64,000 bases of DNA from Prevotella sp. (lineage in GTDB: Bacteria; Bacteroidota; Bacteroidia; Bacteroidales; Bacteroidaceae). The stretch's first letter is position 1. Each line of letters begins with the position of its first letter. Below, in pieces: positions 1-64,000 of this stretch. The notes under the pieces are model-generated. The model did not search any database and was not told where the DNA came from. It worked only from the letters and a program-made list of their open reading frames with translations. The stretch lies in NCBI GenBank assembly GCA_017645645.1, contig JAGCOB010000011.1, positions 1-64,000 on the forward strand, read 5' to 3'. Made by a program: the position numbers and the translations under genes.

Positions 1-290
1 ATCTTTTTGATAATGCGTGAGTCTTATTTTAGTAGTTCCACTTTTGGATATGATTACCATTTTTGGAAATAAAATTGGCGCAAAATGTTTTAGATATAAT
101 ATATAAGTCGATTTCTTGGTATTTTGTAATGATGTAATTACTTAAGAATCAGATATTTGTAACTGGTTTCTATCTAAAGATTCTAAATTTGATTTTGCGC
201 CAATTTTGCGCCAATATTTCCTGTTTTAACATAAAACCGTTGGAATTTAAGTTAAATTTAAGTTAACATCTTAATTTAAGGATAAAAAGA
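1..290. other. AT-rich stretch without a gene at the left edge
   Basis: No open frame of useful length is visible on either strand. The stretch holds a 16-bp perfect inverted repeat (71-86 and 192-207) and an 11-bp direct repeat (AATTTAAGTTA, twice, around 242-265). It lies directly beyond the tRNA-His terminator, a position where integrated elements often end, but no integrase is inside the window. Confidence 0.6.
71..215. repeat. Inverted repeat built on TTTTGCGCCAAT
   Basis: AAAATTGGCGCAAAAT at 71-86 is the exact reverse complement of 192-207. A further direct copy of the 12-bp core TTTTGCGCCAAT follows at 204-215, overlapping the end of the second arm. Three copies of a GC-containing word in otherwise AT-rich DNA beside a tRNA gene suggest a protein-binding or recombination site. 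That is inference; no recombinase gene is visible. Confidence 0.55.
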
Positions 291-324
291 AAAACCTTGT
301 AAGTTGTTGACCTACAAGGTTTTA
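291..324 (-). terminator. Intrinsic terminator of tRNA-His
   Basis: A perfect 11-bp stem (291-301 with 313-323) encloses an 11-base loop. On the minus strand it is followed by a T-rich run. It begins four bases past the 3' end of the tRNA, so it should end that transcript. Confidence 0.85.
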
Positions 325-327
325 TGA

Positions 328-403
328 GGGTGCCCGGACGGACTCGAACCGTCGACATTCAGAACCACAATCTGACGCTCTAACCAACTGAACTACGGGC
401 ACC
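328..403 (-). tRNA. tRNA-His (anticodon GTG)
   Basis: Read on the minus strand this folds into a full cloverleaf. The acceptor stem GTGCCCG pairs with CGGGCAC, the anticodon loop TTGTGGT carries GTG, and the T loop reads GTTCGAGTC. The extra 5' G (position -1) opposite a C discriminator is the identity mark of tRNA-His. The CCA end is not encoded. A promoter lies upstream at 422-453 and a terminator follows, so it appears to be a single-gene transcript. Confidence 0.97.
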
Positions 404-421
404 ATATTGGTTTAGCGGATG

Positions 422-453
422 CAAAGGTACGTGATTTATTTGATATTGCCAAA
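422..453 (-). promoter_or_regulatory. Promoter of tRNA-His
   Basis: On the minus strand TTTG (450-453) and TACCTTTG (422-429) are separated by 20 bases, the standard Bacteroidetes arrangement. The start would fall about a dozen bases before the tRNA 5' end. The promoter lies inside a 16-bp inverted repeat (427-442 and 450-465, one mismatch). Confidence 0.8.
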
Positions 454-465
454 CAAATCACGTAC
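427..465. repeat. Inverted repeat spanning the tRNA-His promoter
   Basis: GTACGTGATTTATTTG (427-442) and its complement at 450-465 pair at 15 of 16 positions around a 7-base loop. The repeat sits between the secG stop and tRNA-His and covers the spacer and -33 element of the tRNA promoter. It may form the 3' end of the secG mRNA, act as an operator, or both. Confidence 0.6.
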
Positions 466-481
466 TTTTTGCGGAAAAACT

Positions 482-880
482 TTAATTTGCAGGCTGTGCA
501 GGTGTCTTAGGAGCATCTGCAGGAGCATTGTCTGCAGGTGCGGCAGGTGTAGCAGGAGCAGCACCATCCTTAGTCTGACTGGCACCGAAGCCGGGCAGGT
601 TGTTAGGATTGGTGGCAGGAGCCTGATAGTTCTCCATCACGGAACTGTCGGTAATAGCTGTAGGAGCTACCCATGCGCATACAACACTGAAGAGAACCAT
701 GGCAAGGGCTAATCCCCATGTTGCTTTCTCTACGAAATCGGTTGTCTTGCGGACACCACCAATCTGGTTGTAGGAGGCGAAGCTGGAAGACAGACCGCCG
801 CCCTTTGACTCTTGAATCAGCACGATACCGATCATCAGTACGGCTGCAATCACGATAAGAATTACAAATAATGTGTACAT
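482..880 (-). CDS. secG: Protein translocase subunit SecG
   Basis: SecG is the small accessory subunit of the SecYEG channel in the inner membrane and assists SecA-driven export. The 132-residue protein has the family layout: a first membrane helix (about residues 3-22), the loop with IQESKGGGLSSSFA and GGVRKTTDF, and a second helix (about 53-72). The tail from about residue 85 is rich in Ala and Pro and longer than in E. coli SecG, which is common in Bacteroidales. It is the last gene of the leftward block, 12 bases after the TPR gene, so it is probably co-transcribed from upstream. Confidence 0.95.
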   Translation of the reverse strand: MYTLFVILIVIAAVLMIGIVLIQESKGGGLSSSFASYNQIGGVRKTTDFVEKATWGLALAMVLFSVVCAWVAPTAITDSSVMENYQAPATNPNNLPGFGASQTKDGAAPATPAAPADNAPADAPKTPAQPAN

Positions 881-892
881 GACTTTAATTTT

Positions 893-1642
893 TTAATTAT
901 TTAATTTTGAATCTTTCTTGCTGTTTATTACTAATTTCTCTAAGAATCGTATCTGGTCGGCAAAGTATGCGTTCTTCTCGGGGAAGCTGCTGCTAAGCCG
1001 CTGTGTAATGTCAAGTGCCTTTTGATAGCGTCCTTGTTTGATATAGATACGTGCCAGGGTCTCGGTGAAGAATTCCTCTTCTGCCGGATCTTCCTCAATG
1101 ACAGGAGCGACTTGCTGTCTCTCTTCTTCCTGAATATCGTTCAAAAGGATTCGTCCTTGTTCTTTCTCAAGGAAGTTATCGATGAGGTCTTGTCCTTGCA
1201 TCTGCGGTGTGTCCTCAGAGAAGGTGTTGTCTTCGCTTTCCAACAAGTATGCGACATAGTCGACGGTGGCATCCTTTGGAGTAGGGCGACGTTTCTTCTT
1301 CTCTTCTGTTTCAACAGGGATGGAATCAAGAAAGGTGTCGATGAGTGCCATCGTACGATTACCATCTTGGCTCTTGGCTGTTGGCTGTTGGCTATTGGCT
1401 GTTGGCTTGAGCTGATAGTGGGCAGCCTCTACGAGATTGAAAAGACTACGGCGGTCAGTGATAAAGACTGCAGAACGGCGCAATTCCTCGTCAAATGAGG
1501 GGTCGTGCATCAGGTAGAGATTCTGGAGCATCAGTAGGCGCACTGTCTGGAAATAGGGATGGAGCGCCAATGTGGAGCGCAACTCATATAATGTGTCGCG
1601 GTCCATTCGTTCAGGATGATTGATCAGCTCTGTTATCTCCAT
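893..1642 (-). CDS. TPR-containing protein of unknown function
   Basis: A 249-residue protein without signal peptide. The N-terminal half contains the stretch LRSTLALHPYFQTVRLLML. One tetratricopeptide-like helix pair is visible near the C terminus (about residues 190-235, ARIYIKQGRYQKALDI). I start it at ATG 1642: an upstream in-frame ATG at 1693 would overlap the preceding gene by 38 bases. Residues 79-92 (Asn, Ser, Gln, Pro, Thr, Ala, Lys) are encoded by a six-unit heptamer repeat, so they are probably an inserted loop. Lying between the lptE-like gene and secG suggests an envelope-related role, but nothing shows it directly. Confidence 0.8.
   Translation of the reverse strand: MEITELINHPERMDRDTLYELRSTLALHPYFQTVRLLMLQNLYLMHDPSFDEELRRSAVFITDRRSLFNLVEAAHYQLKPTANSQQPTAKSQDGNRTMALIDTFLDSIPVETEEKKKRRPTPKDATVDYVAYLLESEDNTFSEDTPQMQGQDLIDNFLEKEQGRILLNDIQEEERQQVAPVIEEDPAEEEFFTETLARIYIKQGRYQKALDITQRLSSSFPEKNAYFADQIRFLEKLVINSKKDSKLNN
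1366..1407. repeat. Heptamer tandem repeat TTGGCTn, six units, in coding DNA
   Basis: Six consecutive 7-bp units: CTTGGCT, CTTGGCT, GTTGGCT, GTTGGCT, ATTGGCT, GTTGGCT. The 42 bp add 14 codons in frame to the TPR protein. The same unit, in one orientation or the other, recurs at 8179-8211 and 27325-27352 inside two other genes. Confidence 0.9.
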
Positions 1643-1655
1643 ATCTCTTATCTTC

Positions 1656-2174
1656 TTACCAGTTCGCCACTGTAGCATTAAATATCTGATCACAGAGGTC
1701 TTTGACCATCTGTCCCACGAGTTCCTCCTGTACGGAGTTTAATGACTGAGTGGTTTCATATACGGATGTCGCCGTAAACTGCCGCTCGAAGTCCTCGTTG
1801 TGGTTGACATTGTTGGTGAAGCGTACGTTGACGGTCATGGACAACTCGGTTTGTGCCGAATAGCCTTCCGCAGATACCGACTTGTTACGCTGCTGGTATT
1901 GTGTAATCTCGCCTTCAATCTTCAGGTCACCATTGCGTCGTACTTGTTCGAGGCGTGTGTGACTGGCAAACTGGTCTTTCAACTGGTTATTGAACATCGG
2001 ACCCATAGGTCCCCAGACATAACTGGAGCGGATGGGGAAGTCGTTAATCTGGATGGTCTTCGTCTTGGAATAGTCAATGCTGGCTCCGTTGAACTTATAG
2101 CTCACGGAGCAGGCAGTCAAGACGAGTACCATGACTGTCAACAACACTTTTATGCCTTTATTTGTCCAATCCAT
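1656..2174 (-). CDS. LptE-like LPS-assembly lipoprotein
   Basis: A 172-residue lipoprotein: a basic start, a hydrophobic helix, and lipobox LTAC with the lipidated Cys at residue 22. The body contains YKFNGASIDYSKTKTI, matching the Bacteroidales LptE-like family (known families; in E. coli LptE plugs the LptD barrel in LPS export). The role is inferred from family and context. The start overlaps the end of the upstream AAA+ gene by 17 bases, so the two are translationally linked. No lptD is in the window. Confidence 0.8.
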   Translation of the reverse strand: MDWTNKGIKVLLTVMVLVLTACSVSYKFNGASIDYSKTKTIQINDFPIRSSYVWGPMGPMFNNQLKDQFASHTRLEQVRRNGDLKIEGEITQYQQRNKSVSAEGYSAQTELSMTVNVRFTNNVNHNEDFERQFTATSVYETTQSLNSVQEELVGQMVKDLCDQIFNATVANW

Positions 2175-3375
2175 ATTGTTTCAATCTTCTATAGAGTGTC
2201 CGATCGCTGATACCTAATTCCTGAGCCGCCTTCTTTCTATTGCCGCCATTACGGTCAAGAGCCTTCTCAAGAGCCTGTCGGCTCCATGCGTCGAGATTCA
2301 GATTCTCAGGTTCTTTGACAGGTTCCACATATTCCTCGGCAACAGCATCCTCAAGGGGGGAGGAAATGGGTTGGATGGGCTGGATGGGTGACAGCTGGGT
2401 CGTGGGGATGGCAGCTGCGGGTGTTGTCTGCACGTCCTCGATCTGTTTCTTCAGGTTACTCATCTCACGACGCATGTCATTGACATTGCTGCGCAATTCG
2501 AAGAGAATCTTATAGAGTATCTCACGCTCATTTTCAAAAGAGTGGTCACCATCACTATGAATGGTAGCAAGCTGGGTCGTCTCCTGATCCTGCGGAATGA
2601 AGCGGGCAAGAATCTCAGGCGTAATCTGTCGCTCTGTGGAGAGGATAGATATCTGCTCCGTGATATTCTTCAACTGGCGCACATTGCCAGGCCACTTGTA
2701 ACGCATGAGCATCTGCTTAGCCTCCTCCGTCAGTACAATCTTGTCCATGTGGTATTTCTCTGCCATCTGCATGGCGAAGAGACGGAACAACAGTACGATG
2801 TCCTCACCACGGTCACGAAGAGGCGGAATCTGAATGGGAATAGAATTCAGACGGTAATAAAGGTCCTCACGGAAGCGTCCCTCACTGATAGCCTGACGGA
2901 TATTGACATTCGTCGCAGCCACAATGCGTACATCCGTCTTACGTACCTCTGTGGCTCCTACAGGGATGTACTCGCCTGTTTCCAACACACGCAACAGTCG
3001 TGCTTGTGTGGCAAGAGGCAGTTCACCCACCTCGTCAAGGAACAGTGTTCCCTTGTTGGCGACTCCGAAATAGCCGGGAGAGTCATTGATGGCTCCTGTA
3101 AAAGAGCCCTTTACGTGTCCGAACAACTCACTGTCGATGGTACCTTCAGGGATAGAACCGCAGTTGATGGCGAAATACTTCTCTCGTTTACGGGGAGAAT
3201 TGTCATGGATGACACGAGGAATGATTTCCTTACCGACACCACTTTCTCCTACAATGAGCACACTCAAATCCGTCGGCGCCACCTGTAAGGCGACGTCTAA
3301 CGCATGGTTCAACCCCTCGCAGTTACCTACGATGTTGTACCGCTGCTTGATGCTCTGTAGCTCCGAACTCTTCAT
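2158..3375 (-). CDS. Sigma-54-interacting AAA+ transcriptional regulator
   Basis: 405 residues without an N-terminal receiver or sensor domain. The AAA+ core starts almost at once: Walker A GESGVGKE (43-50), GSFTGA (90-95, the loop that contacts sigma-54, usually GAFTGA), Walker B TLFLDEVGE, and arginine-finger region FREDLYYRLN. A linker rich in Pro, Gln and Thr (about 275-345) leads to a Fis-type helix-turn-helix at 370-405 (NRKKAAQELGISDRTLYRRL). A -7 box TACCTTTG lies at 3384-3391. Without a sensor domain its activity may be set by its level or a partner protein. Targets are unknown. Confidence 0.93.
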   Translation of the reverse strand: MKSSELQSIKQRYNIVGNCEGLNHALDVALQVAPTDLSVLIVGESGVGKEIIPRVIHDNSPRKREKYFAINCGSIPEGTIDSELFGHVKGSFTGAINDSPGYFGVANKGTLFLDEVGELPLATQARLLRVLETGEYIPVGATEVRKTDVRIVAATNVNIRQAISEGRFREDLYYRLNSIPIQIPPLRDRGEDIVLLFRLFAMQMAEKYHMDKIVLTEEAKQMLMRYKWPGNVRQLKNITEQISILSTERQITPEILARFIPQDQETTQLATIHSDGDHSFENEREILYKILFELRSNVNDMRREMSNLKKQIEDVQTTPAAAIPTTQLSPIQPIQPISSPLEDAVAEEYVEPVKEPENLNLDAWSRQALEKALDRNGGNRKKAAQELGISDRTLYRRLKQYGLDK

Positions 3376-3430
3376 TCAGCCTGCAAAGGTACGAAGAAAA
3401 ACTGACATAATGGCATACTTTGGCAGAAAA

Positions 3431-4552
3431 TTAATTTTCTGTCGGTTCTTTCTGCTCTTTTGCCTTTGGAATGGCGAAGCGTACCTTCTCACTGTCATCC
3501 CGTTTTTCGTGGAAAAGCTTTGGTAACGGGTTCCGTAATGGCTCATCGTAATTCTGACGATTACGGAAGATGTCAATAGCAGTATATACGGCCTGACGGA
3601 AGGAATTCTCATCAGCCTTGCCCTGTCCTGCGATGTCGTATGCCGTTCCATGGTCAGGAGATGTACGTACGATGGGTAGTCCTGCCGTATAGTTGACACC
3701 ACTTTCCAGTGCGATGGTCTTGAAGGGGGCTAATCCCTGGTCGTGATACATGGCGAGGACACCGTCGAAATGGTCATAGGTGTTACTGCCAAAGAATCCG
3801 TCAGCAGGGTAGGGACCAAATGCTTGAATACCCTGTTTCTCCAGTTCGTCAATGGCAGGCTTGATGATTTCCTGTTCTTCAGATCCCAGCAGACCGTTGT
3901 CTCCTGCATGCGGATTCAGTGAGAGAACGGCAATACGAGGATTGGAAATACGGAAATCGCGTTTCAAACTCTTGTGGAAGATTGTCGCCTTCTCGATAAT
4001 CGCCTCTTTGGTAATGGCCTTAGCAACCTCCTTGATAGGAAGGTGTGTGGTCACCAATGCTACTCGCAGACTCTCGTTCATGAGAATCATCAGGGCCTTG
4101 TTGCCGTCACCCACACTGGTTTCAATATATTCGGTGTGACCAGGGAAATGAAAACCAGGTCTTTGGATTGTTGCCTTATTAATAGGTGCCGTTACCAGTA
4201 CGTCATACAGTCCGGCACGAAAATCTGTCATGGCACGATCAAGTGCTTTGAAAGCGGCCTGTCCTGCCTCCTCAGAAGGTTGTCCGAGCTCCACCTTGGT
4301 TTCCTCGTCAAAACAGGCAAGGATGTTCAGTCTGCCGTTACGAGCGTCCTCAGCCGTGTTGATGATGCTGAAGTTCGTGTCGAGGTTGAGTGCCTTGCGG
4401 TGATAAGTGGCAATCTTTGGTGAGCCATAGATAATAGGAGTACATAGTTCCAAGATGGCAGGGTCGGAAAATGTTTTGAGTATGACCTCATAGCCGACAC
4501 CGTTGGTATCTCCTTGCGTGATAGCCACGCGAATCATTCTTTCTTGTTCCAT
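3431..4552 (-). CDS. pdxA: 4-hydroxythreonine-4-phosphate dehydrogenase
   Basis: PdxA oxidises 4-phosphohydroxy-L-threonine in the DXP-dependent route to pyridoxal 5'-phosphate. The family landmarks are present: N-terminal AITQGDTNGVGYE, the metal-site region FPGHTEYIE, TTHLPIKEV, LSLNPHAGDNGLLG, AMYHDQGLAPFK and RTSPDHGTAYDIAG. 373 residues is slightly long because of a charged C-terminal tail. The start is preceded by a 40-bp repeat (4556-4595) shared with the pheA upstream region. It is downstream of rlmN with a 31-base gap and is probably co-transcribed. Confidence 0.95.
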   Translation of the reverse strand: MEQERMIRVAITQGDTNGVGYEVILKTFSDPAILELCTPIIYGSPKIATYHRKALNLDTNFSIINTAEDARNGRLNILACFDEETKVELGQPSEEAGQAAFKALDRAMTDFRAGLYDVLVTAPINKATIQRPGFHFPGHTEYIETSVGDGNKALMILMNESLRVALVTTHLPIKEVAKAITKEAIIEKATIFHKSLKRDFRISNPRIAVLSLNPHAGDNGLLGSEEQEIIKPAIDELEKQGIQAFGPYPADGFFGSNTYDHFDGVLAMYHDQGLAPFKTIALESGVNYTAGLPIVRTSPDHGTAYDIAGQGKADENSFRQAVYTAIDIFRNRQNYDEPLRNPLPKLFHEKRDDSEKVRFAIPKAKEQKEPTEN

Positions 4553-4555
4553 ATG

Positions 4556-4595
4556 TATAATTTACAATTTGACGATTTACAATTTATTGATTCAT
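4556..4595 (-). repeat. AAATTGT-type heptamer repeat before pdxA
   Basis: Read on the minus strand: AATCAAT, AAATTGT, AAATCGT, CAAATTGT, AAATTATA, ending a few bases before the pdxA ATG. The block before pheA (56236-56281) is nearly identical but has one additional 7-base unit. It also supplies the last codons and stop of rlmN. Confidence 0.85.
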
Positions 4596-5645
4596 TGCTC
4601 CATTTCGTTTTGCTGTGCTCAGCAGACCACAGGCAGCGAAAATGTCCTGTCCTCGACTGGCGCGGATGGTGGTGGTAATGCTATGATGTGTGAGATAGTC
4701 GCGCAGGGCCTCCATCCGTTTCTCGTCAGAAGATGGCAGGTCGACATCCGATATCTCATGGAAACGGATGAGGTTGACACGACACTCCAGTCCATTGAGC
4801 AGCTTGGCAATCTCCCGTCCATAGACAGGGGAGTCGTTGAGTCCTCCGAAACAGATATACTCGAAGGAACATCTGCGTTGGTGGGTGAAGTCATATTCCT
4901 TGAGCAGTGCCACCGTCTCTGCGATGGGCATTGCCTTCTCGGCAGGCATCAGTTGTTGTCGTTGTTCATGGATGGGAGAGTGCATGGAGATGGCCACATG
5001 ACAGTCACTCTCGTCGAGGAAGCGTTTCAGTTTTCCACGTACACCCACCGAACTGACAGTGATGCGCTTGGGACTCCATTGGTATCCCCATTCCGCCGTC
5101 ATAATCTCACAGACACGCAACACCGCGTCAAGGTTGTCCATTGGTTCCCCTTGTCCCATGAACACGATATTCGTCAACGTGTCAGTTTCCGGCAGTGCAT
5201 AGATCTGATTCAGGATATCCGCTGCCGTGAGGTTGCCTTGCCATCCTTGTTTGCCCGTCTGACAGAACAGACAGTTCATCTTGCAGCCCACCTGGCAGGA
5301 GACACAGATGGTAGCCCTGTCGTTGTCAGGGATATAGACGGTCTCGACGAAGAGACCATCGTTGTTTGTTGCGACTGGGTCGCAACATACGGGGAACAGA
5401 TACTTGACGGTGCCGTCCTTGCTACGCTGACAGTCAATAGGTTCCATCAGTCCTACCTCATATCCTTCTGCAAGGCGCTGGCGGTTCTGTTTCGAGAGAT
5501 TCGTCATATCCTCGATGCTCCGAACATGTTTCACATAGAGCCACTGGGCTATCTGCTTGGCCGTAAAGGCAGGCATTCCCAACTCGCTGACGACACTTTT
5601 CAGTTCCGTCGGAGTCATTCCCAGTAGTCTCTTTTTCCCATTCAT
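4584..5645 (-). CDS. rlmN: Dual-specificity 23S rRNA/tRNA adenine-C2 methyltransferase
   Basis: RlmN is a radical SAM enzyme that methylates A2503 of 23S rRNA and A37 of some tRNAs. The [4Fe-4S] motif CKMNCLFC, FMGQGEPMDN, SVGVRG, AISMHSPIHEQR, and the conserved C-terminal Cys (FAACGLLS) are present. I choose ATG 5645 (353 residues) over the in-frame ATG at 5699. The promoter -7 box lies at 5651-5658 and puts transcription start at about 5645, so an upstream ATG would not be transcribed. The mRNA would be nearly leaderless. Confidence 0.95.
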   Translation of the reverse strand: MNGKKRLLGMTPTELKSVVSELGMPAFTAKQIAQWLYVKHVRSIEDMTNLSKQNRQRLAEGYEVGLMEPIDCQRSKDGTVKYLFPVCCDPVATNNDGLFVETVYIPDNDRATICVSCQVGCKMNCLFCQTGKQGWQGNLTAADILNQIYALPETDTLTNIVFMGQGEPMDNLDAVLRVCEIMTAEWGYQWSPKRITVSSVGVRGKLKRFLDESDCHVAISMHSPIHEQRQQLMPAEKAMPIAETVALLKEYDFTHQRRCSFEYICFGGLNDSPVYGREIAKLLNGLECRVNLIRFHEISDVDLPSSDEKRMEALRDYLTHHSITTTIRASRGQDIFAACGLLSTAKRNGAMNQ

Positions 5646-5650
5646 GTGTG

Positions 5651-5682
5651 CAAAGTTAGTGTAAAGTGAGCGAAAAACCAAA
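5651..5682 (-). promoter_or_regulatory. Promoter of rlmN, near-leaderless
   Basis: TTTG (5679-5682), 20-base spacer, TAACTTTG (5651-5658) on the minus strand. The start codon is only five bases beyond the -7 box. Confidence 0.75.
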
Positions 5683-5691
5683 TAATTTTCA

Positions 5692-5718
5692 TTTTTCAAC
5701 TATCAATTTTCAATTTTA
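5692..5718. repeat. Heptamer repeat (ATTTTCA type) upstream of the 5756 gene
   Basis: TTTTTCA, ACTATCA, ATTTTCA, ATTTTAT in a row, between the rlmN promoter and the -7 box TATCTTTG (5723-5730) of the rightward gene. Same word family as 27603-27630. Confidence 0.7.
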
Positions 5719-5755
5719 TTCGTATCTTTGTGCCTAAAATACAAAAGATGACATC

Positions 5756-8700
5756 ATGAGACAAGAAATAGACTGCTTCCTTGCCTGTCAGTCAGTGGCT
5801 GAGATTTCGACTACTATTGCCCAGTTGCGAAGGAGCATTGCCGTCAGACATATCTTCCTGTTGACCAGTGAAGCATTGTCCGATATCCCCCAAGACTGTA
5901 CGGTAGTAATGGTAGACCGCATCCAGAGTAGTGACTTCGTGATGCGTGTGGCAGAACATGTAGTGGCTCCCTATGTGTTGCTGAGTATGAAATCCACACC
6001 GATCACCATTGGTGAGACTGCTTTGGAACGTATGCTGTGGGCAGCAGAAGATGCCAAGGCTGCGATGGTATATAGTGACCGTTGGCAGATGGAGCAGGGG
6101 AGCAGAAAGGCACATCCCGTCATCGACTATCAGGAAGGTTCATTGCGTGACGACTTCGACTTTGGAAGTCTGTTGTTGATACGTACCTCTTTGTTGCATA
6201 AGTATGCTACGACTGATCGGGAGCGTGACTACCAATGGGCTGGCTTCTATGATTTTCGTTTGTTCCTGAGTAGGGAAGGAACATTGTTCCATCTCAATGA
6301 ATATCTGTATACAGAAGAAGAAACCGACCTGCGTGCCTCTGGTGAGAAGCAGTTTGACTATGTGAATCCTGCCAATCGGGAAGTACAAATTGAGATGGAG
6401 CAGGCGTGTACGGCTCATCTCCGTCAGATAGAAGCATTGGTGGACACCACCCGGTATCAGGATGTGGATTTTGGAGAACAGGAGTATGAGGTGGAGGCAT
6501 CTGTTGTGATTCCTGTCTTCAACCGTGCGAAGACCATCAAGGATGCCGTGGAGAGTGCCCTCTCTCAGAAGGCGAACTTCAAGTATAATGTCATCGTGGT
6601 GGATAATCACTCCACGGACGGCACCGGAAAAATCCTGTCTCAACTTTCAACTCTTAACTCTCAACTTGTCGTTTTGGTACCAGAACGACGCGACCTTGGC
6701 ATTGGAGGCTGTTGGAACGAGGCGGTTAACAGTCCCTATTGCGGACGTTTTGCCGTACAATTGGACTCCGATGACCTCTATTCGTCGCCCAAGACATTGC
6801 AGACCATCGTGGATGCCTTCTACAAACAAAAGGCTGCCATGATCGTAGGCTCTTACAGGATGTGTGACTTTGACTTGAATACCTTGCCGCCAGGACTCAT
6901 CGCCCATCAGGAATGGACGGACGAGAACGGTCCTAACAATGCCTTGCGCATCAATGGCCTGGGTGCTCCTCGTGCCTTCTTCACGCCTGTCTTGCGTAGT
7001 ATCGGTTTCCCGAACACCTCTTATGGCGAGGATTATGCCTTAGGTTTGATTTTCTCACGTCGTTTCCGTATTGGCAGAATCTTTACTGAGTTGTATCTGT
7101 GTCGTCGATGGGGTGGCAATTCTGATGCGGCACTGTCTGTGGAGAAAATCAATGCCAATAATCTCTATAAGGATCGTCTGCGCACGTTGGAGGTTAAGGC
7201 ACGTCAACAGATGAATCAACAAAAAGCCAAGCCCCTCTCGCCGTTGATGCGTTTCTTTGACCGTCAGTTAAAGACATGGGAGGAGGTTCGCCAGCGTTAT
7301 CGTGAGTTGTCGAATGTAGAGACACGCGAATTAGTAGGAGAGGGGATGCCCTTGACAGTACAGTGGAATCCTGCCCGTATCCGTTCGACTGGAGCAAAGA
7401 TTGATGCCCGTTCACTGGCGGAGCGTCCGTGTTTCCTTTGTGCGGCAAATCGTCCGAAGGAACAGATACACCGTGTGATAGACAAGGAGTATGAATTGTT
7501 GGTTAATCCGTTCCCTATCCTGCCCATCCATTTCACACTGCCTACCCTGAAGCATCAACCACAGGCCATCCTTCCAATGTACGGGGAGATGCTTCGGTTA
7601 TTAGAGAAGGACACAGAACTCACGATTCTATATAATGGTCCCAAGTGTGGTGCCTCTGCACCGGACCATGCCCATCTGCAGGTGGTCAGTACAGGTATTC
7701 TGCCATTACAGAAATATTGGCAGCGACTGAGTCGTAATTTGGTAGAGATTGTGCGGAAAGAGGAGGAAAACGGTATCTGGTATGTTGCCGACTATCCTGT
7801 TGCAGCTTTCTTGGTTCGTAGTAACTCACTGGAGGAAAGTGAAGCGCTTTTCAAGCGTCTCTATGTTTGTCTTCCACTGCGTGAGGATGAGACAGAACCC
7901 ATGATGAATATCATCGCCTGGCGACAAGGAGAGACGATGTTGAGTGTGGTACTGCCGAGAAGGAAGCATCGTCCTGACTGTTATACCAAGGAAGGCAAGG
8001 CACAATATGTCATCAGTCCTGGGGCTGTGGACATGGGTGGACTCCTCATCACCCCCCGGGAAGAGGACTTCCGCAAGATCACCCCTGAGGTCGCCTTGGG
8101 CATCTTACAGGAAGTGTCACTTACACCAGAGCAGATTGAAGAGGTCAAGGCTGTTGTCCGTCATTGGACATCTGACAAAGACCAAAAGCCAAAAGTCAAG
8201 AGCCAAGAGCCTGATGTCACTGTCGGTATTGTCAGTGGACAGAAAATCCAGTTTACGCTTAATGCACCGTATATGGCAAAGGGTGAACTGATAGAAGGCG
8301 AACAGGTGGTGGAGTTTTCGGAAGGTGGTATCCTCTGGCGCGGTATGCAGTATCGTGAGTTGACCTTTACCCCACAATCGTCTTCCGCCTCCTTCTCGTT
8401 ACACGATGTGACCATTGGTGTGAATTTCCATTGGGAGCGTAAGGAGACACAGGTATTTCTCGGTACGTTACGCCTGGTGGTAGAGGCAGATAAAATTACC
8501 GCCATCAACCAATTGCCCGTCGAACAGTATCTGGCGAGTGTCATCAGCAGTGAGATGAAAGCGACGGCAGGACTGGAGCTGTTGAAGGCACATGCCGTTA
8601 TCTCCCGTTCATGGCTCCTTGCCCAGATCAAGCGGAGAGAGGAGAGTGGAGAGCGGAGAGACGGTTTCTTCTCCTTCATCAAGAAAGACGATGAGATCAT

Positions 8701-9418
8701 CCGCTGGTACGACCGTGAAGACCATACCATCTTTGATGTCTGTGCCGACGACCATTGTCAGCGTTATCAGGGTATTACCAAGCAGACCAGCAAGGCAGTA
8801 GAGCAGGCGTTGAAGGCTACCCGTGGCCGTATTCTGTGCTATGGTGACGAAATATGTGATGCCCGCTTCTCAAAATGCTGTGGCGGTATAACAGAAGAGT
8901 TCCAGTATTGTTGGGAAGACACGCCCAAGCCTTATCTTATCTCCGTGGAGGATCCCTTCTGCAATACTGACGACAAGGAAGTGCTTTCACAGGTATTAAA
9001 CGACTACGACCAAGAAACCAATGACTTCTACCGCTGGACGGTGGAATATACCGTGGATGAGCTTTCGCGTCTTGTCAGTGAAAAACTGAAGGACGACTTT
9101 GGCACCATCACCGATCTTATTCCATTGGAACGAGGCAAGAGTGGACGTATCTGGAAACTGAAGATTGTAGGAACGAAGAAAACCCTGACGATTGGTAAGG
9201 AACTGGAGATACGTCGTGCACTCAGTGAGAGTCACCTGTATAGTTCCGCTTTCGATGTTGAGAAAACAAGCATTGGCTTCTGCCTAAGAGGAAAGGGCTG
9301 GGGACATGGTGTCGGACTCTGTCAGATCGGTGCTGCCGTGATGGGACAGAAAGGATATAAATACGATGAGATATTGTTGCACTACTATCGTGGTGCGGAG
9401 ATTAAGAAAATATATTAA
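5756..9418 (+). CDS. Glycosyltransferase - DUF4922 - SpoIID fusion protein
   Basis: A 1220-residue multidomain protein. Residues about 1-240 look like a degenerate glycosyltransferase module. Residues 245-480 are a family 2 glycosyltransferase ([30 protein letters not shown]). About 540-790 match DUF4922, related to GalT/ATP-adenylyltransferase nucleotidyl-transfer enzymes, with the HxHxQ site HAHLQ at 638-642 and CFLCAANRP upstream. About 825-1220 form a SpoIID/LytB domain ([10 protein letters not shown] at 925, [12 protein letters not shown] near 1180), a family tied to peptidoglycan glycan-strand cleavage. No signal peptide is evident. Three heptamer repeats lie in the coding DNA. The promoter -7 box is TATCTTTG (5723-5730). 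An AmpG-like permease follows after 6 bases. The joint reaction is unknown. Confidence 0.88.
6639..6666. repeat. Heptamer repeat, four units, in the glycosyltransferase region
   Basis: CTCAACT, TTCAACT, CTTAACT, CTCAACT, encoding about residues 295-304 ([10 protein letters not shown]) right after the DNHSTDGTG motif, where family 2 enzymes have a variable helix/loop. Confidence 0.85.
8179..8211. repeat. Heptamer repeat nAGCCAA in the DUF4922-SpoIID linker
   Basis: AGACCAA, AAGCCAA, AAGTCAA, GAGCCAA, then a partial unit. It encodes a Lys/Gln/Pro/Ser-rich linker at about residues 808-819. It is the complement of the TTGGCTn unit at 1366-1407 and 27325-27352. Confidence 0.85.
8634..8661. repeat. 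Heptamer repeat GGAGAGn, four units, in the SpoIID region
   Basis: GGAGAGA, GGAGAGT, GGAGAGC, GGAGAGA. It encodes about residues 960-969 ([10 protein letters not shown]), a charged loop after the first conserved SpoIID helix. Confidence 0.85.
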
Positions 9419-9424
9419 GGAAAG

Positions 9425-10714
9425 ATGAATAAACGTACTCCGTGGGCATGGGTGCCTACACTTTATTTTGCCGAGGGTGTTCCCTATGTGGCTGTGATGA
9501 CCATCTCGCTCATCATGTATAAGCGTCTGGGTTTGTCGAATACCGATATTACCCTGTATACTTCGTGGCTCTATTTGCCGTGGGTCATCAAGCCCCTGTG
9601 GAGTCCGTTCGTGGATATGCTGCGTTCCAAGCGCTGGTGGATTATCTCCATGCAGATACTCATTGCCGCAGCCTTGGGTGGTGTTGCCTTTACCATTCCG
9701 GGTCCTTGGTGGCTGCAGGGCTCGTTGTGTTTCTTCTGGCTAATGGCATTCAGCAGTGCCACCCATGACATTGCTGCCGACGGTTTCTATATGTTAGGAC
9801 TCGACCAGCACGAACAGGCCTATTTCGTTGGTATCCGCAGCACATTTTACCGTATCGCCACCATCTTCTCGTCAGGACTTCTGGTAGGACTGGCAGGTGC
9901 CTTGCAGGTGATTACCCGTAATATCCGTTATTCATGGAGTCTCGTGTTCTACCTGATGGCAGGCATTTTTATCGGCTTGTGGCTCTATCATCACTGGGCA
10001 TTGCCGAAGCCCTCTGAGGACGGAGAGAAAGAAAAGAAAACCGCCCACGATATTATTCATGAGTTTTGGAAGACGCTGGTTACCTTCTTCCAGAAGCCGC
10101 AGGTGTGGGCAGGTATCTGTTTTATGCTGTTCTACCGAATGCCGGAAGGATTGCTTGCCAAGGTTTCCGCACTCTTCCTTGTGGATGCTTCCCATAACGG
10201 AGGTCTGGGATTGTCGGATGGTGAGTACGGACTCGTTCAGGGAACGGTAGGTGTTATCGGACTGACATTAGGAGGTATCCTTGGCGGTTTTGCTGCGGCA
10301 CGTGACGGACTGAAACGTTGGTTGTGGCCGATGGTGCTTGCCATCACGTTGCCTGACCTGGTATATGTCTACCTGTCGTACGTCATGCCCTCTGATCTGT
10401 TGGTGATTAATGTCTGTGTGTTCATCGAACAGTTTGGCTACGGTTTCGGTTTCTCCGCCTATATGCTATACCTTATATATTATAGTCAGGGTGAGCATAA
10501 GACGAGTCACTATGCGCTCTGTACTGCTTTCATGGCACTCTCGATGATGATACCGGGACTGTTTGCAGGTGCCTTGCAGGAGGCAGTGGGTTATCAGACC
10601 TTCTTCCTTATCGTGATAGGAGCCTGTTCATTGACCTATATCGTCACGGCATTCCTGAAGATTGACCCGGAGTTTGGAAAGAAAAAAGAAGAAGTGGAAG
10701 AAGCGGAAGAATAG
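9425..10714 (+). CDS. MFS permease, AmpG-like
   Basis: A 429-residue polytopic membrane protein with about 12 helices and the major-facilitator/AmpG pattern: LYFAEGVPYVAVMTISLIMY at the N terminus and the ATHDIAADGFY helix. AmpG proteins import anhydro-muropeptides for cell-wall recycling (established for the E. coli protein). The substrate here is inferred. It follows a gene with a SpoIID domain after 6 bases, which supports a joint role in peptidoglycan turnover. The C terminus is a short acidic/lysine tail. Confidence 0.85.
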   Translation: MNKRTPWAWVPTLYFAEGVPYVAVMTISLIMYKRLGLSNTDITLYTSWLYLPWVIKPLWSPFVDMLRSKRWWIISMQILIAAALGGVAFTIPGPWWLQGSLCFFWLMAFSSATHDIAADGFYMLGLDQHEQAYFVGIRSTFYRIATIFSSGLLVGLAGALQVITRNIRYSWSLVFYLMAGIFIGLWLYHHWALPKPSEDGEKEKKTAHDIIHEFWKTLVTFFQKPQVWAGICFMLFYRMPEGLLAKVSALFLVDASHNGGLGLSDGEYGLVQGTVGVIGLTLGGILGGFAAARDGLKRWLWPMVLAITLPDLVYVYLSYVMPSDLLVINVCVFIEQFGYGFGFSAYMLYLIYYSQGEHKTSHYALCTAFMALSMMIPGLFAGALQEAVGYQTFFLIVIGACSLTYIVTAFLKIDPEFGKKKEEVEEAEE

Positions 10715-10768
10715 GAAAATCCCTACACGATAATAGGTGTTTTATCTTGCAGGTACGGGATTTTTTCC
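10713..10768 (+). terminator. Probable terminator after the AmpG-like gene
   Basis: AAAATCCC-TAC and GTACGGGATTTT pair with one bulged base around a long (about 30-base) loop, followed by a run of T. The next promoter (-7 TATCTTTG, 10770-10777; CTTG at 10746-10749) overlaps its right side. Confidence 0.5.
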
Positions 10769-10804
10769 GTATCTTTGCGACAGAAATATTAAACAAAGTG
10801 GATT

Positions 10805-11320
10805 ATGAAGAAGTTTTATACCAACACAATGATGGCGCTCATGAGCGCGCTGATGATGACAACTTTTACGAGTTGTGACAAGGATACGATGCTGGCATGG
10901 GACCTTGACGGTTTATGGTCAGGCACGATTATCGGTGATTATTATTACGACCGCTATGGTTTGGAAGGAGATATCTATGATACGGAGATCTATTTCTATC
11001 AGAGCGGTGAGTTTTCTAAGGGCGGTACAGGTTATCAGATAGACCGCAACCGTGAGACGAGACGTTATACCCGTTATGAATTCGACTGGAAGGTCAAGAA
11101 CCAAAAAATCTATATCTATTATGATGACAACTATGAGGTTGTGATTCGTGACTATGAGATTTATAACGTAGGTAGAACCACACACTTCCGCGGTTACCTT
11201 GACGATGCATACGACGGTATTCAACTTGCATCCTTCGATTTGGTGAAGGTAGCGGAAAATATGCGTTCAGTAACTGAAGAAGAGGGCGCTGTGGAAGTTC
11301 CCAAAGAGGAATTCAGATAA
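10805..11320 (+). CDS. Lipoprotein of unknown function
   Basis: 171 residues starting with a signal sequence and lipobox FTSC. The mature part is rich in Tyr, Asp and aromatic residues and alternates in a way that suggests beta strands (YYDRYGLEGD, IYIYYDDNYEVVIRDYEI). I do not recognise a family. It has its own promoter (10746-10777) and a strong terminator directly after it, so it is a monocistronic unit. Secretion to the periplasm or outer membrane is inferred from the lipobox. Confidence 0.75.
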   Translation: MKKFYTNTMMALMSALMMTTFTSCDKDTMLAWDLDGLWSGTIIGDYYYDRYGLEGDIYDTEIYFYQSGEFSKGGTGYQIDRNRETRRYTRYEFDWKVKNQKIYIYYDDNYEVVIRDYEIYNVGRTTHFRGYLDDAYDGIQLASFDLVKVAENMRSVTEEEGAVEVPKEEFR

Positions 11321-11324
11321 CAAG

Positions 11325-11354
11325 AAAAGAGAGCCAAACGGCTCTCTTTTTTAT
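11325..11354. terminator. Bidirectional terminator between the lipoprotein gene and cysE
   Basis: An 11-bp perfect stem (11325-11335 with 11340-11350) around AAAC, with A/T runs on both sides. It serves the rightward lipoprotein gene and can also serve the leftward cysE, whose stop is at 11376. The bases in between are a TTCTTCA-type short repeat. Confidence 0.85.
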
Positions 11355-11375
11355 TCTTCACTCTTCAATTCTTCA

Positions 11376-12293
11376 CTATATTCCCAGTCCTCCGTCAAAG
11401 GAGCCTTCAACGGCTTTCGACTGTTGGATGCGAGAGTAGGGTGGTACATCGTGCGTTACCCAAATGTTACCGCCAATGACGCTGTCGTGTCCAATGGTGA
11501 TACGTCCGAGGATAGAGGCATTGGAGTAGACGGTGACGTTGTCCTCGATAATCGGATGACGAGGCACGTTCAGCACATTGCCGTTCTCGTCGTATTTGAA
11601 GCTCTTGGCACCGAGGGTCACGCCCTGGTAGAGTGTCACATGGTTGCCGATGATACATGTCTCACCAATCACCACACCCGTACCGTGGTCAATGGCAAAG
11701 TACTCACCGATGGTGGCTCCTGGGTGAATGTCGATACCCGTCTTCGAGTGTGCCTGTTCCGTGATAATACGGGGGATGACAGGTACCTGCAGTTCGTGCA
11801 ACTTATGGGCGATGCGGTAGTGGGTCATCGCGTTCATGACGGGATAGCAGAAGATGACCTCCCCGTAGTTCGGGGCAGCAGGGTCGTTGTCGAACATCGC
11901 CTGTGCATCGGTATACAGCAACCGCTTGATCTCCGGCAGTTCATTGATGAACTCCAGCGCCAGTTTCTCGGCCTTTGCGTAGACTTTTGCTTTCGAAGTC
12001 GTTACCTCACAGTCCTCACAGAACTGGAGTCCATGGGCTATCTGTTTCACCAGCAGTCCGTACAACTCTTCCATGTGTACGCCGATATAGTATGAGCGTA
12101 TCGTCTCGTCAGACTGTCGTTTGTTGAAAAAGTCAGGGAAGATGATGTTCTTCGCCAGTGCCACGATCTGCTTCACCTGTTCCACTGAGGGCAGCGGAGC
12201 CTCTATGGCGGGCATCATCTTCACTTCCTGCTCCGTGAGTTTAGATAGTTGCTCTACATTCTTCAGCAGTGTCTCGTTCGTCTTCTTATCCAT
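11376..12293 (-). CDS. cysE: Serine O-acetyltransferase
   Basis: Makes O-acetyl-L-serine, the carbon skeleton for cysteine synthesis. The left-handed beta-helix of hexapeptide repeats covers the C-terminal half with the catalytic region DIHPGATIGEYFAIDHGTG and GNHVTLYQGVTLGAKSF. The N-terminal half is helical. I start at ATG 12293 (MDKKTNETLL, 305 residues). A longer frame reaches 12422, but the promoter -7 box (12316-12323) lies inside that extension. Confidence 0.93.
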   Translation of the reverse strand: MDKKTNETLLKNVEQLSKLTEQEVKMMPAIEAPLPSVEQVKQIVALAKNIIFPDFFNKRQSDETIRSYYIGVHMEELYGLLVKQIAHGLQFCEDCEVTTSKAKVYAKAEKLALEFINELPEIKRLLYTDAQAMFDNDPAAPNYGEVIFCYPVMNAMTHYRIAHKLHELQVPVIPRIITEQAHSKTGIDIHPGATIGEYFAIDHGTGVVIGETCIIGNHVTLYQGVTLGAKSFKYDENGNVLNVPRHPIIEDNVTVYSNASILGRITIGHDSVIGGNIWVTHDVPPYSRIQQSKAVEGSFDGGLGI

Positions 12294-12315
12294 CTTCTTA
12301 ATCTTTAGATGGGGG

Positions 12316-12347
12316 CAAAGGTACGAATAAGTGAGTAAAATGCCAAA
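12316..12347 (-). promoter_or_regulatory. Promoter of cysE
   Basis: TTTG (12344-12347), 20 bases, TACCTTTG (12316-12323) on the minus strand, about 23 bases before the chosen start codon. Confidence 0.75.
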
Positions 12348-12473
12348 TTTATTTGAGCATTTTCGAACGTGAGTACCTTCGACGTTAGTCAAAGGTAAGA
12401 AATATTTATGAATTCTATGCATCCTTTTTCAATTATTTTGTTTATCTTTGTACCCGACTAACAACGCAAGACT

Positions 12474-13709
12474 ATGACAAAGATGAGGCTATTCATGACA
12501 ATGATGCTGCTGACAGTGCTGCTCACAATCAGGGCGCAGTCAGTAGTAAGTGGTGTGGTGACAGACCGCCAGACAGGGCGTGCCTTGAGCCATGTGAGTG
12601 TTACGGCAGAGGGGAGTAATGCACATACCGTCACCAATGAGGAGGGACGTTTCGTGCTGAAGACCCCTGAGATGCCCAAATATGTGCAACTGAGTCATAT
12701 CAGTTACAAGACCCGTCGTCAGCCGTTGACAGCGGGTAATACGGAGAATCTCCGTATCATGATGGTGGGGAATACGATAGAACTGGGCGAGGTGATCGTC
12801 TCTATAGAAGACCCGCTTTCCATTGTCAAGGCAGCGATAGAGCGTATCGAGAAAAACTATCCTGACCGTCCCGAACTGGTGCGCTGCTTCTATCGTGAGA
12901 CGGCACGACGCGGTTCCCGTTTCATCTCTGTAGCCGAGGCAGTGACAGATATGTATAAGAGTGGTTATAGTCGGGGACCGGAGTGGGATGCCGTTGCCAT
13001 CCTGAAAGGACGACGGCTGATGAGTATGAAGGCAAGGGACACGCTGGGCGTGAAGATACAGGGTGGTCCTGTGCTGCCGTTGATGGTGGACGTGGCGAAG
13101 AACAGGGAGTATGTGCTCAGTGAACATGAACTCAACAATTGTACCTTCCACCTGAAGGCACCTGTCAAGATTGATGACCGTCTGCAGTATGTGGTGAGCA
13201 TGGAACCCAATATGATAACGCTCTTTCCACTGATGTACGGCACCCTCTATATCGATCAGGAAACGCTGGCATTCACCCGTGCCGAGTTGCAGTTGGATGT
13301 GAGAGACTGGGGTAGGGCATCTGACTATATGTTGGTGCATAAACCCTTAGGACTGCGTTTCCGTCCCAAGGAACTGACGGTGACGATTGTCTATGAGACG
13401 GATGCGCAGGGAATTACCCGCATGAGCTATGTGCGGAATGAGATGCAGTTCAACTGTGACTGGAAGCGCCGGCTGTTTGCCTCTCCGTTTACGACGGTGA
13501 GTGAGATGGTGGTGACAGACCGCCAGTTCAAGGGCGATGAGGTGAAGCGTCCTCGTGGGCGTAACTCCTTTGGTATCAAAGACCGCTTCTACGACAAGGT
13601 AGAGTACTTTGACGACCCGGATTTCTGGGAAGACTATAACATCATCGAGCCGACGGAGAGTCTGGAAAACGCCATCGGCAAGTTAAAGAAGAAAGTTAGG
13701 AAACAATAA
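12474..13709 (+). CDS. Exported carboxypeptidase-regulatory-like domain protein
   Basis: 411 residues. A signal peptide (about 1-23, cleavage after RAQ) precedes a CarboxypepD_reg-like beta-sandwich (about 24-105: VSGVVTDRQTGRALSHVSV, NEEGRFVL). Such domains are common at the N terminus of Bacteroidetes outer-membrane and surface proteins. The remainder (about 110-400) is a beta-rich region of unknown function with a basic C terminus. No TonB box or barrel signature was seen. The -7 box is TATCTTTG at 12443-12450. It is 4 bases from the M15 peptidase gene, so they are likely one transcript. Confidence 0.8.
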   Translation: MTKMRLFMTMMLLTVLLTIRAQSVVSGVVTDRQTGRALSHVSVTAEGSNAHTVTNEEGRFVLKTPEMPKYVQLSHISYKTRRQPLTAGNTENLRIMMVGNTIELGEVIVSIEDPLSIVKAAIERIEKNYPDRPELVRCFYRETARRGSRFISVAEAVTDMYKSGYSRGPEWDAVAILKGRRLMSMKARDTLGVKIQGGPVLPLMVDVAKNREYVLSEHELNNCTFHLKAPVKIDDRLQYVVSMEPNMITLFPLMYGTLYIDQETLAFTRAELQLDVRDWGRASDYMLVHKPLGLRFRPKELTVTIVYETDAQGITRMSYVRNEMQFNCDWKRRLFASPFTTVSEMVVTDRQFKGDEVKRPRGRNSFGIKDRFYDKVEYFDDPDFWEDYNIIEPTESLENAIGKLKKKVRKQ

Positions 13710-13713
13710 AATA

Positions 13714-14277
13714 ATGAGAAGACTGCTATTAGTTCTTACCTCTTACCTCTTACCTCTTACCTCCCTGCAGGCTCAGCCTGCCGGTGTGGTCCTTGATACG
13801 CTGCATATCCAGCATATCGACGGAGAGGGGAAGACACAGGTAGGTGTCCTTGTCTGTAACAAGACGATATCAAAGGACTTGCAGGAGATCTTCGCAGAAC
13901 TCTACAAGGCGAAATATCCTATCGAGCGCATGCGTCCCATCTCCGAATATGGCAATGATGACGAGACCTCGATGCGCGCCAACAACACGTCGTGTTACTG
14001 TTATCGTGTCGTGGAGGGTAGTACGAAACTGTCGAACCATGCGCGTGGACTCGCCATCGACATCAATCCGCTGTATAATCCCTGTGTCCGCAGGAAGAAA
14101 GACGGAACGCTGCTCATCCAGCCTGCCACGGGTAAACCCTACGTCAACCGCTGTAAGACGTTCAAGTATAAGATCACGAAGAACGACCTCTGCTATCGCT
14201 TGTTTATCCAGCATGGCTTCAAATGGGGCGGCAACTGGCGGACGGTAAAGGACTACCAGCACTTTGAGAAGCCTTAA
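13714..14277 (+). CDS. Exported M15-family peptidase
   Basis: 187 residues with signal peptide. The zinc-site motifs of the M15 family are present: SNHARGLAIDI (about 107-117; His and Asp ligands) and the C-terminal QHFE with the third ligand. M15 enzymes cleave peptide bonds in peptidoglycan stems or cross-bridges. The spacing resembles the M15C endolysin-like group. Its signal peptide is partly encoded by four perfect copies of TCTTACC, giving the hydrophobic stretch LTSYLLPLTSLQAQ. Its likely place of action is the periplasm. Confidence 0.87.
   Translation: MRRLLLVLTSYLLPLTSLQAQPAGVVLDTLHIQHIDGEGKTQVGVLVCNKTISKDLQEIFAELYKAKYPIERMRPISEYGNDDETSMRANNTSCYCYRVVEGSTKLSNHARGLAIDINPLYNPCVRRKKDGTLLIQPATGKPYVNRCKTFKYKITKNDLCYRLFIQHGFKWGGNWRTVKDYQHFEKP
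13734..13761. repeat. Perfect heptamer repeat TCTTACC x4 in a signal peptide
   Basis: Four identical 7-bp units encode most of the hydrophobic core of the M15 peptidase signal peptide (about residues 8-16). Confidence 0.95.
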
Positions 14278-14307
14278 TAGTAATTCATTAATTAATCAAC
14301 CAAAAAT

Positions 14308-15855
14308 ATGAAAAGAATAGTATGGATTTCTGTGTTGGCGTATGTGATGCTTTGCCATGTAGGGTATACGTACAGCCAAAATCAGAGACAGCGTAACATC
14401 GTCATCCTTTATGAGAATGACGCACACTGTGCGATGGACGGCTATGCCAAGCTGGCTGGACTGCGTGACGCCATTGCCGACACTGCTGATGTCTGTCTGG
14501 TGTCAAATGGTGACTATGTCCAGGGACAGACGGTGGGCGCCATCTCGAAAGGACAGTATGTGGTGGATGTGATGAAGGCTCTCAGCTATGATGCCGTCAC
14601 ACTGGGTAACCATGAGTTTGACTACGGCATGGAGCGTATGTTCGAACTGCTGCGTCAGGTGCCTGCTCCTATCGTGTGCTGCAACCTCTATGATGTGCGG
14701 TCGGGTAGGATGGTGTATGCGCCTTTCGTCATCAAACGGCTGGGCAACAAGAAGATTGCCTTTGTGGGTGTCGTCACACCGACCTCTATGGAGGATGAGG
14801 CGTATGCGTTCAAGGATGAGCGTGACAGTCTCATCTACGACTTGCAACCTGAGGATATCTCCGTCTTGGTACAACGTGCCGTTGATGAGGCGAGAAGGGC
14901 TGGTGCCGACTATGTGATCCTGGACTCTCATCTGGGTGAGAATGAGAATGCCCGTCATTCCGACTCCCATACGGTAGTGGCGAATACCACGGGTATCGAT
15001 ATCGTGCTGGATGGTCATTCCCATGCCGTCATCACTGCTGATACTGTTCTGAACAAGGAAGGAAAACCCATCATCGTGACACAGACGGGTACGAAGTTCG
15101 CCAATGTCGGTAAGTTGCTCATCACCCCGGATGGCAGGATGACGACTTCCCTCATCCCCATTGCGAGTGTGAAGGAGAAGAACGCCTATGTCGCCCATCT
15201 GGTGGACAGCATCAACACCATGCTTCATGCGCAGACGAGTCGTCTGATCTGCCATAGTGAGGTACCTCTGCGTATTACGGATGACGAGGGGCGTGAGGCT
15301 GTCCGTATGGGGGAGACGAATGGTGGCGATATCGTGACGGATGCTTTCCGTCTGGTGACGGGCTCTGACATCTCCGTCCTCAACAGCGGTAGTATCCGCA
15401 ATGAGGTGAACGCTGGTGACCTGACCTATGGCGACCTCCTCTCGATGTTGCCTTACGATAACTATATCGTGGTGGCTGAGGTGAAGGGCAGTACTATCGT
15501 TGCCATGCTGAATAAGTTGATGGCTTTCCTGCCCAAGCCGGACGGTCAGTTCCCACAGGTCTCTGGCATGAAGTTCGTCATCCATGAGAAAGAGCATCGT
15601 GTGAGCGATGTACAGGTCCTCAACAGCTATACACAGCATTACGAGCCTATTAACCTCGACCGTATCTATACTGTTGCCACGACGAAGTATTGCGTGACGG
15701 ACGGTGGTCTTTACAATGCCTTTAAAGGTTGTAAGATCAAATGGGAGACGAAACGTACTTATAACGATATCTTCATCGAGTATGTCACCAAGAACCTCAA
15801 CGGACATATCGGACAGGAATATGCCCAGCCTCAGGGACGAATGAAGAAAATGTAA
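14308..15855 (+). CDS. Exported 5'-nucleotidase / UshA-family phosphoesterase
   Basis: 515 residues: signal peptide (about 1-24), metallophosphatase domain (ILYENDAHCA, VSNGDYVQG, TLGNHEFDYG, DGHSHA) with the two-metal ligands, then a C-terminal 5'-nucleotidase substrate-binding domain (GETNGGDIVTDAF, LNSGSIRNEV). The family releases phosphate from nucleotides or related esters in the periplasm. The first motif is DAHC rather than the frequent DxHG, which is seen in relatives. It sits just before an exported LOG-family protein, suggesting a shared nucleotide-breakdown role. Confidence 0.9.
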   Translation: MKRIVWISVLAYVMLCHVGYTYSQNQRQRNIVILYENDAHCAMDGYAKLAGLRDAIADTADVCLVSNGDYVQGQTVGAISKGQYVVDVMKALSYDAVTLGNHEFDYGMERMFELLRQVPAPIVCCNLYDVRSGRMVYAPFVIKRLGNKKIAFVGVVTPTSMEDEAYAFKDERDSLIYDLQPEDISVLVQRAVDEARRAGADYVILDSHLGENENARHSDSHTVVANTTGIDIVLDGHSHAVITADTVLNKEGKPIIVTQTGTKFANVGKLLITPDGRMTTSLIPIASVKEKNAYVAHLVDSINTMLHAQTSRLICHSEVPLRITDDEGREAVRMGETNGGDIVTDAFRLVTGSDISVLNSGSIRNEVNAGDLTYGDLLSMLPYDNYIVVAEVKGSTIVAMLNKLMAFLPKPDGQFPQVSGMKFVIHEKEHRVSDVQVLNSYTQHYEPINLDRIYTVATTKYCVTDGGLYNAFKGCKIKWETKRTYNDIFIEYVTKNLNGHIGQEYAQPQGRMKKM

Positions 15856-15883
15856 AAATGAGAAAATGTAATAATGTAATAAT
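15852..15883. repeat. Octamer repeat GTAATAAT type, four units
   Basis: GTAAAAAT, GAGAAAAT, GTAATAAT, GTAATAAT (4 x 8 bp), starting at the stop codon of the nucleotidase gene and ending 15 bases before the next ATG. Confidence 0.8.
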
Positions 15884-15898
15884 TTAATTAATATAGCT

Positions 15899-16912
15899 AT
15901 GAAAACAATAAGAATTATTTGTATGATGTCAATGATGATGCTTGCAACAGCTGTTAATGCACAGTCGATGAGCGACCTGTTCACTCCGAAAGCGATGGAC
16001 TATCTGAAGGCTGTACCTTTTGAAGTCAACCGTACGTCACTCTACACGGCGGAAGAGCTCTATGCCGGTTACGATCCCCAGAAAGCGGAGACTTTCGAGA
16101 CCTGCTACGACACGAAGGTGTACAAGCACTTCATGGCAACGGGTAAACAGCCGCAGACGGCGGAGGAGTCTCTTGCCCGCTCTTTGCACGACAATGGTAT
16201 CCATGTGGCTCTTAACGAGTTCTTTAAGAAATATAATTCTCGTCTCTGTCTCGGTATCATGGGTGGTCACGCCTTGAAGCGTACCGACCCGATGTACAAG
16301 AAGGTGGTGCTGCTGAGTAAGCGTCTCACAGAACAGGGTTTCATCATGCTGAGTGGTGGCGGTCCTGGTGCTATGGAGGCTACCCATCTGGGTGCATGGC
16401 TGGCAGGACGCACGGAGGCTGATGTGGATGCTGCCGTCGAGATCCTGAAGGTGGCTCCGTCATTCAACGACAAGGGATGGCTGGCTTCTTCCTTTGAGGT
16501 GATGAAGCGCTTCCCCCGTCAGGGTGACTATGTGAGCCTCGGCATCCCCACCTATCTCTATGGTCATGAGCCTTCCGCTCCTTTTGCTACCCATATCGCC
16601 AAGTTCTTCGAGAACAGCATCCGCGAGGACCTGATCCTCACCGTTGCCTTCGGTGGTATCATCTATACTCCGGGTAGTGCGGGCACTATGCAGGAGATCT
16701 TCCAGGATGCTGTACAGAACCACTACCTGTCGTTCGGCTATGCCAGTCCTATGATTTTCCTCGGCACCGATTTCTGGACCAAGGAGATGCCTGTATATCC
16801 TTTCCTGCAGGAAATGGTGAAACTTGGGAAATACAAGAACCTCCAACTGACTCTCACCGACGACTTCGATGTCATCGTCAAGGAGTTGGAGGCTTTCAGG
16901 AATAAGAAGTAA
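15899..16912 (+). CDS. LOG-family Rossmann-fold protein with a signal peptide
   Basis: 337 residues. The core has the LOG/lysine-decarboxylase-like signature: LGIMGGHALKRTDP, MLSGGGPGAMEA and PGSAGTMQEIFQ (usual PGGxGTxxE, here with Ser for the second Gly). Family members studied elsewhere are cytoplasmic phosphoribohydrolases that split nucleoside 5'-monophosphates into base and ribose 5-phosphate. Here residues 1-22 form a clear Sec signal peptide (basic start, Met/Leu-rich core, AVNAQ). It lies 43 bases after the exported nucleotidase. Location and substrate are inferred. Confidence 0.85.
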   Translation: MKTIRIICMMSMMMLATAVNAQSMSDLFTPKAMDYLKAVPFEVNRTSLYTAEELYAGYDPQKAETFETCYDTKVYKHFMATGKQPQTAEESLARSLHDNGIHVALNEFFKKYNSRLCLGIMGGHALKRTDPMYKKVVLLSKRLTEQGFIMLSGGGPGAMEATHLGAWLAGRTEADVDAAVEILKVAPSFNDKGWLASSFEVMKRFPRQGDYVSLGIPTYLYGHEPSAPFATHIAKFFENSIREDLILTVAFGGIIYTPGSAGTMQEIFQDAVQNHYLSFGYASPMIFLGTDFWTKEMPVYPFLQEMVKLGKYKNLQLTLTDDFDVIVKELEAFRNKK

Positions 16913-16933
16913 AGGAATAGAAAGCATACCTAT

Positions 16934-16967
16934 AAGAGAGTCCTGCCGGTTGACAGGGCTCTCTTTT
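16934..16967 (+). terminator. Terminator after the LOG-family gene
   Basis: A 12-bp stem with one G-T pair (AAGAGAGTCCTG with CAGGGCTCTCTT), an 8-base loop and a short T run, 21 bases after the stop codon. Confidence 0.8.
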
Positions 16968-17269
16968 ATCTCCCATGGGTGATACCAGGCATCGTCATAG
17001 GGGTGATAACAGATATTGCCACGCCCCTTGGGAGATATCGCCATGAGAATTTTATCAAATCATCTGTTGGACAAACCTCACTGGATGGATTGGTCGGAGT
17101 TCCCAAATGATCAGAAGTTGAAATAAAAATGCTTTTTGGTATGGTTATTTAAAGGATAATTATTAACTTTGCAAAAACTGTAATACTATATTAACCCAAA
17201 ACAAGACAAGTTATAAGAGAATTCCAGCCCAGAGTTTAATACGAACGCATAATATTAAAATATAAGAAT
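16968..17269. other. Intergenic region with a promoter and an unexplained inverted repeat
   Basis: ATCTCCCATGGG (about 16968-16979) faces CCCTTGGGAGAT about 60 bases downstream (11 of 12 paired). Beyond it a 28-codon frame starts at 17043 with no recognisable similarity. TAACTTTG at 17164-17171 is the likely -7 box for the antiporter gene, giving a leader of about 90 bases. I see no complete gene. Confidence 0.5.
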
Positions 17270-18625
17270 ATGGTACAAGATTTATACATTTTGATGATTA
17301 CTGCAGCTGTAGTCAGCATTCTGTTTAAGTTGTTAAAGCAGCCAGTGGTGCTGGGGTATATCGTTGCGGGTGTCTTAGTTGGTCCGTATCTGTTTGGCAA
17401 GACCTTTGTGAATGCGGACAATGTGAAGTCATGGGGCGATATCGGTGTACTGTTTGTTTTGTTCTGCATCGGTCTGGAGTTCCGCCTGAAGAACCTCATC
17501 AGCAGCGGCAAGGTGGCAGCAATAGGTGCGTTGACAATCATCGTGGGTATGATGATCTTTGGTTATGCTGTGGGTGTGGATGCTGATTTTGATATGGTCA
17601 ACTCCTTGTTTCTGGCGGGCATGCTTTGTATGTCAAGCACCACTATCGTGATGAAGGCCATTGACGAGGCAGGTTGGAGTAAGGAGCGCTTCGTCAAGGG
17701 AGCGACCAGTATCCTCATCGTGGAGGATGTGGTGGCTGTGGTACTGATGGTGTTGCTCTCCAGTATAGCCATCCGCCATCAGTTCGAGGGTGCCGAGCTG
17801 GCAAGTAAGGTCCTTGATCTTGCCATTACACTCGCTGCATGGTTCATTTGCGGAATACTGATTATCCCGACTCTGATACGCAAAGTGAAAAAATATTTGA
17901 ATGACGAGACGCTTATCATTCTCGCCCTGGGTCTATGCCTGGGTATGGTGCTGACGGCAGAGGAAGCAGGGTTCAGCAGTGCACTCGGTGCCTTCGTGAT
18001 GGGCTCTATCCTTGCTGAGACGGTGGAGTCGCATCGTATCGAAAAACTGATGACACCGCTGAAGAATGTCTTTGCTGCTATCTTCTTCATCTCTGTGGGT
18101 ATGATGATTGATCCGGCTTCATTGGCGGAATACTGGATGAGTGTCGTCTATGTCAGCCTGGTAATTATCGTCGGAATGATTCTCTTTGGCACCTTGGGCT
18201 GCTGGTGGGGCGGTCAGACGATGCGCGACTCCATGCTTACCAGCTTCTCGTTTGTGCAGATTGGCGAGTTCTCATTCATCATTGCTGGACTGGGTACCAG
18301 CCTGGGTGTTCTCAATCCTATCATCTATCCTATCATCGTGGCATCCAGTGTAGTGACCACCTTCCTCACACCTTATATTATGAAGGCTGCTATACCCTGC
18401 TATACCTTCCTTTATAATCACGCTTCAGAGAGCTTGCGTGCTAAGATCGACAAGCGCGAGCAACAAGTGGCAGAAGCAGAGGCAAAGGCTGCTAAACCAT
18501 CTGGCGACAAGAACTCATTGGCAGATAAGGCGCGCCATGCCGTTCGTCATACCATCATCACGAAGCGTCTTGTCAATCTGTTTATCAAGAATATGAGTGC
18601 TCATGATGAGAATCATGGCTCATAG
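17270..18625 (+). CDS. CPA2-family cation:proton antiporter (KefB/NapA-like)
   Basis: 451 residues with about 12-13 membrane helices. Family features: LKQPVVLGYIVAGVLVGP in helix 2, the helix with MSSTTIVMKAI, SILIVEDVVAVV with the acidic ion-binding pair, and FFISVGMMID. CPA2 proteins exchange K+ or Na+ for H+ across the inner membrane. The C-terminal cytoplasmic part is only about 60 residues, lysine- and alanine-rich, with no TrkA-N/TrkA-C domain. Many KefB relatives carry one, so regulation must differ or another subunit is used. Confidence 0.88.
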   Translation: MVQDLYILMITAAVVSILFKLLKQPVVLGYIVAGVLVGPYLFGKTFVNADNVKSWGDIGVLFVLFCIGLEFRLKNLISSGKVAAIGALTIIVGMMIFGYAVGVDADFDMVNSLFLAGMLCMSSTTIVMKAIDEAGWSKERFVKGATSILIVEDVVAVVLMVLLSSIAIRHQFEGAELASKVLDLAITLAAWFICGILIIPTLIRKVKKYLNDETLIILALGLCLGMVLTAEEAGFSSALGAFVMGSILAETVESHRIEKLMTPLKNVFAAIFFISVGMMIDPASLAEYWMSVVYVSLVIIVGMILFGTLGCWWGGQTMRDSMLTSFSFVQIGEFSFIIAGLGTSLGVLNPIIYPIIVASSVVTTFLTPYIMKAAIPCYTFLYNHASESLRAKIDKREQQVAEAEAKAAKPSGDKNSLADKARHAVRHTIITKRLVNLFIKNMSAHDENHGS

Positions 18626-18710
18626 TTTTTTCTCATCGTTCCTTTGAGTAACGATGCTTGTTGAAACCTTTCTTCGTTTAAACCATATCAGGTGAGGTGT
18701 TGAGGCGTTT

Positions 18711-18745
18711 TTAACCCTTAACCTTTAACCCTTAACCCTGAACCA
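18711..18745. repeat. Heptamer repeat TTAACCC, intergenic
   Basis: TTAACCC, TTAACCT, TTAACCC, TTAACCC, TGAACCA: four close units plus one degenerate. Confidence 0.85.
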
Positions 18746-18761
18746 TTCCAATATCTCCTAT

Positions 18762-18829
18762 CTCAGTAAATTCACTGAATTTGGTGAGTAAATTCAGTGA
18801 ATTTACTGAGTAAACACACTGAATTTACT
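18762..18829. repeat. 21-bp perfect inverted repeat plus a third half-copy
   Basis: CTCAGTAAATTCACTGAATTT (21 bp) is given in full only by position: 18762-18782 pairs perfectly with 18790-18810 across a 7-base loop. A further ACTGAATTTACT follows at 18818-18829. Each arm is itself nearly palindromic around TAAATTCACTGAATTTA. A long cruciform or RNA hairpin is possible. No T run follows, so it is not a standard terminator. Confidence 0.85.
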
Positions 18830-19128
18830 TTCATAGTAGATACTTCTGCCAATCTTACTGCCTTGTGTTTGGGTAGAAGATTACTGGTGATGGGGTGTTA
18901 GTGCCTACCTTCGAGGGAGAAAGGTACGCCCTTTCAACCGTTTGCCTATAGCCAAACGACTGAACGGCTCCAGTCAAACAACTGAACGCCTATAGCCGAA
19001 AGCAAACCGCTCAAAAACAGTCGCTGTCCCTATTGGTTCGGTCTCGTTTGTCTTTGGGATATGCCCCCAAACCCCGATTTGCTGTTGAGGGAGTTGAAAT
19101 GAAAGGGAACTCAAAGGGAGTTGCTGTC

Positions 19129-19161
19129 TGTAGCAGGATGGTAGCACCATTGTAGCAGGAT
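19129..19161. repeat. 11-mer repeat TGTAGCAGGAT
   Basis: TGTAGCAGGAT, GGTAGCACCAT, TGTAGCAGGAT in tandem. The inverted word TGCTACA follows at 19174, and more partial copies lie at 19217-19238. Confidence 0.75.
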
Positions 19162-19256
19162 AACTCCTAATCGTGCTACAGGCTCCACCCTTTATACATC
19201 GGCATTTCAGCCCCCTTGTAGCAGGGATAGCAGGATTTTTGTTTTTTATGAGGAAA

Positions 19257-19288
19257 ACGACTGGCAGAATCGTTGCTCTGCCAGTCGT
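19257..19288 (-). terminator. Hairpin, probable leftward terminator
   Basis: A perfect 12-bp stem (19257-19268 with 19277-19288) around 8 bases, followed on the minus strand by TTTTCC. It lies 180 bases past the end of the DUF4468 gene. Confidence 0.65.
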
Positions 19289-19468
19289 GAGATTATTATC
19301 ATTTGTGGATCATTCAGAATCGTTCCAAAATATCTGTCAGCCCATAGACTGAAAGATATTTGTATGCCGACGGGATTTATTCTTTATTATCGAAAAAAAT
19401 GAAGTTGGTGTCAACAGGTATATCGTTCCCTATTTGTATATAGCAGCCAGTATAGTATACTTTTAGCA

Positions 19469-20137
19469 TTAAAAATCACTATTGTTAGCCATTTTTTCTT
19501 TGAGCGTCCTAATTAATCTTTCAAAATTGGAGTATTCTTCTATATACATATCTTGCTCTGATTTGATTTTTTCGTTATAATCATCAACTTGTTTTTGGAG
19601 TTTTGATAATTTTTTACCTTTGGTATTCTGCATTTGAGCATTAAGGACATTTATTTGATTTTGATATTCTTTTATTTTATCTAAATGGCTTTCATGGGTT
19701 TGATCCCATTCTAAATCACTCCCCAGTATACCTCCAAATGTAGAAGAGGTTGAGGGAGATTTTAGTTCAATATCATTAATAATATAACGATATTTATTGT
19801 CCTTACAATCAATTGTGAGGGTATAATAAATTTTTATTGTCTTTAAAGGTAGATTCTTTTTTGCTGTGTAAAAATCAACAACCTCGTTATAGTTTTTTAT
19901 AACGAGTCTGCCATCTATTTCTGACTCTATTTGTACAACATTTTTATACCCTTCTTCTTTGTAAAAGTCTATTGCCCATGATGTCGCATTTGCAAATAAT
20001 GTCGATTTGGACAAATTTGCATTTACAATTTCAGAAAACTCATATTTCCCATTACTATTTTTCGGAAAGGAATAATCTTGTGAATAACCAGCAAAACAAA
20101 ATTCCAATAGGATTAGAAATAAATAAAACTTTTTCAT
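19469..20137 (-). CDS. Secreted DUF4468-like protein
   Basis: 222 residues with a signal peptide (about 1-20, cleavage after GYS). Residues about 25-125 fit the DUF4468 (TBP-like fold) pattern: FSEIVNANLSKSTLFANATSWAIDFY, then repeated beta strands. Residues 140-215 are a predicted coiled coil rich in Lys, Gln and Glu. The function of DUF4468 is unknown. The gene is clearly more AT-rich than its chromosomal neighbours, in line with an accessory origin. It follows the GIY-YIG-like gene by 42 bases. Confidence 0.75.
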   Translation of the reverse strand: MKKFYLFLILLEFCFAGYSQDYSFPKNSNGKYEFSEIVNANLSKSTLFANATSWAIDFYKEEGYKNVVQIESEIDGRLVIKNYNEVVDFYTAKKNLPLKTIKIYYTLTIDCKDNKYRYIINDIELKSPSTSSTFGGILGSDLEWDQTHESHLDKIKEYQNQINVLNAQMQNTKGKKLSKLQKQVDDYNEKIKSEQDMYIEEYSNFERLIRTLKEKMANNSDF

Positions 20138-20179
20138 TCGCTTATATAGGCCTTATATGCCGTTACCCATCGGCTCTTA

Positions 20180-20776
20180 TTATTTAATTAGATTATTTAG
20201 TTCCATTGCTTTTTTTACAGCATTTACTGCCGTCTGTATAGAACATTCATAGAGTTCTTTTGTACTATGTAGTTCACCGCTATGAATGTAGTCTTTTTCA
20301 ACCTTATATTGTTCTAAGAGGTTTTGGGCTTCCCTTTCAACTTTACCTGCATTCTTTTCCAGTTGCCATGTTTTCACGGTAGTCCAACCTGAGCGCCCAC
20401 CATAGCCACCTTCGTCATTCAATCGGTATTCTCTTTTGTTAATTGCTTTATCTACATCCTTTATATTATTCTCAATCATTCCGACCTTTGTGTATTTGCC
20501 ATTTACTGCAACATAAACCACACCAGTTCCACTTTCCCTCTTACGGATAGCAATCCCCATAGGTCTACATACAATACAATGACCTGATCGGTCTTTTAAT
20601 CGGTGTCCATAAGGACAGGGATTAGCTATAACAAAGCCACAACCTAGTTTTTTAGCTTTATCGTGATACACCTTTACGATTTCTCCACGAGCATCATAAA
20701 TATCCGAAGGTTCAATACCGTGATGTTTGATGAATTCCTTTTCTTCTTTCGTTAGAATTTTTAGAATATCTTCCAT
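20180..20776 (-). CDS. Zinc-motif protein with a T5orf172/Mug113 GIY-YIG-like domain
   Basis: 198 residues, no signal peptide. A probable zinc site comes first (CPYGHRLKDRSGHCIVC, about residues 54-70). A GIY-YIG-type core follows (GVVYVAVNGKYTKVGMIENN at about 84-103; GGYGGRSGWTTVKTW at about 123-137). The family pairs a Zn knuckle with a GIY-YIG fold nuclease-like domain, but its substrates are not known. Several residues of the canonical catalytic set (Arg, Glu) are hard to place, so activity is uncertain. AT-rich and next to toxin-antitoxin debris and a candidate RNA, it is probably horizontally acquired. Confidence 0.75.
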   Translation of the reverse strand: MEDILKILTKEEKEFIKHHGIEPSDIYDARGEIVKVYHDKAKKLGCGFVIANPCPYGHRLKDRSGHCIVCRPMGIAIRKRESGTGVVYVAVNGKYTKVGMIENNIKDVDKAINKREYRLNDEGGYGGRSGWTTVKTWQLEKNAGKVEREAQNLLEQYKVEKDYIHSGELHSTKELYECSIQTAVNAVKKAMELNNLIK

Positions 20777-20825
20777 AATTATAGTTATTAAGTTAATACT
20801 TTTATTTGTTCAGCACCAACTTACA

Positions 20826-20997
20826 AAAAGAAGGCGCAGGTACTCCATACGCCTAAGAGGTTCACCACAAACCCACATACAGATATAGAAAAGCCTACGC
20901 CTAAAGGTGTTGCTTTGTTCTGTATGTTTGTTTGCTCTCTTTTCTTTGAGTGGTGATTTCTTAGGCAATCGAGCAATATGTCTGCATACTAAGATGC
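20826..20997 (-). ncRNA. Candidate structured non-coding RNA
   Basis: A promoter (21003-21034) points into this segment, which has no ORF. Read on the minus strand, GCCUAAGAAAUCACCAC near the 5' end pairs with GUGGUGAACCUCUUAGGC about 100 bases later. Inside it, CAUACAGA pairs with UCUGUAUG. A small 5' hairpin (UGCAU/AUGCA) precedes it. The 3' end is a GGCG...CGCC hairpin followed by UUCUUUUU, like an intrinsic terminator. It could instead be a long leader of the GIY-YIG gene 50 bases further on. I cannot assign an RNA family. Confidence 0.5.
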
Positions 20998-21002
20998 AAG
21001 TG

Positions 21003-21034
21003 CAAATATAAACAATAATATTAATATTTCCAAA
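21003..21034 (-). promoter_or_regulatory. Promoter of the candidate RNA
   Basis: TTTG (21031-21034), 20 bases, TATATTTG (21003-21010) on the minus strand, a full match to the Bacteroidetes consensus. Confidence 0.75.
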
Positions 21035-21224
21035 TAAGATATTATTATATTTTAGATTTTAACATTTCAATAATTTATCGTTCTCCATTAATGATTTTTA
21101 TAGTCTTGTTATATCGTTGATTATCCTAAGAAATATTCATCCAACCAAGAGGAAGGTCATTTTTCTTTTTGAATGAAGTTTTAACGAAGGGAGAGGGATG
21201 CAAGCAATGGCGTTTCAAAAACGA

Positions 21225-21256
21225 AAAGGTTCACACTTTCTTGCGTGAACCTTTAT
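21225..21256 (-). terminator. Terminator beyond the toxin-antitoxin remnant
   Basis: A 10-bp stem AAAGGTTCAC/GTGAACCTTT (21225-21234, 21245-21254). On the minus strand it runs into TTTTCGTTTTT. Confidence 0.7.
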
Positions 21257-21305
21257 TCGTTGTGTAGATACCCTTCTACCTATACTATGTTTTTGTAAAA
21301 TAGTA

Positions 21306-21386
21306 TTATCGTATATTCTTTCCAAATAGGTCTGAATGTGTACCTGTATTAGTCATTATAAGTATCTTTACACTGGCTGATAAGAT
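21306..21386 (-). pseudogene. C-terminal fragment of a YafQ-like toxin
   Basis: In frame on the minus strand: SVKILIMTNTGTHSDLFGK and a few residues to a stop. The TGTHSDLF ending matches the C terminus of YafQ-type mRNA interferase toxins (E. coli YafQ ends in TGTHAALFG). The frame is closed by a stop just upstream, so the first two thirds of the toxin are missing. It overlaps the end of the antitoxin remnant in another frame, as expected after a deletion. Confidence 0.65.
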
Positions 21387-21528
21387 CTTCTACGCTGTTA
21401 GCTTCATAGACGTGCCCTTTCTTGATGTCGTCAATAGCACGATCCATACTTGTTTTGGACTGTCACTTCAATGAAACAGATGTCACACCTCGTAGCATAC
21501 TGATGGCTTGGCGAATCTGTTCTATCAT
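21349..21528 (-). pseudogene. Antitoxin remnant with an internal stop
   Basis: A 59-codon frame from ATG 21528 that is open except for TGA at codon 22. The first part reads MIEQIRQAISMLRGVTSVSL. After the stop it continues in the same frame with MDRAIDDIKKGHVYEANSVE, typical of the C-terminal half of RelB/DinJ-like or YafN-like antitoxins. It therefore looks like a single nonsense mutation in a type II antitoxin gene, followed by a deletion into the toxin. Confidence 0.65.
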
Positions 21529-21605
21529 TTATATTACCTCAACTTGACAGCTTTCGCCATGATATCTGCATGGTCGAAGGCAAGAGTGGGGGAGGAAAAA
21601 GTAAA

Positions 21606-21628
21606 CGAGGGAGCATCAAGCTCCCTCG
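21606..21628 (-). terminator. Hairpin terminator, leftward
   Basis: CGAGGGAGC and GCTCCCTCG pair perfectly around ATCAA. On the minus strand TTTACTTTTT follows. Confidence 0.7.
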
Positions 21629-21705
21629 ATGGGTGTATGTCCTTAATCTAATAATTTTTGTCTCAGCCCATAGGCATTTCAGCACTTAAAGGGTTTGACA
21701 TGATA

Positions 21706-21771
21706 TTAAAATAAGTCAGAATGGGTGCCGGTATTGAGCATTAACAACTCCAATCTTAATCTTGGGCTCAC
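21706..21771 (-). pseudogene. Second C-terminal fragment of a YafQ-like toxin
   Basis: On the minus strand the frame ends PRLRLELLMLNTGTHSDLF and a stop. It has the same YafQ-type ending as the fragment 350 bases away and about 70% nucleotide identity over the last 35 bases. No toxin body is found upstream. Together they point to two decayed toxin loci. Confidence 0.6.
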
Positions 21772-21865
21772 AGGGGGATGTCCCCTTGTGAGTTCGAAAA
21801 AGACTAGATATGCTATTGAAATCTATCAATTAAAACTGGCAAGTTAGGAACTTGCGAAACTTGGA

Positions 21866-22606
21866 TTATATTACAATGGTATTAACGGGATATTTATAGC
21901 TGTCAGCCTCTATCCAGAAGGTTTCCCTATGACCATCCTGGAATTGATACTCTATACCATACCTGCGTGGAGTATTGGAATTCAAAAACTCGCTGATGTT
22001 CCTGTCGTTAAGCGTAGACGGCTTAGGCTCAAAGGGTGTTCCGCAATGCTTCGTGAAGAAGTCGATGGCGGGACCTTCGTAGACACCACCGCAATCTATC
22101 CACACCACCTGATTGCCAACTCGCGTACCAATATAAGCCCACTCCAGACTATTGGCGTAGCCTTGGTTGCGCAGCCAACCCTTGCTGCTTTTGGCTATTA
22201 TGTTGTCATCGTCAAGCGTTACCTGCTGGGAGGATACTTTCACTTCCCTGCACTGACTTTTCTGCACGTAAGCCTCCATTACGCTAAGACCCTGACCGCC
22301 GTCGCAAATGTACACCAGATACCATCCGTTGACTTCTTTGATGACAGGGCAGATTTCTTGGTAAAAACTCGGCATGAAATACTTTCTCATGTATTCTTCT
22401 TTCTTCCAGGAAAAAGTGACGGATGTAGAGCCGCCGTCTGCCCAAAGCGTGGCACTCTTTACGTTGGGAGCCTTCTTGAAAGAAGCACTTTTATTAACTT
22501 TTACAAACTTCTGCCACTGTGGAATCTTTAGTGTCACTTGTGCCTCACCTTGCACTGCCGCCATCAGCAGAAATACAAACATTGATAATAATTTCTGTTT
22601 CATCAT
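21866..22606 (-). CDS. Secreted SH3-like protein, unknown function
   Basis: 246 residues with a signal peptide (about 1-23, cleavage after GEA). Residues about 25-120 resemble the N-terminal part of the upstream neighbour (KFVKVNKSASFKKAPNVKSA against VLEVISKSVNIRKEPSTQSA). They have the strand pattern of a bacterial SH3 domain, including NGWYLVYI. The C-terminal half is not recognised. The gap to the upstream gene is 2 bases, so the two are probably a duplicated pair in one operon. Binding to cell wall or a surface ligand is a guess from the SH3 fold. Confidence 0.65.
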   Translation of the reverse strand: MMKQKLLSMFVFLLMAAVQGEAQVTLKIPQWQKFVKVNKSASFKKAPNVKSATLWADGGSTSVTFSWKKEEYMRKYFMPSFYQEICPVIKEVNGWYLVYICDGGQGLSVMEAYVQKSQCREVKVSSQQVTLDDDNIIAKSSKGWLRNQGYANSLEWAYIGTRVGNQVVWIDCGGVYEGPAIDFFTKHCGTPFEPKPSTLNDRNISEFLNSNTPRRYGIEYQFQDGHRETFWIEADSYKYPVNTIVI

Positions 22607-22608
22607 GT

Positions 22609-23385
22609 TTATTTTGTGCTCATCGTTTCACCTGTATATTTAGCTTTGTCAAAAGAATATGTAACGACACCTTTCCCAGACTCTGTTGTCGTTCCCAGAC
22701 CATCCCTGTAGGCCTGTGTCTGTGTACCAGCTACCATCAGTTCAATACTATCAAAGGACATAATCTTGTCAATCTCACGGTCTGTCAGTTTGTTCCAGTC
22801 TGGACCATCGCTATCGCCTATGCGACTCATGGGAACCTCCAGCGCTTCACCATTAATAGACTGCAGGGAATATTCCGTATCGTCTGACCATACACGTGAA
22901 TAAGAACATTGTCTGCCTATGCAAACATTACCCTTGTTTTTCCCTATGAATATCCAGTTTCTCTCCGCTCCACAGTAAAACTCATAGTATGTAATAATAC
23001 AATATCCTTTATATTTCCCGTTTGTACGGTTCTCAATGCTTACTCCTGATCCATCCCAGCACTGTTTTACATAATTACCGTCAAGATTGGGAGAGGGTTT
23101 TACCTTACATACTTTTTTTGACACATAACCAGGCTGTGGAAGAACGGCACCTTCTTTCAAGATACATGCATGATACCATTCTTCATTCTCGTCAAGTACT
23201 AACAGATACTCTGGACTATTCCCTAACTTTGCACTCTGCGTGGACGGCTCCTTCCTGATATTAACGCTTTTTGAAATAACTTCAAGAACCTTTGTAAATT
23301 TTGGATACGTTAATTCAGTCTGTGCTTCACTCGGCATTTGCATTCCGACGACAGCAAGGAACAATACTAATAATCTTTTCTTCAT
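22609..23385 (-). CDS. Secreted SH3-domain protein
   Basis: 258 residues with a signal peptide (about 1-21). An SH3b-like domain follows: SKSVNIRKEPSTQSAKLG, LLVLDENEEWYHACIL and GYVSKKVCKV (about 36-95). The remaining 160 residues are rich in Tyr, Trp and charged residues and are not recognised. It is upstream of, and related to, the gene at 21866-22606. Such SH3b proteins often act in the envelope. No catalytic domain is visible here, so it may be a binding protein. Confidence 0.7.
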   Translation of the reverse strand: MKKRLLVLFLAVVGMQMPSEAQTELTYPKFTKVLEVISKSVNIRKEPSTQSAKLGNSPEYLLVLDENEEWYHACILKEGAVLPQPGYVSKKVCKVKPSPNLDGNYVKQCWDGSGVSIENRTNGKYKGYCIITYYEFYCGAERNWIFIGKNKGNVCIGRQCSYSRVWSDDTEYSLQSINGEALEVPMSRIGDSDGPDWNKLTDREIDKIMSFDSIELMVAGTQTQAYRDGLGTTTESGKGVVTYSFDKAKYTGETMSTK

Positions 23386-23405
23386 AATTGTATTGTTTAA
23401 AGTTA

Positions 23406-23437
23406 TTGAGGGTGTGTCAAAATAGACATATCCTCAA
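23406..23437. terminator. Hairpin between glnN and the SH3 gene pair
   Basis: TTGAGGGTGTGTC (23406-23418) and GACATATCCTCAA (23425-23437) pair with one mismatch around AAAATA. The T run is weak, so termination or attenuation of glnN transcripts is possible but not certain. Confidence 0.45.
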
Positions 23438-23447
23438 CTAAATGTCT

Positions 23448-25727
23448 TTATCTAATGAACAGTAACTCACGGTATTTGGGGAGAGTCCAGAGACCGTCCT
23501 CTACGATGAGTTCGAGTTTGTCTGCCTCATAGCGGATAGCACCCATGTGCGGCTCTACCGTGTCATGATAGGCGATGGCACGCTGGTGGATGTTCTCGAT
23601 GCGGTTAGCCACCTTTCTTGCCTCTGTCAACTCCTCGACAAACTGCTCAATCTTCTCCGTACGCTCTGCAATCTCCTCGATGAGTTTCATGTTACGGATA
23701 GAGAGACGTTCAGCCTTCTCCACAGAGAAGACATCCTTCATGCCCTGTACGTTCTTGATGAGCTGACTCTGATAGTGCGTGGCGACAGGGATGATATGGT
23801 TCATGGCGAGGTCGCCAAGGACACGAGCCTCTATCTGCACGGTCTTGACATACATCTCCCATTTCACCTCATTACGAGCCTCCAGCTCCTTGTGGTTCAT
23901 CACCTTCGTGCTCTCGAACATCCTCACACTCGACTCGTCGAGGTAACGTTCGAAGATGACAGGACATGACTTCTCTACGTCGAGACCGCGCCGGGCAGCC
24001 TCTTTTACCCATTCCTCAGAATAACCATTGCCGTCGAAGCGGATAGGTTTACAGGTCTTGATATCTTCTTTCAGCACCTCGAGGATGGCGTGAATCTTGG
24101 CGGTATTCTCGGAGTTATCGGAATTCTCGGAGTACTCCGAGATTTTTTTATCCACTCGCTCCTTGAAGGAGTTGAGCGCCTCTGCCATTGCGGCATTCAG
24201 GGCAATCATTGCCGATGCACAATTGGCGGTAGAGCCTGGTGCACGGAACTCGAATCGGTTACCCGTGAAGGCGAAGGGTGACGTACGGTTACGGTCGGTA
24301 TTATCCACAATCAGATCGGGAATCTGTGGGATGTCAATCTCCTCTATTAGTTTAGAGTTTAGAGTTGATAGTGTAGAGTTTGCTGCCGCCATAGAGTTAG
24401 GGAGTCCGGTAGGAAATTCTACACTCTCAGTTTTAAACTCTACATTTTCAAGTTTGTCGAGGAGTTCAGTCAACTGTGTTCCCAAGAAAGAGGAGATGAT
24501 GGCAGGAGGAGCCTCATTACCGCCCAAGCGGTGGGCATTCGTAGCACTCATGATAGAGGCTTTCAACAGTCCGTTATGACGATAGACAGCCATCAGCGTC
24601 TCTACGATGAACGTCACAAAGCGCAGGTTCTCCTCAGGAGTCTTACCTGGAGCATGCAACAGTACGCCATTGTCTGCCGACAGGCTCCAGTTATTGTGCT
24701 TACCGCTGCCGTTGATACCGTCAAAGGGTTTCTCATGCAGCAACACACGGAAACCGTGATTGCGCGCCACCTTCTTCATCAGTGACATCAACAGCATGTT
24801 GTGGTCGACTGCCAGGTTACACTCCTCAAAGACGGGAGCCAACTCAAACTGATTCGGAGCCACCTCGTTATGACGTGTCTTGACAGGGATGGCGAGTTCG
24901 AGTGCCTGTATCTCCAAGTCCTTCATAAACGCCTGAACGCGGTCGGGGATGGTACCGAAATAGTGGTCGTCCATCTGCTGGTTTTTCGCACTCTCGTGTC
25001 CCATCAGTGTACGTCCCGTCATCACCAAGTCAGGACGGGCAGAATAGAGTCCCTCATCCACGAGGAAGTACTCCTGTTCCCATCCGAGGTTTACCTGTAC
25101 TTTCGTGACATCGTCATAGAAATACTGGCAGACATCCTTGGCAGCCTTGCCTACGGCATGCAGGGCACGGAGTAGGGGAGCTTTGTAGTCGAGGGCTTCA
25201 CCCGTATAGGCAATGAAGATGGTGGGGATACACAGCGTGTCGTCGATGATGAACACAGGCGATGTCGGGTCCCATGCCGAATAGCCGCGCGCCTCGAAGG
25301 TATTGCGGATACCGCCATTCGGGAACGACGAGGCGTCAGGCTCCTGTTGGACGAGCAGTTTACCGCTGAACGTCTCTATCATACCGCCCTTGCCGTCATG
25401 TTCCACGAAGGCATCGTGCTTCTCTGCCGTACCCTCTGTCAACGGTTGGAACCAGTGAGTATAGTGGGTCACACCCATCTCCATCGCCCATTTCTTCATA
25501 CCGTCAGCCACTGCGTCGGCAATGCTGCGGTCGTCCAGACGGGCACCGTTGTCCATCACGTCAATCATCTTCTCGTAGATGTCGGAGGGCAGGTATCTGA
25601 ACATCTTCTGTTTGTTGAAGACATACTTGCCGAAATACTCCGACGGTCTCTCTTCAGGTACGGGAACATCGAGGGCTCTCTTCTTGAAAGCCTCTTCCAC
25701 GACCTGAAATCTCAAATTGTTTGCCAT
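23448..25727 (-). CDS. glnN: Glutamine synthetase type III
   Basis: Makes glutamine from glutamate, ammonia and ATP. This is the large GSIII class typical of Bacteroidetes (about 730 residues; here 759). Markers: RYSAWDP-like GYSAWDPTSP, GWEQEYFLVD, RHNEVAPNQFELAP, NGSGKHNNWSL, NRTSPFAFTGNRFEFRAPGS. The excess length comes from tandem-repeat insertions: about residues 425-436 and 450-459 (heptamers) and 529-541 (9-mers encoding Ser-Glu-x triplets). It lies 24 bases after aguB in the aguA-aguB-glnN operon, which links agmatine breakdown (releasing ammonia) to ammonia assimilation. Confidence 0.93.
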   Translation of the reverse strand: MANNLRFQVVEEAFKKRALDVPVPEERPSEYFGKYVFNKQKMFRYLPSDIYEKMIDVMDNGARLDDRSIADAVADGMKKWAMEMGVTHYTHWFQPLTEGTAEKHDAFVEHDGKGGMIETFSGKLLVQQEPDASSFPNGGIRNTFEARGYSAWDPTSPVFIIDDTLCIPTIFIAYTGEALDYKAPLLRALHAVGKAAKDVCQYFYDDVTKVQVNLGWEQEYFLVDEGLYSARPDLVMTGRTLMGHESAKNQQMDDHYFGTIPDRVQAFMKDLEIQALELAIPVKTRHNEVAPNQFELAPVFEECNLAVDHNMLLMSLMKKVARNHGFRVLLHEKPFDGINGSGKHNNWSLSADNGVLLHAPGKTPEENLRFVTFIVETLMAVYRHNGLLKASIMSATNAHRLGGNEAPPAIISSFLGTQLTELLDKLENVEFKTESVEFPTGLPNSMAAANSTLSTLNSKLIEEIDIPQIPDLIVDNTDRNRTSPFAFTGNRFEFRAPGSTANCASAMIALNAAMAEALNSFKERVDKKISEYSENSDNSENTAKIHAILEVLKEDIKTCKPIRFDGNGYSEEWVKEAARRGLDVEKSCPVIFERYLDESSVRMFESTKVMNHKELEARNEVKWEMYVKTVQIEARVLGDLAMNHIIPVATHYQSQLIKNVQGMKDVFSVEKAERLSIRNMKLIEEIAERTEKIEQFVEELTEARKVANRIENIHQRAIAYHDTVEPHMGAIRYEADKLELIVEDGLWTLPKYRELLFIR
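24106..24141. repeat. 9-mer repeat TTCTCGGAG type, four units, in glnN
   Basis: TTCTCGGAG, TTATCGGAA, TTCTCGGAG, TACTCCGAG. On the coding strand it reads SEY SEN SDN SEN. The neighbouring gene aguB carries three units of the same repeat (25945-25971). Confidence 0.92.
24351..24378. repeat. Heptamer repeat TTTAGAG, four units, in glnN
   Basis: TTTAGAG, TTTAGAG, TTGATAG, TGTAGAG. Together with 24419-24453 it adds a Ser/Thr/Asn/Leu-rich loop to the synthetase. Confidence 0.85.
24419..24453. repeat. Degenerate heptamer repeat CTACACT type in glnN
   Basis: CTACACT, CTCAGTT, TTAAACT, CTACATT, TTCAAGT. It is the inverse orientation of the TTTAGAG/TGTAGAG words 40 bases away, so the two arrays could pair imperfectly. 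Confidence 0.65.
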
Positions 25728-25751
25728 ATTGTTTGAAGTTTGCTTTTTATT

Positions 25752-26618
25752 CTATTCTAAATAGCGTTGGGTGATATCACCATAAGCGTCTGTCCTTCTG
25801 TCTCTGAGGAAAGGCCACCAGCGACGCACCTGTTCAGAGCGTTGCATATCGACTTCCACGACCGTTGTTACTTCTTGGTCGGTGGGAGCTTCGTAAAGCA
25901 GTTCACCTTGTGGACCAGCGATGAAGGAAGTGCCCCAGAAGGGAATTTCAGAGTTCTCTGAGTACTCTGAGCCAACCCTATTAACCGTTACTACTGGTAA
26001 GCCGTTAGCCACGGCGTGTCCGCGCTGGACGGTCTGCCACGCCATGCGCTGTCGCTCTTGTTCCTCTTTCGTATCGTTGGGGTCGTACCCGATGGCAGTA
26101 GGGTAGATGAGCAGTTCTGCTCCTGCCAGTGCCATCAGTCGGGCTGCCTCAGGATACCACTGATCCCAGCATACCAACACGCCCAACTTACCTACTGAGG
26201 TCTGGATAGGATGGAAGCCCAGGTCACCAGGGGTGAAGTAGAACTTCTCGTAATAGCCGGGGTCGTCGGGGATGTGCATCTTACGATACTTACCAGCGAT
26301 GGTGCCGTCCTTTTCCAGTACAACAGCCGTATTATGATACAAGCCTGTGGCACGACGCTCAAAGAGGGAGGTGACAATCACCACACCGTATTGCTTGGCG
26401 AGGTTGCCGAAGAACTCCGTGGAGGGACCAGGAATCGTCTCTGCCTGGTCGAACACATGGACATCCTCCTTCTGACAGAAATAGAGTCCGTTGTGCAGTT
26501 CTTGCAGCACAATCAGTTCTGCGCCCTGCTTCGCAAGCGCCGTTATTTTTTTCGCCAACCGCGCCTTATTGTCTTCGCGGTCGGCACTGTTGTGCTGTTG
26601 TATGATTCCTATCTTCAT
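25752..26618 (-). CDS. aguB: N-carbamoylputrescine amidase
   Basis: Hydrolyses N-carbamoylputrescine to putrescine, CO2 and ammonia. It is a nitrilase-superfamily protein (288 residues) with the catalytic triad: Glu in VLQELHNG, Lys in KYRKMHIPDDP, Cys in LVCWDQWYPE. I start it at ATG 26618 (MKIGIIQQHN), 2 bases after aguA. Residues about 217-225 (SEYSENSEI) come from a three-unit 9-mer repeat and lie in a loop before the conserved PFWGTSFIAGP. Confidence 0.93.
   Translation of the reverse strand: MKIGIIQQHNSADREDNKARLAKKITALAKQGAELIVLQELHNGLYFCQKEDVHVFDQAETIPGPSTEFFGNLAKQYGVVIVTSLFERRATGLYHNTAVVLEKDGTIAGKYRKMHIPDDPGYYEKFYFTPGDLGFHPIQTSVGKLGVLVCWDQWYPEAARLMALAGAELLIYPTAIGYDPNDTKEEQERQRMAWQTVQRGHAVANGLPVVTVNRVGSEYSENSEIPFWGTSFIAGPQGELLYEAPTDQEVTTVVEVDMQRSEQVRRWWPFLRDRRTDAYGDITQRYLE
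25945..25971. repeat. 9-mer repeat, three units, in aguB
   Basis: ATTTCAGAG, TTCTCTGAG, TACTCTGAG. It encodes SEY SEN SEI, matching the insertion in the adjacent glnN. Confidence 0.92.
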
Positions 26619-26620
26619 AA

Positions 26621-27583
26621 TCAATAATATTGCATGGTACAACAATGTAAAGAACCGTGTTGCCAGATGACGGCAAGACAGTCGATACCGACAATCTCGC
26701 GGTCAGGGAATGCCTCACCGATGATACGCATCGCCTCTGTATCGAGGTCAGGTTGCCCGTAGGTGGGTACCAATACCGCTCCGTTGATGACGAGGTAGTT
26801 GGCGTACGTTGCAGGCAAACGGTAGTCCTCATCGTAGATAGGACGGGGCAGGGGCAACTTCAGCAGACGGTAGGGCTTGCCCTCCATGGTTCGCAAAGCC
26901 TGTAATTCCTGTTCCATCTTGAGAAGGTCAGGATGCTCCTCATCTGCCCCTGTATAGAGTAAGGTGTCATCAGGACAGATACGCATGAGCGTGTCAATAT
27001 GTCCGTCGGTATCATCACCGATAAGGCTGCCATGTTGGAGCCATACGATACGCTTGGCACCTAACCATTCCTTCAGTCGTTCCTCAATCTCTTCTTTTGT
27101 CAGCGGCTCGTTGCGATGGGGAGCCATCAGACAGCATTGCGTTGTGAAGATCGTCCCTTTGCCATCGCTCTCGATGCTGCCGCCTTCCAAGACGAAGTCG
27201 AGATGCGGCTCGTAAGTGCCGCTTACTATGCCTCGCTCATAGAGGTGGCGGTTAATCTCGTTGTCCAATTCCGCAGGGAACTTCTCGCCCCAGCCATTGA
27301 AACAGAAGTCGAGGAGAAGGGCTTTTGGCTTTTGGCTTTTGGCTGTTGACTCTTCCTCAAATACGGTGATGAACCCATGATCCCTGGCCCATGTGTCGTT
27401 ATGGGGGATGTCATCGACGATAATCAGCCGCTCACGCTTACTGATTTCACGCTTCATCTCCTCGTACACTTTCATGACTTCTGGCAGGATGGGAGCCCAG
27501 TCGGTATGCTCGTGCGGCATTGTCAACTGCATGGCACTTTGATATTCCCACTCTGCAGGCATCCGCCTCTTATTCAGATTCAT
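26621..27583 (-). CDS. aguA: Agmatine deiminase
   Basis: Converts agmatine to N-carbamoylputrescine and ammonia in the arginine route to putrescine. 320 residues of the peptidyl-arginine-deiminase-like family: NDTWARDHG, DFVLEGGSIESDG, DDTDGHIDTL, and the catalytic Cys near the C terminus (GSLHCCTMQ). Residues about 78-87 (Lys, Ser, Gln, Pro) are encoded by a heptamer repeat. A -7 box TAATTTTG (27589-27596) is 6 bases before the ATG, so the transcript has almost no leader. Confidence 0.94.
   Translation of the reverse strand: MNLNKRRMPAEWEYQSAMQLTMPHEHTDWAPILPEVMKVYEEMKREISKRERLIIVDDIPHNDTWARDHGFITVFEEESTAKSQKPKALLLDFCFNGWGEKFPAELDNEINRHLYERGIVSGTYEPHLDFVLEGGSIESDGKGTIFTTQCCLMAPHRNEPLTKEEIEERLKEWLGAKRIVWLQHGSLIGDDTDGHIDTLMRICPDDTLLYTGADEEHPDLLKMEQELQALRTMEGKPYRLLKLPLPRPIYDEDYRLPATYANYLVINGAVLVPTYGQPDLDTEAMRIIGEAFPDREIVGIDCLAVIWQHGSLHCCTMQYY
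27325..27352. repeat. Heptamer repeat TTGGCTn, four units, in aguA
   Basis: TTGGCTT, TTGGCTT, TTGGCTG, TTGACTC. Same unit as 1366-1407. Confidence 0.9.
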
Positions 27584-27588
27584 GGGTG

Positions 27589-27648
27589 CAAAATTACGAA
27601 ATAATTTTCAATTTTCAATTTTCAATTCTCAATTATTTTGTATCTTTG
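27589..27648. promoter_or_regulatory. Divergent promoter region aguA / fetA-like
   Basis: Two -7 boxes face away from each other: TAATTTTG on the minus strand (27589-27596, aguA) and TATCTTTG on the plus strand (27641-27648). The 44 bases between them are almost entirely a heptamer repeat. No canonical TTTG -33 element exists on either side, so the repeat must supply the upstream contacts or there are none. Confidence 0.65.
27603..27630. repeat. Heptamer repeat AATTTTC, four units, between divergent promoters
   Basis: AATTTTC, AATTTTC, AATTTTC, AATTCTC, then AATTATT. Confidence 0.92.
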
Positions 27649-27663
27649 CACCAAAATACGACG

Positions 27664-28224
27664 ATGTTAGAACTGCATAATGTAACGATAAAGCCGTTGA
27701 TAGACTCCCTGTCCTTGACGGTGGGTGACGGTCAACTGGTATGTCTGACGGGTTCCGAAAGGGTCGGCAAGACCACGTTGTTGCGTGCTATCTTGGGCTT
27801 CATCCCTATTGACAGTGGACATATCAGTATTGACGGAGAACTGCTGACACCCCTCTCGGCTCCCTATTTCCGCCGCCAGATAGCCTATGTACCGCAACGG
27901 TTGACGGCCATAGAGGACTACGACAGCATTGCCGACCTGTCGGAGATGTTGTTTGGACTCAAGGTCAATAAGGGCGAGACCTCCTATAAGGTACCTATTG
28001 ATGGTCGTCGTTGGGCGGAGCTTTCAGCTGACGAGCGTTACCTCTTATTGCTCCAGAATGCGATGCAGTTAGACAAGCGTTTGTTGATTGTCGATGAACC
28101 GGGTCTGCCTATCAGTGCCGAAACGATGGAGACGGTCGACCGGTTGTTGCAAGAGGCAGCAGACAGAGGAGCTACTGTCTTCGCCGTCAATTCACGAATC
28201 CTACAAAATCAGATACGACTATGA
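27664..28224 (+). CDS. ABC transporter ATP-binding protein, FetA (YbbL)-like
   Basis: 186 residues: Walker A GSERVGKTT (about 30-38), Q-loop YVPQRLT, degenerate signature LSADER, Walker B RLLIVDEPG. The small size and pairing with a UPF0014 permease match the FetA/FetB exporters. In E. coli these have been linked to iron export (established there, inferred here). The start ATG at 27664 follows the -7 box by 15 bases; an in-frame extension to 27520 runs back into aguA and is not credible. It overlaps fetB-like by 4 bases (ATGA). Confidence 0.85.
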   Translation: MLELHNVTIKPLIDSLSLTVGDGQLVCLTGSERVGKTTLLRAILGFIPIDSGHISIDGELLTPLSAPYFRRQIAYVPQRLTAIEDYDSIADLSEMLFGLKVNKGETSYKVPIDGRRWAELSADERYLLLLQNAMQLDKRLLIVDEPGLPISAETMETVDRLLQEAADRGATVFAVNSRILQNQIRL

Positions 28225-28943
28225 ATATCACGATTGTACGAATGGTTATCGGTATCCTGCTATTGCTGATACCCGCCTTGATCCTTTTCCGTTTTGACCG
28301 TCGCTTCCTGCGTCAGTCAGCAGCCGTTCTTGGACGGTTGACGGTGACACTGCTGGTATTGGCAGGCTGTCTTTACTATATCTTCCAATGGGACAAGGCA
28401 TGGGTGAATATCCTGTGGGTGTTGCTGACCAGCGGTGTTGCCACAACAGTCTATTGCCGTAAGCGGTGGCAGTCGGTCCCCATTTATATCAGCATGACGG
28501 TGATGACTTTCATCATGGGTATTGTCGTCCTTCTATTGATGGACGTACCTTCGCTGTTCAGTGCGTCGTATTTCCTCCCTGTCATGACGATGCTACAGGC
28601 AGAGGCTCTCTTTGTCTGTCGTCGCGGTATCACCACTTATGTCCTTGAACGTCGTACTCACAAGGAACTTTTTGAATATCTTCGTGGCAATGGTGCCAAT
28701 CCGTTAGAGGCGTTGCGTCCATTCCTTACTAGGGCGGTTACCCGTGCTTTCACACCCGTATTGCAACAGTTGCTGCTGGTAGGACTTGTCTTTATCCCCT
28801 CGCTACTCTGCGGTTTACTGATGGGTGGTTTTTCGCCTTTGCAGTCAATGGCCTTCCTCGCCCTGATGACAGCAGCCGCCCTTTGCAGCACCATGCTCAC
28901 CCTCATATTCTCCATCTATATTTATACCCGAATCAGTTCATGA
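28221..28943 (+). CDS. FetB (UPF0014/YbbM)-like permease
   Basis: 240 residues with about 7 membrane helices. The family region between the helices is present: THKELFEYLRGNGANPLEAL and AFTPVLQQLLLVGLVFIPSL. It is the membrane half of the ABC unit with the preceding gene (4-base overlap). Metal-ion export is inferred from the E. coli pair. The stop overlaps the start of the nuclease gene by 3 bases. Confidence 0.85.
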   Translation: MNITIVRMVIGILLLLIPALILFRFDRRFLRQSAAVLGRLTVTLLVLAGCLYYIFQWDKAWVNILWVLLTSGVATTVYCRKRWQSVPIYISMTVMTFIMGIVVLLLMDVPSLFSASYFLPVMTMLQAEALFVCRRGITTYVLERRTHKELFEYLRGNGANPLEALRPFLTRAVTRAFTPVLQQLLLVGLVFIPSLLCGLLMGGFSPLQSMAFLALMTAAALCSTMLTLIFSIYIYTRISS

Positions 28944-29707
28944 AAAGAATATCCCTTCTTCTGACCGCCGTCACGCTGCTTTGTCTGCAGTCGTGTGGAC
29001 AGCGTGTTGAACAACAAGAACAGTCTTCAAACTTGGTGGATGTCCGTCTCCGTCAGGATGTCACCCCCTTGCAGCGTTATGCCTACAAGGCGTGGTATTC
29101 CGAGACCTTGCGCATCCCTCTTGCTGTCAGTTGGTATCTCACCAAGGAACATACCTATGGTAAGAGTCAGCGTAAGAACTTCTCTTTTACCCCCGACAAT
29201 GACATACCCAATCCTGTCACCACCTTCGACTATATGCAATCGGGTTACGACCGTGGGCATATGTGTCCTGCTGGTGACAACAAATGGAATCGTACGGCTC
29301 AGGAGCAGACTTTCCTCATGACAAATATCTGTCCCCAGAACCATAACCTGAACAAGAACGCCTGGAACGATTTGGAGCAGTTGTGCCGTACCTGGGCACG
29401 CCGCTATGACCGTATCTATATTGTCTGTGGTCCTGTCCTTCGTGGCACCAACCACAAGACCATCGGACGGGAGCGCAGTCGTCGCATCACCGTTCCTGAG
29501 GCATTCTATAAAGTTGTGCTTCGTACAGGCAAATATCCTGCTGCCATCGGCTTCATCTACGAGAATGTCGGCTCCAGCCAACCTATGCGTCAGGCTATCC
29601 ATAGTGTCGATGAGATAGAACGCTTGACAGGCATCGACTTCTTCTCAGCCCTCGACGACGATATCGAGAACCGCATCGAGGCAACGTCCAATCTTTCCGA
29701 CTGGTAA
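28940..29707 (+). CDS. Exported DNA/RNA non-specific endonuclease (NUC1 family)
   Basis: 255 residues. A lipoprotein signal ends at LQSCGQ (Cys about 18). The beta-beta-alpha-metal nuclease signature is DRGHMCPAGDN (about 112-122), with the catalytic His in DRGH and the metal-binding Asn in MTNICPQNHNLNKNAWNDLE. Family members degrade DNA and RNA without sequence preference. A lipid anchor suggests nucleic-acid scavenging at the cell surface or in the periplasm. I start at ATG 28940, which overlaps the fetB-like stop; the longer frame from 28883 would lose the lipobox position. Confidence 0.92.
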   Translation: MKRISLLLTAVTLLCLQSCGQRVEQQEQSSNLVDVRLRQDVTPLQRYAYKAWYSETLRIPLAVSWYLTKEHTYGKSQRKNFSFTPDNDIPNPVTTFDYMQSGYDRGHMCPAGDNKWNRTAQEQTFLMTNICPQNHNLNKNAWNDLEQLCRTWARRYDRIYIVCGPVLRGTNHKTIGRERSRRITVPEAFYKVVLRTGKYPAAIGFIYENVGSSQPMRQAIHSVDEIERLTGIDFFSALDDDIENRIEATSNLSDW

Positions 29708-29749
29708 TGATTTGGGACTGAATTATCTGTTTGTAACGATAGAATCATA

Positions 29750-31321
29750 ATGAAGAATAAGAAGTTCCTTCCCTTTTCCAAGTTGCTGTCGCGACGTATC
29801 CTGATGGTCAATGTCGTGACCATCAGCGTCCTTGCCCTGTTGGTGATTACGTTTATTACGATCGGACTGAAGGACATGACTAATGCCTATTTCATAAGCG
29901 GACTGTATGGATGCCATGAGTCGATAGACAAAAGGCTTGGCAAAGTAGACAATGACAGCCTCTATCATCATGTCAAGCGATTAGATGTCGGCTTCAATCT
30001 GTTTAACCCTCTGTTTCAGGATGATATCAACGAGAAGGACAATAAGAGTGTCTGGGCCTATAACGTCGTTATCGACAGTGTAGGTACCTATATCTACCAT
30101 CCTGACAGACAACGTATCGGAAAAAGAAATTTCTTCGAGGATATCCGACAGTCGGGCGATGCGCTTTGTAAGGAACTGGTGATAGGTTTGAATTCTAATG
30201 AAATGAGTCACCAGAGGATAACGATAGACGGTGTATCGTCCTACATCTTCTATTGCGGTGTGAAAGTCACCCCGTGGCGTAATGCCATCATCGTACCTAT
30301 AGACGGACTCGTGGTTCCCCTCATCATCACGGGACTGCTCCTGTTGACGATTATCATCCTGGGAATGCTGGTGGCTTATAGAATCAGTCGTTTCACCATC
30401 CGTCGTGCCACCATTCCCCTGCAGCACCTTGCCAAGAGTGCCGACGAGGTGGCTCAGGGAAACTTCCAGGCCCCGCTGCCGGAACTGCAATACAATGACG
30501 AGATCAGTCAGTTGCGCGACTCGTTCGCAAACATGCAGGAGTCGCTGACGCAATATATCGAACAGCTCAAGACCACTACCGCTGAGAAGGCTGCCATGGA
30601 GAGTGAACTCAGTATCGCACGTGACATCCAACTGTCGATGGTGCCTACGGTATTCCCCCAACAGGAGCACATCGACATCTATGCCAGTATGACTCCGGCA
30701 AAGGCCGTCGGCGGTGACCTCTACGACTTCTTCGTGCGCGACGGCCTGCTCTACTTCTGCATCGGCGACGTCAGTGGCAAAGGTGTGCCCGCCGCCCTGT
30801 TCATGACGGAGGCTAAGAGCCTGTTCCGTGCCTATGCCTCAGATGAGAGTACACCTGACAGTATCGTCTCGCGTATGAACAACAACCTGAGCCTGGATAA
30901 CAAGGAATGTATGTTTGTCACCTTCTTTGTCGGCATCCTCGACCTGACATCCGGTCTGCTGCGCTATTGTAATGCCGGCCATGAGGCTCCCATCATCATC
31001 AACAAGACGGCTGAACCTCTGCCTGTCAATCCAATCTATCCCGTAGGACTCGATGCCGATACACCCTACGAGACACAGGAAGCTGTCATAGCACCGCAAA
31101 CTACCATCCTGCTTTATACTGACGGACTGGACGAGGCGATGGATGCCGATGAAAAACAGTTTGGCGATGAGAGGATCTTCGATGTGTTGAACCGTGCCAT
31201 CCAGACAGGGGAACTCTCCCCAAAACCATTGATAGAACGGATGACCCAGGCCGTCCATCACTATGTCGGCGACACCGAACAAAGTGACGACCTTACCATG
31301 CTCTGCCTGAGGTTTAACTAA
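29750..31321 (+). CDS. Membrane SpoIIE-type serine phosphatase with HAMP domain
   Basis: 523 residues: helix 1 (about 16-38), an extracytoplasmic sensor region of 145 residues, helix 2 (about 186-208), a HAMP domain (about 209-262), a coiled linker, and a PP2C/SpoIIE (RsbU-like) catalytic domain from about 290. Metal-site motifs GGDLYDFF, GDVSGKGVP, YTDGLDEA and the final SDDLTM are intact. Such phosphatases act on phosphorylated anti-sigma antagonists (STAS) in partner-switching systems. No STAS or anti-sigma gene is in the window. A second phosphatase with a different sensor is at 49094. Confidence 0.92.
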   Translation: MKNKKFLPFSKLLSRRILMVNVVTISVLALLVITFITIGLKDMTNAYFISGLYGCHESIDKRLGKVDNDSLYHHVKRLDVGFNLFNPLFQDDINEKDNKSVWAYNVVIDSVGTYIYHPDRQRIGKRNFFEDIRQSGDALCKELVIGLNSNEMSHQRITIDGVSSYIFYCGVKVTPWRNAIIVPIDGLVVPLIITGLLLLTIIILGMLVAYRISRFTIRRATIPLQHLAKSADEVAQGNFQAPLPELQYNDEISQLRDSFANMQESLTQYIEQLKTTTAEKAAMESELSIARDIQLSMVPTVFPQQEHIDIYASMTPAKAVGGDLYDFFVRDGLLYFCIGDVSGKGVPAALFMTEAKSLFRAYASDESTPDSIVSRMNNNLSLDNKECMFVTFFVGILDLTSGLLRYCNAGHEAPIIINKTAEPLPVNPIYPVGLDADTPYETQEAVIAPQTTILLYTDGLDEAMDADEKQFGDERIFDVLNRAIQTGELSPKPLIERMTQAVHHYVGDTEQSDDLTMLCLRFN

Positions 31322-31336
31322 CTCATCTTTTGTCTT

Positions 31337-32389
31337 TTATATCGCGTTTTTGACATCCGCAAGGGTAATCTCTACCAGTTCATTGTCAGGTACTTTGCCA
31401 GCCTTGGCAATGCGGTTGGCCTGAGCCTGAATGGTCTTCTCGAAGACGTTACGGACGAAACGGGCATTACCGAAGTTGCGGTCCTTATGCTCTACGGCAT
31501 AGTCGAGACGATCCTTGAGATAGGCGGCAGCCTCCTTGGTAATGGTGTACTCGTTCTTCTTCAAATACTTGCGGAAGATCTTGTAGAGGTCGTCCGAGCT
31601 ATAGTCGGGGAAGTGGATGTAGCGATTGAAACGGGATTGCAGGCCAGGGTTGGTATCGATGAACTTCTTCATCTCGTTGGTATAACCAGCCACGATGACG
31701 ACAAGGCGGTCACGGTCGTCCTCCATACGCTTCAACAGCGTTGCTACAGCTTCAGCGCCATAGTCATTGCCTGACTCACTCTGGGTAATAGCATACGCCT
31801 CGTCGATGAAGAGAACACCGTTCAGGGCGGAGTCACACATGGCATTCACACGAGGAGCCGTCTGTCCGACATACTGTCCGATAAGTCCGGAACGGTCTGT
31901 CTCTACCAGATGTCCTTTCTTCAGGATTCCCAGGTCTTTATAGATACGTGCCACGATACGAGCCACCGTTGTCTTACCAGTACCAGGGCTGCCCGTAAAT
32001 ACAAGGTGATAGCTGAGGTTAGGAGTCTTCAGCCCCTTTTCCTCACGCTGCTTCTGAACCTTCACGAAATTGGCAAGGGAGCGTACTTCCGCCTTTACCT
32101 CATCGAGACCAATCAGGTCATTGAGCTCTTCGTAGGGATCACCCTCGATGGGTTTGTTGACAACGACACTGTCGCCGCCCCCTTCCGAACGGTCCTGATC
32201 CGAGAACTTGTACTTGCGTCCACCTTCGTCAGAGCCGTCGCCGTCGACGACGAGGTGACGATCCTTTGAACTACTTGAGTCGTCGCTGCCTACGACCATG
32301 GTGAATACAGCCATCGTAATGAAGAAGGCTGTAATACACACGATAACGATTGTTAGTTGCTTACTGTTGAAGCGATCCATCCATGACAT
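31337..32389 (-). CDS. Membrane-anchored CbbX/SpoVK-like AAA+ ATPase
   Basis: 350 residues: one N-terminal membrane helix (about 12-33), a Ser/Asp/Gly-rich linker (34-80), and a CbbX-type AAA+ domain with Walker A GSPGTGKT (133-140), Walker B GVLFIDEAYA, RSGLIGQYVGQTAPRVN (pore-loop region) and an arginine finger in GLQSRFNRYIHF. CbbX remodels RuBisCO in autotrophs, but the wider family is of unknown target. The anchor puts its hexamer at the membrane. It overlaps the upstream membrane-protein gene by 37 bases. Confidence 0.88.
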   Translation of the reverse strand: MSWMDRFNSKQLTIVIVCITAFFITMAVFTMVVGSDDSSSSKDRHLVVDGDGSDEGGRKYKFSDQDRSEGGGDSVVVNKPIEGDPYEELNDLIGLDEVKAEVRSLANFVKVQKQREEKGLKTPNLSYHLVFTGSPGTGKTTVARIVARIYKDLGILKKGHLVETDRSGLIGQYVGQTAPRVNAMCDSALNGVLFIDEAYAITQSESGNDYGAEAVATLLKRMEDDRDRLVVIVAGYTNEMKKFIDTNPGLQSRFNRYIHFPDYSSDDLYKIFRKYLKKNEYTITKEAAAYLKDRLDYAVEHKDRNFGNARFVRNVFEKTIQAQANRIAKAGKVPDNELVEITLADVKNAI

Positions 32390-32814
32390 ATTCTTTTATT
32401 TTTAATGATTTCGTACATATATAATAACACCAAAGGTGTGGCATAGCACAACAGGTCGGTCCAGTCGAAGACCCCAGGAAGGCAGTGTACTCCCTGTAGT
32501 AACTCCGAGACGACACCCACCATAGGGATACTGCTGGCGATGGTCAGGCGGAGAAGGGCGGACTGACGGGACAGGAGCCCATAGACGAGAAGGATATAGG
32601 CTGCCGCCCATAAACCTCCTGGCAGTGAATAGACCCAGAACTCCGTAGGTTGCCAAAAGGTCATCATACTCCTCCACGACGTCACCAATGGCATCAGTCC
32701 CATGCCGTCGGCGACATAAAACATAAGAATGGTGGTAGGGCGGAAAGCCAGATAAATCAGTCCGCCAAATGCTACTAGCATCCATCCAAATGTCTGTTGA
32801 AATCGTAATGACAT
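32353..32814 (-). CDS. Four-helix membrane protein (VanZ-like features)
   Basis: 153 residues from ATG 32814; a TTG start at 32829 is also possible. Four hydrophobic helices at about 6-24, 60-80, 85-105 and 120-140. The stretch VVSELLQGVHCLPGVFDWTDLL resembles the ExxQ...R/D..D pattern of VanZ-like proteins, but the match is partial. A -7 box TAATTTTG (32839-32846) faces the PurF-like promoter. Its reading frame ends inside the AAA+ gene, which suggests coupled translation. Function unknown. Confidence 0.65.
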   Translation of the reverse strand: MSLRFQQTFGWMLVAFGGLIYLAFRPTTILMFYVADGMGLMPLVTSWRSMMTFWQPTEFWVYSLPGGLWAAAYILLVYGLLSRQSALLRLTIASSIPMVGVVSELLQGVHCLPGVFDWTDLLCYATPLVLLYMYEIIKNKRICHGWIASTVSN

Positions 32815-32937
32815 ACCCACATAAATCAATTAACGCCACAAAATTACAAAAAAAATAAAAGAGTTAGTAGATTATCTCTGATTTTTTTGTAATTTTGCAG
32901 ACCTAAACAGGGTATTAATATAAATTAGGTAAGAAAT

Positions 32938-34374
32938 ATGGGTGGCTTTTTCGGCACTATTTCAACAAAAGACTGCGTAAACGACTTGTTTTACGGCACC
33001 GATTACAACTCGCACTTAGGAACCAAGCGTGCAGGACTCGTAACTTTTGATGAGGAAAGCGGTTTCCATCGCTCCATCCACTCACTGGAACGTCAGTATT
33101 TCCGTTCTCGCTTTGAGGACGAACTTGACAGTTTCAAGGGACATCAGGGTATTGGTGTAATCAGTGATACCGACCCGCAGCCTATCATTGTCAACTCCCA
33201 TCTGGGACGCTATGCCGTTGTGACGGTGGCAAAGATCAATAATCTGCGTGAGATAGCCGATGAATTGCTTGCCCGGAGGATGCATCTCAGTGAGATGTCG
33301 GCCAATACCATCAACCAGACGGAATTGGTGGCCTTGTTAATCAACATGGGTGACACCTTCGTGGAGGGTATCAACAATGTATATAAGAGGATCCAGGGAT
33401 CCTGTTCGATGCTCATCCTGACAGAGGACGGTATCATTGCAGCCCGTGACTTTTTGGGACGTACACCTATCGCTATCGGACGCAAAGAAGGTGCCTATGC
33501 CGTATCAAGCGAGACGACGAGTTTTCCGAACCTTGACTTTCAAATAGAGCGTCATATTGGTCCAGGTGAGATCGTCAGACTGCGGAAGGATGGGGAAGAG
33601 GTGATGCAGAAGCCTCTGAGTCGTTGTCAGATATGCTCGTTTCTGTGGGTATATTACGGGTTCCCTGCCAGTGACTATGAAGGAGTTAATACAGAATATG
33701 TTCGCGAGCGGAACGGTAGGATTATGGGTGAGCAAGACCAGGAACTGGAAGCCGATCTCGTATGTGGCATTCCTGACTCTGGTGTGGGTATGGCATTGGG
33801 CTATTCCCATGGTAAGAACATCCCCTACAAGCGTGCCGTCCTGAAATACACCCCCACATGGCCCCGTTCGTTTACCCCAGGTAATCAGTTGCGCCGTGAC
33901 CTGGTAGCACGTATGAAACTGATTCCCAACCCTGCTATCTTGAAAGACCAGCGCATCGTGTTCTGCGACGACTCTATTGTTCGTGGTACCCAGCTGCGTG
34001 ACAATGTGCGTACGTTCTTTGAGAACGGAGCCAAGGAGGTACATGTACGCATCTCCTGCCCGCCATTGGTCTACGGCTGTCCCTTTATCGGCTTTACGAC
34101 ATCGAAGACGGATATGGAACTCATCACCCGTCGGATCATCAAGGACTTTGAAGGCGACGACAAGAAGAACCTGGCACAGTATGCCAAGACAGGGACACCG
34201 GAATATCAGCGGATGGTGGACGAGATTGCCCGCAGACTAGGACTGACGAGTGTGAAGTTTGCCACGCTGGAAGACCTTATCGAGTCGATAGGAGTACCCA
34301 AGGAGCGTCTGTGTACGCACTGCTTCGATGGTACGAGTTACTGCCATGAGCACGACGACGAAATCTTTAAATAA
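32938..34374 (+). CDS. PurF-like amidophosphoribosyltransferase homologue lacking the N-terminal Cys
   Basis: 478 residues. The N-terminal half has the Ntn/class II amidotransferase fold (HLGRYAVVTVAKINN, CSMLILTEDGIIAARDFLGRTPIAIG). The C-terminal half is the phosphoribosyltransferase with PRPP loop VFCDDSIVRGTQ and YTPTWPRSFTPG. PurF catalyses the first step of purine synthesis, using Cys1 to release ammonia from glutamine. Here the protein begins MGGFFG: position 1 after Met removal is Gly, and the usual HNGN oxyanion segment reads AKIN. The glutaminase should therefore be dead. It may use free ammonia or have another role. -7 box at 32890-32897. Confidence 0.88.
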   Translation: MGGFFGTISTKDCVNDLFYGTDYNSHLGTKRAGLVTFDEESGFHRSIHSLERQYFRSRFEDELDSFKGHQGIGVISDTDPQPIIVNSHLGRYAVVTVAKINNLREIADELLARRMHLSEMSANTINQTELVALLINMGDTFVEGINNVYKRIQGSCSMLILTEDGIIAARDFLGRTPIAIGRKEGAYAVSSETTSFPNLDFQIERHIGPGEIVRLRKDGEEVMQKPLSRCQICSFLWVYYGFPASDYEGVNTEYVRERNGRIMGEQDQELEADLVCGIPDSGVGMALGYSHGKNIPYKRAVLKYTPTWPRSFTPGNQLRRDLVARMKLIPNPAILKDQRIVFCDDSIVRGTQLRDNVRTFFENGAKEVHVRISCPPLVYGCPFIGFTTSKTDMELITRRIIKDFEGDDKKNLAQYAKTGTPEYQRMVDEIARRLGLTSVKFATLEDLIESIGVPKERLCTHCFDGTSYCHEHDDEIFK

Positions 34375-34448
34375 CACTAAAAAATAGCGTACGGTGAGTG
34401 ATATCTGCTGAAAAAGTAGTAATTTCGCACCGCAAACATATTAGAAGC

Positions 34449-35234
34449 GTGAAAATAAAGCAAGTGCTGAGCGCCCTTGAACGATTCGCGCCCCTGCCCT
34501 TACAGGAAAGCTGGGATAATGCTGGCCTGCAAGTAGGACTGACAGAGGCGGAGGTTTCAGGGGCATTATTGTGTCTAGACGTCAACGAGAAAATCGTGGA
34601 CGAGGCTATTGCGAAGGGGTGTAATCTCATCGTGAGTCATCATCCTTTGTTGTTTCGTGGACTCAAACAGATTAGCGATGCCGACTATGTGCAGCGTTGT
34701 GTCATCAAGGCCATCAAGCATGATATCGTGGTGGTATCGATGCATACTAATATGGATAATGCCCTGGACGGTGTAAATTGGAAGATAGCGGAGCACCTGG
34801 GATTGAAGGATACTACCTTCTTTGCCCCAAAGACAGTGGAAGGCATCGAGGCTGGCAATGGTGTGATAGGCAGTCTGCCTGTCCCGATGATTGCAGATGA
34901 CTTCATCTTACTGGTGAAGAAAAAATTTGGTGTAGAGTGTGCGATGTGCAATGAACTCCTACACCGTCCCATTCAGCGTGTCGCCATCTGTGGCGGGGCA
35001 GGGGATTTCTTGTTGGGTGATGCACTTGCCCAAGGTGCTGATGCCTTCATCACGGGAGAGATGCACTACCATCAGTATTTCGGCTATGAGCAGCGCCTCC
35101 AGATATGTGTCATTGGTCACTATCAGAGTGAACAGTTCACCAGCGAGATTTTCCGTGACATCATCCTGAAGGAGTGTCCTGGAGTTCGCATAGAGATGGC
35201 AGAGACTTGCACGAATCCGATATATTATCTATAG
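34449..35234 (+). CDS. Nif3-like dinuclear metal-centre protein
   Basis: 261 residues. The Nif3/YbgI family pattern is clear: LERFAPLPLQESWDNAGLQVG at the start, LIVSHHPLLFRGLK with metal-binding His residues, SMHTNMDNALDGVNW, and the C-terminal DAFITGEMHYH. These proteins form toroidal hexamers with a two-metal site and are proposed to act as hydrolases or metal chaperones; the substrate is unsettled. I use GTG at 34449: the family begins at this Lys-Ile-Lys segment, and a -7-like box TAATTTCG lies at 34420-34427. It is 53 bases before the zinc-ribbon gene, a common Bacteroidales pair. Confidence 0.9.
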   Translation: MKIKQVLSALERFAPLPLQESWDNAGLQVGLTEAEVSGALLCLDVNEKIVDEAIAKGCNLIVSHHPLLFRGLKQISDADYVQRCVIKAIKHDIVVVSMHTNMDNALDGVNWKIAEHLGLKDTTFFAPKTVEGIEAGNGVIGSLPVPMIADDFILLVKKKFGVECAMCNELLHRPIQRVAICGGAGDFLLGDALAQGADAFITGEMHYHQYFGYEQRLQICVIGHYQSEQFTSEIFRDIILKECPGVRIEMAETCTNPIYYL

Positions 35235-35238
35235 TCGT

Positions 35239-35270
35239 GATAACGTAATAACGATATAACGTAATAATGA
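35239..35270. repeat. Octamer repeat ATAACGTA, four units
   Basis: ATAACGTA, ATAACGAT, ATAACGTA, ATAATGAA (4 x 8 bp) between the nif3-like stop and the next ATG. Confidence 0.88.
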
Positions 35271-35287
35271 AATAATTAAAAAAAACT

Positions 35288-36142
35288 ATGGCAAAGAAAG
35301 ATCCAAATGAGATGCCGGTTGAAGAGCGCTTAAAGACCCTCTATCAACTGCAGACAACGCTCTCAGCCATTGATGAGAAGCGTGCCCTGAGAGGTGAGTT
35401 GCCTCTGGAAGTACAAGACCTTGAGGACGAGATTGAAGGTCTGACCACTCGTGTTGAGAAGATTCAGAATGAAATCAAGGAATATGAGTTCGCTATTTCT
35501 CAGAAGAAGGGTGATATCGAAACGGCAAAGAACAGCGTGGAGCGTTATAAGACTCAGTTGAATGATGTGAAGAACAACCGTGAGTATGACACGCTGACGA
35601 AGGAGATCGAGTTCCAGTCTTTGGAAATCGAACTTTGTAACAAGAAAATCAAAGAGGCTCAGGTCCGTATTGAGGAGAAGAAAGAGGAACTTGCCAAGAA
35701 TCAGGAGTTAATCGATGACCGTCAACAGGCTCTGGAAGTGAAGAAGGGTGAACTTGACGAGATTATGGATGAAACCCGTGCCGAAGAGGATAAGTTGAAG
35801 ACAAAGGTGAAGGAACTGGAGGCTAAGATCGAGCCGCGTCTGTTGACTTCTTTCAAACGTATCCGTAAGAATGCCCGTAATGGTCTGGGTATCGTCTATG
35901 TACAGCGTGATGCCTGTGGTGGTTGCTTCAATAAGATTCCGCCCCAGCGTCAATTGGATATCAAGATGCACAAGAAAATCATCGTCTGTGAGTATTGTGG
36001 TCGTATCATGATTGATCCCGAACTCGCTGGTGTGAAGATTTCGCCTGCAGGAACAGAGGAGAAGAAAACCCGTAAGCGTGCCATCCGAAAGACAACAAAG
36101 AAAGCCGCAGAAGAACCACAGGTTCCAGAGGCAGAGGCATAA
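35288..36142 (+). CDS. Coiled-coil zinc-ribbon protein (C4-type, HP0958/CdsZ-like)
   Basis: 284 residues: a long helical hairpin of coiled coils (about 25-190, heptads rich in Glu, Lys, Leu), then a C4 zinc ribbon CGGCFNKIPP...CEYCGRIM (about 210-242), and a basic Ala/Lys tail. Proteins of this layout in other phyla act as RNA- or protein-binding chaperones for secretion or flagellar systems. Here the role is unknown. It is next to nif3, as in many genomes. A strong terminator follows directly. Confidence 0.88.
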   Translation: MAKKDPNEMPVEERLKTLYQLQTTLSAIDEKRALRGELPLEVQDLEDEIEGLTTRVEKIQNEIKEYEFAISQKKGDIETAKNSVERYKTQLNDVKNNREYDTLTKEIEFQSLEIELCNKKIKEAQVRIEEKKEELAKNQELIDDRQQALEVKKGELDEIMDETRAEEDKLKTKVKELEAKIEPRLLTSFKRIRKNARNGLGIVYVQRDACGGCFNKIPPQRQLDIKMHKKIIVCEYCGRIMIDPELAGVKISPAGTEEKKTRKRAIRKTTKKAAEEPQVPEAEA

Positions 36143-36148
36143 AGAAAG

Positions 36149-36184
36149 ATATAGGCGTGGAACTCCACGCCTATATTGTTTTAT
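36149..36184 (+). terminator. Terminator after the zinc-ribbon gene
   Basis: A 12-bp stem ATATAGGCGTGG/CCACGCCTATAT around AACT, then TGTTTTAT. It overlaps the last codons of the leftward HsdR_N gene. Confidence 0.88.
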
Positions 36185-36620
36185 AATCAGGTATTTCCGT
36201 CAGGAAATCGTAACTATTGTGCTCATAGTTCATCCGACAACAATAGTGTTGTAATCCGTTACTAATAACCAGATAGTCGACATGCAGGAGCAGGTTGTAG
36301 ACAGCAATCTGATTGAATACTTTTTGGGAAATGACAATGGTAGGTGCCTTGTATTCGATAATCATCTTGGGCTGAGCCTGTTGGTCATAGAGGATAGAGT
36401 CGCAGCGCAGTTTCTTTTCCCCTATTCGAAGTTCTATTTCGTTGCCTAACAGTCCTTTAGGGTATCCTTTGTGCTCCACCAGCCAATGTACGAAATGCTG
36501 ACGCACCCATTCTTCTGGGGTCAGTTTCACAAAACGATGGCGCAGGAAATCGAATATTTCCGGTTTCTCTTTCGTACCGCCCAATCGTATCTCGTATTTT
36601 GGAAGATTCAGTTCGTACAT
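36171..36620 (-). CDS. Stand-alone HsdR N-terminal-like nuclease-fold protein
   Basis: 149 residues matching the N-terminal (PD-(D/E)xK) domain of type I restriction HsdR subunits: RKRHRFV-like FLRHRFVKLTPEEWVRQH, and the catalytic pattern D...ExK in CDSILY...IIEYKAP (about 77-95). There is no helicase part and no HsdM/HsdS nearby, so this is not a restriction system. It is a single-domain DNA-binding or nuclease-like protein, often found near holA in Bacteroidales. ATG 36620 is chosen because the -7 box TACCTTTG (36626-36633) lies 5 bases upstream; the frame extending to 36770 lies across that promoter. Confidence 0.85.
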   Translation of the reverse strand: MYELNLPKYEIRLGGTKEKPEIFDFLRHRFVKLTPEEWVRQHFVHWLVEHKGYPKGLLGNEIELRIGEKKLRCDSILYDQQAQPKMIIEYKAPTIVISQKVFNQIAVYNLLLHVDYLVISNGLQHYCCRMNYEHNSYDFLTEIPDYKTI

Positions 36621-36639
36621 GTTTGCAAAGGTAGTAAAT

Positions 36640-36667
36640 AATTGATAATTGACAATTGATAATTGAT
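36640..36667. repeat. Heptamer repeat AATTGAT, four units, between divergent promoters
   Basis: AATTGAT, AATTGAC, AATTGAT, AATTGAT, then AATTATT. TTG words inside it sit 19 bases from the -7 boxes on both sides (36626-36633 minus, 36678-36685 plus), so it may supply the -33 elements for both genes. Confidence 0.92.
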
Positions 36668-36705
36668 AATTATTTCGTATCTTTGCGACCGAAAACCTAA
36701 AAACT

Positions 36706-38733
36706 ATGTTTAAGAATTCTCTTTTGCCCATTTTATATTTGCTCCTTTTCCTGTTTCCTTTGAGAAGCAAGGCACAGTCATCCTATCAACAGCAGATCGA
36801 TTCTATCCGTCGTGAGATTCCCAAACTGGAAGGAAAAGACTTGTTGGAAGCGTATTACAAAATATACAATATCTGCTATTATGCAGGGGATGCCAAGCAA
36901 GAACGCAACAGTATCTCGCAATTGCTGGAAGAGGCTGAGCATCAGGGAGATGTGAAGATGCAAGGGACTGCACGGGTAGCCTTGTTGTATTACTATTACA
37001 ATGCCGATATGAAGGATTCACTCATATCAGAGTTCCCCCAGCAACAGGAATTCCTGCTCAAACAGAAAGACTGGAAGTACTATTATGACATTTGGGTACT
37101 GATTGTCAATCACCACATTTTCACAGGACATAGCAATACTGCCTTACGAGAGGTGAAGCGGATGTATGAGGATGCCCAGAAACGGGAGAACAATTATGGT
37201 ATCGGACTGGCTTCGTATGGTATGGGAAATGCCTATATGGACATCGGACTTCATGAGGAGGCGATAGAGGCCTACGAGCGTTGTATCAAAGCCTTGAATC
37301 AGGTGGAAAAAGGTTCTTCCACACTGTTGGATGTCTATCCATATTACTGTTCCGTCTTGTCGGAAGTGAAAAACTATAAACGGATGCTGGAAATCACAGA
37401 CCAATGGCGATTCTATTTAGACTCACATAAGAAAGAACTGGGACTGGAGGGCGAGAAAGGAGCACATTCTACTTATTATACCTATTATTATAACTCACGG
37501 GCTACAGCACTGCTGGGTTTAGGTAAGATTAGTGAGGCAGAAGAACTACTGAAGAGGGCTTATGAGGCGACTAAGGACATGAGGGACAACTCCCAATTGA
37601 CGGTATTCTATAATATGGGACAGTTGTATTTGAAGAAAGGTGACTATGAGAAAGCATTGCACTTCAATAATCAGATTATAGGGCGCTATACCGTTCAGGA
37701 AGATCCGTCGGGTGTGCTGATGCTGAAGAAGCAACGGGCAGAGATATTGTTCCAGTCGCATCAATACGAGGAGGCTTCCTATTTGTATAAGCAAGTATTT
37801 TTGCTAGCAGATTCCCTGAATATCAACAGCGTGAAAAACCAGTTGAATGAGTTTAATACGCTCTTTAAAGTCGATGAGCTAGAGAAAGAACAACGCGAAG
37901 AGCATACCCGTCACGTTTATATCGTCCTGGGTATCATTATTGCAGCATTGTTGTTGATAGGTCTTTTGGGACTTTATTTTGTGAATCGTCTGCGTCAAAA
38001 GAACAGTGAATTGGCATTGGCACTTGACCATGCCCATGAGAGTGACCGTATGAAAACCGCCTTTGTTCAGCATATCAGTCATGAGATTCGTACGCCATTG
38101 AATGTCATCACCGGTTTTGCACAGGTAATTGGTAACCCCAATTTCAAATTAAGTACGGAGGAACGTGTGGATATCGTTGAAAGTATTGAGACTAACACAC
38201 GGGAGATTACAAATTTTGTCAATGAACTTCTAGAGTTCTCTGAGAATGAAGGACAGAATCATTATGAGAAGGAGGATGTGATTAATGTCAACGGCTTCTG
38301 TCAGGATATTATTCATAGAGCAGAACAAGTAAATAACGGGCGATTGGAACTTCTCTATGAGTCATTGGTTGACGATTCACAGACCATTATCAGTAATGTG
38401 GATGCTCTACAGCGAATACTGCGTCAGTTGGTGAGCAATGGCATGAAATTCACGGAGAAGGGGAGTGTCAAACTGAGAGCGCAACTATCTGAGGATTTGT
38501 CGATGCTGAATATCAGTGTGACGGATACGGGAATTGGTATTCCCAAAGACCAACGCGAGCGTGTTTTTGAAAAATTCTATAAGGTAGACTCCTTTAAACG
38601 GGGATTGGGACTCGGATTGCCTATGGCACACCGTATAGCCCGTATTCTAGGAGGGGATTTACGGTTGGATGATACGTATACAAAAGGTACGCGTTTTATT
38701 CTTTCGCTGCCTAATCAAAATAAATTACCATAA
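36706..38733 (+). CDS. TPR sensor histidine kinase
   Basis: 675 residues. Signal peptide (about 1-22), then five to eight tetratricopeptide repeats in the periplasm (about 25-390), a membrane helix (about 404-427), a HisKA domain with the phospho-acceptor His in ISHEIRTPLN (about residue 459), and an HATPase domain (LRQLVSNGMKF, DTGIGIP, GLGLGLPM). There is no receiver or DNA-binding domain, and no response regulator next to it. The TPR input suggests sensing through protein contacts. Its -7 box is TATCTTTG (36678-36685). Confidence 0.93.
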   Translation: MFKNSLLPILYLLLFLFPLRSKAQSSYQQQIDSIRREIPKLEGKDLLEAYYKIYNICYYAGDAKQERNSISQLLEEAEHQGDVKMQGTARVALLYYYYNADMKDSLISEFPQQQEFLLKQKDWKYYYDIWVLIVNHHIFTGHSNTALREVKRMYEDAQKRENNYGIGLASYGMGNAYMDIGLHEEAIEAYERCIKALNQVEKGSSTLLDVYPYYCSVLSEVKNYKRMLEITDQWRFYLDSHKKELGLEGEKGAHSTYYTYYYNSRATALLGLGKISEAEELLKRAYEATKDMRDNSQLTVFYNMGQLYLKKGDYEKALHFNNQIIGRYTVQEDPSGVLMLKKQRAEILFQSHQYEEASYLYKQVFLLADSLNINSVKNQLNEFNTLFKVDELEKEQREEHTRHVYIVLGIIIAALLLIGLLGLYFVNRLRQKNSELALALDHAHESDRMKTAFVQHISHEIRTPLNVITGFAQVIGNPNFKLSTEERVDIVESIETNTREITNFVNELLEFSENEGQNHYEKEDVINVNGFCQDIIHRAEQVNNGRLELLYESLVDDSQTIISNVDALQRILRQLVSNGMKFTEKGSVKLRAQLSEDLSMLNISVTDTGIGIPKDQRERVFEKFYKVDSFKRGLGLGLPMAHRIARILGGDLRLDDTYTKGTRFILSLPNQNKLP

Positions 38734-38736
38734 TCA

Positions 38737-38768
38737 TTTGGCTTTTTGCCTGCATATTTGTAATTTTG
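38737..38768 (+). promoter_or_regulatory. Promoter of holA, near-leaderless
   Basis: TTTG (38737-38740), 20 bases, TAATTTTG (38761-38768). The ATG is at 38773, so the transcript starts at or within a base or two of it. Confidence 0.78.
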
Positions 38769-38772
38769 CAGC

Positions 38773-39798
38773 ATGGCTCAGGCTATAGTGACATACGACA
38801 GTATCATGCACGATCTACAGACGCGCAAGTTCCTTCCCGTCTATTATCTGATGGGAGACGAGCCGTATTATATCGATAAGATTTCTAATTGGATAGCGGA
38901 GAATGTATTACAGCCTGAAGAGCGTGACTTCGACCAGACCATCCTATTTGGCTCAGATGTAACGGCATCACAGATTGTAGATGCTGCCAAACGCTATCCG
39001 ATGATGTCGAAAAATCAGGTACTGGTCGTCAAGGAAGCCCAAAATGTGAAGAATACAGAGCCGCTGGAGAAGTATTTCAAAGCCCCAATGCCCTCTACCA
39101 TCCTTGTGATGTGTCATAAAAACGGTACGATAGATGGTAGGAAAAAAGAATATGTGAAGGCCATCCAACAGGTTGGTGTGCTTTTTGAGAGTAAAAAACT
39201 GCGTGATCGTGATCTTCCAGCCTTCATCGAAGGCTATCTGCAGGCAAAAAACGTCACTATTGATCCTAAATCCACCCAGTTGATAGCAGATTCCATTGGT
39301 GCGGATTTAAGCCGTTTAGTGGGTGAATTAGACAAGGTTTTGTTGTCATTGCCTAAGGAGGATAGGAGAGTGACTCCACAAGTTGTGGAAGATCAAATAG
39401 GAGTGAGCAAGGATTTCAATGGTTATGAGCTTAGGGATGCGATTGTAAACAGAAATGTCTTCAAGGCTAATCAGATAGTCAAGTATTTCAACGAAAATCC
39501 AAAGGCTGGCGGACTTTATGCACTACTTCCCATGCTTTTTAACTACTTTCAGAACCTGATGTTGGCCTATTATTGTCCTCAAAAGGGGAGTCAGGAGGCT
39601 TTGGCAAAGTGGCTTGACATGAAATCTCCATGGGGAGCCCGTGATTATATGACTGGATTGCGCAATTATTCTGGCATGAAAGTGATGCAGATTATTTCTA
39701 AAATAAGAGAAATAGATGCTAAAAGTAAGGGTCTGGACAACCCCAATACCCCATCAGGAGAGTTATTAAGGGAGTTAATTTTCTTTACATTTCATTGA
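38773..39798 (+). CDS. holA: DNA polymerase III subunit delta
   Basis: 341 residues. Delta is the clamp-loader subunit that opens the beta sliding clamp. Family landmarks: PVYYLMGDEPYYIDKI at the N terminus, the central AAA-like domain (VLVVKEAQNVKN, SKKLRDRDLPAFIEGYL), IGADLSRLVGELDKVLL, and the C-terminal collar region. The promoter puts the start of the mRNA at the start codon. It lies in the usual Bacteroidales neighbourhood with the HsdR_N protein, here separated by the histidine kinase. Confidence 0.93.
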   Translation: MAQAIVTYDSIMHDLQTRKFLPVYYLMGDEPYYIDKISNWIAENVLQPEERDFDQTILFGSDVTASQIVDAAKRYPMMSKNQVLVVKEAQNVKNTEPLEKYFKAPMPSTILVMCHKNGTIDGRKKEYVKAIQQVGVLFESKKLRDRDLPAFIEGYLQAKNVTIDPKSTQLIADSIGADLSRLVGELDKVLLSLPKEDRRVTPQVVEDQIGVSKDFNGYELRDAIVNRNVFKANQIVKYFNENPKAGGLYALLPMLFNYFQNLMLAYYCPQKGSQEALAKWLDMKSPWGARDYMTGLRNYSGMKVMQIISKIREIDAKSKGLDNPNTPSGELLRELIFFTFH

Positions 39799-40510
39799 AA
39801 AATCCCCTAATTTCTATGTCTTTATTTCTAGAATCACATTTTTTCCGTACATAAAAAATTGCCACCAATCCCCGATAACAAAAGAGTTTCTGACAAATAT
39901 TCCCCTTTATATTTCGCCTCTTTTTAATTTTCTGACCGTTTGTCCAGAATTCGCTGTAATTTTTGAAATTTTTCTGTTTCTCAACGTCAAAATTTAGGTT
40001 TAGCAATTTTTATCATTTTACTTTCTGTATTTGAAAACGTAAATGGTTATAAGGTTGAAAAATAATTCAGAAGACGGATACGTATTTACAAATCAAAAAA
40101 TCGCAAAACAAGGCTTTATGTATGCATATATAAATCTAAATTAATTACATTTGGTTTTTATATTCACAATTATCCATTGCAAATGACCGTTCTTAAGCCA
40201 CTAAAAACCAGTAGTTTATATAATATTATGAAGCTAAGGTTTAAGAAATATATGTTTATTGAAGAGTTTTTGTTGTATAGGGTATTCCGAATCCCTTTTG
40301 TTCTGAACAATATTAGATTAAAAGCCAGATAGTTATATATGAAAATAAAAGAAAATAATCAAGGAGATTTATGATTTAAAATTTTAGATTTATAATTGTT
40401 CACCTTTTTTATCGTCTCAGCAATTTGTTATTCTGAATTGTAAATCGAAAATTAAAAATTTAAATAATAAAATTTTCTTTAGAATCCTTGTGTATGTCAA
40501 AAAAATGATT
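39799..40510. other. 700-bp AT-rich region without a gene
   Basis: Very AT-rich. A 73-codon frame on the minus strand (39785-40006) overlaps the end of holA and has a composition like random AT-rich DNA. The right end contains loose AATT/AAAT word repeats (40375-40470). I see no convincing promoter-terminator pair inside; the only clear signal is the promoter of the next gene. Confidence 0.5.
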
Positions 40511-40518
40511 TACCTTTG
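40487..40518 (+). promoter_or_regulatory. Promoter of the XRE regulator gene
   Basis: CTTG (40487-40490), 20 bases, TACCTTTG (40511-40518). Confidence 0.7.
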
Positions 40519-40562
40519 TAAAATCAATCAAAAATGGCATTTTTGCCCTATTTCGACTACAT

Positions 40563-41048
40563 ATGGAAACAAAAGACCGCATTAAACTTATTATGGAGGA
40601 TCAGCACATGACCCAGCAAGTGTTCGCTGACTTCCTTCAACAGTCCCCTGCTACTCTTAGCAGTATTTTCAATGGAAGGACACGTCCTACCCTGAATATA
40701 GTTGATTCTATAAAAATGAAAATTCCTGACATTAGTATTGAATGGTTACTATATGGTACTGGTGAGATGTATGTATCCCACCCTATCGCATCGTCTGATG
40801 ATTTTTCAGAGCAACCTGGCGATGGTCAAAATCTGATGTTAAACTTCGATACTTCTAATTCTGTTTCGCCAAATGGGCATCAAAATTTGCCTTCAGGTGT
40901 AAATTTCCAACAAGGTGTAAAAAATACACACTTGGAAAAGAGTTTTGATGAGCTTAAAATTGTGGAAAAAGAGCCGCGTCGTGTAACTGAGATCCGTGTA
41001 TATTACGACGACCAAACATATGAGACTTTTGTACCTGCAAAGAAGTAA
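40563..41048 (+). CDS. XRE-family helix-turn-helix protein
   Basis: 161 residues. Residues about 5-65 form a phage-CI/XRE-type HTH (DRIKLIMEDQHMTQQVFADF, QSPATLSSIFNGRTRPTL). A conserved short segment IEWLLYGTGEMYV follows, as in Bacteroidales XRE proteins. The middle (about 80-130) is Ser/Asn/Gln-rich and probably disordered. The end (RRVTEIRVYYDDQTYETFVP) looks like a small beta element. It has its own promoter and terminator. Targets are unknown. Confidence 0.88.
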   Translation: METKDRIKLIMEDQHMTQQVFADFLQQSPATLSSIFNGRTRPTLNIVDSIKMKIPDISIEWLLYGTGEMYVSHPIASSDDFSEQPGDGQNLMLNFDTSNSVSPNGHQNLPSGVNFQQGVKNTHLEKSFDELKIVEKEPRRVTEIRVYYDDQTYETFVPAKK

Positions 41049-41094
41049 TTATTGAGGCAAAGAACTACCTATCATCGGAGAAATGTTCCGATGT

Positions 41095-41433
41095 CTAACA
41101 TCTGAAATGTTTTGTTTTCAGATGTTTTATGAAGATATTCAGTAGGGTTCCAGCTCGAGTGTGCTGACATGTAAGGTGTTGACTCTTAAAGACATAAGGA
41201 AACTTGGAACTCATGAGTTCAGGTGTAGTTTCTTTATTGAGTGTCAACGTCGTTTGGCTAAGTGCCTGATAGACTTCTATCCCTCTGACATCCTCTAGGG
41301 TAGTTGTGACAATACATACATCAACCACATTGTCAACCTCTTGTTTTTCTGTAAATAGGTTGACATTGGGCTGTATGCCCAACATCATAAAGATAATGAT
41401 GCTATATATAGTAAGAGTTATTTTTCTATCCAT
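41095..41433 (-). CDS. Small exported or membrane-anchored protein
   Basis: 112 residues with an N-terminal hydrophobic helix (about 6-21) that could be a signal or anchor. I do not recognise the remainder. A promoter supports it: CTTG (41469-41472), 19 bases, TATCTTTG (41442-41449), 8 bases before the ATG. The 3' end overlaps the bidirectional terminator (41097-41130), so the last residues are encoded by hairpin sequence. Confidence 0.55.
   Translation of the reverse strand: MDRKITLTIYSIIIFMMLGIQPNVNLFTEKQEVDNVVDVCIVTTTLEDVRGIEVYQALSQTTLTLNKETTPELMSSKFPYVFKSQHLTCQHTRAGTLLNIFIKHLKTKHFRC
41097..41130. terminator. Bidirectional terminator
   Basis: An 11-bp stem AACATCTGAAA/TTTCAGATGTT (41097-41107, 41116-41126), followed by TTTTAT on the plus strand. 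It closes the XRE gene and overlaps the end of the leftward gene. Confidence 0.8.
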
Positions 41434-41492
41434 TGATTTTGCAAAGATAGCTTTTTTTTTGTAGATTACAAGTTTTTAGCATATTATTTTTC

Positions 41493-41522
41493 GTAACTTT
41501 GCGACAAAAGTCGCGAAGTTAC
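41493..41522. promoter_or_regulatory. Palindrome over a promoter-like box upstream of pyrK
   Basis: GTAACTTTGCGAC (41493-41505) and GTCGCGAAGTTAC (41510-41522) pair at 12 of 13 positions around AAAA. The left arm contains the -7-like TAACTTTG. A second full promoter for pyrK follows 70 bases downstream. The palindrome may be an operator or an RNA hairpin in a longer leader. Confidence 0.55.
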
Positions 41523-41553
41523 TGGCAACTCGGAAATAAAAGAAAAGTTTTTC

Positions 41554-41584
41554 TTTGTATTTCCCTCGTTTTTACGTAACTTTG
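41554..41584 (+). promoter_or_regulatory. Promoter of pyrK-pyrD
   Basis: TTTG (41554-41557), 19 bases, TAACTTTG (41577-41584), about 16-22 bases before the pyrK start codon. Confidence 0.75.
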
Positions 41585-41605
41585 CAAAGTAGAATACGAA
41601 TGCTT

Positions 41606-42379
41606 ATGAAATATATTCTTGATTTGACAGTCAAACAGTCAGAGTGCATCAGTCCTAAACATGTACTTCTTCGTTTGACAGCAGACACCCCCCTTCCAGA
41701 TATGTTGCCAGGGCAGTTTGTCGAGGTGCGTGTGGATGGTTCTGAGACCACATTCCTTCGTCGTCCTATCTCTATTAACTATGTAGATAAGGAGAAAAAC
41801 GAGTTGTGGCTGATGGTAGCTATGATTGGTGACGGTACCCGTCGACTGGGTGAGTTGAAGGTAGGTGATACCATTAATTGTGTATTGCCGTTGGGTAAAG
41901 GTTTTACGATGCCCAAGAAGCCTGTAGAGCGCATCCTGCTGGTTGGTGGAGGTGTGGGTGTTGCTCCGTTGTTGTATATGGGTGCTGAGATGAAGAAAGT
42001 AGGAATAGAGCCGACCTTTCTCTTGGGAGCCCGTACTCATGCCGATTTGTTGGAACTTGACCTGTTCCGCCAGTATGGACGTGTATTTGTTACTACGGAA
42101 GACGGCTCGGAGGGTGAGAAAGGCTTTGTGACCAATCATTCCGTCTTGCAGAAAGAGCATTTTGACCGTATTGCCACCTGTGGACCTAAGCCGATGATGG
42201 TAGCTGTGGCACATTATGCCCGTCAGGCAGACATAGAGTGTGAGGCATCTTTGGAGAACATGATGGCATGTGGTTTGGGAGCCTGTCTGTGTTGTGTGGA
42301 GAAAACCACGAAGGGTAACCTCTGTGTATGTAAGGAAGGACCAGTATTTAACGTAAAACAGTTGTTATGGCAGATTTAA
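41606..42379 (+). CDS. pyrK: Dihydroorotate dehydrogenase B, electron-transfer subunit
   Basis: 257 residues. PyrK carries FAD and a [2Fe-2S] cluster and passes electrons from PyrD to NAD+. The FAD-binding RRPISIN, the NAD-site region [12 protein letters not shown], and the C-terminal cluster cysteines CGLGACLCC...C are present. The start MKYILDL at 41606 fits the promoter; ATG 41600 is equally possible, while the frame extending to 41555 contains the promoter. It overlaps pyrD by 13 bases, as expected for a heterotetrameric enzyme. Confidence 0.93.
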
Positions 42380-43275
42380 GTGTCAAGATAGGTCGTCTGT
42401 CCCTGAAGAATCCAGTGATGACGGCATCAGGAACCTTCGGATATGGTTTGGAGTTTGCGGACTTTATCCCCCTGGATGGTTTGGGAGGTATCATCGTGAA
42501 GGGCACGACCCTGAAACCCCGTGAGGGTAATGACTATCCCCGTATGGCGGAGACTTCTCAGGGAATGCTTAATTGTGTGGGACTCCAGAACAAGGGTGTT
42601 GACTATTTCTGTGAGCATATCTATCCGCAGATTAAGGATATCGATACGAATATGATTGTCAATGTCAGTGGTTCATCCCCGGAAGACTATGCCGAGTGTG
42701 CTGCCCGTATTGACGCGTTGGAAAAGATTCCTGCAATAGAGCTTAATATCTCCTGTCCTAATGTGAAAGACGGAGGGATGGCATTTGGGGTGACCTGTGC
42801 AGGGGCAGAGAGTGTGGTGAAGGCTGTCCGTGAGCGTTATCACAAGATGTTGATAGTCAAGCTCTCACCCAATGTGACGAATATTGCTGAGATAGCCCGT
42901 TCCTGTGAGGCGCAGGGTGCTGACAGTGTATCCCTCATCAATACACTGATGGGAATGGCGATAGATATCGAGAAACGGCGTACGGTTTTGAGTATCAATA
43001 CAGGAGGGCTGAGTGGTCCTGCCATCAAACCCGTTGCCTTGCGCATGGTATGGCAAGTGGCAAAAGCCGTGAAGATACCTGTTGTGGGCTTAGGTGGTAT
43101 TATGAATGCGAGGGATGCCATCGAATTCTTTATGGCAGGGGCCACGGCGATAGAGATAGGTACGGCAAATTTCATCGATCCTGCTGTGACAATCAAAGTA
43201 CGTGATGGTATTAACGAGTGGCTTGATAGTCATGGATGTCGTTCTATTACGGAGATTATTGGCTGTTTGGGATAA
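42367..43275 (+). CDS. pyrD: Dihydroorotate dehydrogenase B, catalytic subunit
   Basis: 302 residues. Oxidises dihydroorotate to orotate in pyrimidine synthesis, with FMN in a TIM barrel. Markers: [13 protein letters not shown], the catalytic-loop Cys in [13 protein letters not shown], and [16 protein letters not shown]. The companion PyrK identifies the class 1B, NAD-linked form. Its stop codon overlaps the 3' end of a candidate antisense-strand small RNA. Confidence 0.95.
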
Positions 43276-43372
43276 AAATTTGAGAGCGGTCATTTGACCG
43301 CTCTCAACCAACACAAAAACTAAACTAGACTTAACTAAAGCATATCGGGATTTTCACAAACCCTCAGATAGC
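43274..43372 (-). ncRNA. Candidate small RNA with promoter and terminator
   Basis: On the minus strand a consensus promoter (43378-43408) is followed after about 65 bases by a perfect 13-bp hairpin (43280-43292 with 43295-43307) and a run of T (ATTTTTATC). The predicted transcript is about 99 bases and has no ORF longer than 8 codons. The hairpin has a T run only on the minus strand; on the plus side, after pyrD, there is none, so it belongs to this transcript first. It may pair with other mRNAs; no target is evident. Confidence 0.6.
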
Positions 43373-43377
43373 AATTG

Positions 43378-43408
43378 CAAAGATAGTACAAATATTTTGA
43401 ACGACAAA
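43378..43408 (-). promoter_or_regulatory. Promoter of the candidate small RNA
   Basis: TTTG (43405-43408), 19 bases, TATCTTTG (43378-43385) on the minus strand, in the gap between the pyrD and aroC stop codons where no gene start exists. Confidence 0.75.
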
Positions 43409-43447
43409 GGTTTTTGCGATTTTTTTTTGTATTTTGATGCGAAACCT

Positions 43448-44524
43448 TTATATTTTTGTCGTTTTATTCAACAAATAATAATCCAAGATGGTCATTGCCG
43501 CCATGGATTCTACTACAGGAACGGCACGAGGCAGTACACATGGATCATGACGTCCTTTTGCCGTCAGTTTAGTGGTATTGCCTTGGATGTCAACGGTATC
43601 TTGTTCACGGAGTAGGGTAGCCACCGGTTTGAAAGCCACACGGAAGTAGATGTCCTGTCCGTTACTGATGCCCCCCTGTATACCTCCGCTATGGTTGGTA
43701 AGTGTTGAGACCAGTCCGTTGTGATTTACAAAGACATCATTCTGCTCAGAGCCGCGAGCTGTCACACCGTCGAAGCCTTCTCCGTATTCAAAGCCTTTCA
43801 CGGCATTGATACTGAGCATGGCGGAGCCTAAGGCAGCATGCAGCTTTCCGAACTCCGGGTCTCCCAGTCCTGCAGGACAGCCTTTCACCACACCAGTGAT
43901 GACTCCCCCGATGGTGTCTCCTTCCGTCCTTAGTTGGGTGATCAGTTGTATCATCTCAGCAGCCTTCACAGGGTCAGGACAGCGTACAATATTCGTCTCC
44001 GTCAATGAGAGGTCATATTTCCGATAGTCGCGGTCCAGACGGATATCCCCCACTTGTGAGGTATAGGCATAAATCTGTATGCCTACCTTTCGGAGAGCCA
44101 GTTTGGCAAGGGCTCCAGCCACCACACGGCTGATGGTGATGCGTGCAGAAGACCTGCCGCCTCCCCGATGGTCCCGATGTCCATATTTATAAAAATAGGT
44201 GTAGTCAGCATGGGAGGGACGGAACAGTTGGCGCATATTCTCATAGTCCTGGGAGTGCTGGTTGGTATTACGCACGATGAAACCGATAGGGCATCCCGTG
44301 CTACGTCCTTCAAATACACCACTGAGTAGTTCCACGACATCCCCTTCCTGTCTGCTTGTCGTAATACTGCTCTGTCCCGGGCGGCGACGGTTCAGTTCAC
44401 TCTGAATGAAATCCACGTCGATCTCGATATCGGCGGGCATGCCGTCCACGACACCACCAATGGCCTCACCATGGCTCTCCCCGAATGTCGTCAGTGTGAA
44501 TATGTTGCCGAAAGTATTCCTCAT
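43448..44524 (-). CDS. aroC: Chorismate synthase
   Basis: 358 residues. Converts EPSP to chorismate, the last common step of aromatic synthesis, using reduced FMN. Family signatures: [57 protein letters not shown] and [18 protein letters not shown]. It lies 65 bases after the slyD-like gene on the same strand, separated by an octamer repeat. Confidence 0.97.
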
Positions 44525-44529
44525 ATTGT

Positions 44530-44577
44530 ATCGTAATACCGTTATATCGTAATACCGTAATACCGTTATACTGTAAT
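44530..44577. repeat. Octamer repeat ACCGTAAT type, six units
   Basis: ATCGTAAT, ACCGTTAT, ATCGTAAT, ACCGTAAT, ACCGTTAT, ACTGTAAT between the aroC start and the slyD-like stop. Related in sequence to the ATAACGTA array at 35239. Confidence 0.9.
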
Positions 44578-44589
44578 ATCGTCCGAATA

Positions 44590-45177
44590 TTAGTGGCAGT
44601 GACCGCAGCCACAGCCATCATCGCAATGGTCAAGGTCATGATGGCATCCGCCTCCGCAACTTTCGCATCCGCCTCCGCATCCGCCGCTCATACGGTTTAT
44701 CATGCCTTGGATTTCCTCGTTGGTTGCTTCGCGGTTTTCCAGTACCTTACCCTTGAAGTGCAGGGTCTCGCCTGCCAATGGGTGATTCAGGTCTACCTTC
44801 ACTTTCTCTTCGCCAACCTCCACAATCTTGCCGTAGAAGCGGTTGCCGTCCTCGTTCTGCAGGGGGACGATGGCATCCGCGTAGATATGCTCATGGTCGA
44901 AATGACCGTTGATGCTGAAAATCTCACGGTCCAGTTCTATCACATGGTCCAGGTCATAGTCGCCATATGCCTCTTCCTTTGTCAGTGAGAACTCAAAATT
45001 ATCGCCCTGAGGCACGTCTGCAAGTTTCTGTTCGAAGGCATCCAGTGCGAAACCGAAACCGCTGATGAAGTGGAAAGGCTGCTCGGCAGGTGCCTCTTCC
45101 ACCATCTCTCTGCCATTATCCCCATCTACATACAGACGGTAGCTTACGGCAATGTATTTATTAGGATTATTGCTCAT
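44590..45177 (-). CDS. SlyD-like FKBP-type peptidyl-prolyl isomerase
   Basis: 195 residues: FKBP domain with the SlyD insert-in-flap layout ([42 protein letters not shown]), then a metal-binding tail of His, Cys, Gly and Asp (about 165-195: [18 protein letters not shown] and onward). In E. coli SlyD such a tail binds nickel and helps hydrogenase maturation. Here metal storage or delivery is inferred. Promoter: TTTG (45233-45236), 20 bases, TACCTTCG (45205-45212). Confidence 0.92.
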
Positions 45178-45204
45178 AGTCTGTCTAATTTTACAATTTG
45201 GCTG

Positions 45205-45236
45205 CGAAGGTACAAATTTATTTTGAAATAGGCAAA
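45205..45236 (-). promoter_or_regulatory. Promoter of the slyD-like gene
   Basis: TTTG (45233-45236), 20 bases, TACCTTCG (45205-45212) on the minus strand; 27 bases from the -7 box to the ATG. Confidence 0.7.
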
Positions 45237-45294
45237 TGTTTTTTTGACGGAGGTCAAGAAAAGGGGCTGTTTCCGCACACAGGACCCTAAAATG

Positions 45295-45326
45295 TTTGGA
45301 ACATATCGAAATTCGCCGTACCTTTG
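45295..45326 (+). promoter_or_regulatory. Promoter of the 45491 gene
   Basis: TTTG (45295-45298), 20 bases, TACCTTTG (45319-45326). The start is about 160 bases before the ATG. Confidence 0.75.
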
Positions 45327-45332
45327 CATCGT

Positions 45333-45490
45333 CAATCAGAGAAATCTGGGCGACTAAGGATAATTGAGCTTTGCCCGTTAAACGGGAAAGCAGCGTAAGC
45401 CAAAAGGGCTACGCAACAGGATAACATATTAATAAGGTAAGGGCAGAATTGACACAACTGCTCTGAGTAAAGAAAAGAAAGGGTAACGAA
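45333..45490 (+). promoter_or_regulatory. Long structured 5' leader
   Basis: About 158 bases with three consecutive hairpins: GCTTTGCCCG/CGGGAAAGC (45368-45391, one bulged G), GCGTAAGCC/GGCTACGC (45393-45414, one bulged A), and GGGCAG/CTGCTC (45441-45463). Most leaders in this window are under 40 bases, so this one stands out. It may be a riboswitch, a thermosensor or a stabilising structure. I cannot match it to a known class. Confidence 0.55.
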
Positions 45491-45850
45491 ATGAAAAGAT
45501 TGTTTTTAACTGTAGTAGCTATGTTGAGCATGACGCTCACATTTGCAGGCAATGAGAACATGAACAGTGTGAACAACGCAGAGGCTTACAACCTGAGCGT
45601 GAACATGGGTCAGTTAAGCAAGGCTCTCGCTCTTGCTGACGACCAGAAAGAGGCTGTGGCAGAGATCCACAAGACATTCTGTGCCGAGATGATGTTCGCC
45701 ACTCAGTATGGCAACGAGGAGCGTGAGGCTCGCATGAACGCAGCCATCAAGAAGGACCTGGGCTTTATGAACTATGTTCTGAATCCCGACCAGTACAGAA
45801 AGTACGTGCGGTTGCTTAATATTACCATGGCAAACCGTGGTCTGAAATAA
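45491..45850 (+). CDS. Small secreted helical protein, unknown function
   Basis: 119 residues: signal peptide (about 1-19, cleavage after TFA), then three predicted helices rich in Ala, Glu, Met and Asn (LSVNMGQLSKALALADDQKE, EEREARMNAAIKKDLGFMNY, PDQYRKYVRLLNITMANRGL). The size and helical pattern recall CpxP/Spy-type periplasmic proteins, but the LTxxQ motif is absent, so this is only a resemblance. It has its own promoter, a structured leader and a strong terminator. Confidence 0.7.
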   Translation: MKRLFLTVVAMLSMTLTFAGNENMNSVNNAEAYNLSVNMGQLSKALALADDQKEAVAEIHKTFCAEMMFATQYGNEEREARMNAAIKKDLGFMNYVLNPDQYRKYVRLLNITMANRGLK

Positions 45851-45886
45851 AAGAAGTAGTAATAAGAAAAAGAATTGAAAGGAATT

Positions 45887-45920
45887 TCGGGCAAAGTTTT
45901 GTACTTTGCCCGATTTTTTT
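45887..45920 (+). terminator. Terminator of the 45491 gene
   Basis: An 11-bp stem TCGGGCAAAGT/ACTTTGCCCGA (45887-45897, 45903-45913) and a T run. Its loop contains TTTG (45898-45901), which is 19 bases from the -7 box TATTTTTG (45921-45928) of the next gene, so terminator and promoter share sequence. Confidence 0.88.
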
Positions 45921-45955
45921 TATTTTTGCAGACAGAAAACTAACAACCGAATGAT

Positions 45956-46852
45956 ATGAAACATGTAAAATCAATTCTTTTGGCACTCGTCGCACTGATT
46001 CTGGTCAGTTGCGGAACGACCAAGACGGTGCCCATCACAGGTCGTAAGCAGAACCTGGTGGTGAGCGATGGTGAAATGCTGAGTCTTGCGACACAGCAGT
46101 ATACTGATTATATGAAGACTGCCAAGCCTTCGACGAACCAGGCGAATACCGCCATGGTGAAAAGGGTGGGGCAGCGACTGGCTAACGCCGTGGAGACCTA
46201 CCTGAGGAATAATGGTATGGCTGAGGATATACAGTATTATAAGTGGCAGTTTAACTTGGTACAGGACCAGAATGTGAATGCCTGGTGTATGCCTGGTGGA
46301 CTGATCTGCGTCTTTGAGGGCTTGCTGCCTGTGACACAGGACGAACCGTCGCTGGCTATCGTCTTGGGACATGAGATTGCCCATGCCGTTGCCCGGCACT
46401 CTGCAGAACAGTATAGTACGCAGTATCGTCAGCAGTATGGCTTGCAGATTGGCTCTGCCGTAGCAGGGGTCTTGGGGGCCAGCAGCACTGCCGTGTCAGC
46501 AGGTCAGACGATACTCTCATCAGGTCTGCAGTTGCAGAACCTGCACTATTCTCGCAAGCATGAGAGCGAGGCAGACCATCTGGGTCTTATCTTTGCCGCC
46601 ATGGCAGGTTATGATCCGCAGGTGGCCGTCAGCTTCTGGCAACGTATGGCGGCAGCCAGTTCTAATAAGAAGACTTCGGAGTTCCTGAGCAGTCACCCGT
46701 CGGACGAGACCCGTATCAAACAGATCCAGGGCTGGATGCCTGAGGCACAGAAGTACTATAAGCCTACAGGAACTGCGACAACGAATTCCAAGAGCACGAC
46801 AACCACTCCCAAGACCACAAAAACAATCAAGATTTCATCTAAAAAGAAGTAA
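45956..46852 (+). CDS. M48-family metallopeptidase lipoprotein
   Basis: 298 residues. Lipobox LVSCG (Cys about 20). The zinc protease motif HEIAH (about 139-143) and the third-ligand region SRKHESEADHLG fit the LoiP/YcaL/BepA-like M48 proteins, which act in outer-membrane quality control. A VNAWCMPGG motif precedes them. The C terminus (about 265-298) is a Thr/Lys/Ser-rich tail. It is 3 bases from the C1 peptidase gene, so both are likely made together. Confidence 0.92.
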   Translation: MKHVKSILLALVALILVSCGTTKTVPITGRKQNLVVSDGEMLSLATQQYTDYMKTAKPSTNQANTAMVKRVGQRLANAVETYLRNNGMAEDIQYYKWQFNLVQDQNVNAWCMPGGLICVFEGLLPVTQDEPSLAIVLGHEIAHAVARHSAEQYSTQYRQQYGLQIGSAVAGVLGASSTAVSAGQTILSSGLQLQNLHYSRKHESEADHLGLIFAAMAGYDPQVAVSFWQRMAAASSNKKTSEFLSSHPSDETRIKQIQGWMPEAQKYYKPTGTATTNSKSTTTTPKTTKTIKISSKKK

Positions 46853-46855
46853 GAT

Positions 46856-48253
46856 ATGAGAAAGACCCTGATGCTCTTGTCAGCGGCTTATGCCCTGACG
46901 ATGACGGCACAGACAGCTGGTGGCGGCATCTCTGAGCAGATGTTGCAGCAGATGGAGCGGCAGTATGCTGCCCAGCCGGCTAATAAGGCGTTGCGTAATG
47001 CCATTGCCTCGAATGCGATAGACAACCTGACAAAGAACCAGGAGAATGCTGGTGAGTTGGATACCTATTTCAGTATTGACACGAAGAAGCAGTCGATTCA
47101 CGACCAGAAGTCGAGTGGACGCTGCTGGATGTTCAGCGGACTCAACGTGCTGCGTGCCAATTTCGCCAAGCGTACCGATTCGCTGACAGTAGAGTATTCC
47201 CAGGCCTATCTGTTCTTCTATGACCAGTTGGAGAAGGCCAACCTCTTCCTGCAAGGGGTCATCGATACCGCCAAGGAACCGATTGATGCCCAGCGGGTGC
47301 AGTTCTTCTTCAAGAGTCCGATAGGCGACGGCGGCACGTTCTGCGGTGTCTCCGACCTGGCGGAGAAATACGGACTGGTGCCGATGGCTGTACAGCCTGA
47401 GACCTTCTCGGCGGAGAGCACTTCCCGTATGGCAGCTATCATCAAGTCGAAACTCCGTGAGTATGGCTTGCAACTGCGCCAGATGGTGGCTGACGGCAAG
47501 AAACCTGCGGATATCCAGAAAGCAAAGGAAAAAGCACTGAGTCAGATATACGGAATGCTTGCCTTGACCTTGGGAGAGCCTGTGAAGGAGTTCACCTATG
47601 CCTTCAAGGATAAGAACGGCAAGCAACTGACAACGGCCAAACGCTATACGCCGAAGTCGTTCTATGAGGAAACGGTGGGCGGACCTCTCAACGGCACGTT
47701 CATCATGGTGATGAACGACCCCCGCCGTCCATATTACAAGACTTTCGAGGTGGAGTACGATCGTCATACCTATGACGGACATAACTGGAAATATCTCAAT
47801 CTGCCGATGGATGATATTGAGCAACTCGCCATCGCCTCCCTGAAGGATGGTCGCAAACTCTATTCCAGCTATGACGTGGGCAAGCAACTCGACCGTAAGC
47901 GCGGCTATGCTGATACGGAGAACTTCGACTACGGCTCCCTGTTCAATACGACTTTCGGCATGACGAAGGCAGAGCGTATCAGCACGTTCGACAGCGGTTC
48001 TACCCATGCGATGACCCTCACGGCCGTCGACCTCGATGCCAACGGTAAGGCTTCCAAGTGGAAAGTGGAGAACTCATGGGGTGCCTCGTGGGGACAACAG
48101 GGCTGCCTGATTATGACGGACCGCTGGTTCCGCGAGTATATGTTCCGCCTCGTTGTCGACAAGAAATATGTCTCCGACAAACTCCTGAAGGACTTCGAGC
48201 AGAAGCCTGTCATGGTGATGCCGGAGGATCCGCTGTTCCAGGAGGACCGCTAA
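46856..48253 (+). CDS. Exported C1-family aminopeptidase (PepC / bleomycin hydrolase type)
   Basis: 465 residues with signal peptide (about 1-19). The papain-like triad is placed by DQKSSGRCWMFSGLN (Cys about 89), SGSTHAMTLTAVD (His) and KVENSWGASWG (Asn). PepC/bleomycin hydrolase enzymes are normally cytosolic hexamers; Bacteroidales versions are often exported, as here. The gene is flanked by an M48 protease and an unknown secreted protein (3-base gap each), forming an envelope-peptidase operon. Confidence 0.92.
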   Translation: MRKTLMLLSAAYALTMTAQTAGGGISEQMLQQMERQYAAQPANKALRNAIASNAIDNLTKNQENAGELDTYFSIDTKKQSIHDQKSSGRCWMFSGLNVLRANFAKRTDSLTVEYSQAYLFFYDQLEKANLFLQGVIDTAKEPIDAQRVQFFFKSPIGDGGTFCGVSDLAEKYGLVPMAVQPETFSAESTSRMAAIIKSKLREYGLQLRQMVADGKKPADIQKAKEKALSQIYGMLALTLGEPVKEFTYAFKDKNGKQLTTAKRYTPKSFYEETVGGPLNGTFIMVMNDPRRPYYKTFEVEYDRHTYDGHNWKYLNLPMDDIEQLAIASLKDGRKLYSSYDVGKQLDRKRGYADTENFDYGSLFNTTFGMTKAERISTFDSGSTHAMTLTAVDLDANGKASKWKVENSWGASWGQQGCLIMTDRWFREYMFRLVVDKKYVSDKLLKDFEQKPVMVMPEDPLFQEDR

Positions 48254-48256
48254 GGA

Positions 48257-49072
48257 ATGAAACAATTGATGATTCTTTGTCTCATAGCCCTGTTGCCTGT
48301 AAGCAGCAGGGCTCAAGAGGATGAAGACATCTATGCTACGCAGGATCTCAATGAAGTAGTGATTTTGGCAGACGGTCAGACATTTGAGGAGTATCTGGTG
48401 AAGCAGGTGCTGGAGAATGCCAAACCGCTGAAGAAACGCGTACAGACCTTGCATTATGCTGTTACATGTAAAATGGAAAAGGACTTGGACCTAAAACAGA
48501 TGTCCAATCGCCGCACTATCACCTTTGCAGCGCGACTTGCAGGCTACGGACAGATCTTGTCGGCACTCATGGAACATCAGGTCTTTGGTATCACGATGGC
48601 TGAGGATGTACTATTTAACAAAGGCAGGATCAAGACATCCAACGTGCGTATGGTAGAGATGAAGCAAGAGCTGACAGCAAAGCAGGTAAAGTCATTTCTG
48701 AAACACGACGGCATCATGAGTTCCAACGTATATGACAAGTTCTATGAGAAGGTACGTGACAAGGCAAAGGAACTGAAGAAGAAATACCGGAAGAAGCAGG
48801 AGACGGGTATGAAATACATAGGCAGTTACACCTCGGGCAATAGGACGATATACAGGGTAAAACTGGACAATATGCAGATACATATCGTTGACGACTGCTG
48901 GCAGATTAAGAGGATAGATTATACGGAGGGACAGAACAAGATGCATTTTGAGTTCAGTGAAATAAGACCAGACCTGTTCCTGCTCTCAAAAGGCAATGCC
49001 AAAATATATCCAGACCGGAAGAAATGGCCTAACGGCTATATCGCCCTGCAAATGACATATACGTATAAGTAA
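48257..49072 (+). CDS. Secreted protein of unknown function
   Basis: 271 residues with signal peptide (about 1-19, cleavage after SRA). The early segment DLNEVVILADGQTFEEYLVK resembles the region after the CarboxypepD_reg domain in surface proteins (compare the protein at 12474), but that domain itself is missing. The rest contains a basic helical part (about 150-180) and a beta-rich end (GNRTIYRVKLDNMQIHIVDD). No catalytic motif is visible. It is 3 bases after the C1 peptidase gene and 21 bases before the phosphatase gene. Confidence 0.65.
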   Translation: MKQLMILCLIALLPVSSRAQEDEDIYATQDLNEVVILADGQTFEEYLVKQVLENAKPLKKRVQTLHYAVTCKMEKDLDLKQMSNRRTITFAARLAGYGQILSALMEHQVFGITMAEDVLFNKGRIKTSNVRMVEMKQELTAKQVKSFLKHDGIMSSNVYDKFYEKVRDKAKELKKKYRKKQETGMKYIGSYTSGNRTIYRVKLDNMQIHIVDDCWQIKRIDYTEGQNKMHFEFSEIRPDLFLLSKGNAKIYPDRKKWPNGYIALQMTYTYK

Positions 49073-49093
49073 GAAACTTTAAGCCAAACCATT

Positions 49094-51037
49094 ATGAATC
49101 AATCTAAATTTTCCCCCATAGCCGTTATTGCAGCTCTTGTGCTAACCGTTATGGTATCCTGCCGTCATGGGCAGGACGGACAGAATGTTGGTACTGCCGA
49201 CTCCATTAACTGGGTAGACTCGGCAGCCACGCTTTGCGATAGGGCTTTTTATTATAAGAACTATCAGCCCGACTCATTAGAAATCTTTGTGCCGGAAGCA
49301 CTGAAGGTCTGTGAGGAGCATAATAGGATGGGGGAGTATTATTTCATCTGGGGTAAGCTGGTGTCGAAGTATATCTGGGACAACGATTTCGAGAAAGGCG
49401 CCATTGAGGCGCAACGGATGCAGGACGATGCCCTGAAGCGTCACAACGACTATGGTCTCTTCATGTCGTACAAACTGCTTGGTATCGGTTATGGAGTCAG
49501 GGAGAACTACGGAGAGTCAGCCAAGTATCTCCGTAAGTCCATTGCCTGTTTCCCGAAAGGTCAGCCGCTGTCAGACCTTATTGATGCCTATTCCTATCTT
49601 TACCTCACGCTGGAGTGTGACAACCAATATGAAGCACTTGACACAGTCATGAACGAGTGGAAGGCTGTCCTCGATAAGGCTCCTGTCATTTCTGGTCAGC
49701 AAGATACTCAGGCAAGGGCCAATTGGCATGCCAGTTATCAGACGAACTTGGCGAGGTATCTGATGATCAAAGAAGACTTCAAGGGGGCTGCTTTGGCTGT
49801 CGACTCTGTCGAATATTACGAACATATCGAAAATGAGAATCCTGATGCTATCAGTCAGTTGACTATCCTTATCGTCAGAACCGATCTGGCAAAGCATCAG
49901 AAAAACTGGGCGGAGGTCCTCAACCTTTGCAGCCAAAGGCAGAAATTAGTCGAGGAAATCGGTGATACCAGTCATGAGATGATGGTATTGTTAGACAGGT
50001 CTCAGGCCTTTGAAAGTCTTGGACGCTATCGGGAGTCCCTTGACATATTCCGTCATTATTCGGAGATAAAAGACTCGCTGGCATTGGTGGATAATCGTGA
50101 GAAACTGGATGAGTTAAACAAGCGTTTCGAGGTATCTGAACTGAAGATGGAGGGTGAGCGTCAGCAGATGCAGGCAGAGCGGCGCCAACTCTATCTCGTT
50201 ATCATCATCGTTCTGGTCATTCTGGTGGCTGTCATCGTGATAGCCTACTTCCATCGCCGTCATACACATCGCATCGCCAAGATGAAGGCAGCACAGGAGC
50301 GTATTGAGTCGGAGTTGCGCATTGCCCGTGACATACAGATGTCAATGGTGCCCAGCACGTTCCCCGACTATGAGGGGCTTGACATGTTCGCCTCAATGAT
50401 GCCTGCCAAGGAAGTCGGCGGCGACCTCTACGGCTATGTCATGATAGGCGATAAACTGTATTTCGCAGTGGGCGACGTGAGCGGTAAGGGAGTGCCTGCC
50501 TCGCTGTTCATGGCACAGGTCACGCGTCTCTTCCGTACCCTTGCTGCCCAGCAGATGATGCCTGCCGAGATATGTACCCGTATGAATAATGCCCTGAGTG
50601 GTGAGGACAATGAGAGCAGCATGTTTGTCACCCTCTTCCTGGGACTCGTCGACCTGAAGACAGGGCATCTCGACTTCTGTAACGCAGGACATAACCCGCC
50701 CGTCCTCGGAGGCGGTGCGACACATGGGGAGTTCTTTAACATGATTTCCAATGCCCCCATCGGTCTCTGGTCGGGTCTGGAATACGAGGGTGAGGAGATG
50801 GAGAGTATTATGGGACGCCCGTTGTTCATCTATACCGATGGTCTCAACGAGGCAGAGAACCGCCAACAGGTCCAGTTCGGCGAGAATCGTCTGCTCAACA
50901 TCCTGCGTACCACCCATTTCGACTCCGCTAAACAAGTCATCGAGATCCTCAAGGATGAGGTGGAGCGTCATCGTGATGGTGCTGAACCTAACGACGACCT
51001 GACGATGATGTGTTTGAGAATAGGTTGCGTGGAATAA
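49094..51037 (+). CDS. TPR lipoprotein-type SpoIIE phosphatase
   Basis: 647 residues. The N terminus has a lipobox (VMVSC, Cys 23), then periplasmic tetratricopeptide repeats (about 60-340), a membrane helix (about 370-392), a coiled linker and a SpoIIE/PP2C domain (about 415-647) with GGDLYGYV, GDVSGKGVP, GHNPPV, YTDGLNEA and DDLTMMCLR. A lipid anchor and a later membrane helix would make two membrane contacts; the Cys might instead be unprocessed. The architecture parallels the TPR histidine kinase at 36706: same sensor type, different output. Confidence 0.9.
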   Translation: MNQSKFSPIAVIAALVLTVMVSCRHGQDGQNVGTADSINWVDSAATLCDRAFYYKNYQPDSLEIFVPEALKVCEEHNRMGEYYFIWGKLVSKYIWDNDFEKGAIEAQRMQDDALKRHNDYGLFMSYKLLGIGYGVRENYGESAKYLRKSIACFPKGQPLSDLIDAYSYLYLTLECDNQYEALDTVMNEWKAVLDKAPVISGQQDTQARANWHASYQTNLARYLMIKEDFKGAALAVDSVEYYEHIENENPDAISQLTILIVRTDLAKHQKNWAEVLNLCSQRQKLVEEIGDTSHEMMVLLDRSQAFESLGRYRESLDIFRHYSEIKDSLALVDNREKLDELNKRFEVSELKMEGERQQMQAERRQLYLVIIIVLVILVAVIVIAYFHRRHTHRIAKMKAAQERIESELRIARDIQMSMVPSTFPDYEGLDMFASMMPAKEVGGDLYGYVMIGDKLYFAVGDVSGKGVPASLFMAQVTRLFRTLAAQQMMPAEICTRMNNALSGEDNESSMFVTLFLGLVDLKTGHLDFCNAGHNPPVLGGGATHGEFFNMISNAPIGLWSGLEYEGEEMESIMGRPLFIYTDGLNEAENRQQVQFGENRLLNILRTTHFDSAKQVIEILKDEVERHRDGAEPNDDLTMMCLRIGCVE

Positions 51038-51052
51038 GGAAAATAGCGTACT

Positions 51053-52162
51053 TCAGAATCCGGAACACCTGATGGTCTCCCGCAAATCGTCTGGGAGTGC
51101 ATGACAGTTGAGGAACAAATAGGTGGTATTCAGGGCGATGTAGTCGCGTGACATATACCAGATACCCTTGTACTGTCCGTACTTACCCCATGAATTCTTG
51201 ACAAGATAATAAGGTTTCCCCTGTTCGTCAACAGCCTTGCCGTAGATGATCATCACGTGATCGTAGGTCATGCGCCAGTCGTTCCACTGCTCCTGTCGCA
51301 ATTGTTGTGTGGGTTGTACGCTGTCAGGCAGCATGGCCTCTCCTGTGCGGGTGAAGTCGCCTGAGACGTCACCGCCCCAAGCCACGGTATATCCAGCATC
51401 CAGTGCCTTGTCGAGAACCTCCATCAACTGTTCGATGGGCATGTTGTAACTGGGCTTCAAACGCCATTTGTAGGGAGCCTCGATGATGAACCACTTGCCA
51501 AACGGATGATGTGTATAACTCGTCAGACTCACGTAGTCGTCAAAGTTAAGCCCCAGGCTCTCTGCAAACGTCTTCGGCGTATATGTCTTTCCCTCATACA
51601 TGAATGATTTCGGACAGTGCCCTATGTAGCGGTCGATGACAGCCTGAACGCTGTCCTGCCAGTGGGGAAGGGGAGCCTTGGCATCCTTGACGACGATACT
51701 CCTCACCATGCGGTCCAGTTCAGGGAAGAATACCATGAAGTTAGCCAGTGAGTCACCTGTCAGCGAACCTGGTGCCGGCATGGCATTCTCCGGACAGATG
51801 CCGTGTTGGCGAATCACCTCCAGTACGTCGTCGCACGAGCCTCCTTCAGAGATCTGGCTGTAGCCGTGCATCCGCACATAGTGCGTGGCATTGTCCATAT
51901 AGTCTTTATTTACCACGAACATCTCGCACAGGTCGTATGTCTTCCCTGTCTGTCGCAGTATCTCACTCTCGAAATACCCCAGCGTGGCATAAGCCCAGCA
52001 AGTACCGCTGCGCCATTGGTTCTTCACACTTGTGATAGGAATCTCCTTTACCGTTGTGAACGTTTTTTTTACCTGCGAGTCGATAGACCCCCGCTGTAGA
52101 TTCTCCTGTGCCGATGCTGTTACAGTCATCAGCATCACTGCTAAAACGAATCCTGTCCTCAT
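51053..52162 (-). CDS. Second exported C1-family peptidase
   Basis: 369 residues with signal peptide (about 1-18). Papain-like motifs: KNQWRSGTCWAYATLGYFES (catalytic Cys), MTYDHVMIIYG (His) and LVKNSWGKYG (Asn). It is a distant relative of the PepC-type enzyme at 46856, shorter and with a different middle region. It is downstream of the AI-2E transporter gene (18-base gap) and convergent with the phosphatase gene. Confidence 0.9.
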   Translation of the reverse strand: MRTGFVLAVMLMTVTASAQENLQRGSIDSQVKKTFTTVKEIPITSVKNQWRSGTCWAYATLGYFESEILRQTGKTYDLCEMFVVNKDYMDNATHYVRMHGYSQISEGGSCDDVLEVIRQHGICPENAMPAPGSLTGDSLANFMVFFPELDRMVRSIVVKDAKAPLPHWQDSVQAVIDRYIGHCPKSFMYEGKTYTPKTFAESLGLNFDDYVSLTSYTHHPFGKWFIIEAPYKWRLKPSYNMPIEQLMEVLDKALDAGYTVAWGGDVSGDFTRTGEAMLPDSVQPTQQLRQEQWNDWRMTYDHVMIIYGKAVDEQGKPYYLVKNSWGKYGQYKGIWYMSRDYIALNTTYLFLNCHALPDDLRETIRCSGF

Positions 52163-52180
52163 GATGGTGGTATTTAGTGT

Positions 52181-53284
52181 CTATTCTTCTTTCTTTTCCT
52201 GGTTCTCCGCATTCTCTTTCCGTATGACATACCGTTGGTAGTACGTCAGCAGGAGGGTGGTCATCGGCAGTGCGATAATCATGCCAAGGATACCTAACAG
52301 GGAACCCCAGATGGAGAGGGAGAGCAGGATGATGGCGGCATTGAGTCCCATCACCTTTCCCATGATCTTTGGGGTAAGGAAGGTATCCTGGATGAGTTGT
52401 ACGACACAGAATACGATGACGACCAACAGCATGATAAGCCAGAAGCTCTGTCCTGTATCCGCTGCCTTGACAATAGCCAGGAGGATGGCAGGGATGAAGC
52501 CGATGAGTTGGAGGTAGGGCACCATATTCAGCAGTCCGATGAACATACCCAGTCCGATGGCCATCGGGAAGTCGATGATCAGGAAGCCGATACTGAACAG
52601 GATTCCCACACAGAAAGCCACCAGACCCTGTCCGCGGAAATACTTGTTCATACCTTCTGTGATGTCAGCGACCAGACGGACAGCCATGCCACGATAACGC
52701 TCAGGCAGCAGTTCGGACCATCCCTTCGTGAATTTCTCATAGTCGATGAGGATGAAGAGCGTGTAGATGAGTACCATGATCATGGTGACCAGTCCGGAAA
52801 GGGCATTGACCGACTGCATGAGCATGTCCCAAATCTTAGGCATTGCCTCCTTGATGCTGTTGATGAAACCTTCCTGCGTCACGATAGCCTTGATATCCTC
52901 TGCCGTCAGATGCTCATGGATGAACATCTCTATCCGGTCAGGAATATTACTCATCATCGCATCTTTGGTGACGTATTCTATCAGCATGTCCTTCACTCGT
53001 ATCGTCTCCTCGACAACGGGAGGTATCATGAGCCAGAACACCCCAGTCAATACGAGGTTGACAGTAATCAGGGCACAGAGAATAGCTACTACCCGATAGC
53101 GCATCTTACAGCGATACTGGAAGAATTTCACCAATGGGAACAGTAGATAGGCAATGAGCCATGCAAGGAAGAAGGGGAGCAGCACACCACTCAACCGGTC
53201 GAGCAACAGATAGGCTCCCACGAAGCCGGCAACCACCAGGGCACCCCGTATAAACGAGTCGAAAGTAATTTGTTTTCGTTCCAT
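52181..53284 (-). CDS. AI-2E family (PerM/UPF0118) transporter
   Basis: 367 residues with about 8 membrane helices and the family elements: a central extracytoplasmic domain (about 60-150), the helix with GQGLVAFCVGILFSIGF, and VQLIQDTFLTPKIMGKVMGL near the C terminus. Members include exporters of quorum signals and Na+/H+ antiporters, so the substrate is open. I start at ATG 53284 (MERKQITFDS). The promoter -7 box (53304-53311) makes the frame start at 53314 impossible. Confidence 0.88.
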   Translation of the reverse strand: MERKQITFDSFIRGALVVAGFVGAYLLLDRLSGVLLPFFLAWLIAYLLFPLVKFFQYRCKMRYRVVAILCALITVNLVLTGVFWLMIPPVVEETIRVKDMLIEYVTKDAMMSNIPDRIEMFIHEHLTAEDIKAIVTQEGFINSIKEAMPKIWDMLMQSVNALSGLVTMIMVLIYTLFILIDYEKFTKGWSELLPERYRGMAVRLVADITEGMNKYFRGQGLVAFCVGILFSIGFLIIDFPMAIGLGMFIGLLNMVPYLQLIGFIPAILLAIVKAADTGQSFWLIMLLVVIVFCVVQLIQDTFLTPKIMGKVMGLNAAIILLSLSIWGSLLGILGMIIALPMTTLLLTYYQRYVIRKENAENQEKKEE

Positions 53285-53303
53285 AGTTATTGTATTTCGT
53301 GTG

Positions 53304-53335
53304 CGAAGATACATATTTTATTCTGAAGTACCAAA
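53304..53335 (-). promoter_or_regulatory. Promoter of the AI-2E transporter gene
   Basis: TTTG (53332-53335), 20 bases, TATCTTCG (53304-53311) on the minus strand. Confidence 0.75.
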
Positions 53336-53339
53336 ATAT

Positions 53340-53370
53340 TTTGTTTATTATCAAAATAATTGTATATTTG
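53340..53370 (+). promoter_or_regulatory. Promoter of the Memo-AMMECR1 gene, near-leaderless
   Basis: TTTG (53340-53343), 19 bases, TATATTTG (53363-53370). The ATG is at 53375. It is back-to-back with the AI-2E promoter, 4 bases apart. Confidence 0.75.
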
Positions 53371-53374
53371 TGGC

Positions 53375-54865
53375 ATGATTTTGAGTATCGTTTTATTATT
53401 ATTGATGATGGTGAATTCGTGTAACGGACAGACAAACAATCCTGTGGTGAGACCTGCCACTCAGGCAAACCGCTTCTACACAGGCGATCCCAAGGAATTG
53501 AGTGCTGAAGTTGACAGTTTTCTGGAACTTCATCGTGGCAGGACCATGTATGAGCATGTGGCAGCACTCATCGTACCCCATGCTGGTTATTATTTCTCAG
53601 GAAATGTGGCGGCATCGGCCTATATGACGCTGAATACCGGGAAGACCTATCAGCGGATATTCCTGTTGGGACCGAGTCATCACGAATGGCTCGACGGGGC
53701 ATCCGTGAATACAGAGGCGGACTATTATGCCACGCCCTTGGGGAATGTGAAGGTGGATCATGAGACATGTATCGAACTGACGAAGAAAGACAGCGTGTTC
53801 TCCTATCGCCCAAAGGCGCATGACAGGGAGCATTGTTTGGAGGTGCAGCTGCCGTTCCTGCAAAGATACTTCACTCTACACTCTAAACTCTACACTAAAG
53901 AAGTGCCCCCGATTGTCCCCATCATCATCTCGACTAACGACTTCCAGAAACTAAGGCGGATGGCAGAGGTGCTGAAAACGTATTTCACTGACGAGAACCT
54001 CTTCATCATCAGCAGTGACTTCTCACACTATCCTTCGTATGACGATGCCTGTGAGGTGGATGCCAAGACGGGCAAGGCGATTGAGACAGGTGATGTTGAA
54101 CAGTTCATTGCCGCCATTGAAGAAAATGCCCGTAGCGGAAAGCTCAACCTGGCAACGAGTGCCTGTGGTGAGTTTCCTATTATTACACTGATGCTGATGC
54201 TCGACGGACAATACGACATCAAACACCTGATGTACCAGAACTCGGGTGATATTGACAACTACAATTCTTCACGTGTAGTAGGCTATCACTCCTTCGCCTT
54301 CTTACGCAAAGAAGCAGGCTTCACCCTTTCCGATGAAGACAAACGCCAACTGAAGGAGATTGCCCTCAACAGCATCAAAGATTCTTTAGATGGCAAGGGA
54401 ATAGCGGCAGCAAACTTTCAACTCTTAACCCTCAACGCTCAACTGCGAAGCAAGTGTGGTGCCTTCGTCTCTCTCCACAAACATGGTCGTCTTCGTGGAT
54501 GTATCGGACATTTCGGAGAGGATGTGCCTCTCTATGAGATAGTGGCAGAGATGGCACGTGCTGCAGCCTTCGAAGACCCACGCTTCATGCCTGTCAGTCG
54601 TGAGGAACTGGAGGATCTCGATATTGAGATTTCCGTACTCACCCCCATGCGTCGCATCCAGAGCCTCGATGAGTTCGAGTTGCATCGACATGGCATCTAC
54701 ATCCGTAAGGGCTATCGCAGCGGTACCTTCCTGCCGCAGGTGGCAGACGAGGTAAACTGGACGAAGGAGGAGTTTGTAGGACATTGTTCGCAGGACAAGG
54801 CAGGACTCGGCTGGGACGGCTGGCGCGATGCGGAACTGTATGTCTATGAAGCAATCGTGTTTTGA
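53375..54865 (+). CDS. Memo-AMMECR1 fusion (AmmeMemoRadiSam B + A) with a lipoprotein signal
   Basis: 496 residues. Residues about 25-310 are a Memo domain (RPATQANRFYTGD, VPHAGYYFSG, GPSHHEW with the conserved His residues, SSDFSHYPSY). Residues about 320-496 are AMMECR1 (GAFVSLHKHGRLRGCIG, FEDPRFMPVS, LPQVADEV). These two plus a radical SAM enzyme form the AmmeMemoRadiSam set, conserved but of unknown reaction. The N terminus is a hydrophobic helix with lipobox VNSC, so export is predicted. Two heptamer repeats are in frame (53874-53894, 54413-54440). The stop overlaps the next start. Confidence 0.9.
   Translation: MILSIVLLLLMMVNSCNGQTNNPVVRPATQANRFYTGDPKELSAEVDSFLELHRGRTMYEHVAALIVPHAGYYFSGNVAASAYMTLNTGKTYQRIFLLGPSHHEWLDGASVNTEADYYATPLGNVKVDHETCIELTKKDSVFSYRPKAHDREHCLEVQLPFLQRYFTLHSKLYTKEVPPIVPIIISTNDFQKLRRMAEVLKTYFTDENLFIISSDFSHYPSYDDACEVDAKTGKAIETGDVEQFIAAIEENARSGKLNLATSACGEFPIITLMLMLDGQYDIKHLMYQNSGDIDNYNSSRVVGYHSFAFLRKEAGFTLSDEDKRQLKEIALNSIKDSLDGKGIAAANFQLLTLNAQLRSKCGAFVSLHKHGRLRGCIGHFGEDVPLYEIVAEMARAAAFEDPRFMPVSREELEDLDIEISVLTPMRRIQSLDEFELHRHGIYIRKGYRSGTFLPQVADEVNWTKEEFVGHCSQDKAGLGWDGWRDAELYVYEAIVF
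53874..53894. repeat. Heptamer repeat CTCTACA, three units, in the Memo domain
   Basis: CTCTACA, CTCTAAA, CTCTACA, then CTAAAGA. It encodes about residues 167-173 in a loop. Confidence 0.85.
54413..54440. repeat. Heptamer repeat AACTCTT type, four units, in the AMMECR1 region
   Basis: AACTTTC, AACTCTT, AACCCTC, AACGCTC. It encodes [11 protein letters not shown] just before the conserved GAFVSLHKHG segment. Confidence 0.85.
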
Positions 54866-55728
54866 TGGAGTGTAGGTATTATGAGCGACTGGAGGGTGGG
54901 GTAGTGAGATGCCAGCTCTGTCCGCATCACTGTCGGATTGCCGATGGCAGGACGGGGATTTGTCGCAGTCGTCGTAATCATCAAGGGGTGCTCGTCAGTG
55001 AGGTGTATGCCCAACCTTGTGCCCTTGCCATTGACCCGATAGAGAAGAAACCGCTGTATCATTTTCATCCTGGCACCACCTGTCTCTCCATTGCCTGTAC
55101 AGGTTGTAATTTCCGTTGCCTGAACTGTCAGAACCACGATATCTCACAAGTGTCACCTGTCGATGTCGACCATTACCGCCTCACACCAGAGGACGTTGTG
55201 TCCCTCTGTCAGAAGCACCAATGCCCGGGCATCGCCTATACCTATACCGAACCGCTTACCTATCTGGAATATATCACGGATACGGCACGACTGGCTCATG
55301 AGGCTGGTCTGTGGAATATCCTCGTCACGGCAGGCTATGTCTGTCAGGAGCCGTTAAAAGACCTGTTGCCCTATCTCGATGCTGCCAATATCGACCTGAA
55401 GTCGTTTAGCGACGACATCTACCAGGAAGTCAGCGGCGGTCATCTGCAACCTGTACTCGATACCATCCTTGCCATGAGGGATGCCGGTGTGTGGATAGAA
55501 CTCACCAACCTCCTTATTCCAGGCATCAATGACGACATGGATATGATCAGGAGGATGTGTCGTTGGCTGAACGAAAAGAGCCTTGCCGGCGTCCCCCTTC
55601 ATTTCAGCCGTTTCTTTCCTCGCTATAAGATGCAGGACATCCCCCCGACGCCCCTCCACACACTGAAAGCCGCCCGTCAGATAGCCGAAGAGGAAGGTAT
55701 GAAACGGGTGTATCTGGGTAATGTTTGA
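54865..55728 (+). CDS. AmmeMemoRadiSam radical SAM enzyme
   Basis: 287 residues. Cluster motif CTGCNFRCLNC (a CxxxCxxC radical SAM site with family spacing), preceded by CQLCPHHC and GICRSRRN, and followed by TYTEPLTYLEY and AANIDLKSFSDD. It resembles pyruvate-formate-lyase-activating enzymes, but its substrate is unknown. The start ATG at 54865 overlaps the TGA of the Memo-AMMECR1 gene, so the two are translationally coupled. No signal peptide is present. Confidence 0.92.
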   Translation: MECRYYERLEGGVVRCQLCPHHCRIADGRTGICRSRRNHQGVLVSEVYAQPCALAIDPIEKKPLYHFHPGTTCLSIACTGCNFRCLNCQNHDISQVSPVDVDHYRLTPEDVVSLCQKHQCPGIAYTYTEPLTYLEYITDTARLAHEAGLWNILVTAGYVCQEPLKDLLPYLDAANIDLKSFSDDIYQEVSGGHLQPVLDTILAMRDAGVWIELTNLLIPGINDDMDMIRRMCRWLNEKSLAGVPLHFSRFFPRYKMQDIPPTPLHTLKAARQIAEEEGMKRVYLGNV

Positions 55729-55740
55729 GTCTCCTATCGA

Positions 55741-55890
55741 TTATTGAACGTTTTTATTAAGCATACAGAAAAATACGATGAGTATTATATCAAAGGTCCA
55801 AGACAAATAATAAGAGAAATATTCAATAGCAGAGAAATAAACATCATATAATATCAGAATAATAAAAAGGGATAGAGAACCTATTAACAA
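55741..55890 (-). CDS. Possible 49-residue membrane peptide
   Basis: A short frame (TTG start) encodes a highly hydrophobic, aromatic-rich peptide (GSLSLFIILILYDVYFS ... FDIILIVFFC) ending in LNKNVQ. The -7-like box TATCTTTG at about 55932-55939 lies upstream on this strand, but without a TTTG partner. There is no ATG. AT-rich DNA easily produces such frames, so this is only a candidate. Confidence 0.25.
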   Translation of the reverse strand: MLIGSLSLFIILILYDVYFSAIEYFSYYLSWTFDIILIVFFCMLNKNVQ

Positions 55891-55989
55891 TAGTGCAGCA
55901 TATATATTATAATTTGTCTAATTTCCTGTTGCAAAGATAGTCATTTTTTAAAATAATGTAAGAAAAAGCATCATTTTTCTTGCAAAATG

Positions 55990-56021
55990 TTTGTGGGATT
56001 CCAAAAAAAGTTATAATTTTG
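55990..56021 (+). promoter_or_regulatory. Promoter of the pheA operon leader
   Basis: TTTG (55990-55993), 20 bases, TAATTTTG (56014-56021). The start is near 56028, about 260 bases before pheA. Confidence 0.75.
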
Positions 56022-56034
56022 CAGGCGATAAACG

Positions 56035-56066
56035 AAAATTGAAGAATTGAAAGATTCAAAAATTGA
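56035..56066. repeat. Octamer repeat AAAATTGA, four units, before the leader peptide
   Basis: AAAATTGA, AGAATTGA, AAGATTCA, AAAATTGA. It ends 4 bases before the leader-peptide ATG. Confidence 0.85.
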
Positions 56067-56070
56067 AGTA

Positions 56071-56148
56071 ATGAACAAGTTGAACGCTTACTTTTACGGT
56101 TATTATTTTTACTTTGCAGAGACCTGTGAAGCGGAAAGCCGTATGTAA
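56071..56148 (+). CDS. Phe/Tyr-rich leader peptide of the pheA operon
   Basis: A 25-codon frame: MNKLNAYFYGYYFYFAETC then six more residues. It has five Tyr and three Phe codons clustered in codons 7-15, the hallmark of an attenuation leader peptide. Too short for standard ORF calling. Its last codons (56125-56140) are the arm that can pair with the terminator's left strand. A ribosome stalled on Tyr/Phe codons would leave that arm free. Confidence 0.8.
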   Translation: MNKLNAYFYGYYFYFAETCEAESRM

Positions 56149-56225
56149 GAATTAAAGAATTGAAAAATTGAAGAATTAAAATAAGGCTCCGCTTCACAAA
56201 CCAAGTGAAAGCGGAGTTTATTTTT
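56125..56225 (+). promoter_or_regulatory. Transcription attenuator of the aromatic operon
   Basis: Terminator: GCTCCGCTTCAC (56186-56197) with GTGAAAGCGGAG (56205-56216), one bulge, then TTTATTTTT. Antiterminator: TGTGAAGCGGAAAGCC (56125-56140), inside the end of the leader peptide, is complementary to GGCTCCGCTTCACA (56185-56198). The two structures exclude each other. With enough charged tRNA-Phe/Tyr the ribosome would run to the stop at 56146-56148, cover the 5' arm and let the terminator form. With starvation, stalling near codons 7-15 would free it. Mechanism inferred from sequence. Confidence 0.78.
56148..56179. repeat. Octamer repeat AGAATTGA, four units, inside the attenuator loop
   Basis: AGAATTAA, AGAATTGA, AAAATTGA, AGAATTAA. 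It separates the leader-peptide stop from the terminator and would be the loop of the antiterminator. Same words as 56035-56066. Confidence 0.88.
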
Positions 56226-56235
56226 AAATAGATAA

Positions 56236-56281
56236 ATGAATCAATAAATTGTAAATAGTAAATTGTCAAATTGTAAATTAT
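56236..56281 (+). repeat. AAATTGT heptamer repeat before pheA
   Basis: ATGAATCAAT, AAATTGT, AAATAGT, AAATTGT, CAAATTGT, AAATTATA, ending 4 bases before the pheA ATG. Nearly the same as the block before pdxA (4556-4595) plus one unit. Confidence 0.9.
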
Positions 56282-56285
56282 ATAG

Positions 56286-57128
56286 ATGAAGAGAATTGCG
56301 ATACAAGGACTGAACGGGTCGTTCCACGATATTGCGGCACACCTGTTTTTCGAGGGAGAGCAGATACAGTTGATTTGTTGTTCTACCTTCGAGCAGGTGT
56401 TTAAGACCATGAAGGAGGATCCTACCGCCATTGGTATGCTCGCCATAGAGAATACCATCGCAGGCTCATTGTTGCATAACTATGAGTTGCTGCGTGACTC
56501 AGGTACGACGATAGTAGGGGAGCATAAGTTGCACATCTCGCATTGTATCTGTTGTCTGCCTGACGATAACTGGGACACGATCACGGAGATTCATTCGCAC
56601 CCCGTTGCCCTGATGCAGTGTCGTGAGTTCCTTGCCCAGCATCCGAACATGAAACATGTGGAGGCTGAGGATACGGCAGGCTCGGCGAAGATGATTGCCG
56701 AAGGACAGCACAAAGGATGGGCAGCCATCTGTCATGCCGATGCCGCCAGACAGTATGGACTGAAAGTTCTGGAGGACCATATTGAGGATAACAAGCACAA
56801 TTTCACGCGTTTCCTCGTGGTCAGCAATCCCAACAAGGCAGATATGTTGCGTCCGCTGACAGAGGCCAACAAGGCAAGTATCGTCTTCTCTTTGCCTCAT
56901 GAGGAAGGGTCGCTGAGTCATGTACTCGCCATCCTCTCGTTCTACAAGATTAACCTGACGAAGATACAGTCGTTGCCGATTATCGGACGAGAATGGGAAT
57001 ACCTGTTCTATGTGGATGTGATGTACGACGACCTGACCCGCTATCGTCAGTCTATTGACGCGATTATTCCATTGACCAAGGACTTTAAGATTTTAGGAGA
57101 ATACAAAGATGGCAAACAGACGAATTGA
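56286..57128 (+). CDS. pheA: Prephenate dehydratase
   Basis: 280 residues. Makes phenylpyruvate from prephenate. Periplasmic-binding-like catalytic domain (AIQGLNGSFHDIAAHLFF, AIENTIAGSLLHNYELL, and the catalytic NFTRFLVVS) followed by an ACT regulatory domain (about 195-275: SIVFSLPHEEGSLSHVL, LPIIGREWEYLFYVD) that in the family binds phenylalanine. It is the first gene of a four-gene operon, under the attenuator. It overlaps the aminotransferase gene by 20 bases. Confidence 0.95.
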   Translation: MKRIAIQGLNGSFHDIAAHLFFEGEQIQLICCSTFEQVFKTMKEDPTAIGMLAIENTIAGSLLHNYELLRDSGTTIVGEHKLHISHCICCLPDDNWDTITEIHSHPVALMQCREFLAQHPNMKHVEAEDTAGSAKMIAEGQHKGWAAICHADAARQYGLKVLEDHIEDNKHNFTRFLVVSNPNKADMLRPLTEANKASIVFSLPHEEGSLSHVLAILSFYKINLTKIQSLPIIGREWEYLFYVDVMYDDLTRYRQSIDAIIPLTKDFKILGEYKDGKQTN

Positions 57129-58290
57129 ACCAGCAGATAGATTAAGTTTAGTGAGTGAATACTACTTCAGTCGGAAACTGAAGGAGGTGGCACAGATGAA
57201 TGCGGAAGGTAAGGACATCATCAGTCTTGCCATCGGTAGTCCTGACATGCCGCCATCGGAGCAGACCATCAATAAATTATGTGAAGTGGCTCACCAACCT
57301 AATGCACATGGCTATCAGCCCACGATGGGAACACCTGAGTTGCGCGAGGCAATGGCAGGTTTCTATCAGCGTTGGTATGATGTCGATCTGGATGCGAAGA
57401 CAGAAATCCTTCCATTGATTGGTTCGAAGGAGGGTATTCTCCATGTAACGCTGGCTTTCGTCAATCCTGGCGATGCCGTATTGGTACCTAATCCTGGTTA
57501 TCCTACCTATACTTCTTTGTCGAAGATTCTGGGTGCCAACGTCGTTTATTATAACCTGAAGGAGGACAACGGCTGGCAGCCCGACTTCGAGCAGTTGGAG
57601 GACATCATACATCATACATCTAACATCAGACTTCTTTGGACCAACTATCCCAATATGCCGACGGGTGGGAGAGCCCAACGCAAGACCTACGAGCGTCTGG
57701 TGCAGTTTGCCAAGGACGACGGCATCGTCGTGGTCAACGATAACCCCTACAGTTTCATCCTCAACGAAGAGCACCTCAGTATTCTTCAGGTGCCAGGTGC
57801 GAAAGACTGCTGTATCGAGTTCAACTCAATGTCGAAGTCACATAACATGCCTGGTTGGCGTGTGGGTTTGTGTGCTACCAATGCCGAGTTCATCTCATGG
57901 ATCCTGAAGGTACAGTCGAATATCGAGAGCGGTACCTTCCGTGGTATCCAACTGGCTGCCGCTGAGGCTTACAACAATAGCGAGGAGTGGCATCGTGAGT
58001 ATAATATCAATACCTATGCACGTCGTCGTCAATGGGCAGAAAAGATTATGGATGTCTTAGGCTGTACGTACGACAAGAACCAGGTAGGTATGTTCCTCTG
58101 GGGAAAGATACCTGAGCACATTCAGAACGTGGAAGACTTGACGGAAAAGGTATTGCATGAGGCACGTGTCTTCATCACCCCAGGATTTATCTTTGGCTCG
58201 AATGGTGAGCGATATATCCGCATCTCTCTTTGTGCCAAAGAAGAGAAGATACAGCAAGCCCTCGAACGCATCAAGAAAATTGTAAAATAG
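57109..58290 (+). CDS. Class I/II aminotransferase, probably aromatic
   Basis: 393 residues, PLP fold type I: AIGSPDMPPSE, the PLP lysine in NSMSKSHNMPGWRVG, NYPNMPTGG with the Asn/Tyr contacts, and FRGIQLAAAEAY. Family members include LL-diaminopimelate and aspartate/aromatic aminotransferases. Being between pheA and tyrA points to amination of phenylpyruvate and hydroxyphenylpyruvate. Residues about 165-174 (DIIHHTSNIR) come from a four-unit heptamer repeat before the conserved LLWTNYPN. Confidence 0.88.
   Translation: MANRRIEPADRLSLVSEYYFSRKLKEVAQMNAEGKDIISLAIGSPDMPPSEQTINKLCEVAHQPNAHGYQPTMGTPELREAMAGFYQRWYDVDLDAKTEILPLIGSKEGILHVTLAFVNPGDAVLVPNPGYPTYTSLSKILGANVVYYNLKEDNGWQPDFEQLEDIIHHTSNIRLLWTNYPNMPTGGRAQRKTYERLVQFAKDDGIVVVNDNPYSFILNEEHLSILQVPGAKDCCIEFNSMSKSHNMPGWRVGLCATNAEFISWILKVQSNIESGTFRGIQLAAAEAYNNSEEWHREYNINTYARRRQWAEKIMDVLGCTYDKNQVGMFLWGKIPEHIQNVEDLTEKVLHEARVFITPGFIFGSNGERYIRISLCAKEEKIQQALERIKKIVK
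57603..57630. repeat. Heptamer repeat CATCATA, four units, in the aminotransferase gene
   Basis: CATCATA, CATCATA, CATCTAA, CATCAGA. Confidence 0.92.
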
Positions 58291-58308
58291 TGAAATTGTA
58301 AAATTGTA
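58277..58308. repeat. Octamer repeat AAATTGTA, four units
   Basis: AAATTGTA, AAATAGTG, AAATTGTA, AAATTGTA, then AAATATAA, across the aminotransferase stop codon and up to 10 bases before the next ATG. Confidence 0.9.
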
Positions 58309-58318
58309 AAATATAATC

Positions 58319-59383
58319 ATGGAATTGGAATTAGAACCCCTGAGATTACCGAGTGACAACGAACGCCCCTTCGTCATTGCAGGTCCCTGTAGTGCTGAGA
58401 GTGAGGAGCAAGTGATGACTACCGCCAAGCAACTGGCGATGTATGGCTGTCATAATTTCCGTGCAGGAGTGTGGAAGCCTCGTACGAAGCCCGGAGGTTT
58501 CGAAGGACACGGAGAGCCTGCCCTTGTGTGGTTGCAGCAGGTGAAGAAAGAGACAAAGATGCTGGTGGCTACGGAAGTGGCAACGCCTGAGCATGTGGAA
58601 CTCTGTCTGAAGTATGGTATCGATATCCTGTGGATTGGCGCCCGTACGACGGCTAATCCCTTTGCGATGCAGGCTCTTGCCGATTCACTGAAAGGTGTGG
58701 ATGTCCCTGTATTTGTGAAGAATCCTGTCAACCCCGACTTGGAATTGTGGATTGGTGCACTGGAGCGTTTGAATCAGGCAGGTGTGAAGCGCATGGCGGC
58801 TATCCATCGTGGTTTCTCTAGTTACGACAAGAAGATCTATCGTAATATGCCGATGTGGCAGATACCTATCGAACTGCATCGTCGTATTCCAGAGTTGCCT
58901 ATCATCAACGACCCCAGTCATATCGGTGGTCGTCGTGAGTTGATTGCTCCGTTGTGCCAGCAGGCGATGGACTTAGGCTTTGACGGACTGATTGTAGAGA
59001 GCCATTGTGATCCCGACAAGGCGTGGAGTGATGCCAAGCAGCAGGTAACGCCTGATGTCCTTGACTATATCCTCTCTCTGCTCGTCATCCGTGATGAGCA
59101 TACCACTACCGAGGGTATTCAGACACTGCGTAAACAGATTGACGAACTCGACAACCAGTTGATGGAGTTATTGGCCAAGCGTATGCGTGTCTGTCGTGAG
59201 ATTGGTCACTATAAGAAAGAACATAACATGACTGTGTTGCAGACGTCCCGTTATAACGAGATTCTGGACAAACGTGGTGCACAGGGTTCACTCTTAGGCA
59301 TGGGACCAGAGTTCGTTGCCCATGTGTTTGAGAATATCCACGAGGAGAGTGTTCGTCAGCAAATAGAGATCATTAATAAGTAA
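58319..59383 (+). CDS. Bifunctional DAHP synthase / chorismate mutase
   Basis: 354 residues. N-terminal DAHP synthase of the AroA(beta)/KDO8PS-like type (about 1-260: VIAGPCSAES, FRAGVWKPRTKPGGFEG, INDPSHIGGRREL, IVESHCDPDKAWSDA) and a C-terminal chorismate mutase (AroQ; about 270-350: LRKQIDELDNQLMELLAKRM, REIGHYKKEHN). It joins the first committed step of the shikimate route to the prephenate branch point. The mutase domain may also serve as the allosteric sensor, as in relatives. Third gene of the aromatic operon. Confidence 0.95.
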   Translation: MELELEPLRLPSDNERPFVIAGPCSAESEEQVMTTAKQLAMYGCHNFRAGVWKPRTKPGGFEGHGEPALVWLQQVKKETKMLVATEVATPEHVELCLKYGIDILWIGARTTANPFAMQALADSLKGVDVPVFVKNPVNPDLELWIGALERLNQAGVKRMAAIHRGFSSYDKKIYRNMPMWQIPIELHRRIPELPIINDPSHIGGRRELIAPLCQQAMDLGFDGLIVESHCDPDKAWSDAKQQVTPDVLDYILSLLVIRDEHTTTEGIQTLRKQIDELDNQLMELLAKRMRVCREIGHYKKEHNMTVLQTSRYNEILDKRGAQGSLLGMGPEFVAHVFENIHEESVRQQIEIINK

Positions 59384-59386
59384 GGT

Positions 59387-60181
59387 ATGAAAATACTTGT
59401 ATTAGGTGCAGGTAAGATGGGAAGTTTCTTCATCGACCTGCTGAGTTTTGACCATGAGGTAGCGGTTTATGAGAAAGACCCTAAGCGCATGCGGTTTACT
59501 TATAACTGTCAGCGTTTCACGGATATGGAGGAGATCAGGGGTTTTGCACCTGAACTCGTCATCAATGCTGTTACGCTGAAGTACACCATCCCTGTGTTTG
59601 AAGAGGTCATCCCTTATCTGCCCAAGGAGTGTATCATCAGCGATATTGCCAGTGTGAAGACCGATTTGAAAGAATTCTATGAGCGGGCAGGGATGCGCTA
59701 TGTCTCCACACACCCGATGTTCGGACCAACTTTCGCCAACCTGCAACAACTCAGCGAGGAGAATGCCATCATCATTAGTGAGGGTGACTATATGGGACGT
59801 ATCTTCTTCAAGGACCTCTACCAGAAGTTAGGACTCAATATCTACGAATATACTTTCGAGGAACACGACAAGACAGTGGCTTACTCACTGAGTATCCCGT
59901 TTGTCTCTACCTTTGTCTTTGCTGCCGTCATGAAGCATCAGGATGCACCAGGTACTACCTTTAAGCGTCACATGCGGATAGCCAAGGGGGTATTGAACGA
60001 GGACGACTACCTCTTGCAGGAAATCCTTTTCAACCCCTATACACATGATCAGGTCAGCCAGATTCGTACCGAGTTGAAGGAACTCTTGGAGATTATCGAT
60101 GAGAAGGATGCCAAAGGCATGAAGGCATACCTCACGAAGATTCGAAATAACGTCAAACGAGACATTGAAATCAAGAGATAG
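59387..60181 (+). CDS. tyrA: Prephenate dehydrogenase
   Basis: 264 residues. Oxidises prephenate to 4-hydroxyphenylpyruvate for tyrosine. Rossmann start VLGAGKMGSFFIDLL, DIASVKTDLKEF, and the catalytic THPMFGPTFA. It is short, with no ACT domain or fused mutase, so feedback control must come from elsewhere (for example the attenuator). It starts 3 bases after the DAHP synthase stop. Last gene of the operon; no clear terminator directly follows. Confidence 0.93.
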   Translation: MKILVLGAGKMGSFFIDLLSFDHEVAVYEKDPKRMRFTYNCQRFTDMEEIRGFAPELVINAVTLKYTIPVFEEVIPYLPKECIISDIASVKTDLKEFYERAGMRYVSTHPMFGPTFANLQQLSEENAIIISEGDYMGRIFFKDLYQKLGLNIYEYTFEEHDKTVAYSLSIPFVSTFVFAAVMKHQDAPGTTFKRHMRIAKGVLNEDDYLLQEILFNPYTHDQVSQIRTELKELLEIIDEKDAKGMKAYLTKIRNNVKRDIEIKR

Positions 60182-60212
60182 GAAGTTTTTTATAATTTTT
60201 TTTTCAAATTAT

Positions 60213-60243
60213 TTTGCAGATTAAATAAAAAGTTCTATCTTTG
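60213..60243 (+). promoter_or_regulatory. Promoter of a candidate small RNA
   Basis: TTTG (60213-60216), 19 bases, TATCTTTG (60236-60243). Confidence 0.75.
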
Positions 60244-60248
60244 CACCA

Positions 60249-60330
60249 TCCCCAGTTGGGGAGAACAATGAATAGTTGATAAATTTGTTGATCGTTCCTT
60301 TGCCGTGAGGCAGGGGAACGATTTTTTTTA
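60249..60330 (+). ncRNA. Candidate small RNA with promoter and terminator
   Basis: The predicted transcript is about 80 bases: a 5' hairpin (CCCCAGTTGGGG), a single-stranded AU-rich middle, and a strong terminator (60291-60322, ATCGTTCC...GGAACGAT with inner TGCC/GGCA) ending in eight T. There is no ORF beyond three codons. The next gene has its own full promoter (60336-60367) downstream of this terminator, so this is a separate unit and not a leader. Confidence 0.65.
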
Positions 60331-60335
60331 TTTTG

Positions 60336-60367
60336 TTTGGTTTTTCACACAAATTACACTATCTTTG
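60336..60367 (+). promoter_or_regulatory. Promoter of the HD-domain gene
   Basis: TTTG (60336-60339), 20 bases, TATCTTTG (60360-60367), about 20 bases before the ATG. Confidence 0.78.
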
Positions 60368-60387
60368 CCCCAAAATATCAAAAGAAA

Positions 60388-61050
60388 ATGACAAGAAACG
60401 AATTTGAGGCATTGATGGAGAAGTATGCCGACAAGATTGAAGATATCCGGCAGTCGGCACATGAACTGCATCGCAGTGTCAATCAGACGTATGGTGACGA
60501 CTTGCCGTATGGCTATCATTTGGATATGGTGGTAAACGGTATCAGGGATTTCGGACACTTGGTGTGTGCCTGTGAGAATGATGTGCTGCCATTGTTTTTC
60601 GGAGGCTATTATCACGACAGTATCGAGGATGCTCGTCTGACGTATAATGACGTGTTGAAAATAGCTCGAGAGATGTTGACTGAGGAGCAGGCATTGATGG
60701 CAACGGAGATTGCCTATGCGCTCACGAATGACAAAGGACGTACTCGTGCAGAGAGGGCTGGAGAGAAATATTATAAAGGAATCCGCGAGACTCCCTATGC
60801 ACCATTTGTCAAACTCTGTGACCGTTTGGCGAATATCAGTTATAGTTGTTCGGGAATGAATGCCCACAGTCTCCGAATGAAGGAGATCTACAAGGGTGAG
60901 GTTCCTCATTTCCTTGCCTCTATCAATCCGCGTAGCAAAGACCAGCGTTTTTTGGTGCCTCAGGAGGTGGTCTATAAACTGGCAGAGTGTCTGATTGACG
61001 ATCTGGAGCGTGAGGAGCAGAACCAATCGGCATGGTGGCACGAGTACTAG
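60388..61050 (+). CDS. HD-domain phosphohydrolase-like protein
   Basis: 220 residues. HD-superfamily metal site: His in PYGYHLDMVV, the HD pair in GGYYHDSIEDARL, and Asp in KLCDRLANI. The pattern is close to the hydrolase part of RelA/SpoT-type and related nucleotide phosphohydrolases, but no synthetase, TGS or ACT domain is present. A small alarmone or nucleotide hydrolase is possible, not proven. ATG 60388 follows the promoter; the frame start at 60337 is a non-ATG codon inside it. Confidence 0.8.
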   Translation: MTRNEFEALMEKYADKIEDIRQSAHELHRSVNQTYGDDLPYGYHLDMVVNGIRDFGHLVCACENDVLPLFFGGYYHDSIEDARLTYNDVLKIAREMLTEEQALMATEIAYALTNDKGRTRAERAGEKYYKGIRETPYAPFVKLCDRLANISYSCSGMNAHSLRMKEIYKGEVPHFLASINPRSKDQRFLVPQEVVYKLAECLIDDLEREEQNQSAWWHEY

Positions 61051-61078
61051 TTTAAAGTTTATAGTTTATAGTTGAGAG
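61051..61078. repeat. Heptamer repeat TTTATAG, four units
   Basis: TTTAAAG, TTTATAG, TTTATAG, TTGAGAG between the HD gene stop and the next ATG. Confidence 0.92.
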
Positions 61079-61085
61079 ATAAAAT

Positions 61086-61898
61086 ATGGCATTTGGAGCT
61101 TGGATAGGTGGTTTTCTGGGATGGATGACGGCAGGACCGTTAGGTGCACTGGCTGGTATCGTGTTGGGTAAGTTCTTCGACTCGATGATGGATTCCGTCA
61201 ACACACCAGAGACGCAAGGTACGTTTGAGAATCCTTTCGGACAACAGGCGGCAAATAGTTATCAGCAGGCAAGACAGCGTACGGACTACGGACAGCGTAA
61301 CAGTTTCCTGTTCTCGATGCTGGTACTCTCATCCTATATCATCAAGGCTGATGGCAAGGTGATGCACTCAGAGATGGAGATGGTGCGTCAGATGTTACGT
61401 CAGAACTTTGGAGAACAAGCTGTCATCCAGGGTAATGATATCCTGAAGAAACTCTTTGACGAACAGAAAAGGGTGGGGATGTCGAACTTTAGACAGACAG
61501 TGGCAGACTGTTGTCAGCAGATAGCCCGTAACATGAGTTATTCCCAACGGTTGCAGCTGCTGAATTTCCTCGTGATGGTGGCACAGGCTGATGGTAGCGT
61601 TCCCCAGAGTGAGATAACAGCCCTGAAAGAGTGTACCCAGTGGATGCGGATGTCTGCCGATGAGGTCGACTCGATGCTGGGACTTGGCAAAGATGACTTG
61701 GAGTCTGCCTACCGCGTACTGGGTGTATCACCGAATGCTACTGATGACGAGGTGAAGAAGGCCTATCGCCAGTTAGCACTGAAGCATCATCCTGATAAGG
61801 TGGCTGCCCTTGGCGATGATATCCGTAAGGCTGCCGAGAAGAAATTCCAAGAGATTAATGCGGCGAAAGACCGAATATGGAAAGCAAGAGGATTATAG
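61086..61898 (+). CDS. TerB-DnaJ protein (DjlA-like)
   Basis: 270 residues. A Gly-rich hydrophobic N-terminal segment (about 4-30, possible membrane anchor), a TerB-like helical domain (about 70-190: [31 protein letters not shown]), and a C-terminal J domain (about 205-270) with the HPD motif in LKHHPDKV that stimulates DnaK. DjlA proteins are membrane-bound DnaK partners with a similar layout. It overlaps queH by 22 bases. Confidence 0.9.
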
Positions 61899-62473
61899 TG
61901 CCAGACGGTGTGCATGAGGTATTGTTACATGCCTGTTGTGCGCCTTGTTCATCTGCCATTGTCGAGTGGATGATACAGCACGATATCCGTCCTACGATTT
62001 TCTATTATAATCCCAATATCTACCCTCGTGAAGAGTATGATATCCGTAAGAATGAAAGCAAGCGGCATGCAGAGAGTCTCGGACTGTCATGGATAGACGG
62101 AGATTACAATCATGAGCAGTGGCGACAGGATATCTGCGGACTGGAAGACGAACCAGAACGGGGACGACGTTGTGAGCAGTGTTTCGTGCTTCGGTTGACA
62201 GAGGCAGCCCGACAGGCTAAGAAACTTGGAATACGCTATTTCACTACCACTTTAGCTTCCTCGAGATGGAAGAGTATCGAACAGATAGAACGTGCTGGAC
62301 ATCTTGCAGAACAAGCTGTGGAGGGTACGATATTCTGGGCACAGAACTGGCGCAAGGGTGGACTCTATGAGCGTCGCAACCAACTGTTGAAGGAGTATGC
62401 CTTCTATAACCAACAGTATTGTGGTTGCGAGTTCTCCCAACGGAAAGTATTAACAGATAACAATAACCAATAA
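61877..62473 (+). CDS. queH: Epoxyqueuosine reductase QueH
   Basis: 198 residues. The last step of queuosine synthesis in tRNA, reduction of epoxyqueuosine. The DUF208/QueH signature is complete: [12 protein letters not shown] at the N terminus, [37 protein letters not shown] and a C-terminal QQYCGCEFS. The paired cysteines hold an Fe-S cluster and metal in characterised members. The overlap with the DnaJ gene is probably only positional. Confidence 0.93.
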
Positions 62474-62485
62474 ACCGACAAAACA

Positions 62486-63181
62486 ATGAAAAAAGTAGCT
62501 TTAGTGATTTTAGGTGTTGCCTTGTTCGCACTTCAGGCAAATGCACAGATGAAACCCGACAAAAAGTATGCACCAGCTTATACGTATGACTCTTATGAGG
62601 ATATGGACATGGTGAAATGCGGCAAGGGTTGGGCTACACGTCCCATCAAGGTGAAGGGTGGTGGTAAGGCTCCTGATATTGTCAAATTGACCAAGGCTTT
62701 CAACGACGTATGGAGGATTTATGTAGTCAGTGGCATCTTGAAACAGGCCAAGAATCCGAAGTTCACCAGTCAGAAGTACCCGGAGTACGATTCAGAAGAT
62801 ATCGTAGATCGTCCCAATGGCTATATGTGTGTTGATTCAGGAGGTACGGACAGTGACTATATGGAGTCGTGCGTATGGCGTTGCGATAACGGCCATCGTC
62901 TCTTTGCCATTCTCTTGGGCGGTCCTACCGACCCGGAGATAGAACTTGTCTGCTTCTATGATTACGACCCGGACACCGAGACGATGACTCCCGTGGTAAG
63001 TCCTGCTGACACGTTCAAGCCTAAGGCAGAGTATTACAGCTATAACCTGCCTCGTAAAGGTAAGGACTTCATCATCACGGAGTATTTCTTAGATACGGAT
63101 AGTAATACGGAGCATGTCTATACCTTTGACGGCCAAAAGCATGTGTATGCCTTTGACCGTGTCATCAAGGAAAACAAATAA
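62486..63181 (+). CDS. Secreted protein of unknown function
   Basis: 231 residues with signal peptide (about 1-21, cleavage after ANA). The mature protein has many Asp, Tyr and Gly and no recognisable domain. Four Cys (in VKCGKG, YMCVDSGG, ESCVWRCDNG and VCFYDYD regions) might form disulfides or bind metal. It follows queH by 12 bases and may share its transcript. Confidence 0.65.
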   Translation: MKKVALVILGVALFALQANAQMKPDKKYAPAYTYDSYEDMDMVKCGKGWATRPIKVKGGGKAPDIVKLTKAFNDVWRIYVVSGILKQAKNPKFTSQKYPEYDSEDIVDRPNGYMCVDSGGTDSDYMESCVWRCDNGHRLFAILLGGPTDPEIELVCFYDYDPDTETMTPVVSPADTFKPKAEYYSYNLPRKGKDFIITEYFLDTDSNTEHVYTFDGQKHVYAFDRVIKENK

Positions 63182-63186
63182 TCCGT

Positions 63187-64000
63187 CTATTTCTTCCTGA
63201 CACGCAGGGTCTCTACGATGCGACTCATCTGATTGGGAATACGTATCTGTTGCGGACACTTGGATAAACACTCCTCGCAGTCCTGACAGGCACGTGCCCA
63301 GGTGTTGGCATCGGGCAATGCCTTGCGATAACCCTCGATAAACTGCTGCTGACGTTCTGCATAATTGGCATCGGAGGAAGCGGGTAGGGGAAGAAGATGG
63401 TCTGTCACCGCCTCATTGTAATAGGCGAAATTCTTGGGAATATCGACACCATAGGGACAAGGCATGCAATAGCTGCAGGTCGTACAGGGAATGGTTGGGA
63501 AGCCAGACATCTGGTCGGCGATGTCTGCTAACAGGGCATTTTCTGCCTCTGTGCATATTTCAAGCGGTGAGAAGGTCTTGATATTCTCTTCCAAATGGTC
63601 CATGCGGTTCATACCGCTGAGGGTGGTGAGAATATTCGGATACGAACCTACCCAACGGAATGCCCAGCGTGCCGTGCTGTCGTCTGGACGACGTTCCTTC
63701 AGTTGGTCGATGAGTTCCTGTGCCATACGTCCGAAGGCTCCGCCACGAAGAGGTTCCATCACCACACACTGGATATCCAGTTTCTCACATTTATTATACA
63801 GGTATTCCGCATCGGCATCCTTCCTCCATCCACTTGTGTTGAGGGAGGCATGTCGCCAGTCGAGGAAGTTCATCTGTATCTGTACGAAGTCCCAGTGATA
63901 GTCGTCGTTATGGTCAAGTAGCCAGTCGAAGGCTCTGACATCTCCATGATAAGAAAAGCCCAGATGACGGATACGTCCTGCCTCACGTTCTTTTAGTAGG
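63187..64000 (-). CDS. Aldo/keto reductase with C-terminal ferredoxin-like clusters (partial)
   Basis: The gene runs off the right edge; its 5' part is missing. The visible 271 codons contain the end of an AKR barrel (RIRHLGFSYHGDV, FVQIQMNFLDW, VVMEPLRGGAFGR) and a C-terminal extension with two Fe-S cysteine sets, CTTCSYCMPCPYG and CQDCEECLSKCP. Such AKR-ferredoxin proteins are common in anaerobes. The substrate is not known. An internal Met at 63873 is not the start, because the frame continues upstream with family sequence. Confidence 0.9.
   Translation of the reverse strand, partial: LLKEREAGRIRHLGFSYHGDVRAFDWLLDHNDDYHWDFVQIQMNFLDWRHASLNTSGWRKDADAEYLYNKCEKLDIQCVVMEPLRGGAFGRMAQELIDQLKERRPDDSTARWAFRWVGSYPNILTTLSGMNRMDHLEENIKTFSPLEICTEAENALLADIADQMSGFPTIPCTTCSYCMPCPYGVDIPKNFAYYNEAVTDHLLPLPASSDANYAERQQQFIEGYRKALPDANTWARACQDCEECLSKCPQQIRIPNQMSRIVETLRVRKK

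What the first reader, a model, noticed from the sequence alone, without database searches (positions are those of the whole stretch)
1366..61078. Window-wide family of four-unit tandem repeats (7, 8 or 9 bp) with a private unit at each locus
Reading base by base I find about twenty arrays with unit length 7 (most), 8 or 9 bp. Most have exactly four units: 28 bp at 6639, 8634, 13734, 24351, 27325, 27603, 36640, 54413, 57603, 61051; 32 bp at 15852, 35239, 56035, 56148, 58277; 36 bp at 24106. A few have three (25945, 53874) or six (1366, 44530). Unit words differ between loci but share a style, and units differ from each other by one or two bases. About half are inside genes without breaking them. 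A fixed count of four with variable unit length is not what simple slippage should give. It recalls the heptanucleotide STRR repeats known from cyanobacteria, but with a different word each time. I know of no described mechanism in Bacteroidales.
Basis: partly seen in the sequence, partly recalled or inferred. Interest (0 to 1): 0.85.

Follow-up and report, generated by a model that had tools for sequence, protein, structure and literature searches.

The report
Short seven-letter DNA arrays in Prevotella
These rumen-type bacteria carry many tiny stutters of a seven-letter DNA word, usually about four copies long, in genes and promoters, and related species can carry a different word at the same spot, which points to a rapid DNA-stuttering process held in check by reading frame and promoter geometry.

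Summary
The arrays are real: all 20 have a TRF row, and 25 period-7-to-9 rows score >=40 against 0.05 in shuffles. The host is a rumen-type Prevotella. Sampled congeners have 7 to 18 period-7 arrays per 100 kb, one sparse congener 0.8, and 20 other genomes of the class 0 in 393 kb. Two claims need correcting. Words are not private: TTGGCTN occurs at 16 places here, AGAGGTN at 62 listed places in a congener. "Four" is a mode: strong in coding sequence (49 of 85) and beside -7 boxes (33 of 41), weaker elsewhere (35 of 102). Three added heptamers (21 bp) keep the reading frame and make two helical turns. At 12 of 22 shared sites some species pair carries unlike arrays. Best explanation: a lineage-restricted, slippage-like duplication with a 7-bp step, filtered by frame and helix phase, with concerted turnover. 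Slippage alone does not explain the shared vocabulary within a genome; copying between loci remains open. Known relatives: heptamer repeats of Xanthomonas, Nostoc and Beggiatoa.

The parts
1365..1407 (+). TTGGCTN array, about 6 units, inside gene 893-1678 (-); in relative G338 the same place holds a 9-bp-period array (read by eye in the alignment)
6638..6666 (+). TCTCAAC x4 inside gene 5756-9418
8182..8211 (+).
8634..8661 (+). GGAGAGN x4 inside gene 5756-9418; present in G338; in G285 and G457 the stretch has equal length but the array is degraded or not recognisable
13734..13763 (+). TCTTACC x4.3, encodes the hydrophobic stretch of a signal-peptide-like N-terminus (ORF 13714-14277, Peptidase_M15_4); G457 and G338 have 8-bp-period arrays of equal total length here
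15847..15888 (+). AAAATGTA-type 8-mer x5 across the end of ORF 14308-15855 and the spacer
18711..18744 (+). TTAACCC x4.9, intergenic; one unit fewer in G285 at 97-99% flank identity
24101..24131 (+). weak 9-mer array inside the type III glutamine synthetase gene
24349..24381 (+). weak AGTTTAG array inside the same gene
25951..25971 (+). GAGTACTCT x2.3 (9-mer) inside a CN_hydrolase gene; near the chance level
27320..27348 (+). GGCTTTT x3 + GGCTGTT inside a PAD_porph-family gene (26621-27583 -); G338 has a single GGCTGTT here (21 bp shorter)
27603..27634 (+). AATTTTC x4.6 between two outward-facing -7 boxes; other words at nearly the same spacing in relatives
27588..27596 (-). -7 box (GCAAAATTA read on +) left of the 27603 array
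27641..27649 (+). -7 box TATCTTTGC right of the 27603 array (44 bp between the boxes)
35236..35280 (+). CGTNATAA 8-mer x5 in the spacer between ORFs ending 35234 and starting 35288
36638..36671 (+). ATAATTG x4.9 between two outward-facing -7 boxes
36625..36633 (-). -7 box (GCAAAGGTA read on +) left of the 36638 array
36678..36686 (+). -7 box TATCTTTGC right of the 36638 array (44 bp between the boxes)
44529..44582 (+). CGTNATAN 8-mer x6.4 between ORFs 43448-44524 (-) and 44590-45177 (-)
53872..53896 (+). CACTCTA x3.6 inside a Memo/AMMECR1 gene; G338, G457 and G285 are 24 bp shorter with no array
54418..54443 (+). weak TCAACCC array (TRF score 31, near the chance level)
56035..56067 (+). AAAATTGA 8-mer x4
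56147..56180 (+). AAGAATTA 8-mer x4
57602..57628 (+). ACATCAT x3.9 inside an aminotransferase gene
58276..58312 (+). AAAATTGT 8-mer x4.6 across the end of ORF 57109-58290 and the spacer
61048..61073 (+). AGTTTAN x3.7 at the end of ORF 60337-61050 and in the spacer before 61086; G285 is 12 bp shorter

Best explanation
A lineage-restricted tandem-duplication process, most simply replication slippage, keeps writing short arrays with an intrinsic step of 7 bp (less often 8 or 9) into Prevotella genomes. What survives is filtered by selection. Inside genes only multiples of three are kept, so three added heptamers (21 bp, giving about 4 units) is the smallest tolerated gain. Upstream of -7 promoter boxes, spacing is kept on the DNA helix, and 21 bp is two turns, so four units dominate again. 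Where neither rule holds, copy number is broader. Units of an array change together (concerted turnover) and sites stay tolerant, so orthologous sites end up with unlike words or periods. Shown here: the period spectrum, the context-dependent copy number, frame-preserving length changes, promoter spacing, and unlike arrays at the same site. Inferred: that slippage is the engine, and that selection causes the four-unit excess. Not explained by this model: why each genome has favourite words at many loci.
For: Period spectrum: arrays of period 7, 8 and 9 number 48, 13, 14 in own and 71, 5, 14 in G033, while periods 5, 6, 10, 11, 12, 13 number 0, 1, 1, 2, 1, 0 and 0, 2, 1, 5, 3, 4; periods 6 and 12 are frame-neutral and still rare, so the 7-bp step looks mechanistic. 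Four whole units by context: coding 49 of 85, within 24 bp of a -7 box 33 of 41, gene edge 16 of 53, other intergenic 19 of 49; Fisher p = 5e-6 for the first two against the last two. Non-zero length differences between orthologues (flank identities summing to >=150) are multiples of 3 in 385 of 390 pairs for coding arrays and 37 of 123 for noncoding ones; with one best orthologue per array and a difference of at least 9, 28 of 28 against 10 of 24. Arrays between divergent -7 boxes keep a 42-44 bp spacing in 17 of 22. One-unit step at 97-99% flank identity (18711). One-unit versus four-unit pair (27320 against G338). Change of all units together (L056 AATTATG against L060 AATTATC at the same promoter). 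Array-free orthologues hold a unit-like word (7 or more matches) in 17 of 46 sites against about 4 expected; the mean was reached in 0 of 5000 permutations.
Against: Slippage does not predict that one word recurs at dozens of loci with unrelated flanks, that one column of the word is free while the other six are conserved, or that 16 of 23 AGAGGTN arrays end in AGAGA[AT]. In 29 of 46 array-free orthologues the best unit match is 6 or less, the range of most chance pairs, and some 'array-free' orthologues still hold weak repeats; divergence limits that test. 'Other intergenic' arrays still peak at four (19 of 49), and a first, coarser split showed 35 of 64 intergenic arrays at four. Some changes replace local sequence as well as adding to it (53872; L334 against L027 at 98/95% flank identity). 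The gene finder was home-made, so coding and edge calls carry some error.
Confidence: 0.5

Rival explanations
1. Dispersed cassettes: ready-made 31-33 bp arrays are copied from locus to locus, for example by template switching or gene conversion using the 4-5 bp boxes as microhomology, so each genome spreads its own words and sites exchange one array for another.
For: (GGCTNTT)3: 16 places in the own genome against 1-4 places in each of the 8 of 59 sampled congeners that have any. 17 of 26 TTGGCTN arrays have five boxes (two mismatches allowed per box) in unrelated flanks. G033: 105 matches of AGAGGTNAGAGGTNAGAG, 62 places among the 100 listed, reversed control 0. Of 23 AGAGGTN arrays looked at, 12 have four units plus a terminal AGAGA[AT] half unit and 16 end AGAGA[AT]. 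Word similarity within own and G033 0.150 against 0.103 with genome labels shuffled (maximum 0.119 of 1000). 12 of 22 shared sites carry unlike arrays in some species pair.
Against: No target-site duplication, longer shared flank or enzyme was found, but these were not searched systematically; the array at 27320 matches the single local copy in G338; reverse-transcriptase genes do not track array density.
Confidence: 0.3
2. Functional sites: the arrays are bound by a protein that reads contiguous 7-bp repeats, as the plasmid pSM19035 ParB does, or act as promoter elements, and selection keeps at least four units.
For: 60 of the 88 measured distances from a noncoding array to an outward -7 box are 4-9 bp, and 27 of 251 noncoding arrays have such a box on both sides; one free base with a conserved core; pSM19035 parS needs four or more contiguous repeats (PMC9499535, abstract and section titles).
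Against: Many words per genome, both strands, inside unrelated genes, replaced by unlike words or periods at the same place in relatives; 42-44 bp is also the commonest spacing of divergent -7 boxes without arrays (36 of 107).
Confidence: 0.1
3. Chance, assembly artefact or conserved protein repeats.
Against: Shuffles give almost none; other lags serve as in-sequence controls; arrays occur at 8.1 per 100 kb in 160 kb of the 99%-complete genome G285, whose contig equals a Prevotella sp. tf2-5 contig in length; orthologues lack or replace them.
Confidence: 0.02

Closest known systems
G-rich heptamer repeats of Xanthomonas and Nostoc (GGGAATC, GGGGA(C/T)T), PMC4692102 (abstract, introduction, homology section and discussion read)
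   Same: 7-bp unit spread over the genome, preference for four units, length and sequence variation between relatives, unknown function
   Different: That study follows one G-rich word type, links four units to G-quadruplexes, and finds it under-represented in coding regions and between divergent genes; here many words, most without G-runs, 85 of 228 period-7 arrays in coding sequence, and arrays between divergent promoters
TAACTGA direct repeats of marine Beggiatoaceae, some Cyanobacteria and five Bacteroidetes, PMC4679880 (abstract and one section read)
   Same: [quoted passage not shown] indels in 7-nt steps between two Cyanothece strains
   Different: One word, mostly upstream of start codons there; here many words, coding as well, and placed next to -7 boxes
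STRR heptamers of cyanobacteria (name recalled; three tandem heptanucleotides of Calothrix are mentioned in PMC4692102)
   Same: 7-bp tandem repeats with a few favoured words per genome
   Different: Here most arrays have four or five units and favoured words differ between congeners; no direct comparison was made
Repeat array parS of plasmid pSM19035 bound by a ribbon-helix-helix ParB, PMC9499535 (abstract and section list read)
   Same: contiguous heptad repeats with a functional threshold of four
   Different: A plasmid centromere; here many words per genome, and no binding protein was looked for
Phase-variable contingency repeats (recalled)
   Same: tandem repeats that change length by slippage
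   Different: Between species, coding length differences here keep the frame in 28 of 28 arrays; strains of one species could not be compared

Membership tests
heptameric simple sequence repeats (general kind) | 7-bp unit repeated head to tail far above chance, genome-wide | tested here: met
heptameric simple sequence repeats (general kind) | copy number changes in whole units between close relatives | tested here: met
   18711: one unit, flanks 97-99%; 27320: three units, flanks 89-92%; few cases
Xanthomonas/Nostoc G4 heptamers | four units preferred | tested here: met
   context-dependent
Xanthomonas/Nostoc G4 heptamers | G-run in every unit, allowing G-quadruplexes | tested here: not met
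   array words such as AATTTTC, TCTTACC, ATAATTG; a few words do hold GG or GGG
Beggiatoa-type TAACTGA repeats | the word TAACTGA | tested here: not met
   not among the arrays printed for 464 kb of the own genome; the rest of the genome was not searched for it
pSM19035-type heptad parS | one array word bound by a ribbon-helix-helix ParB | tested here: not met
   many words per genome; the binding protein was not searched for
phase-variable contingency loci | length changes shift the reading frame or promoter spacing | tested here: not met
   between species only: coding 28 of 28 in frame; spacing 42-44 bp in 17 of 22 divergent promoter arrays
transposon-like element (REP, MITE) | defined ends, empty sites with target duplication or terminal inverted repeats | tested here: inconclusive
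   defined 3' end in one family; no inverted repeat or target duplication noticed in the alignments, not searched systematically
reverse-transcriptase-templated arrays (telomerase or DGR type) | reverse transcriptase genes in array-rich genomes and not in array-poor ones | tested here: not met
   PF00078: none in array-rich own (64% complete), G033 (83%), G338 (75%); present in array-rich G285 and G158 and also in array-poor G016, G128, G090; incompleteness is a caveat
mismatch-repair-deficient slippage | MutS missing in array-rich genomes | tested here: not met
   PF01624 in 11 of 13 genomes: in 10 of 10 that are >=90% complete and <=5% contaminated, array-rich G285 and G457 among them, and in G033; none found in own (64%) and G338 (75%)

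The most novel reading that the evidence does not exclude
Prevotella genomes host self-spreading heptad cassettes: 31-33 bp blocks of four to five boxes of a genome-specific word with one free base and a defined end are copied between loci and swapped for one another at standing sites (protein loops, signal peptides, promoter gaps), forming an unrecognised class of tiny dispersed element without its own enzyme.
Probability: 0.25. Interest if true: 0.85.

Novelty: new variant of a known kind. Interest (0 to 1): 0.62.

Why it matters
Over-representation of heptamer repeats in bacteria has been noted, and a polymerase-footprint cause suggested (both as reported in PMC4692102). The Prevotella arrays offer a place to test it: sampled species of one genus range from 0.8 to 17.8 period-7 arrays per 100 kb. 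The four-unit preference, earlier tied to G-quadruplexes in Xanthomonas and Nostoc, appears here with words that lack G-runs, and its context dependence suggests frame and helix phase instead. The arrays also rewrite protein loops, some signal peptides and promoter gaps, so they are a visible source of small, frame-safe novelty.

Tried and rejected
Frame alone as the cause of 'four': set aside at first because intergenic arrays also peak at four (35 of 64); splitting the noncoding arrays showed that much of that peak is beside -7 boxes. Reverse transcriptase genes and loss of MutS as causes: neither tracks array density. Same-word clustering within 3 kb: none in own (0 of 15 pairs), weak in G033 (16 of 62, permutation P 0.03). 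Shared long flanks around G033 arrays: the hits are largely overlapping flanks of neighbouring arrays or shared array words and promoter boxes; I did not sort them all. Over-representation of the box hexamers: TTGGCT in own not above a Markov expectation (60.6 against 62.4 per 100 kb); AGAGGT in G033 59.5 against 43.3, arrays included. Hydrophobic (signal-peptide) use as the general role: only 6 of 95 coding arrays start within 35 residues of the N-terminus, and mean hydropathy is -0.69 against -0.34 for the host proteins. C-free or G-free strand: enriched in period-7 units (37 of 70 coding, 41 of 56 intergenic; controls 0.21 and 0.39), but no mechanism follows from it. My first count of unlike arrays (16 of 25 sites) compared canonical words on one strand only and counted duplicate genomes apart; the corrected count is 12 of 22. 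Rfam: only a tRNA in the window at the gathering threshold. Literature on heptamer arrays: searches listed no paper on heptamer arrays in Prevotella (listings seen; two of the listed papers read in part); two searches asked about divergent promoters and heptad-binding proteins. The library holds only open-licence papers, so this is no proof of absence. Rows dropped: arrays within 250 bp or 200 bp of a locus end; periods other than 7, 8, 9, 14, and other than 7 and 8; orthologue pairs outside the length, flank and identity limits in the scripts; also arrays on loci L110 and later, which had no gene calls.


Full report
Observation. TRF finds a period-7, 8 or 9 row at or beside all 20 coordinates given. 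In the window 25 such rows score >=40 against a mean of 0.05 in 20 dinucleotide shuffles. With at least three units at >=85% identity there are 16 period-7 and 5 period-8 arrays and none in 20 shuffles. 11 of the 20 lie inside predicted genes. Two of the weakest, 54413 (score 31) and 25945 (score 35), are near the level that shuffles reach. TRF rows of period 10-13 also exceed shuffles, though fewer (9 against 0.25 at score >=40).

Where it occurs. The best glutamine-synthetase relatives are Prevotella and Prevotellaceae records, many from ruminants by their titles. In 464 kb of this genome I count 48 period-7, 13 period-8 and 14 period-9 arrays at lag score >=12, none of these periods in one shuffle. 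In 80 named loci (1,507 kb) there are 109, 26 and 29, against 1, 0 and 0 in one shuffle. Period-7 density per 100 kb: own 10.3, congener G033 17.8, congener G016 0.8, two genomes of the same family but another genus 0 and 0 (120 kb each), one genome of another family in the order 6.3 (7 arrays in 111 kb), and 20 genomes of the class 0 in 393 kb. G285, 99% complete, has 8.1 in 160 kb; its contig of 164,449 bases equals the length of the Prevotella sp. tf2-5 contig NZ_FOWK01000010.1, so I take it for that isolate (inference). Periods 5, 6 and 10-13 are rare in dense genomes (0 to 5 each in own and G033, against 48 and 71 of period 7). Periods 6 and 12 would be frame-neutral, so I read the 7-bp step as a property of the process and not of selection for frame.

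Copy number. Seeded on perfect runs in 2,482 kb (own, G033, the 80 loci and G158), 76 of 161 period-7 arrays have four whole units (17 have three, 29 have five) and lengths peak at 31-33 bp. The peak depends on context (own, G033 and the 80 loci, score >=12): coding 49 of 85, within 24 bp of a -7 box 33 of 41, gene edge 16 of 53, other intergenic 19 of 49 (Fisher p = 5e-6). Period-8 arrays are broad and rarely coding (3 of 44), and 44 of 57 period-9 arrays have two or three units. A gain of three heptamers is 21 bp: seven codons and two helical turns. Non-zero length differences of coding arrays from their orthologues are multiples of three in 385 of 390 pairs, against 37 of 123 for noncoding ones; with one best orthologue per array and a difference of at least 9, 28 of 28 against 10 of 24. 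I read the four-unit mode as mainly a filter effect. Weak points: a residual peak in other intergenic arrays and a home-made gene finder.

Promoter arrays. Among 251 noncoding arrays (gene edges included), 60 have an outward -7 box (TANNTTTGC) within 80 bp and 27 have one on each side; 60 of the 88 distances are 4-9 bp, and boxes pointing into the array occur in 4 of 251. Random intergenic windows have an outward box in 475 of 3000, so the enrichment is modest while the spacing is tight. Window arrays 27603 and 36638 each lie between two such boxes 44 bp apart. Array-bearing divergent pairs are 42-44 bp apart in 17 of 22, which is also the commonest spacing without arrays (36 of 107). At the 27603 site relatives carry AATTTTC, AGTTTAG, TCTTAAT, TATGAAT or AATTATC arrays at nearly the same spacing.

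Same site, unlike array. Of 22 sites with arrays in at least two species, 12 have a species pair with unlike words (distance >=3 of 7 on either strand) or periods, and 6 of these differ in period. Examples: at 13734 this genome has a 7-mer array and G457 and G338 have 8-mers of the same total length, in the signal-peptide-like start of a Peptidase_M15_4 protein; at 1365 this genome has TTGGCTN and G338 a 9-mer array (read by eye). A PAD_porph-family gene (window 26621-27583) takes different arrays at two loops at least across species, judged from shared flanking peptides. At 27320 G338 has one GGCTGTT where this genome has four units, and G457 has one GACCTTT, the word that L030 carries between five and six times. 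Across 46 sites with an array-free orthologue, 17 hold a unit-like word against about 4 expected, so local origin holds for part of them and is undecided for the rest.

Vocabulary. Words recur within a genome. (GGCTNTT)3 matches 26 times at 16 places here; 8 of 59 sampled congeners have any, at 1-4 places each. The related pattern TTGGCTNTTGGCTNTTGGC occurs at 8-9 places each in G338, G457 and G280 and not in G285 or G352. G033 has 105 matches of AGAGGTNAGAGGTNAGAG, 62 places among the 100 listed, with 0 for the reversed control. In the own family the fifth base is free (41% non-consensus) while the others vary in 1-8% (15 arrays). Of 23 AGAGGTN arrays looked at (30 fetched loci, the held G033 stretches and L045), 12 have four units plus a terminal AGAGA[AT] half unit and 16 end AGAGA[AT], in unrelated flanks (the unit caller allowed two mismatches). 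Within-genome word similarity in own and G033 exceeds every one of 1000 label shuffles. Slippage alone does not explain this. Copying between loci, or a sequence preference of the duplication, would.

Mechanism and status. The engine is inferred: slippage with a 7-bp step, an idea that PMC4692102 (discussion) reports from earlier work. Neither MutS loss nor reverse-transcriptase genes track array density; reverse transcriptases occur in array-rich G285 and G158 as well as in array-poor G016, G128 and G090, and none was found in own, G033 or G338. The finding is a new variant of the known heptamer-repeat kind, with three features I saw in no listing of my searches on heptamers: a four-unit mode tied to frame and promoter spacing, many genome-specific words, and unlike arrays at the same site in related species.

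Noticed in passing
2.37 Mb of Prevotella sequence, including window 27588-27649 and 36625-36686: Divergent -7 boxes (GCAAANNTA ... TANNTTTGC) are spaced at about 12, 22-24, 33, 42-44, 52-53, 62-64, 73-76 bp; 102 distinct array-free pairs of at least 10 bp, best of nine periods tried 10.25-10.4 bp, Rayleigh R 0.78, p about 1e-27; 129 divergent against 16 convergent pairs. Bidirectional promoters seem phased on the DNA helix.
   Followed up: partly
window 13734-13763; own genome C7:32554 (L004): Some arrays encode the hydrophobic core of signal peptides; the TTGGCTN word read in sense gives W-L-L-A-V-G-C, next to a lipobox-like LANSC in L004 (translated by eye; window case).
   Followed up: partly
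L011:3724, L009:10740, L015:9264, L028:14313, L010:4031, L020:15581, L020:13287: Several period-9 arrays share near-palindromic cores (CTCNGAG, CTATAG), unlike the period-7 words.
   Followed up: no
window 35236-35280, 44529-44582; L028:17687, L020:1640: Several period-8 arrays share a CGTNATAN style; the two in the window sit in spacers between ORFs.
   Followed up: no
window 18765-18829: Three tandem copies of a 22-bp, nearly palindromic unit just after the TTAACCC array.
   Followed up: no
window 36638 against L309 (G338): G338 is 74 bp longer beside an identical array, with extra -7-box-like stretches, as if part of the promoter had been duplicated.
   Followed up: no
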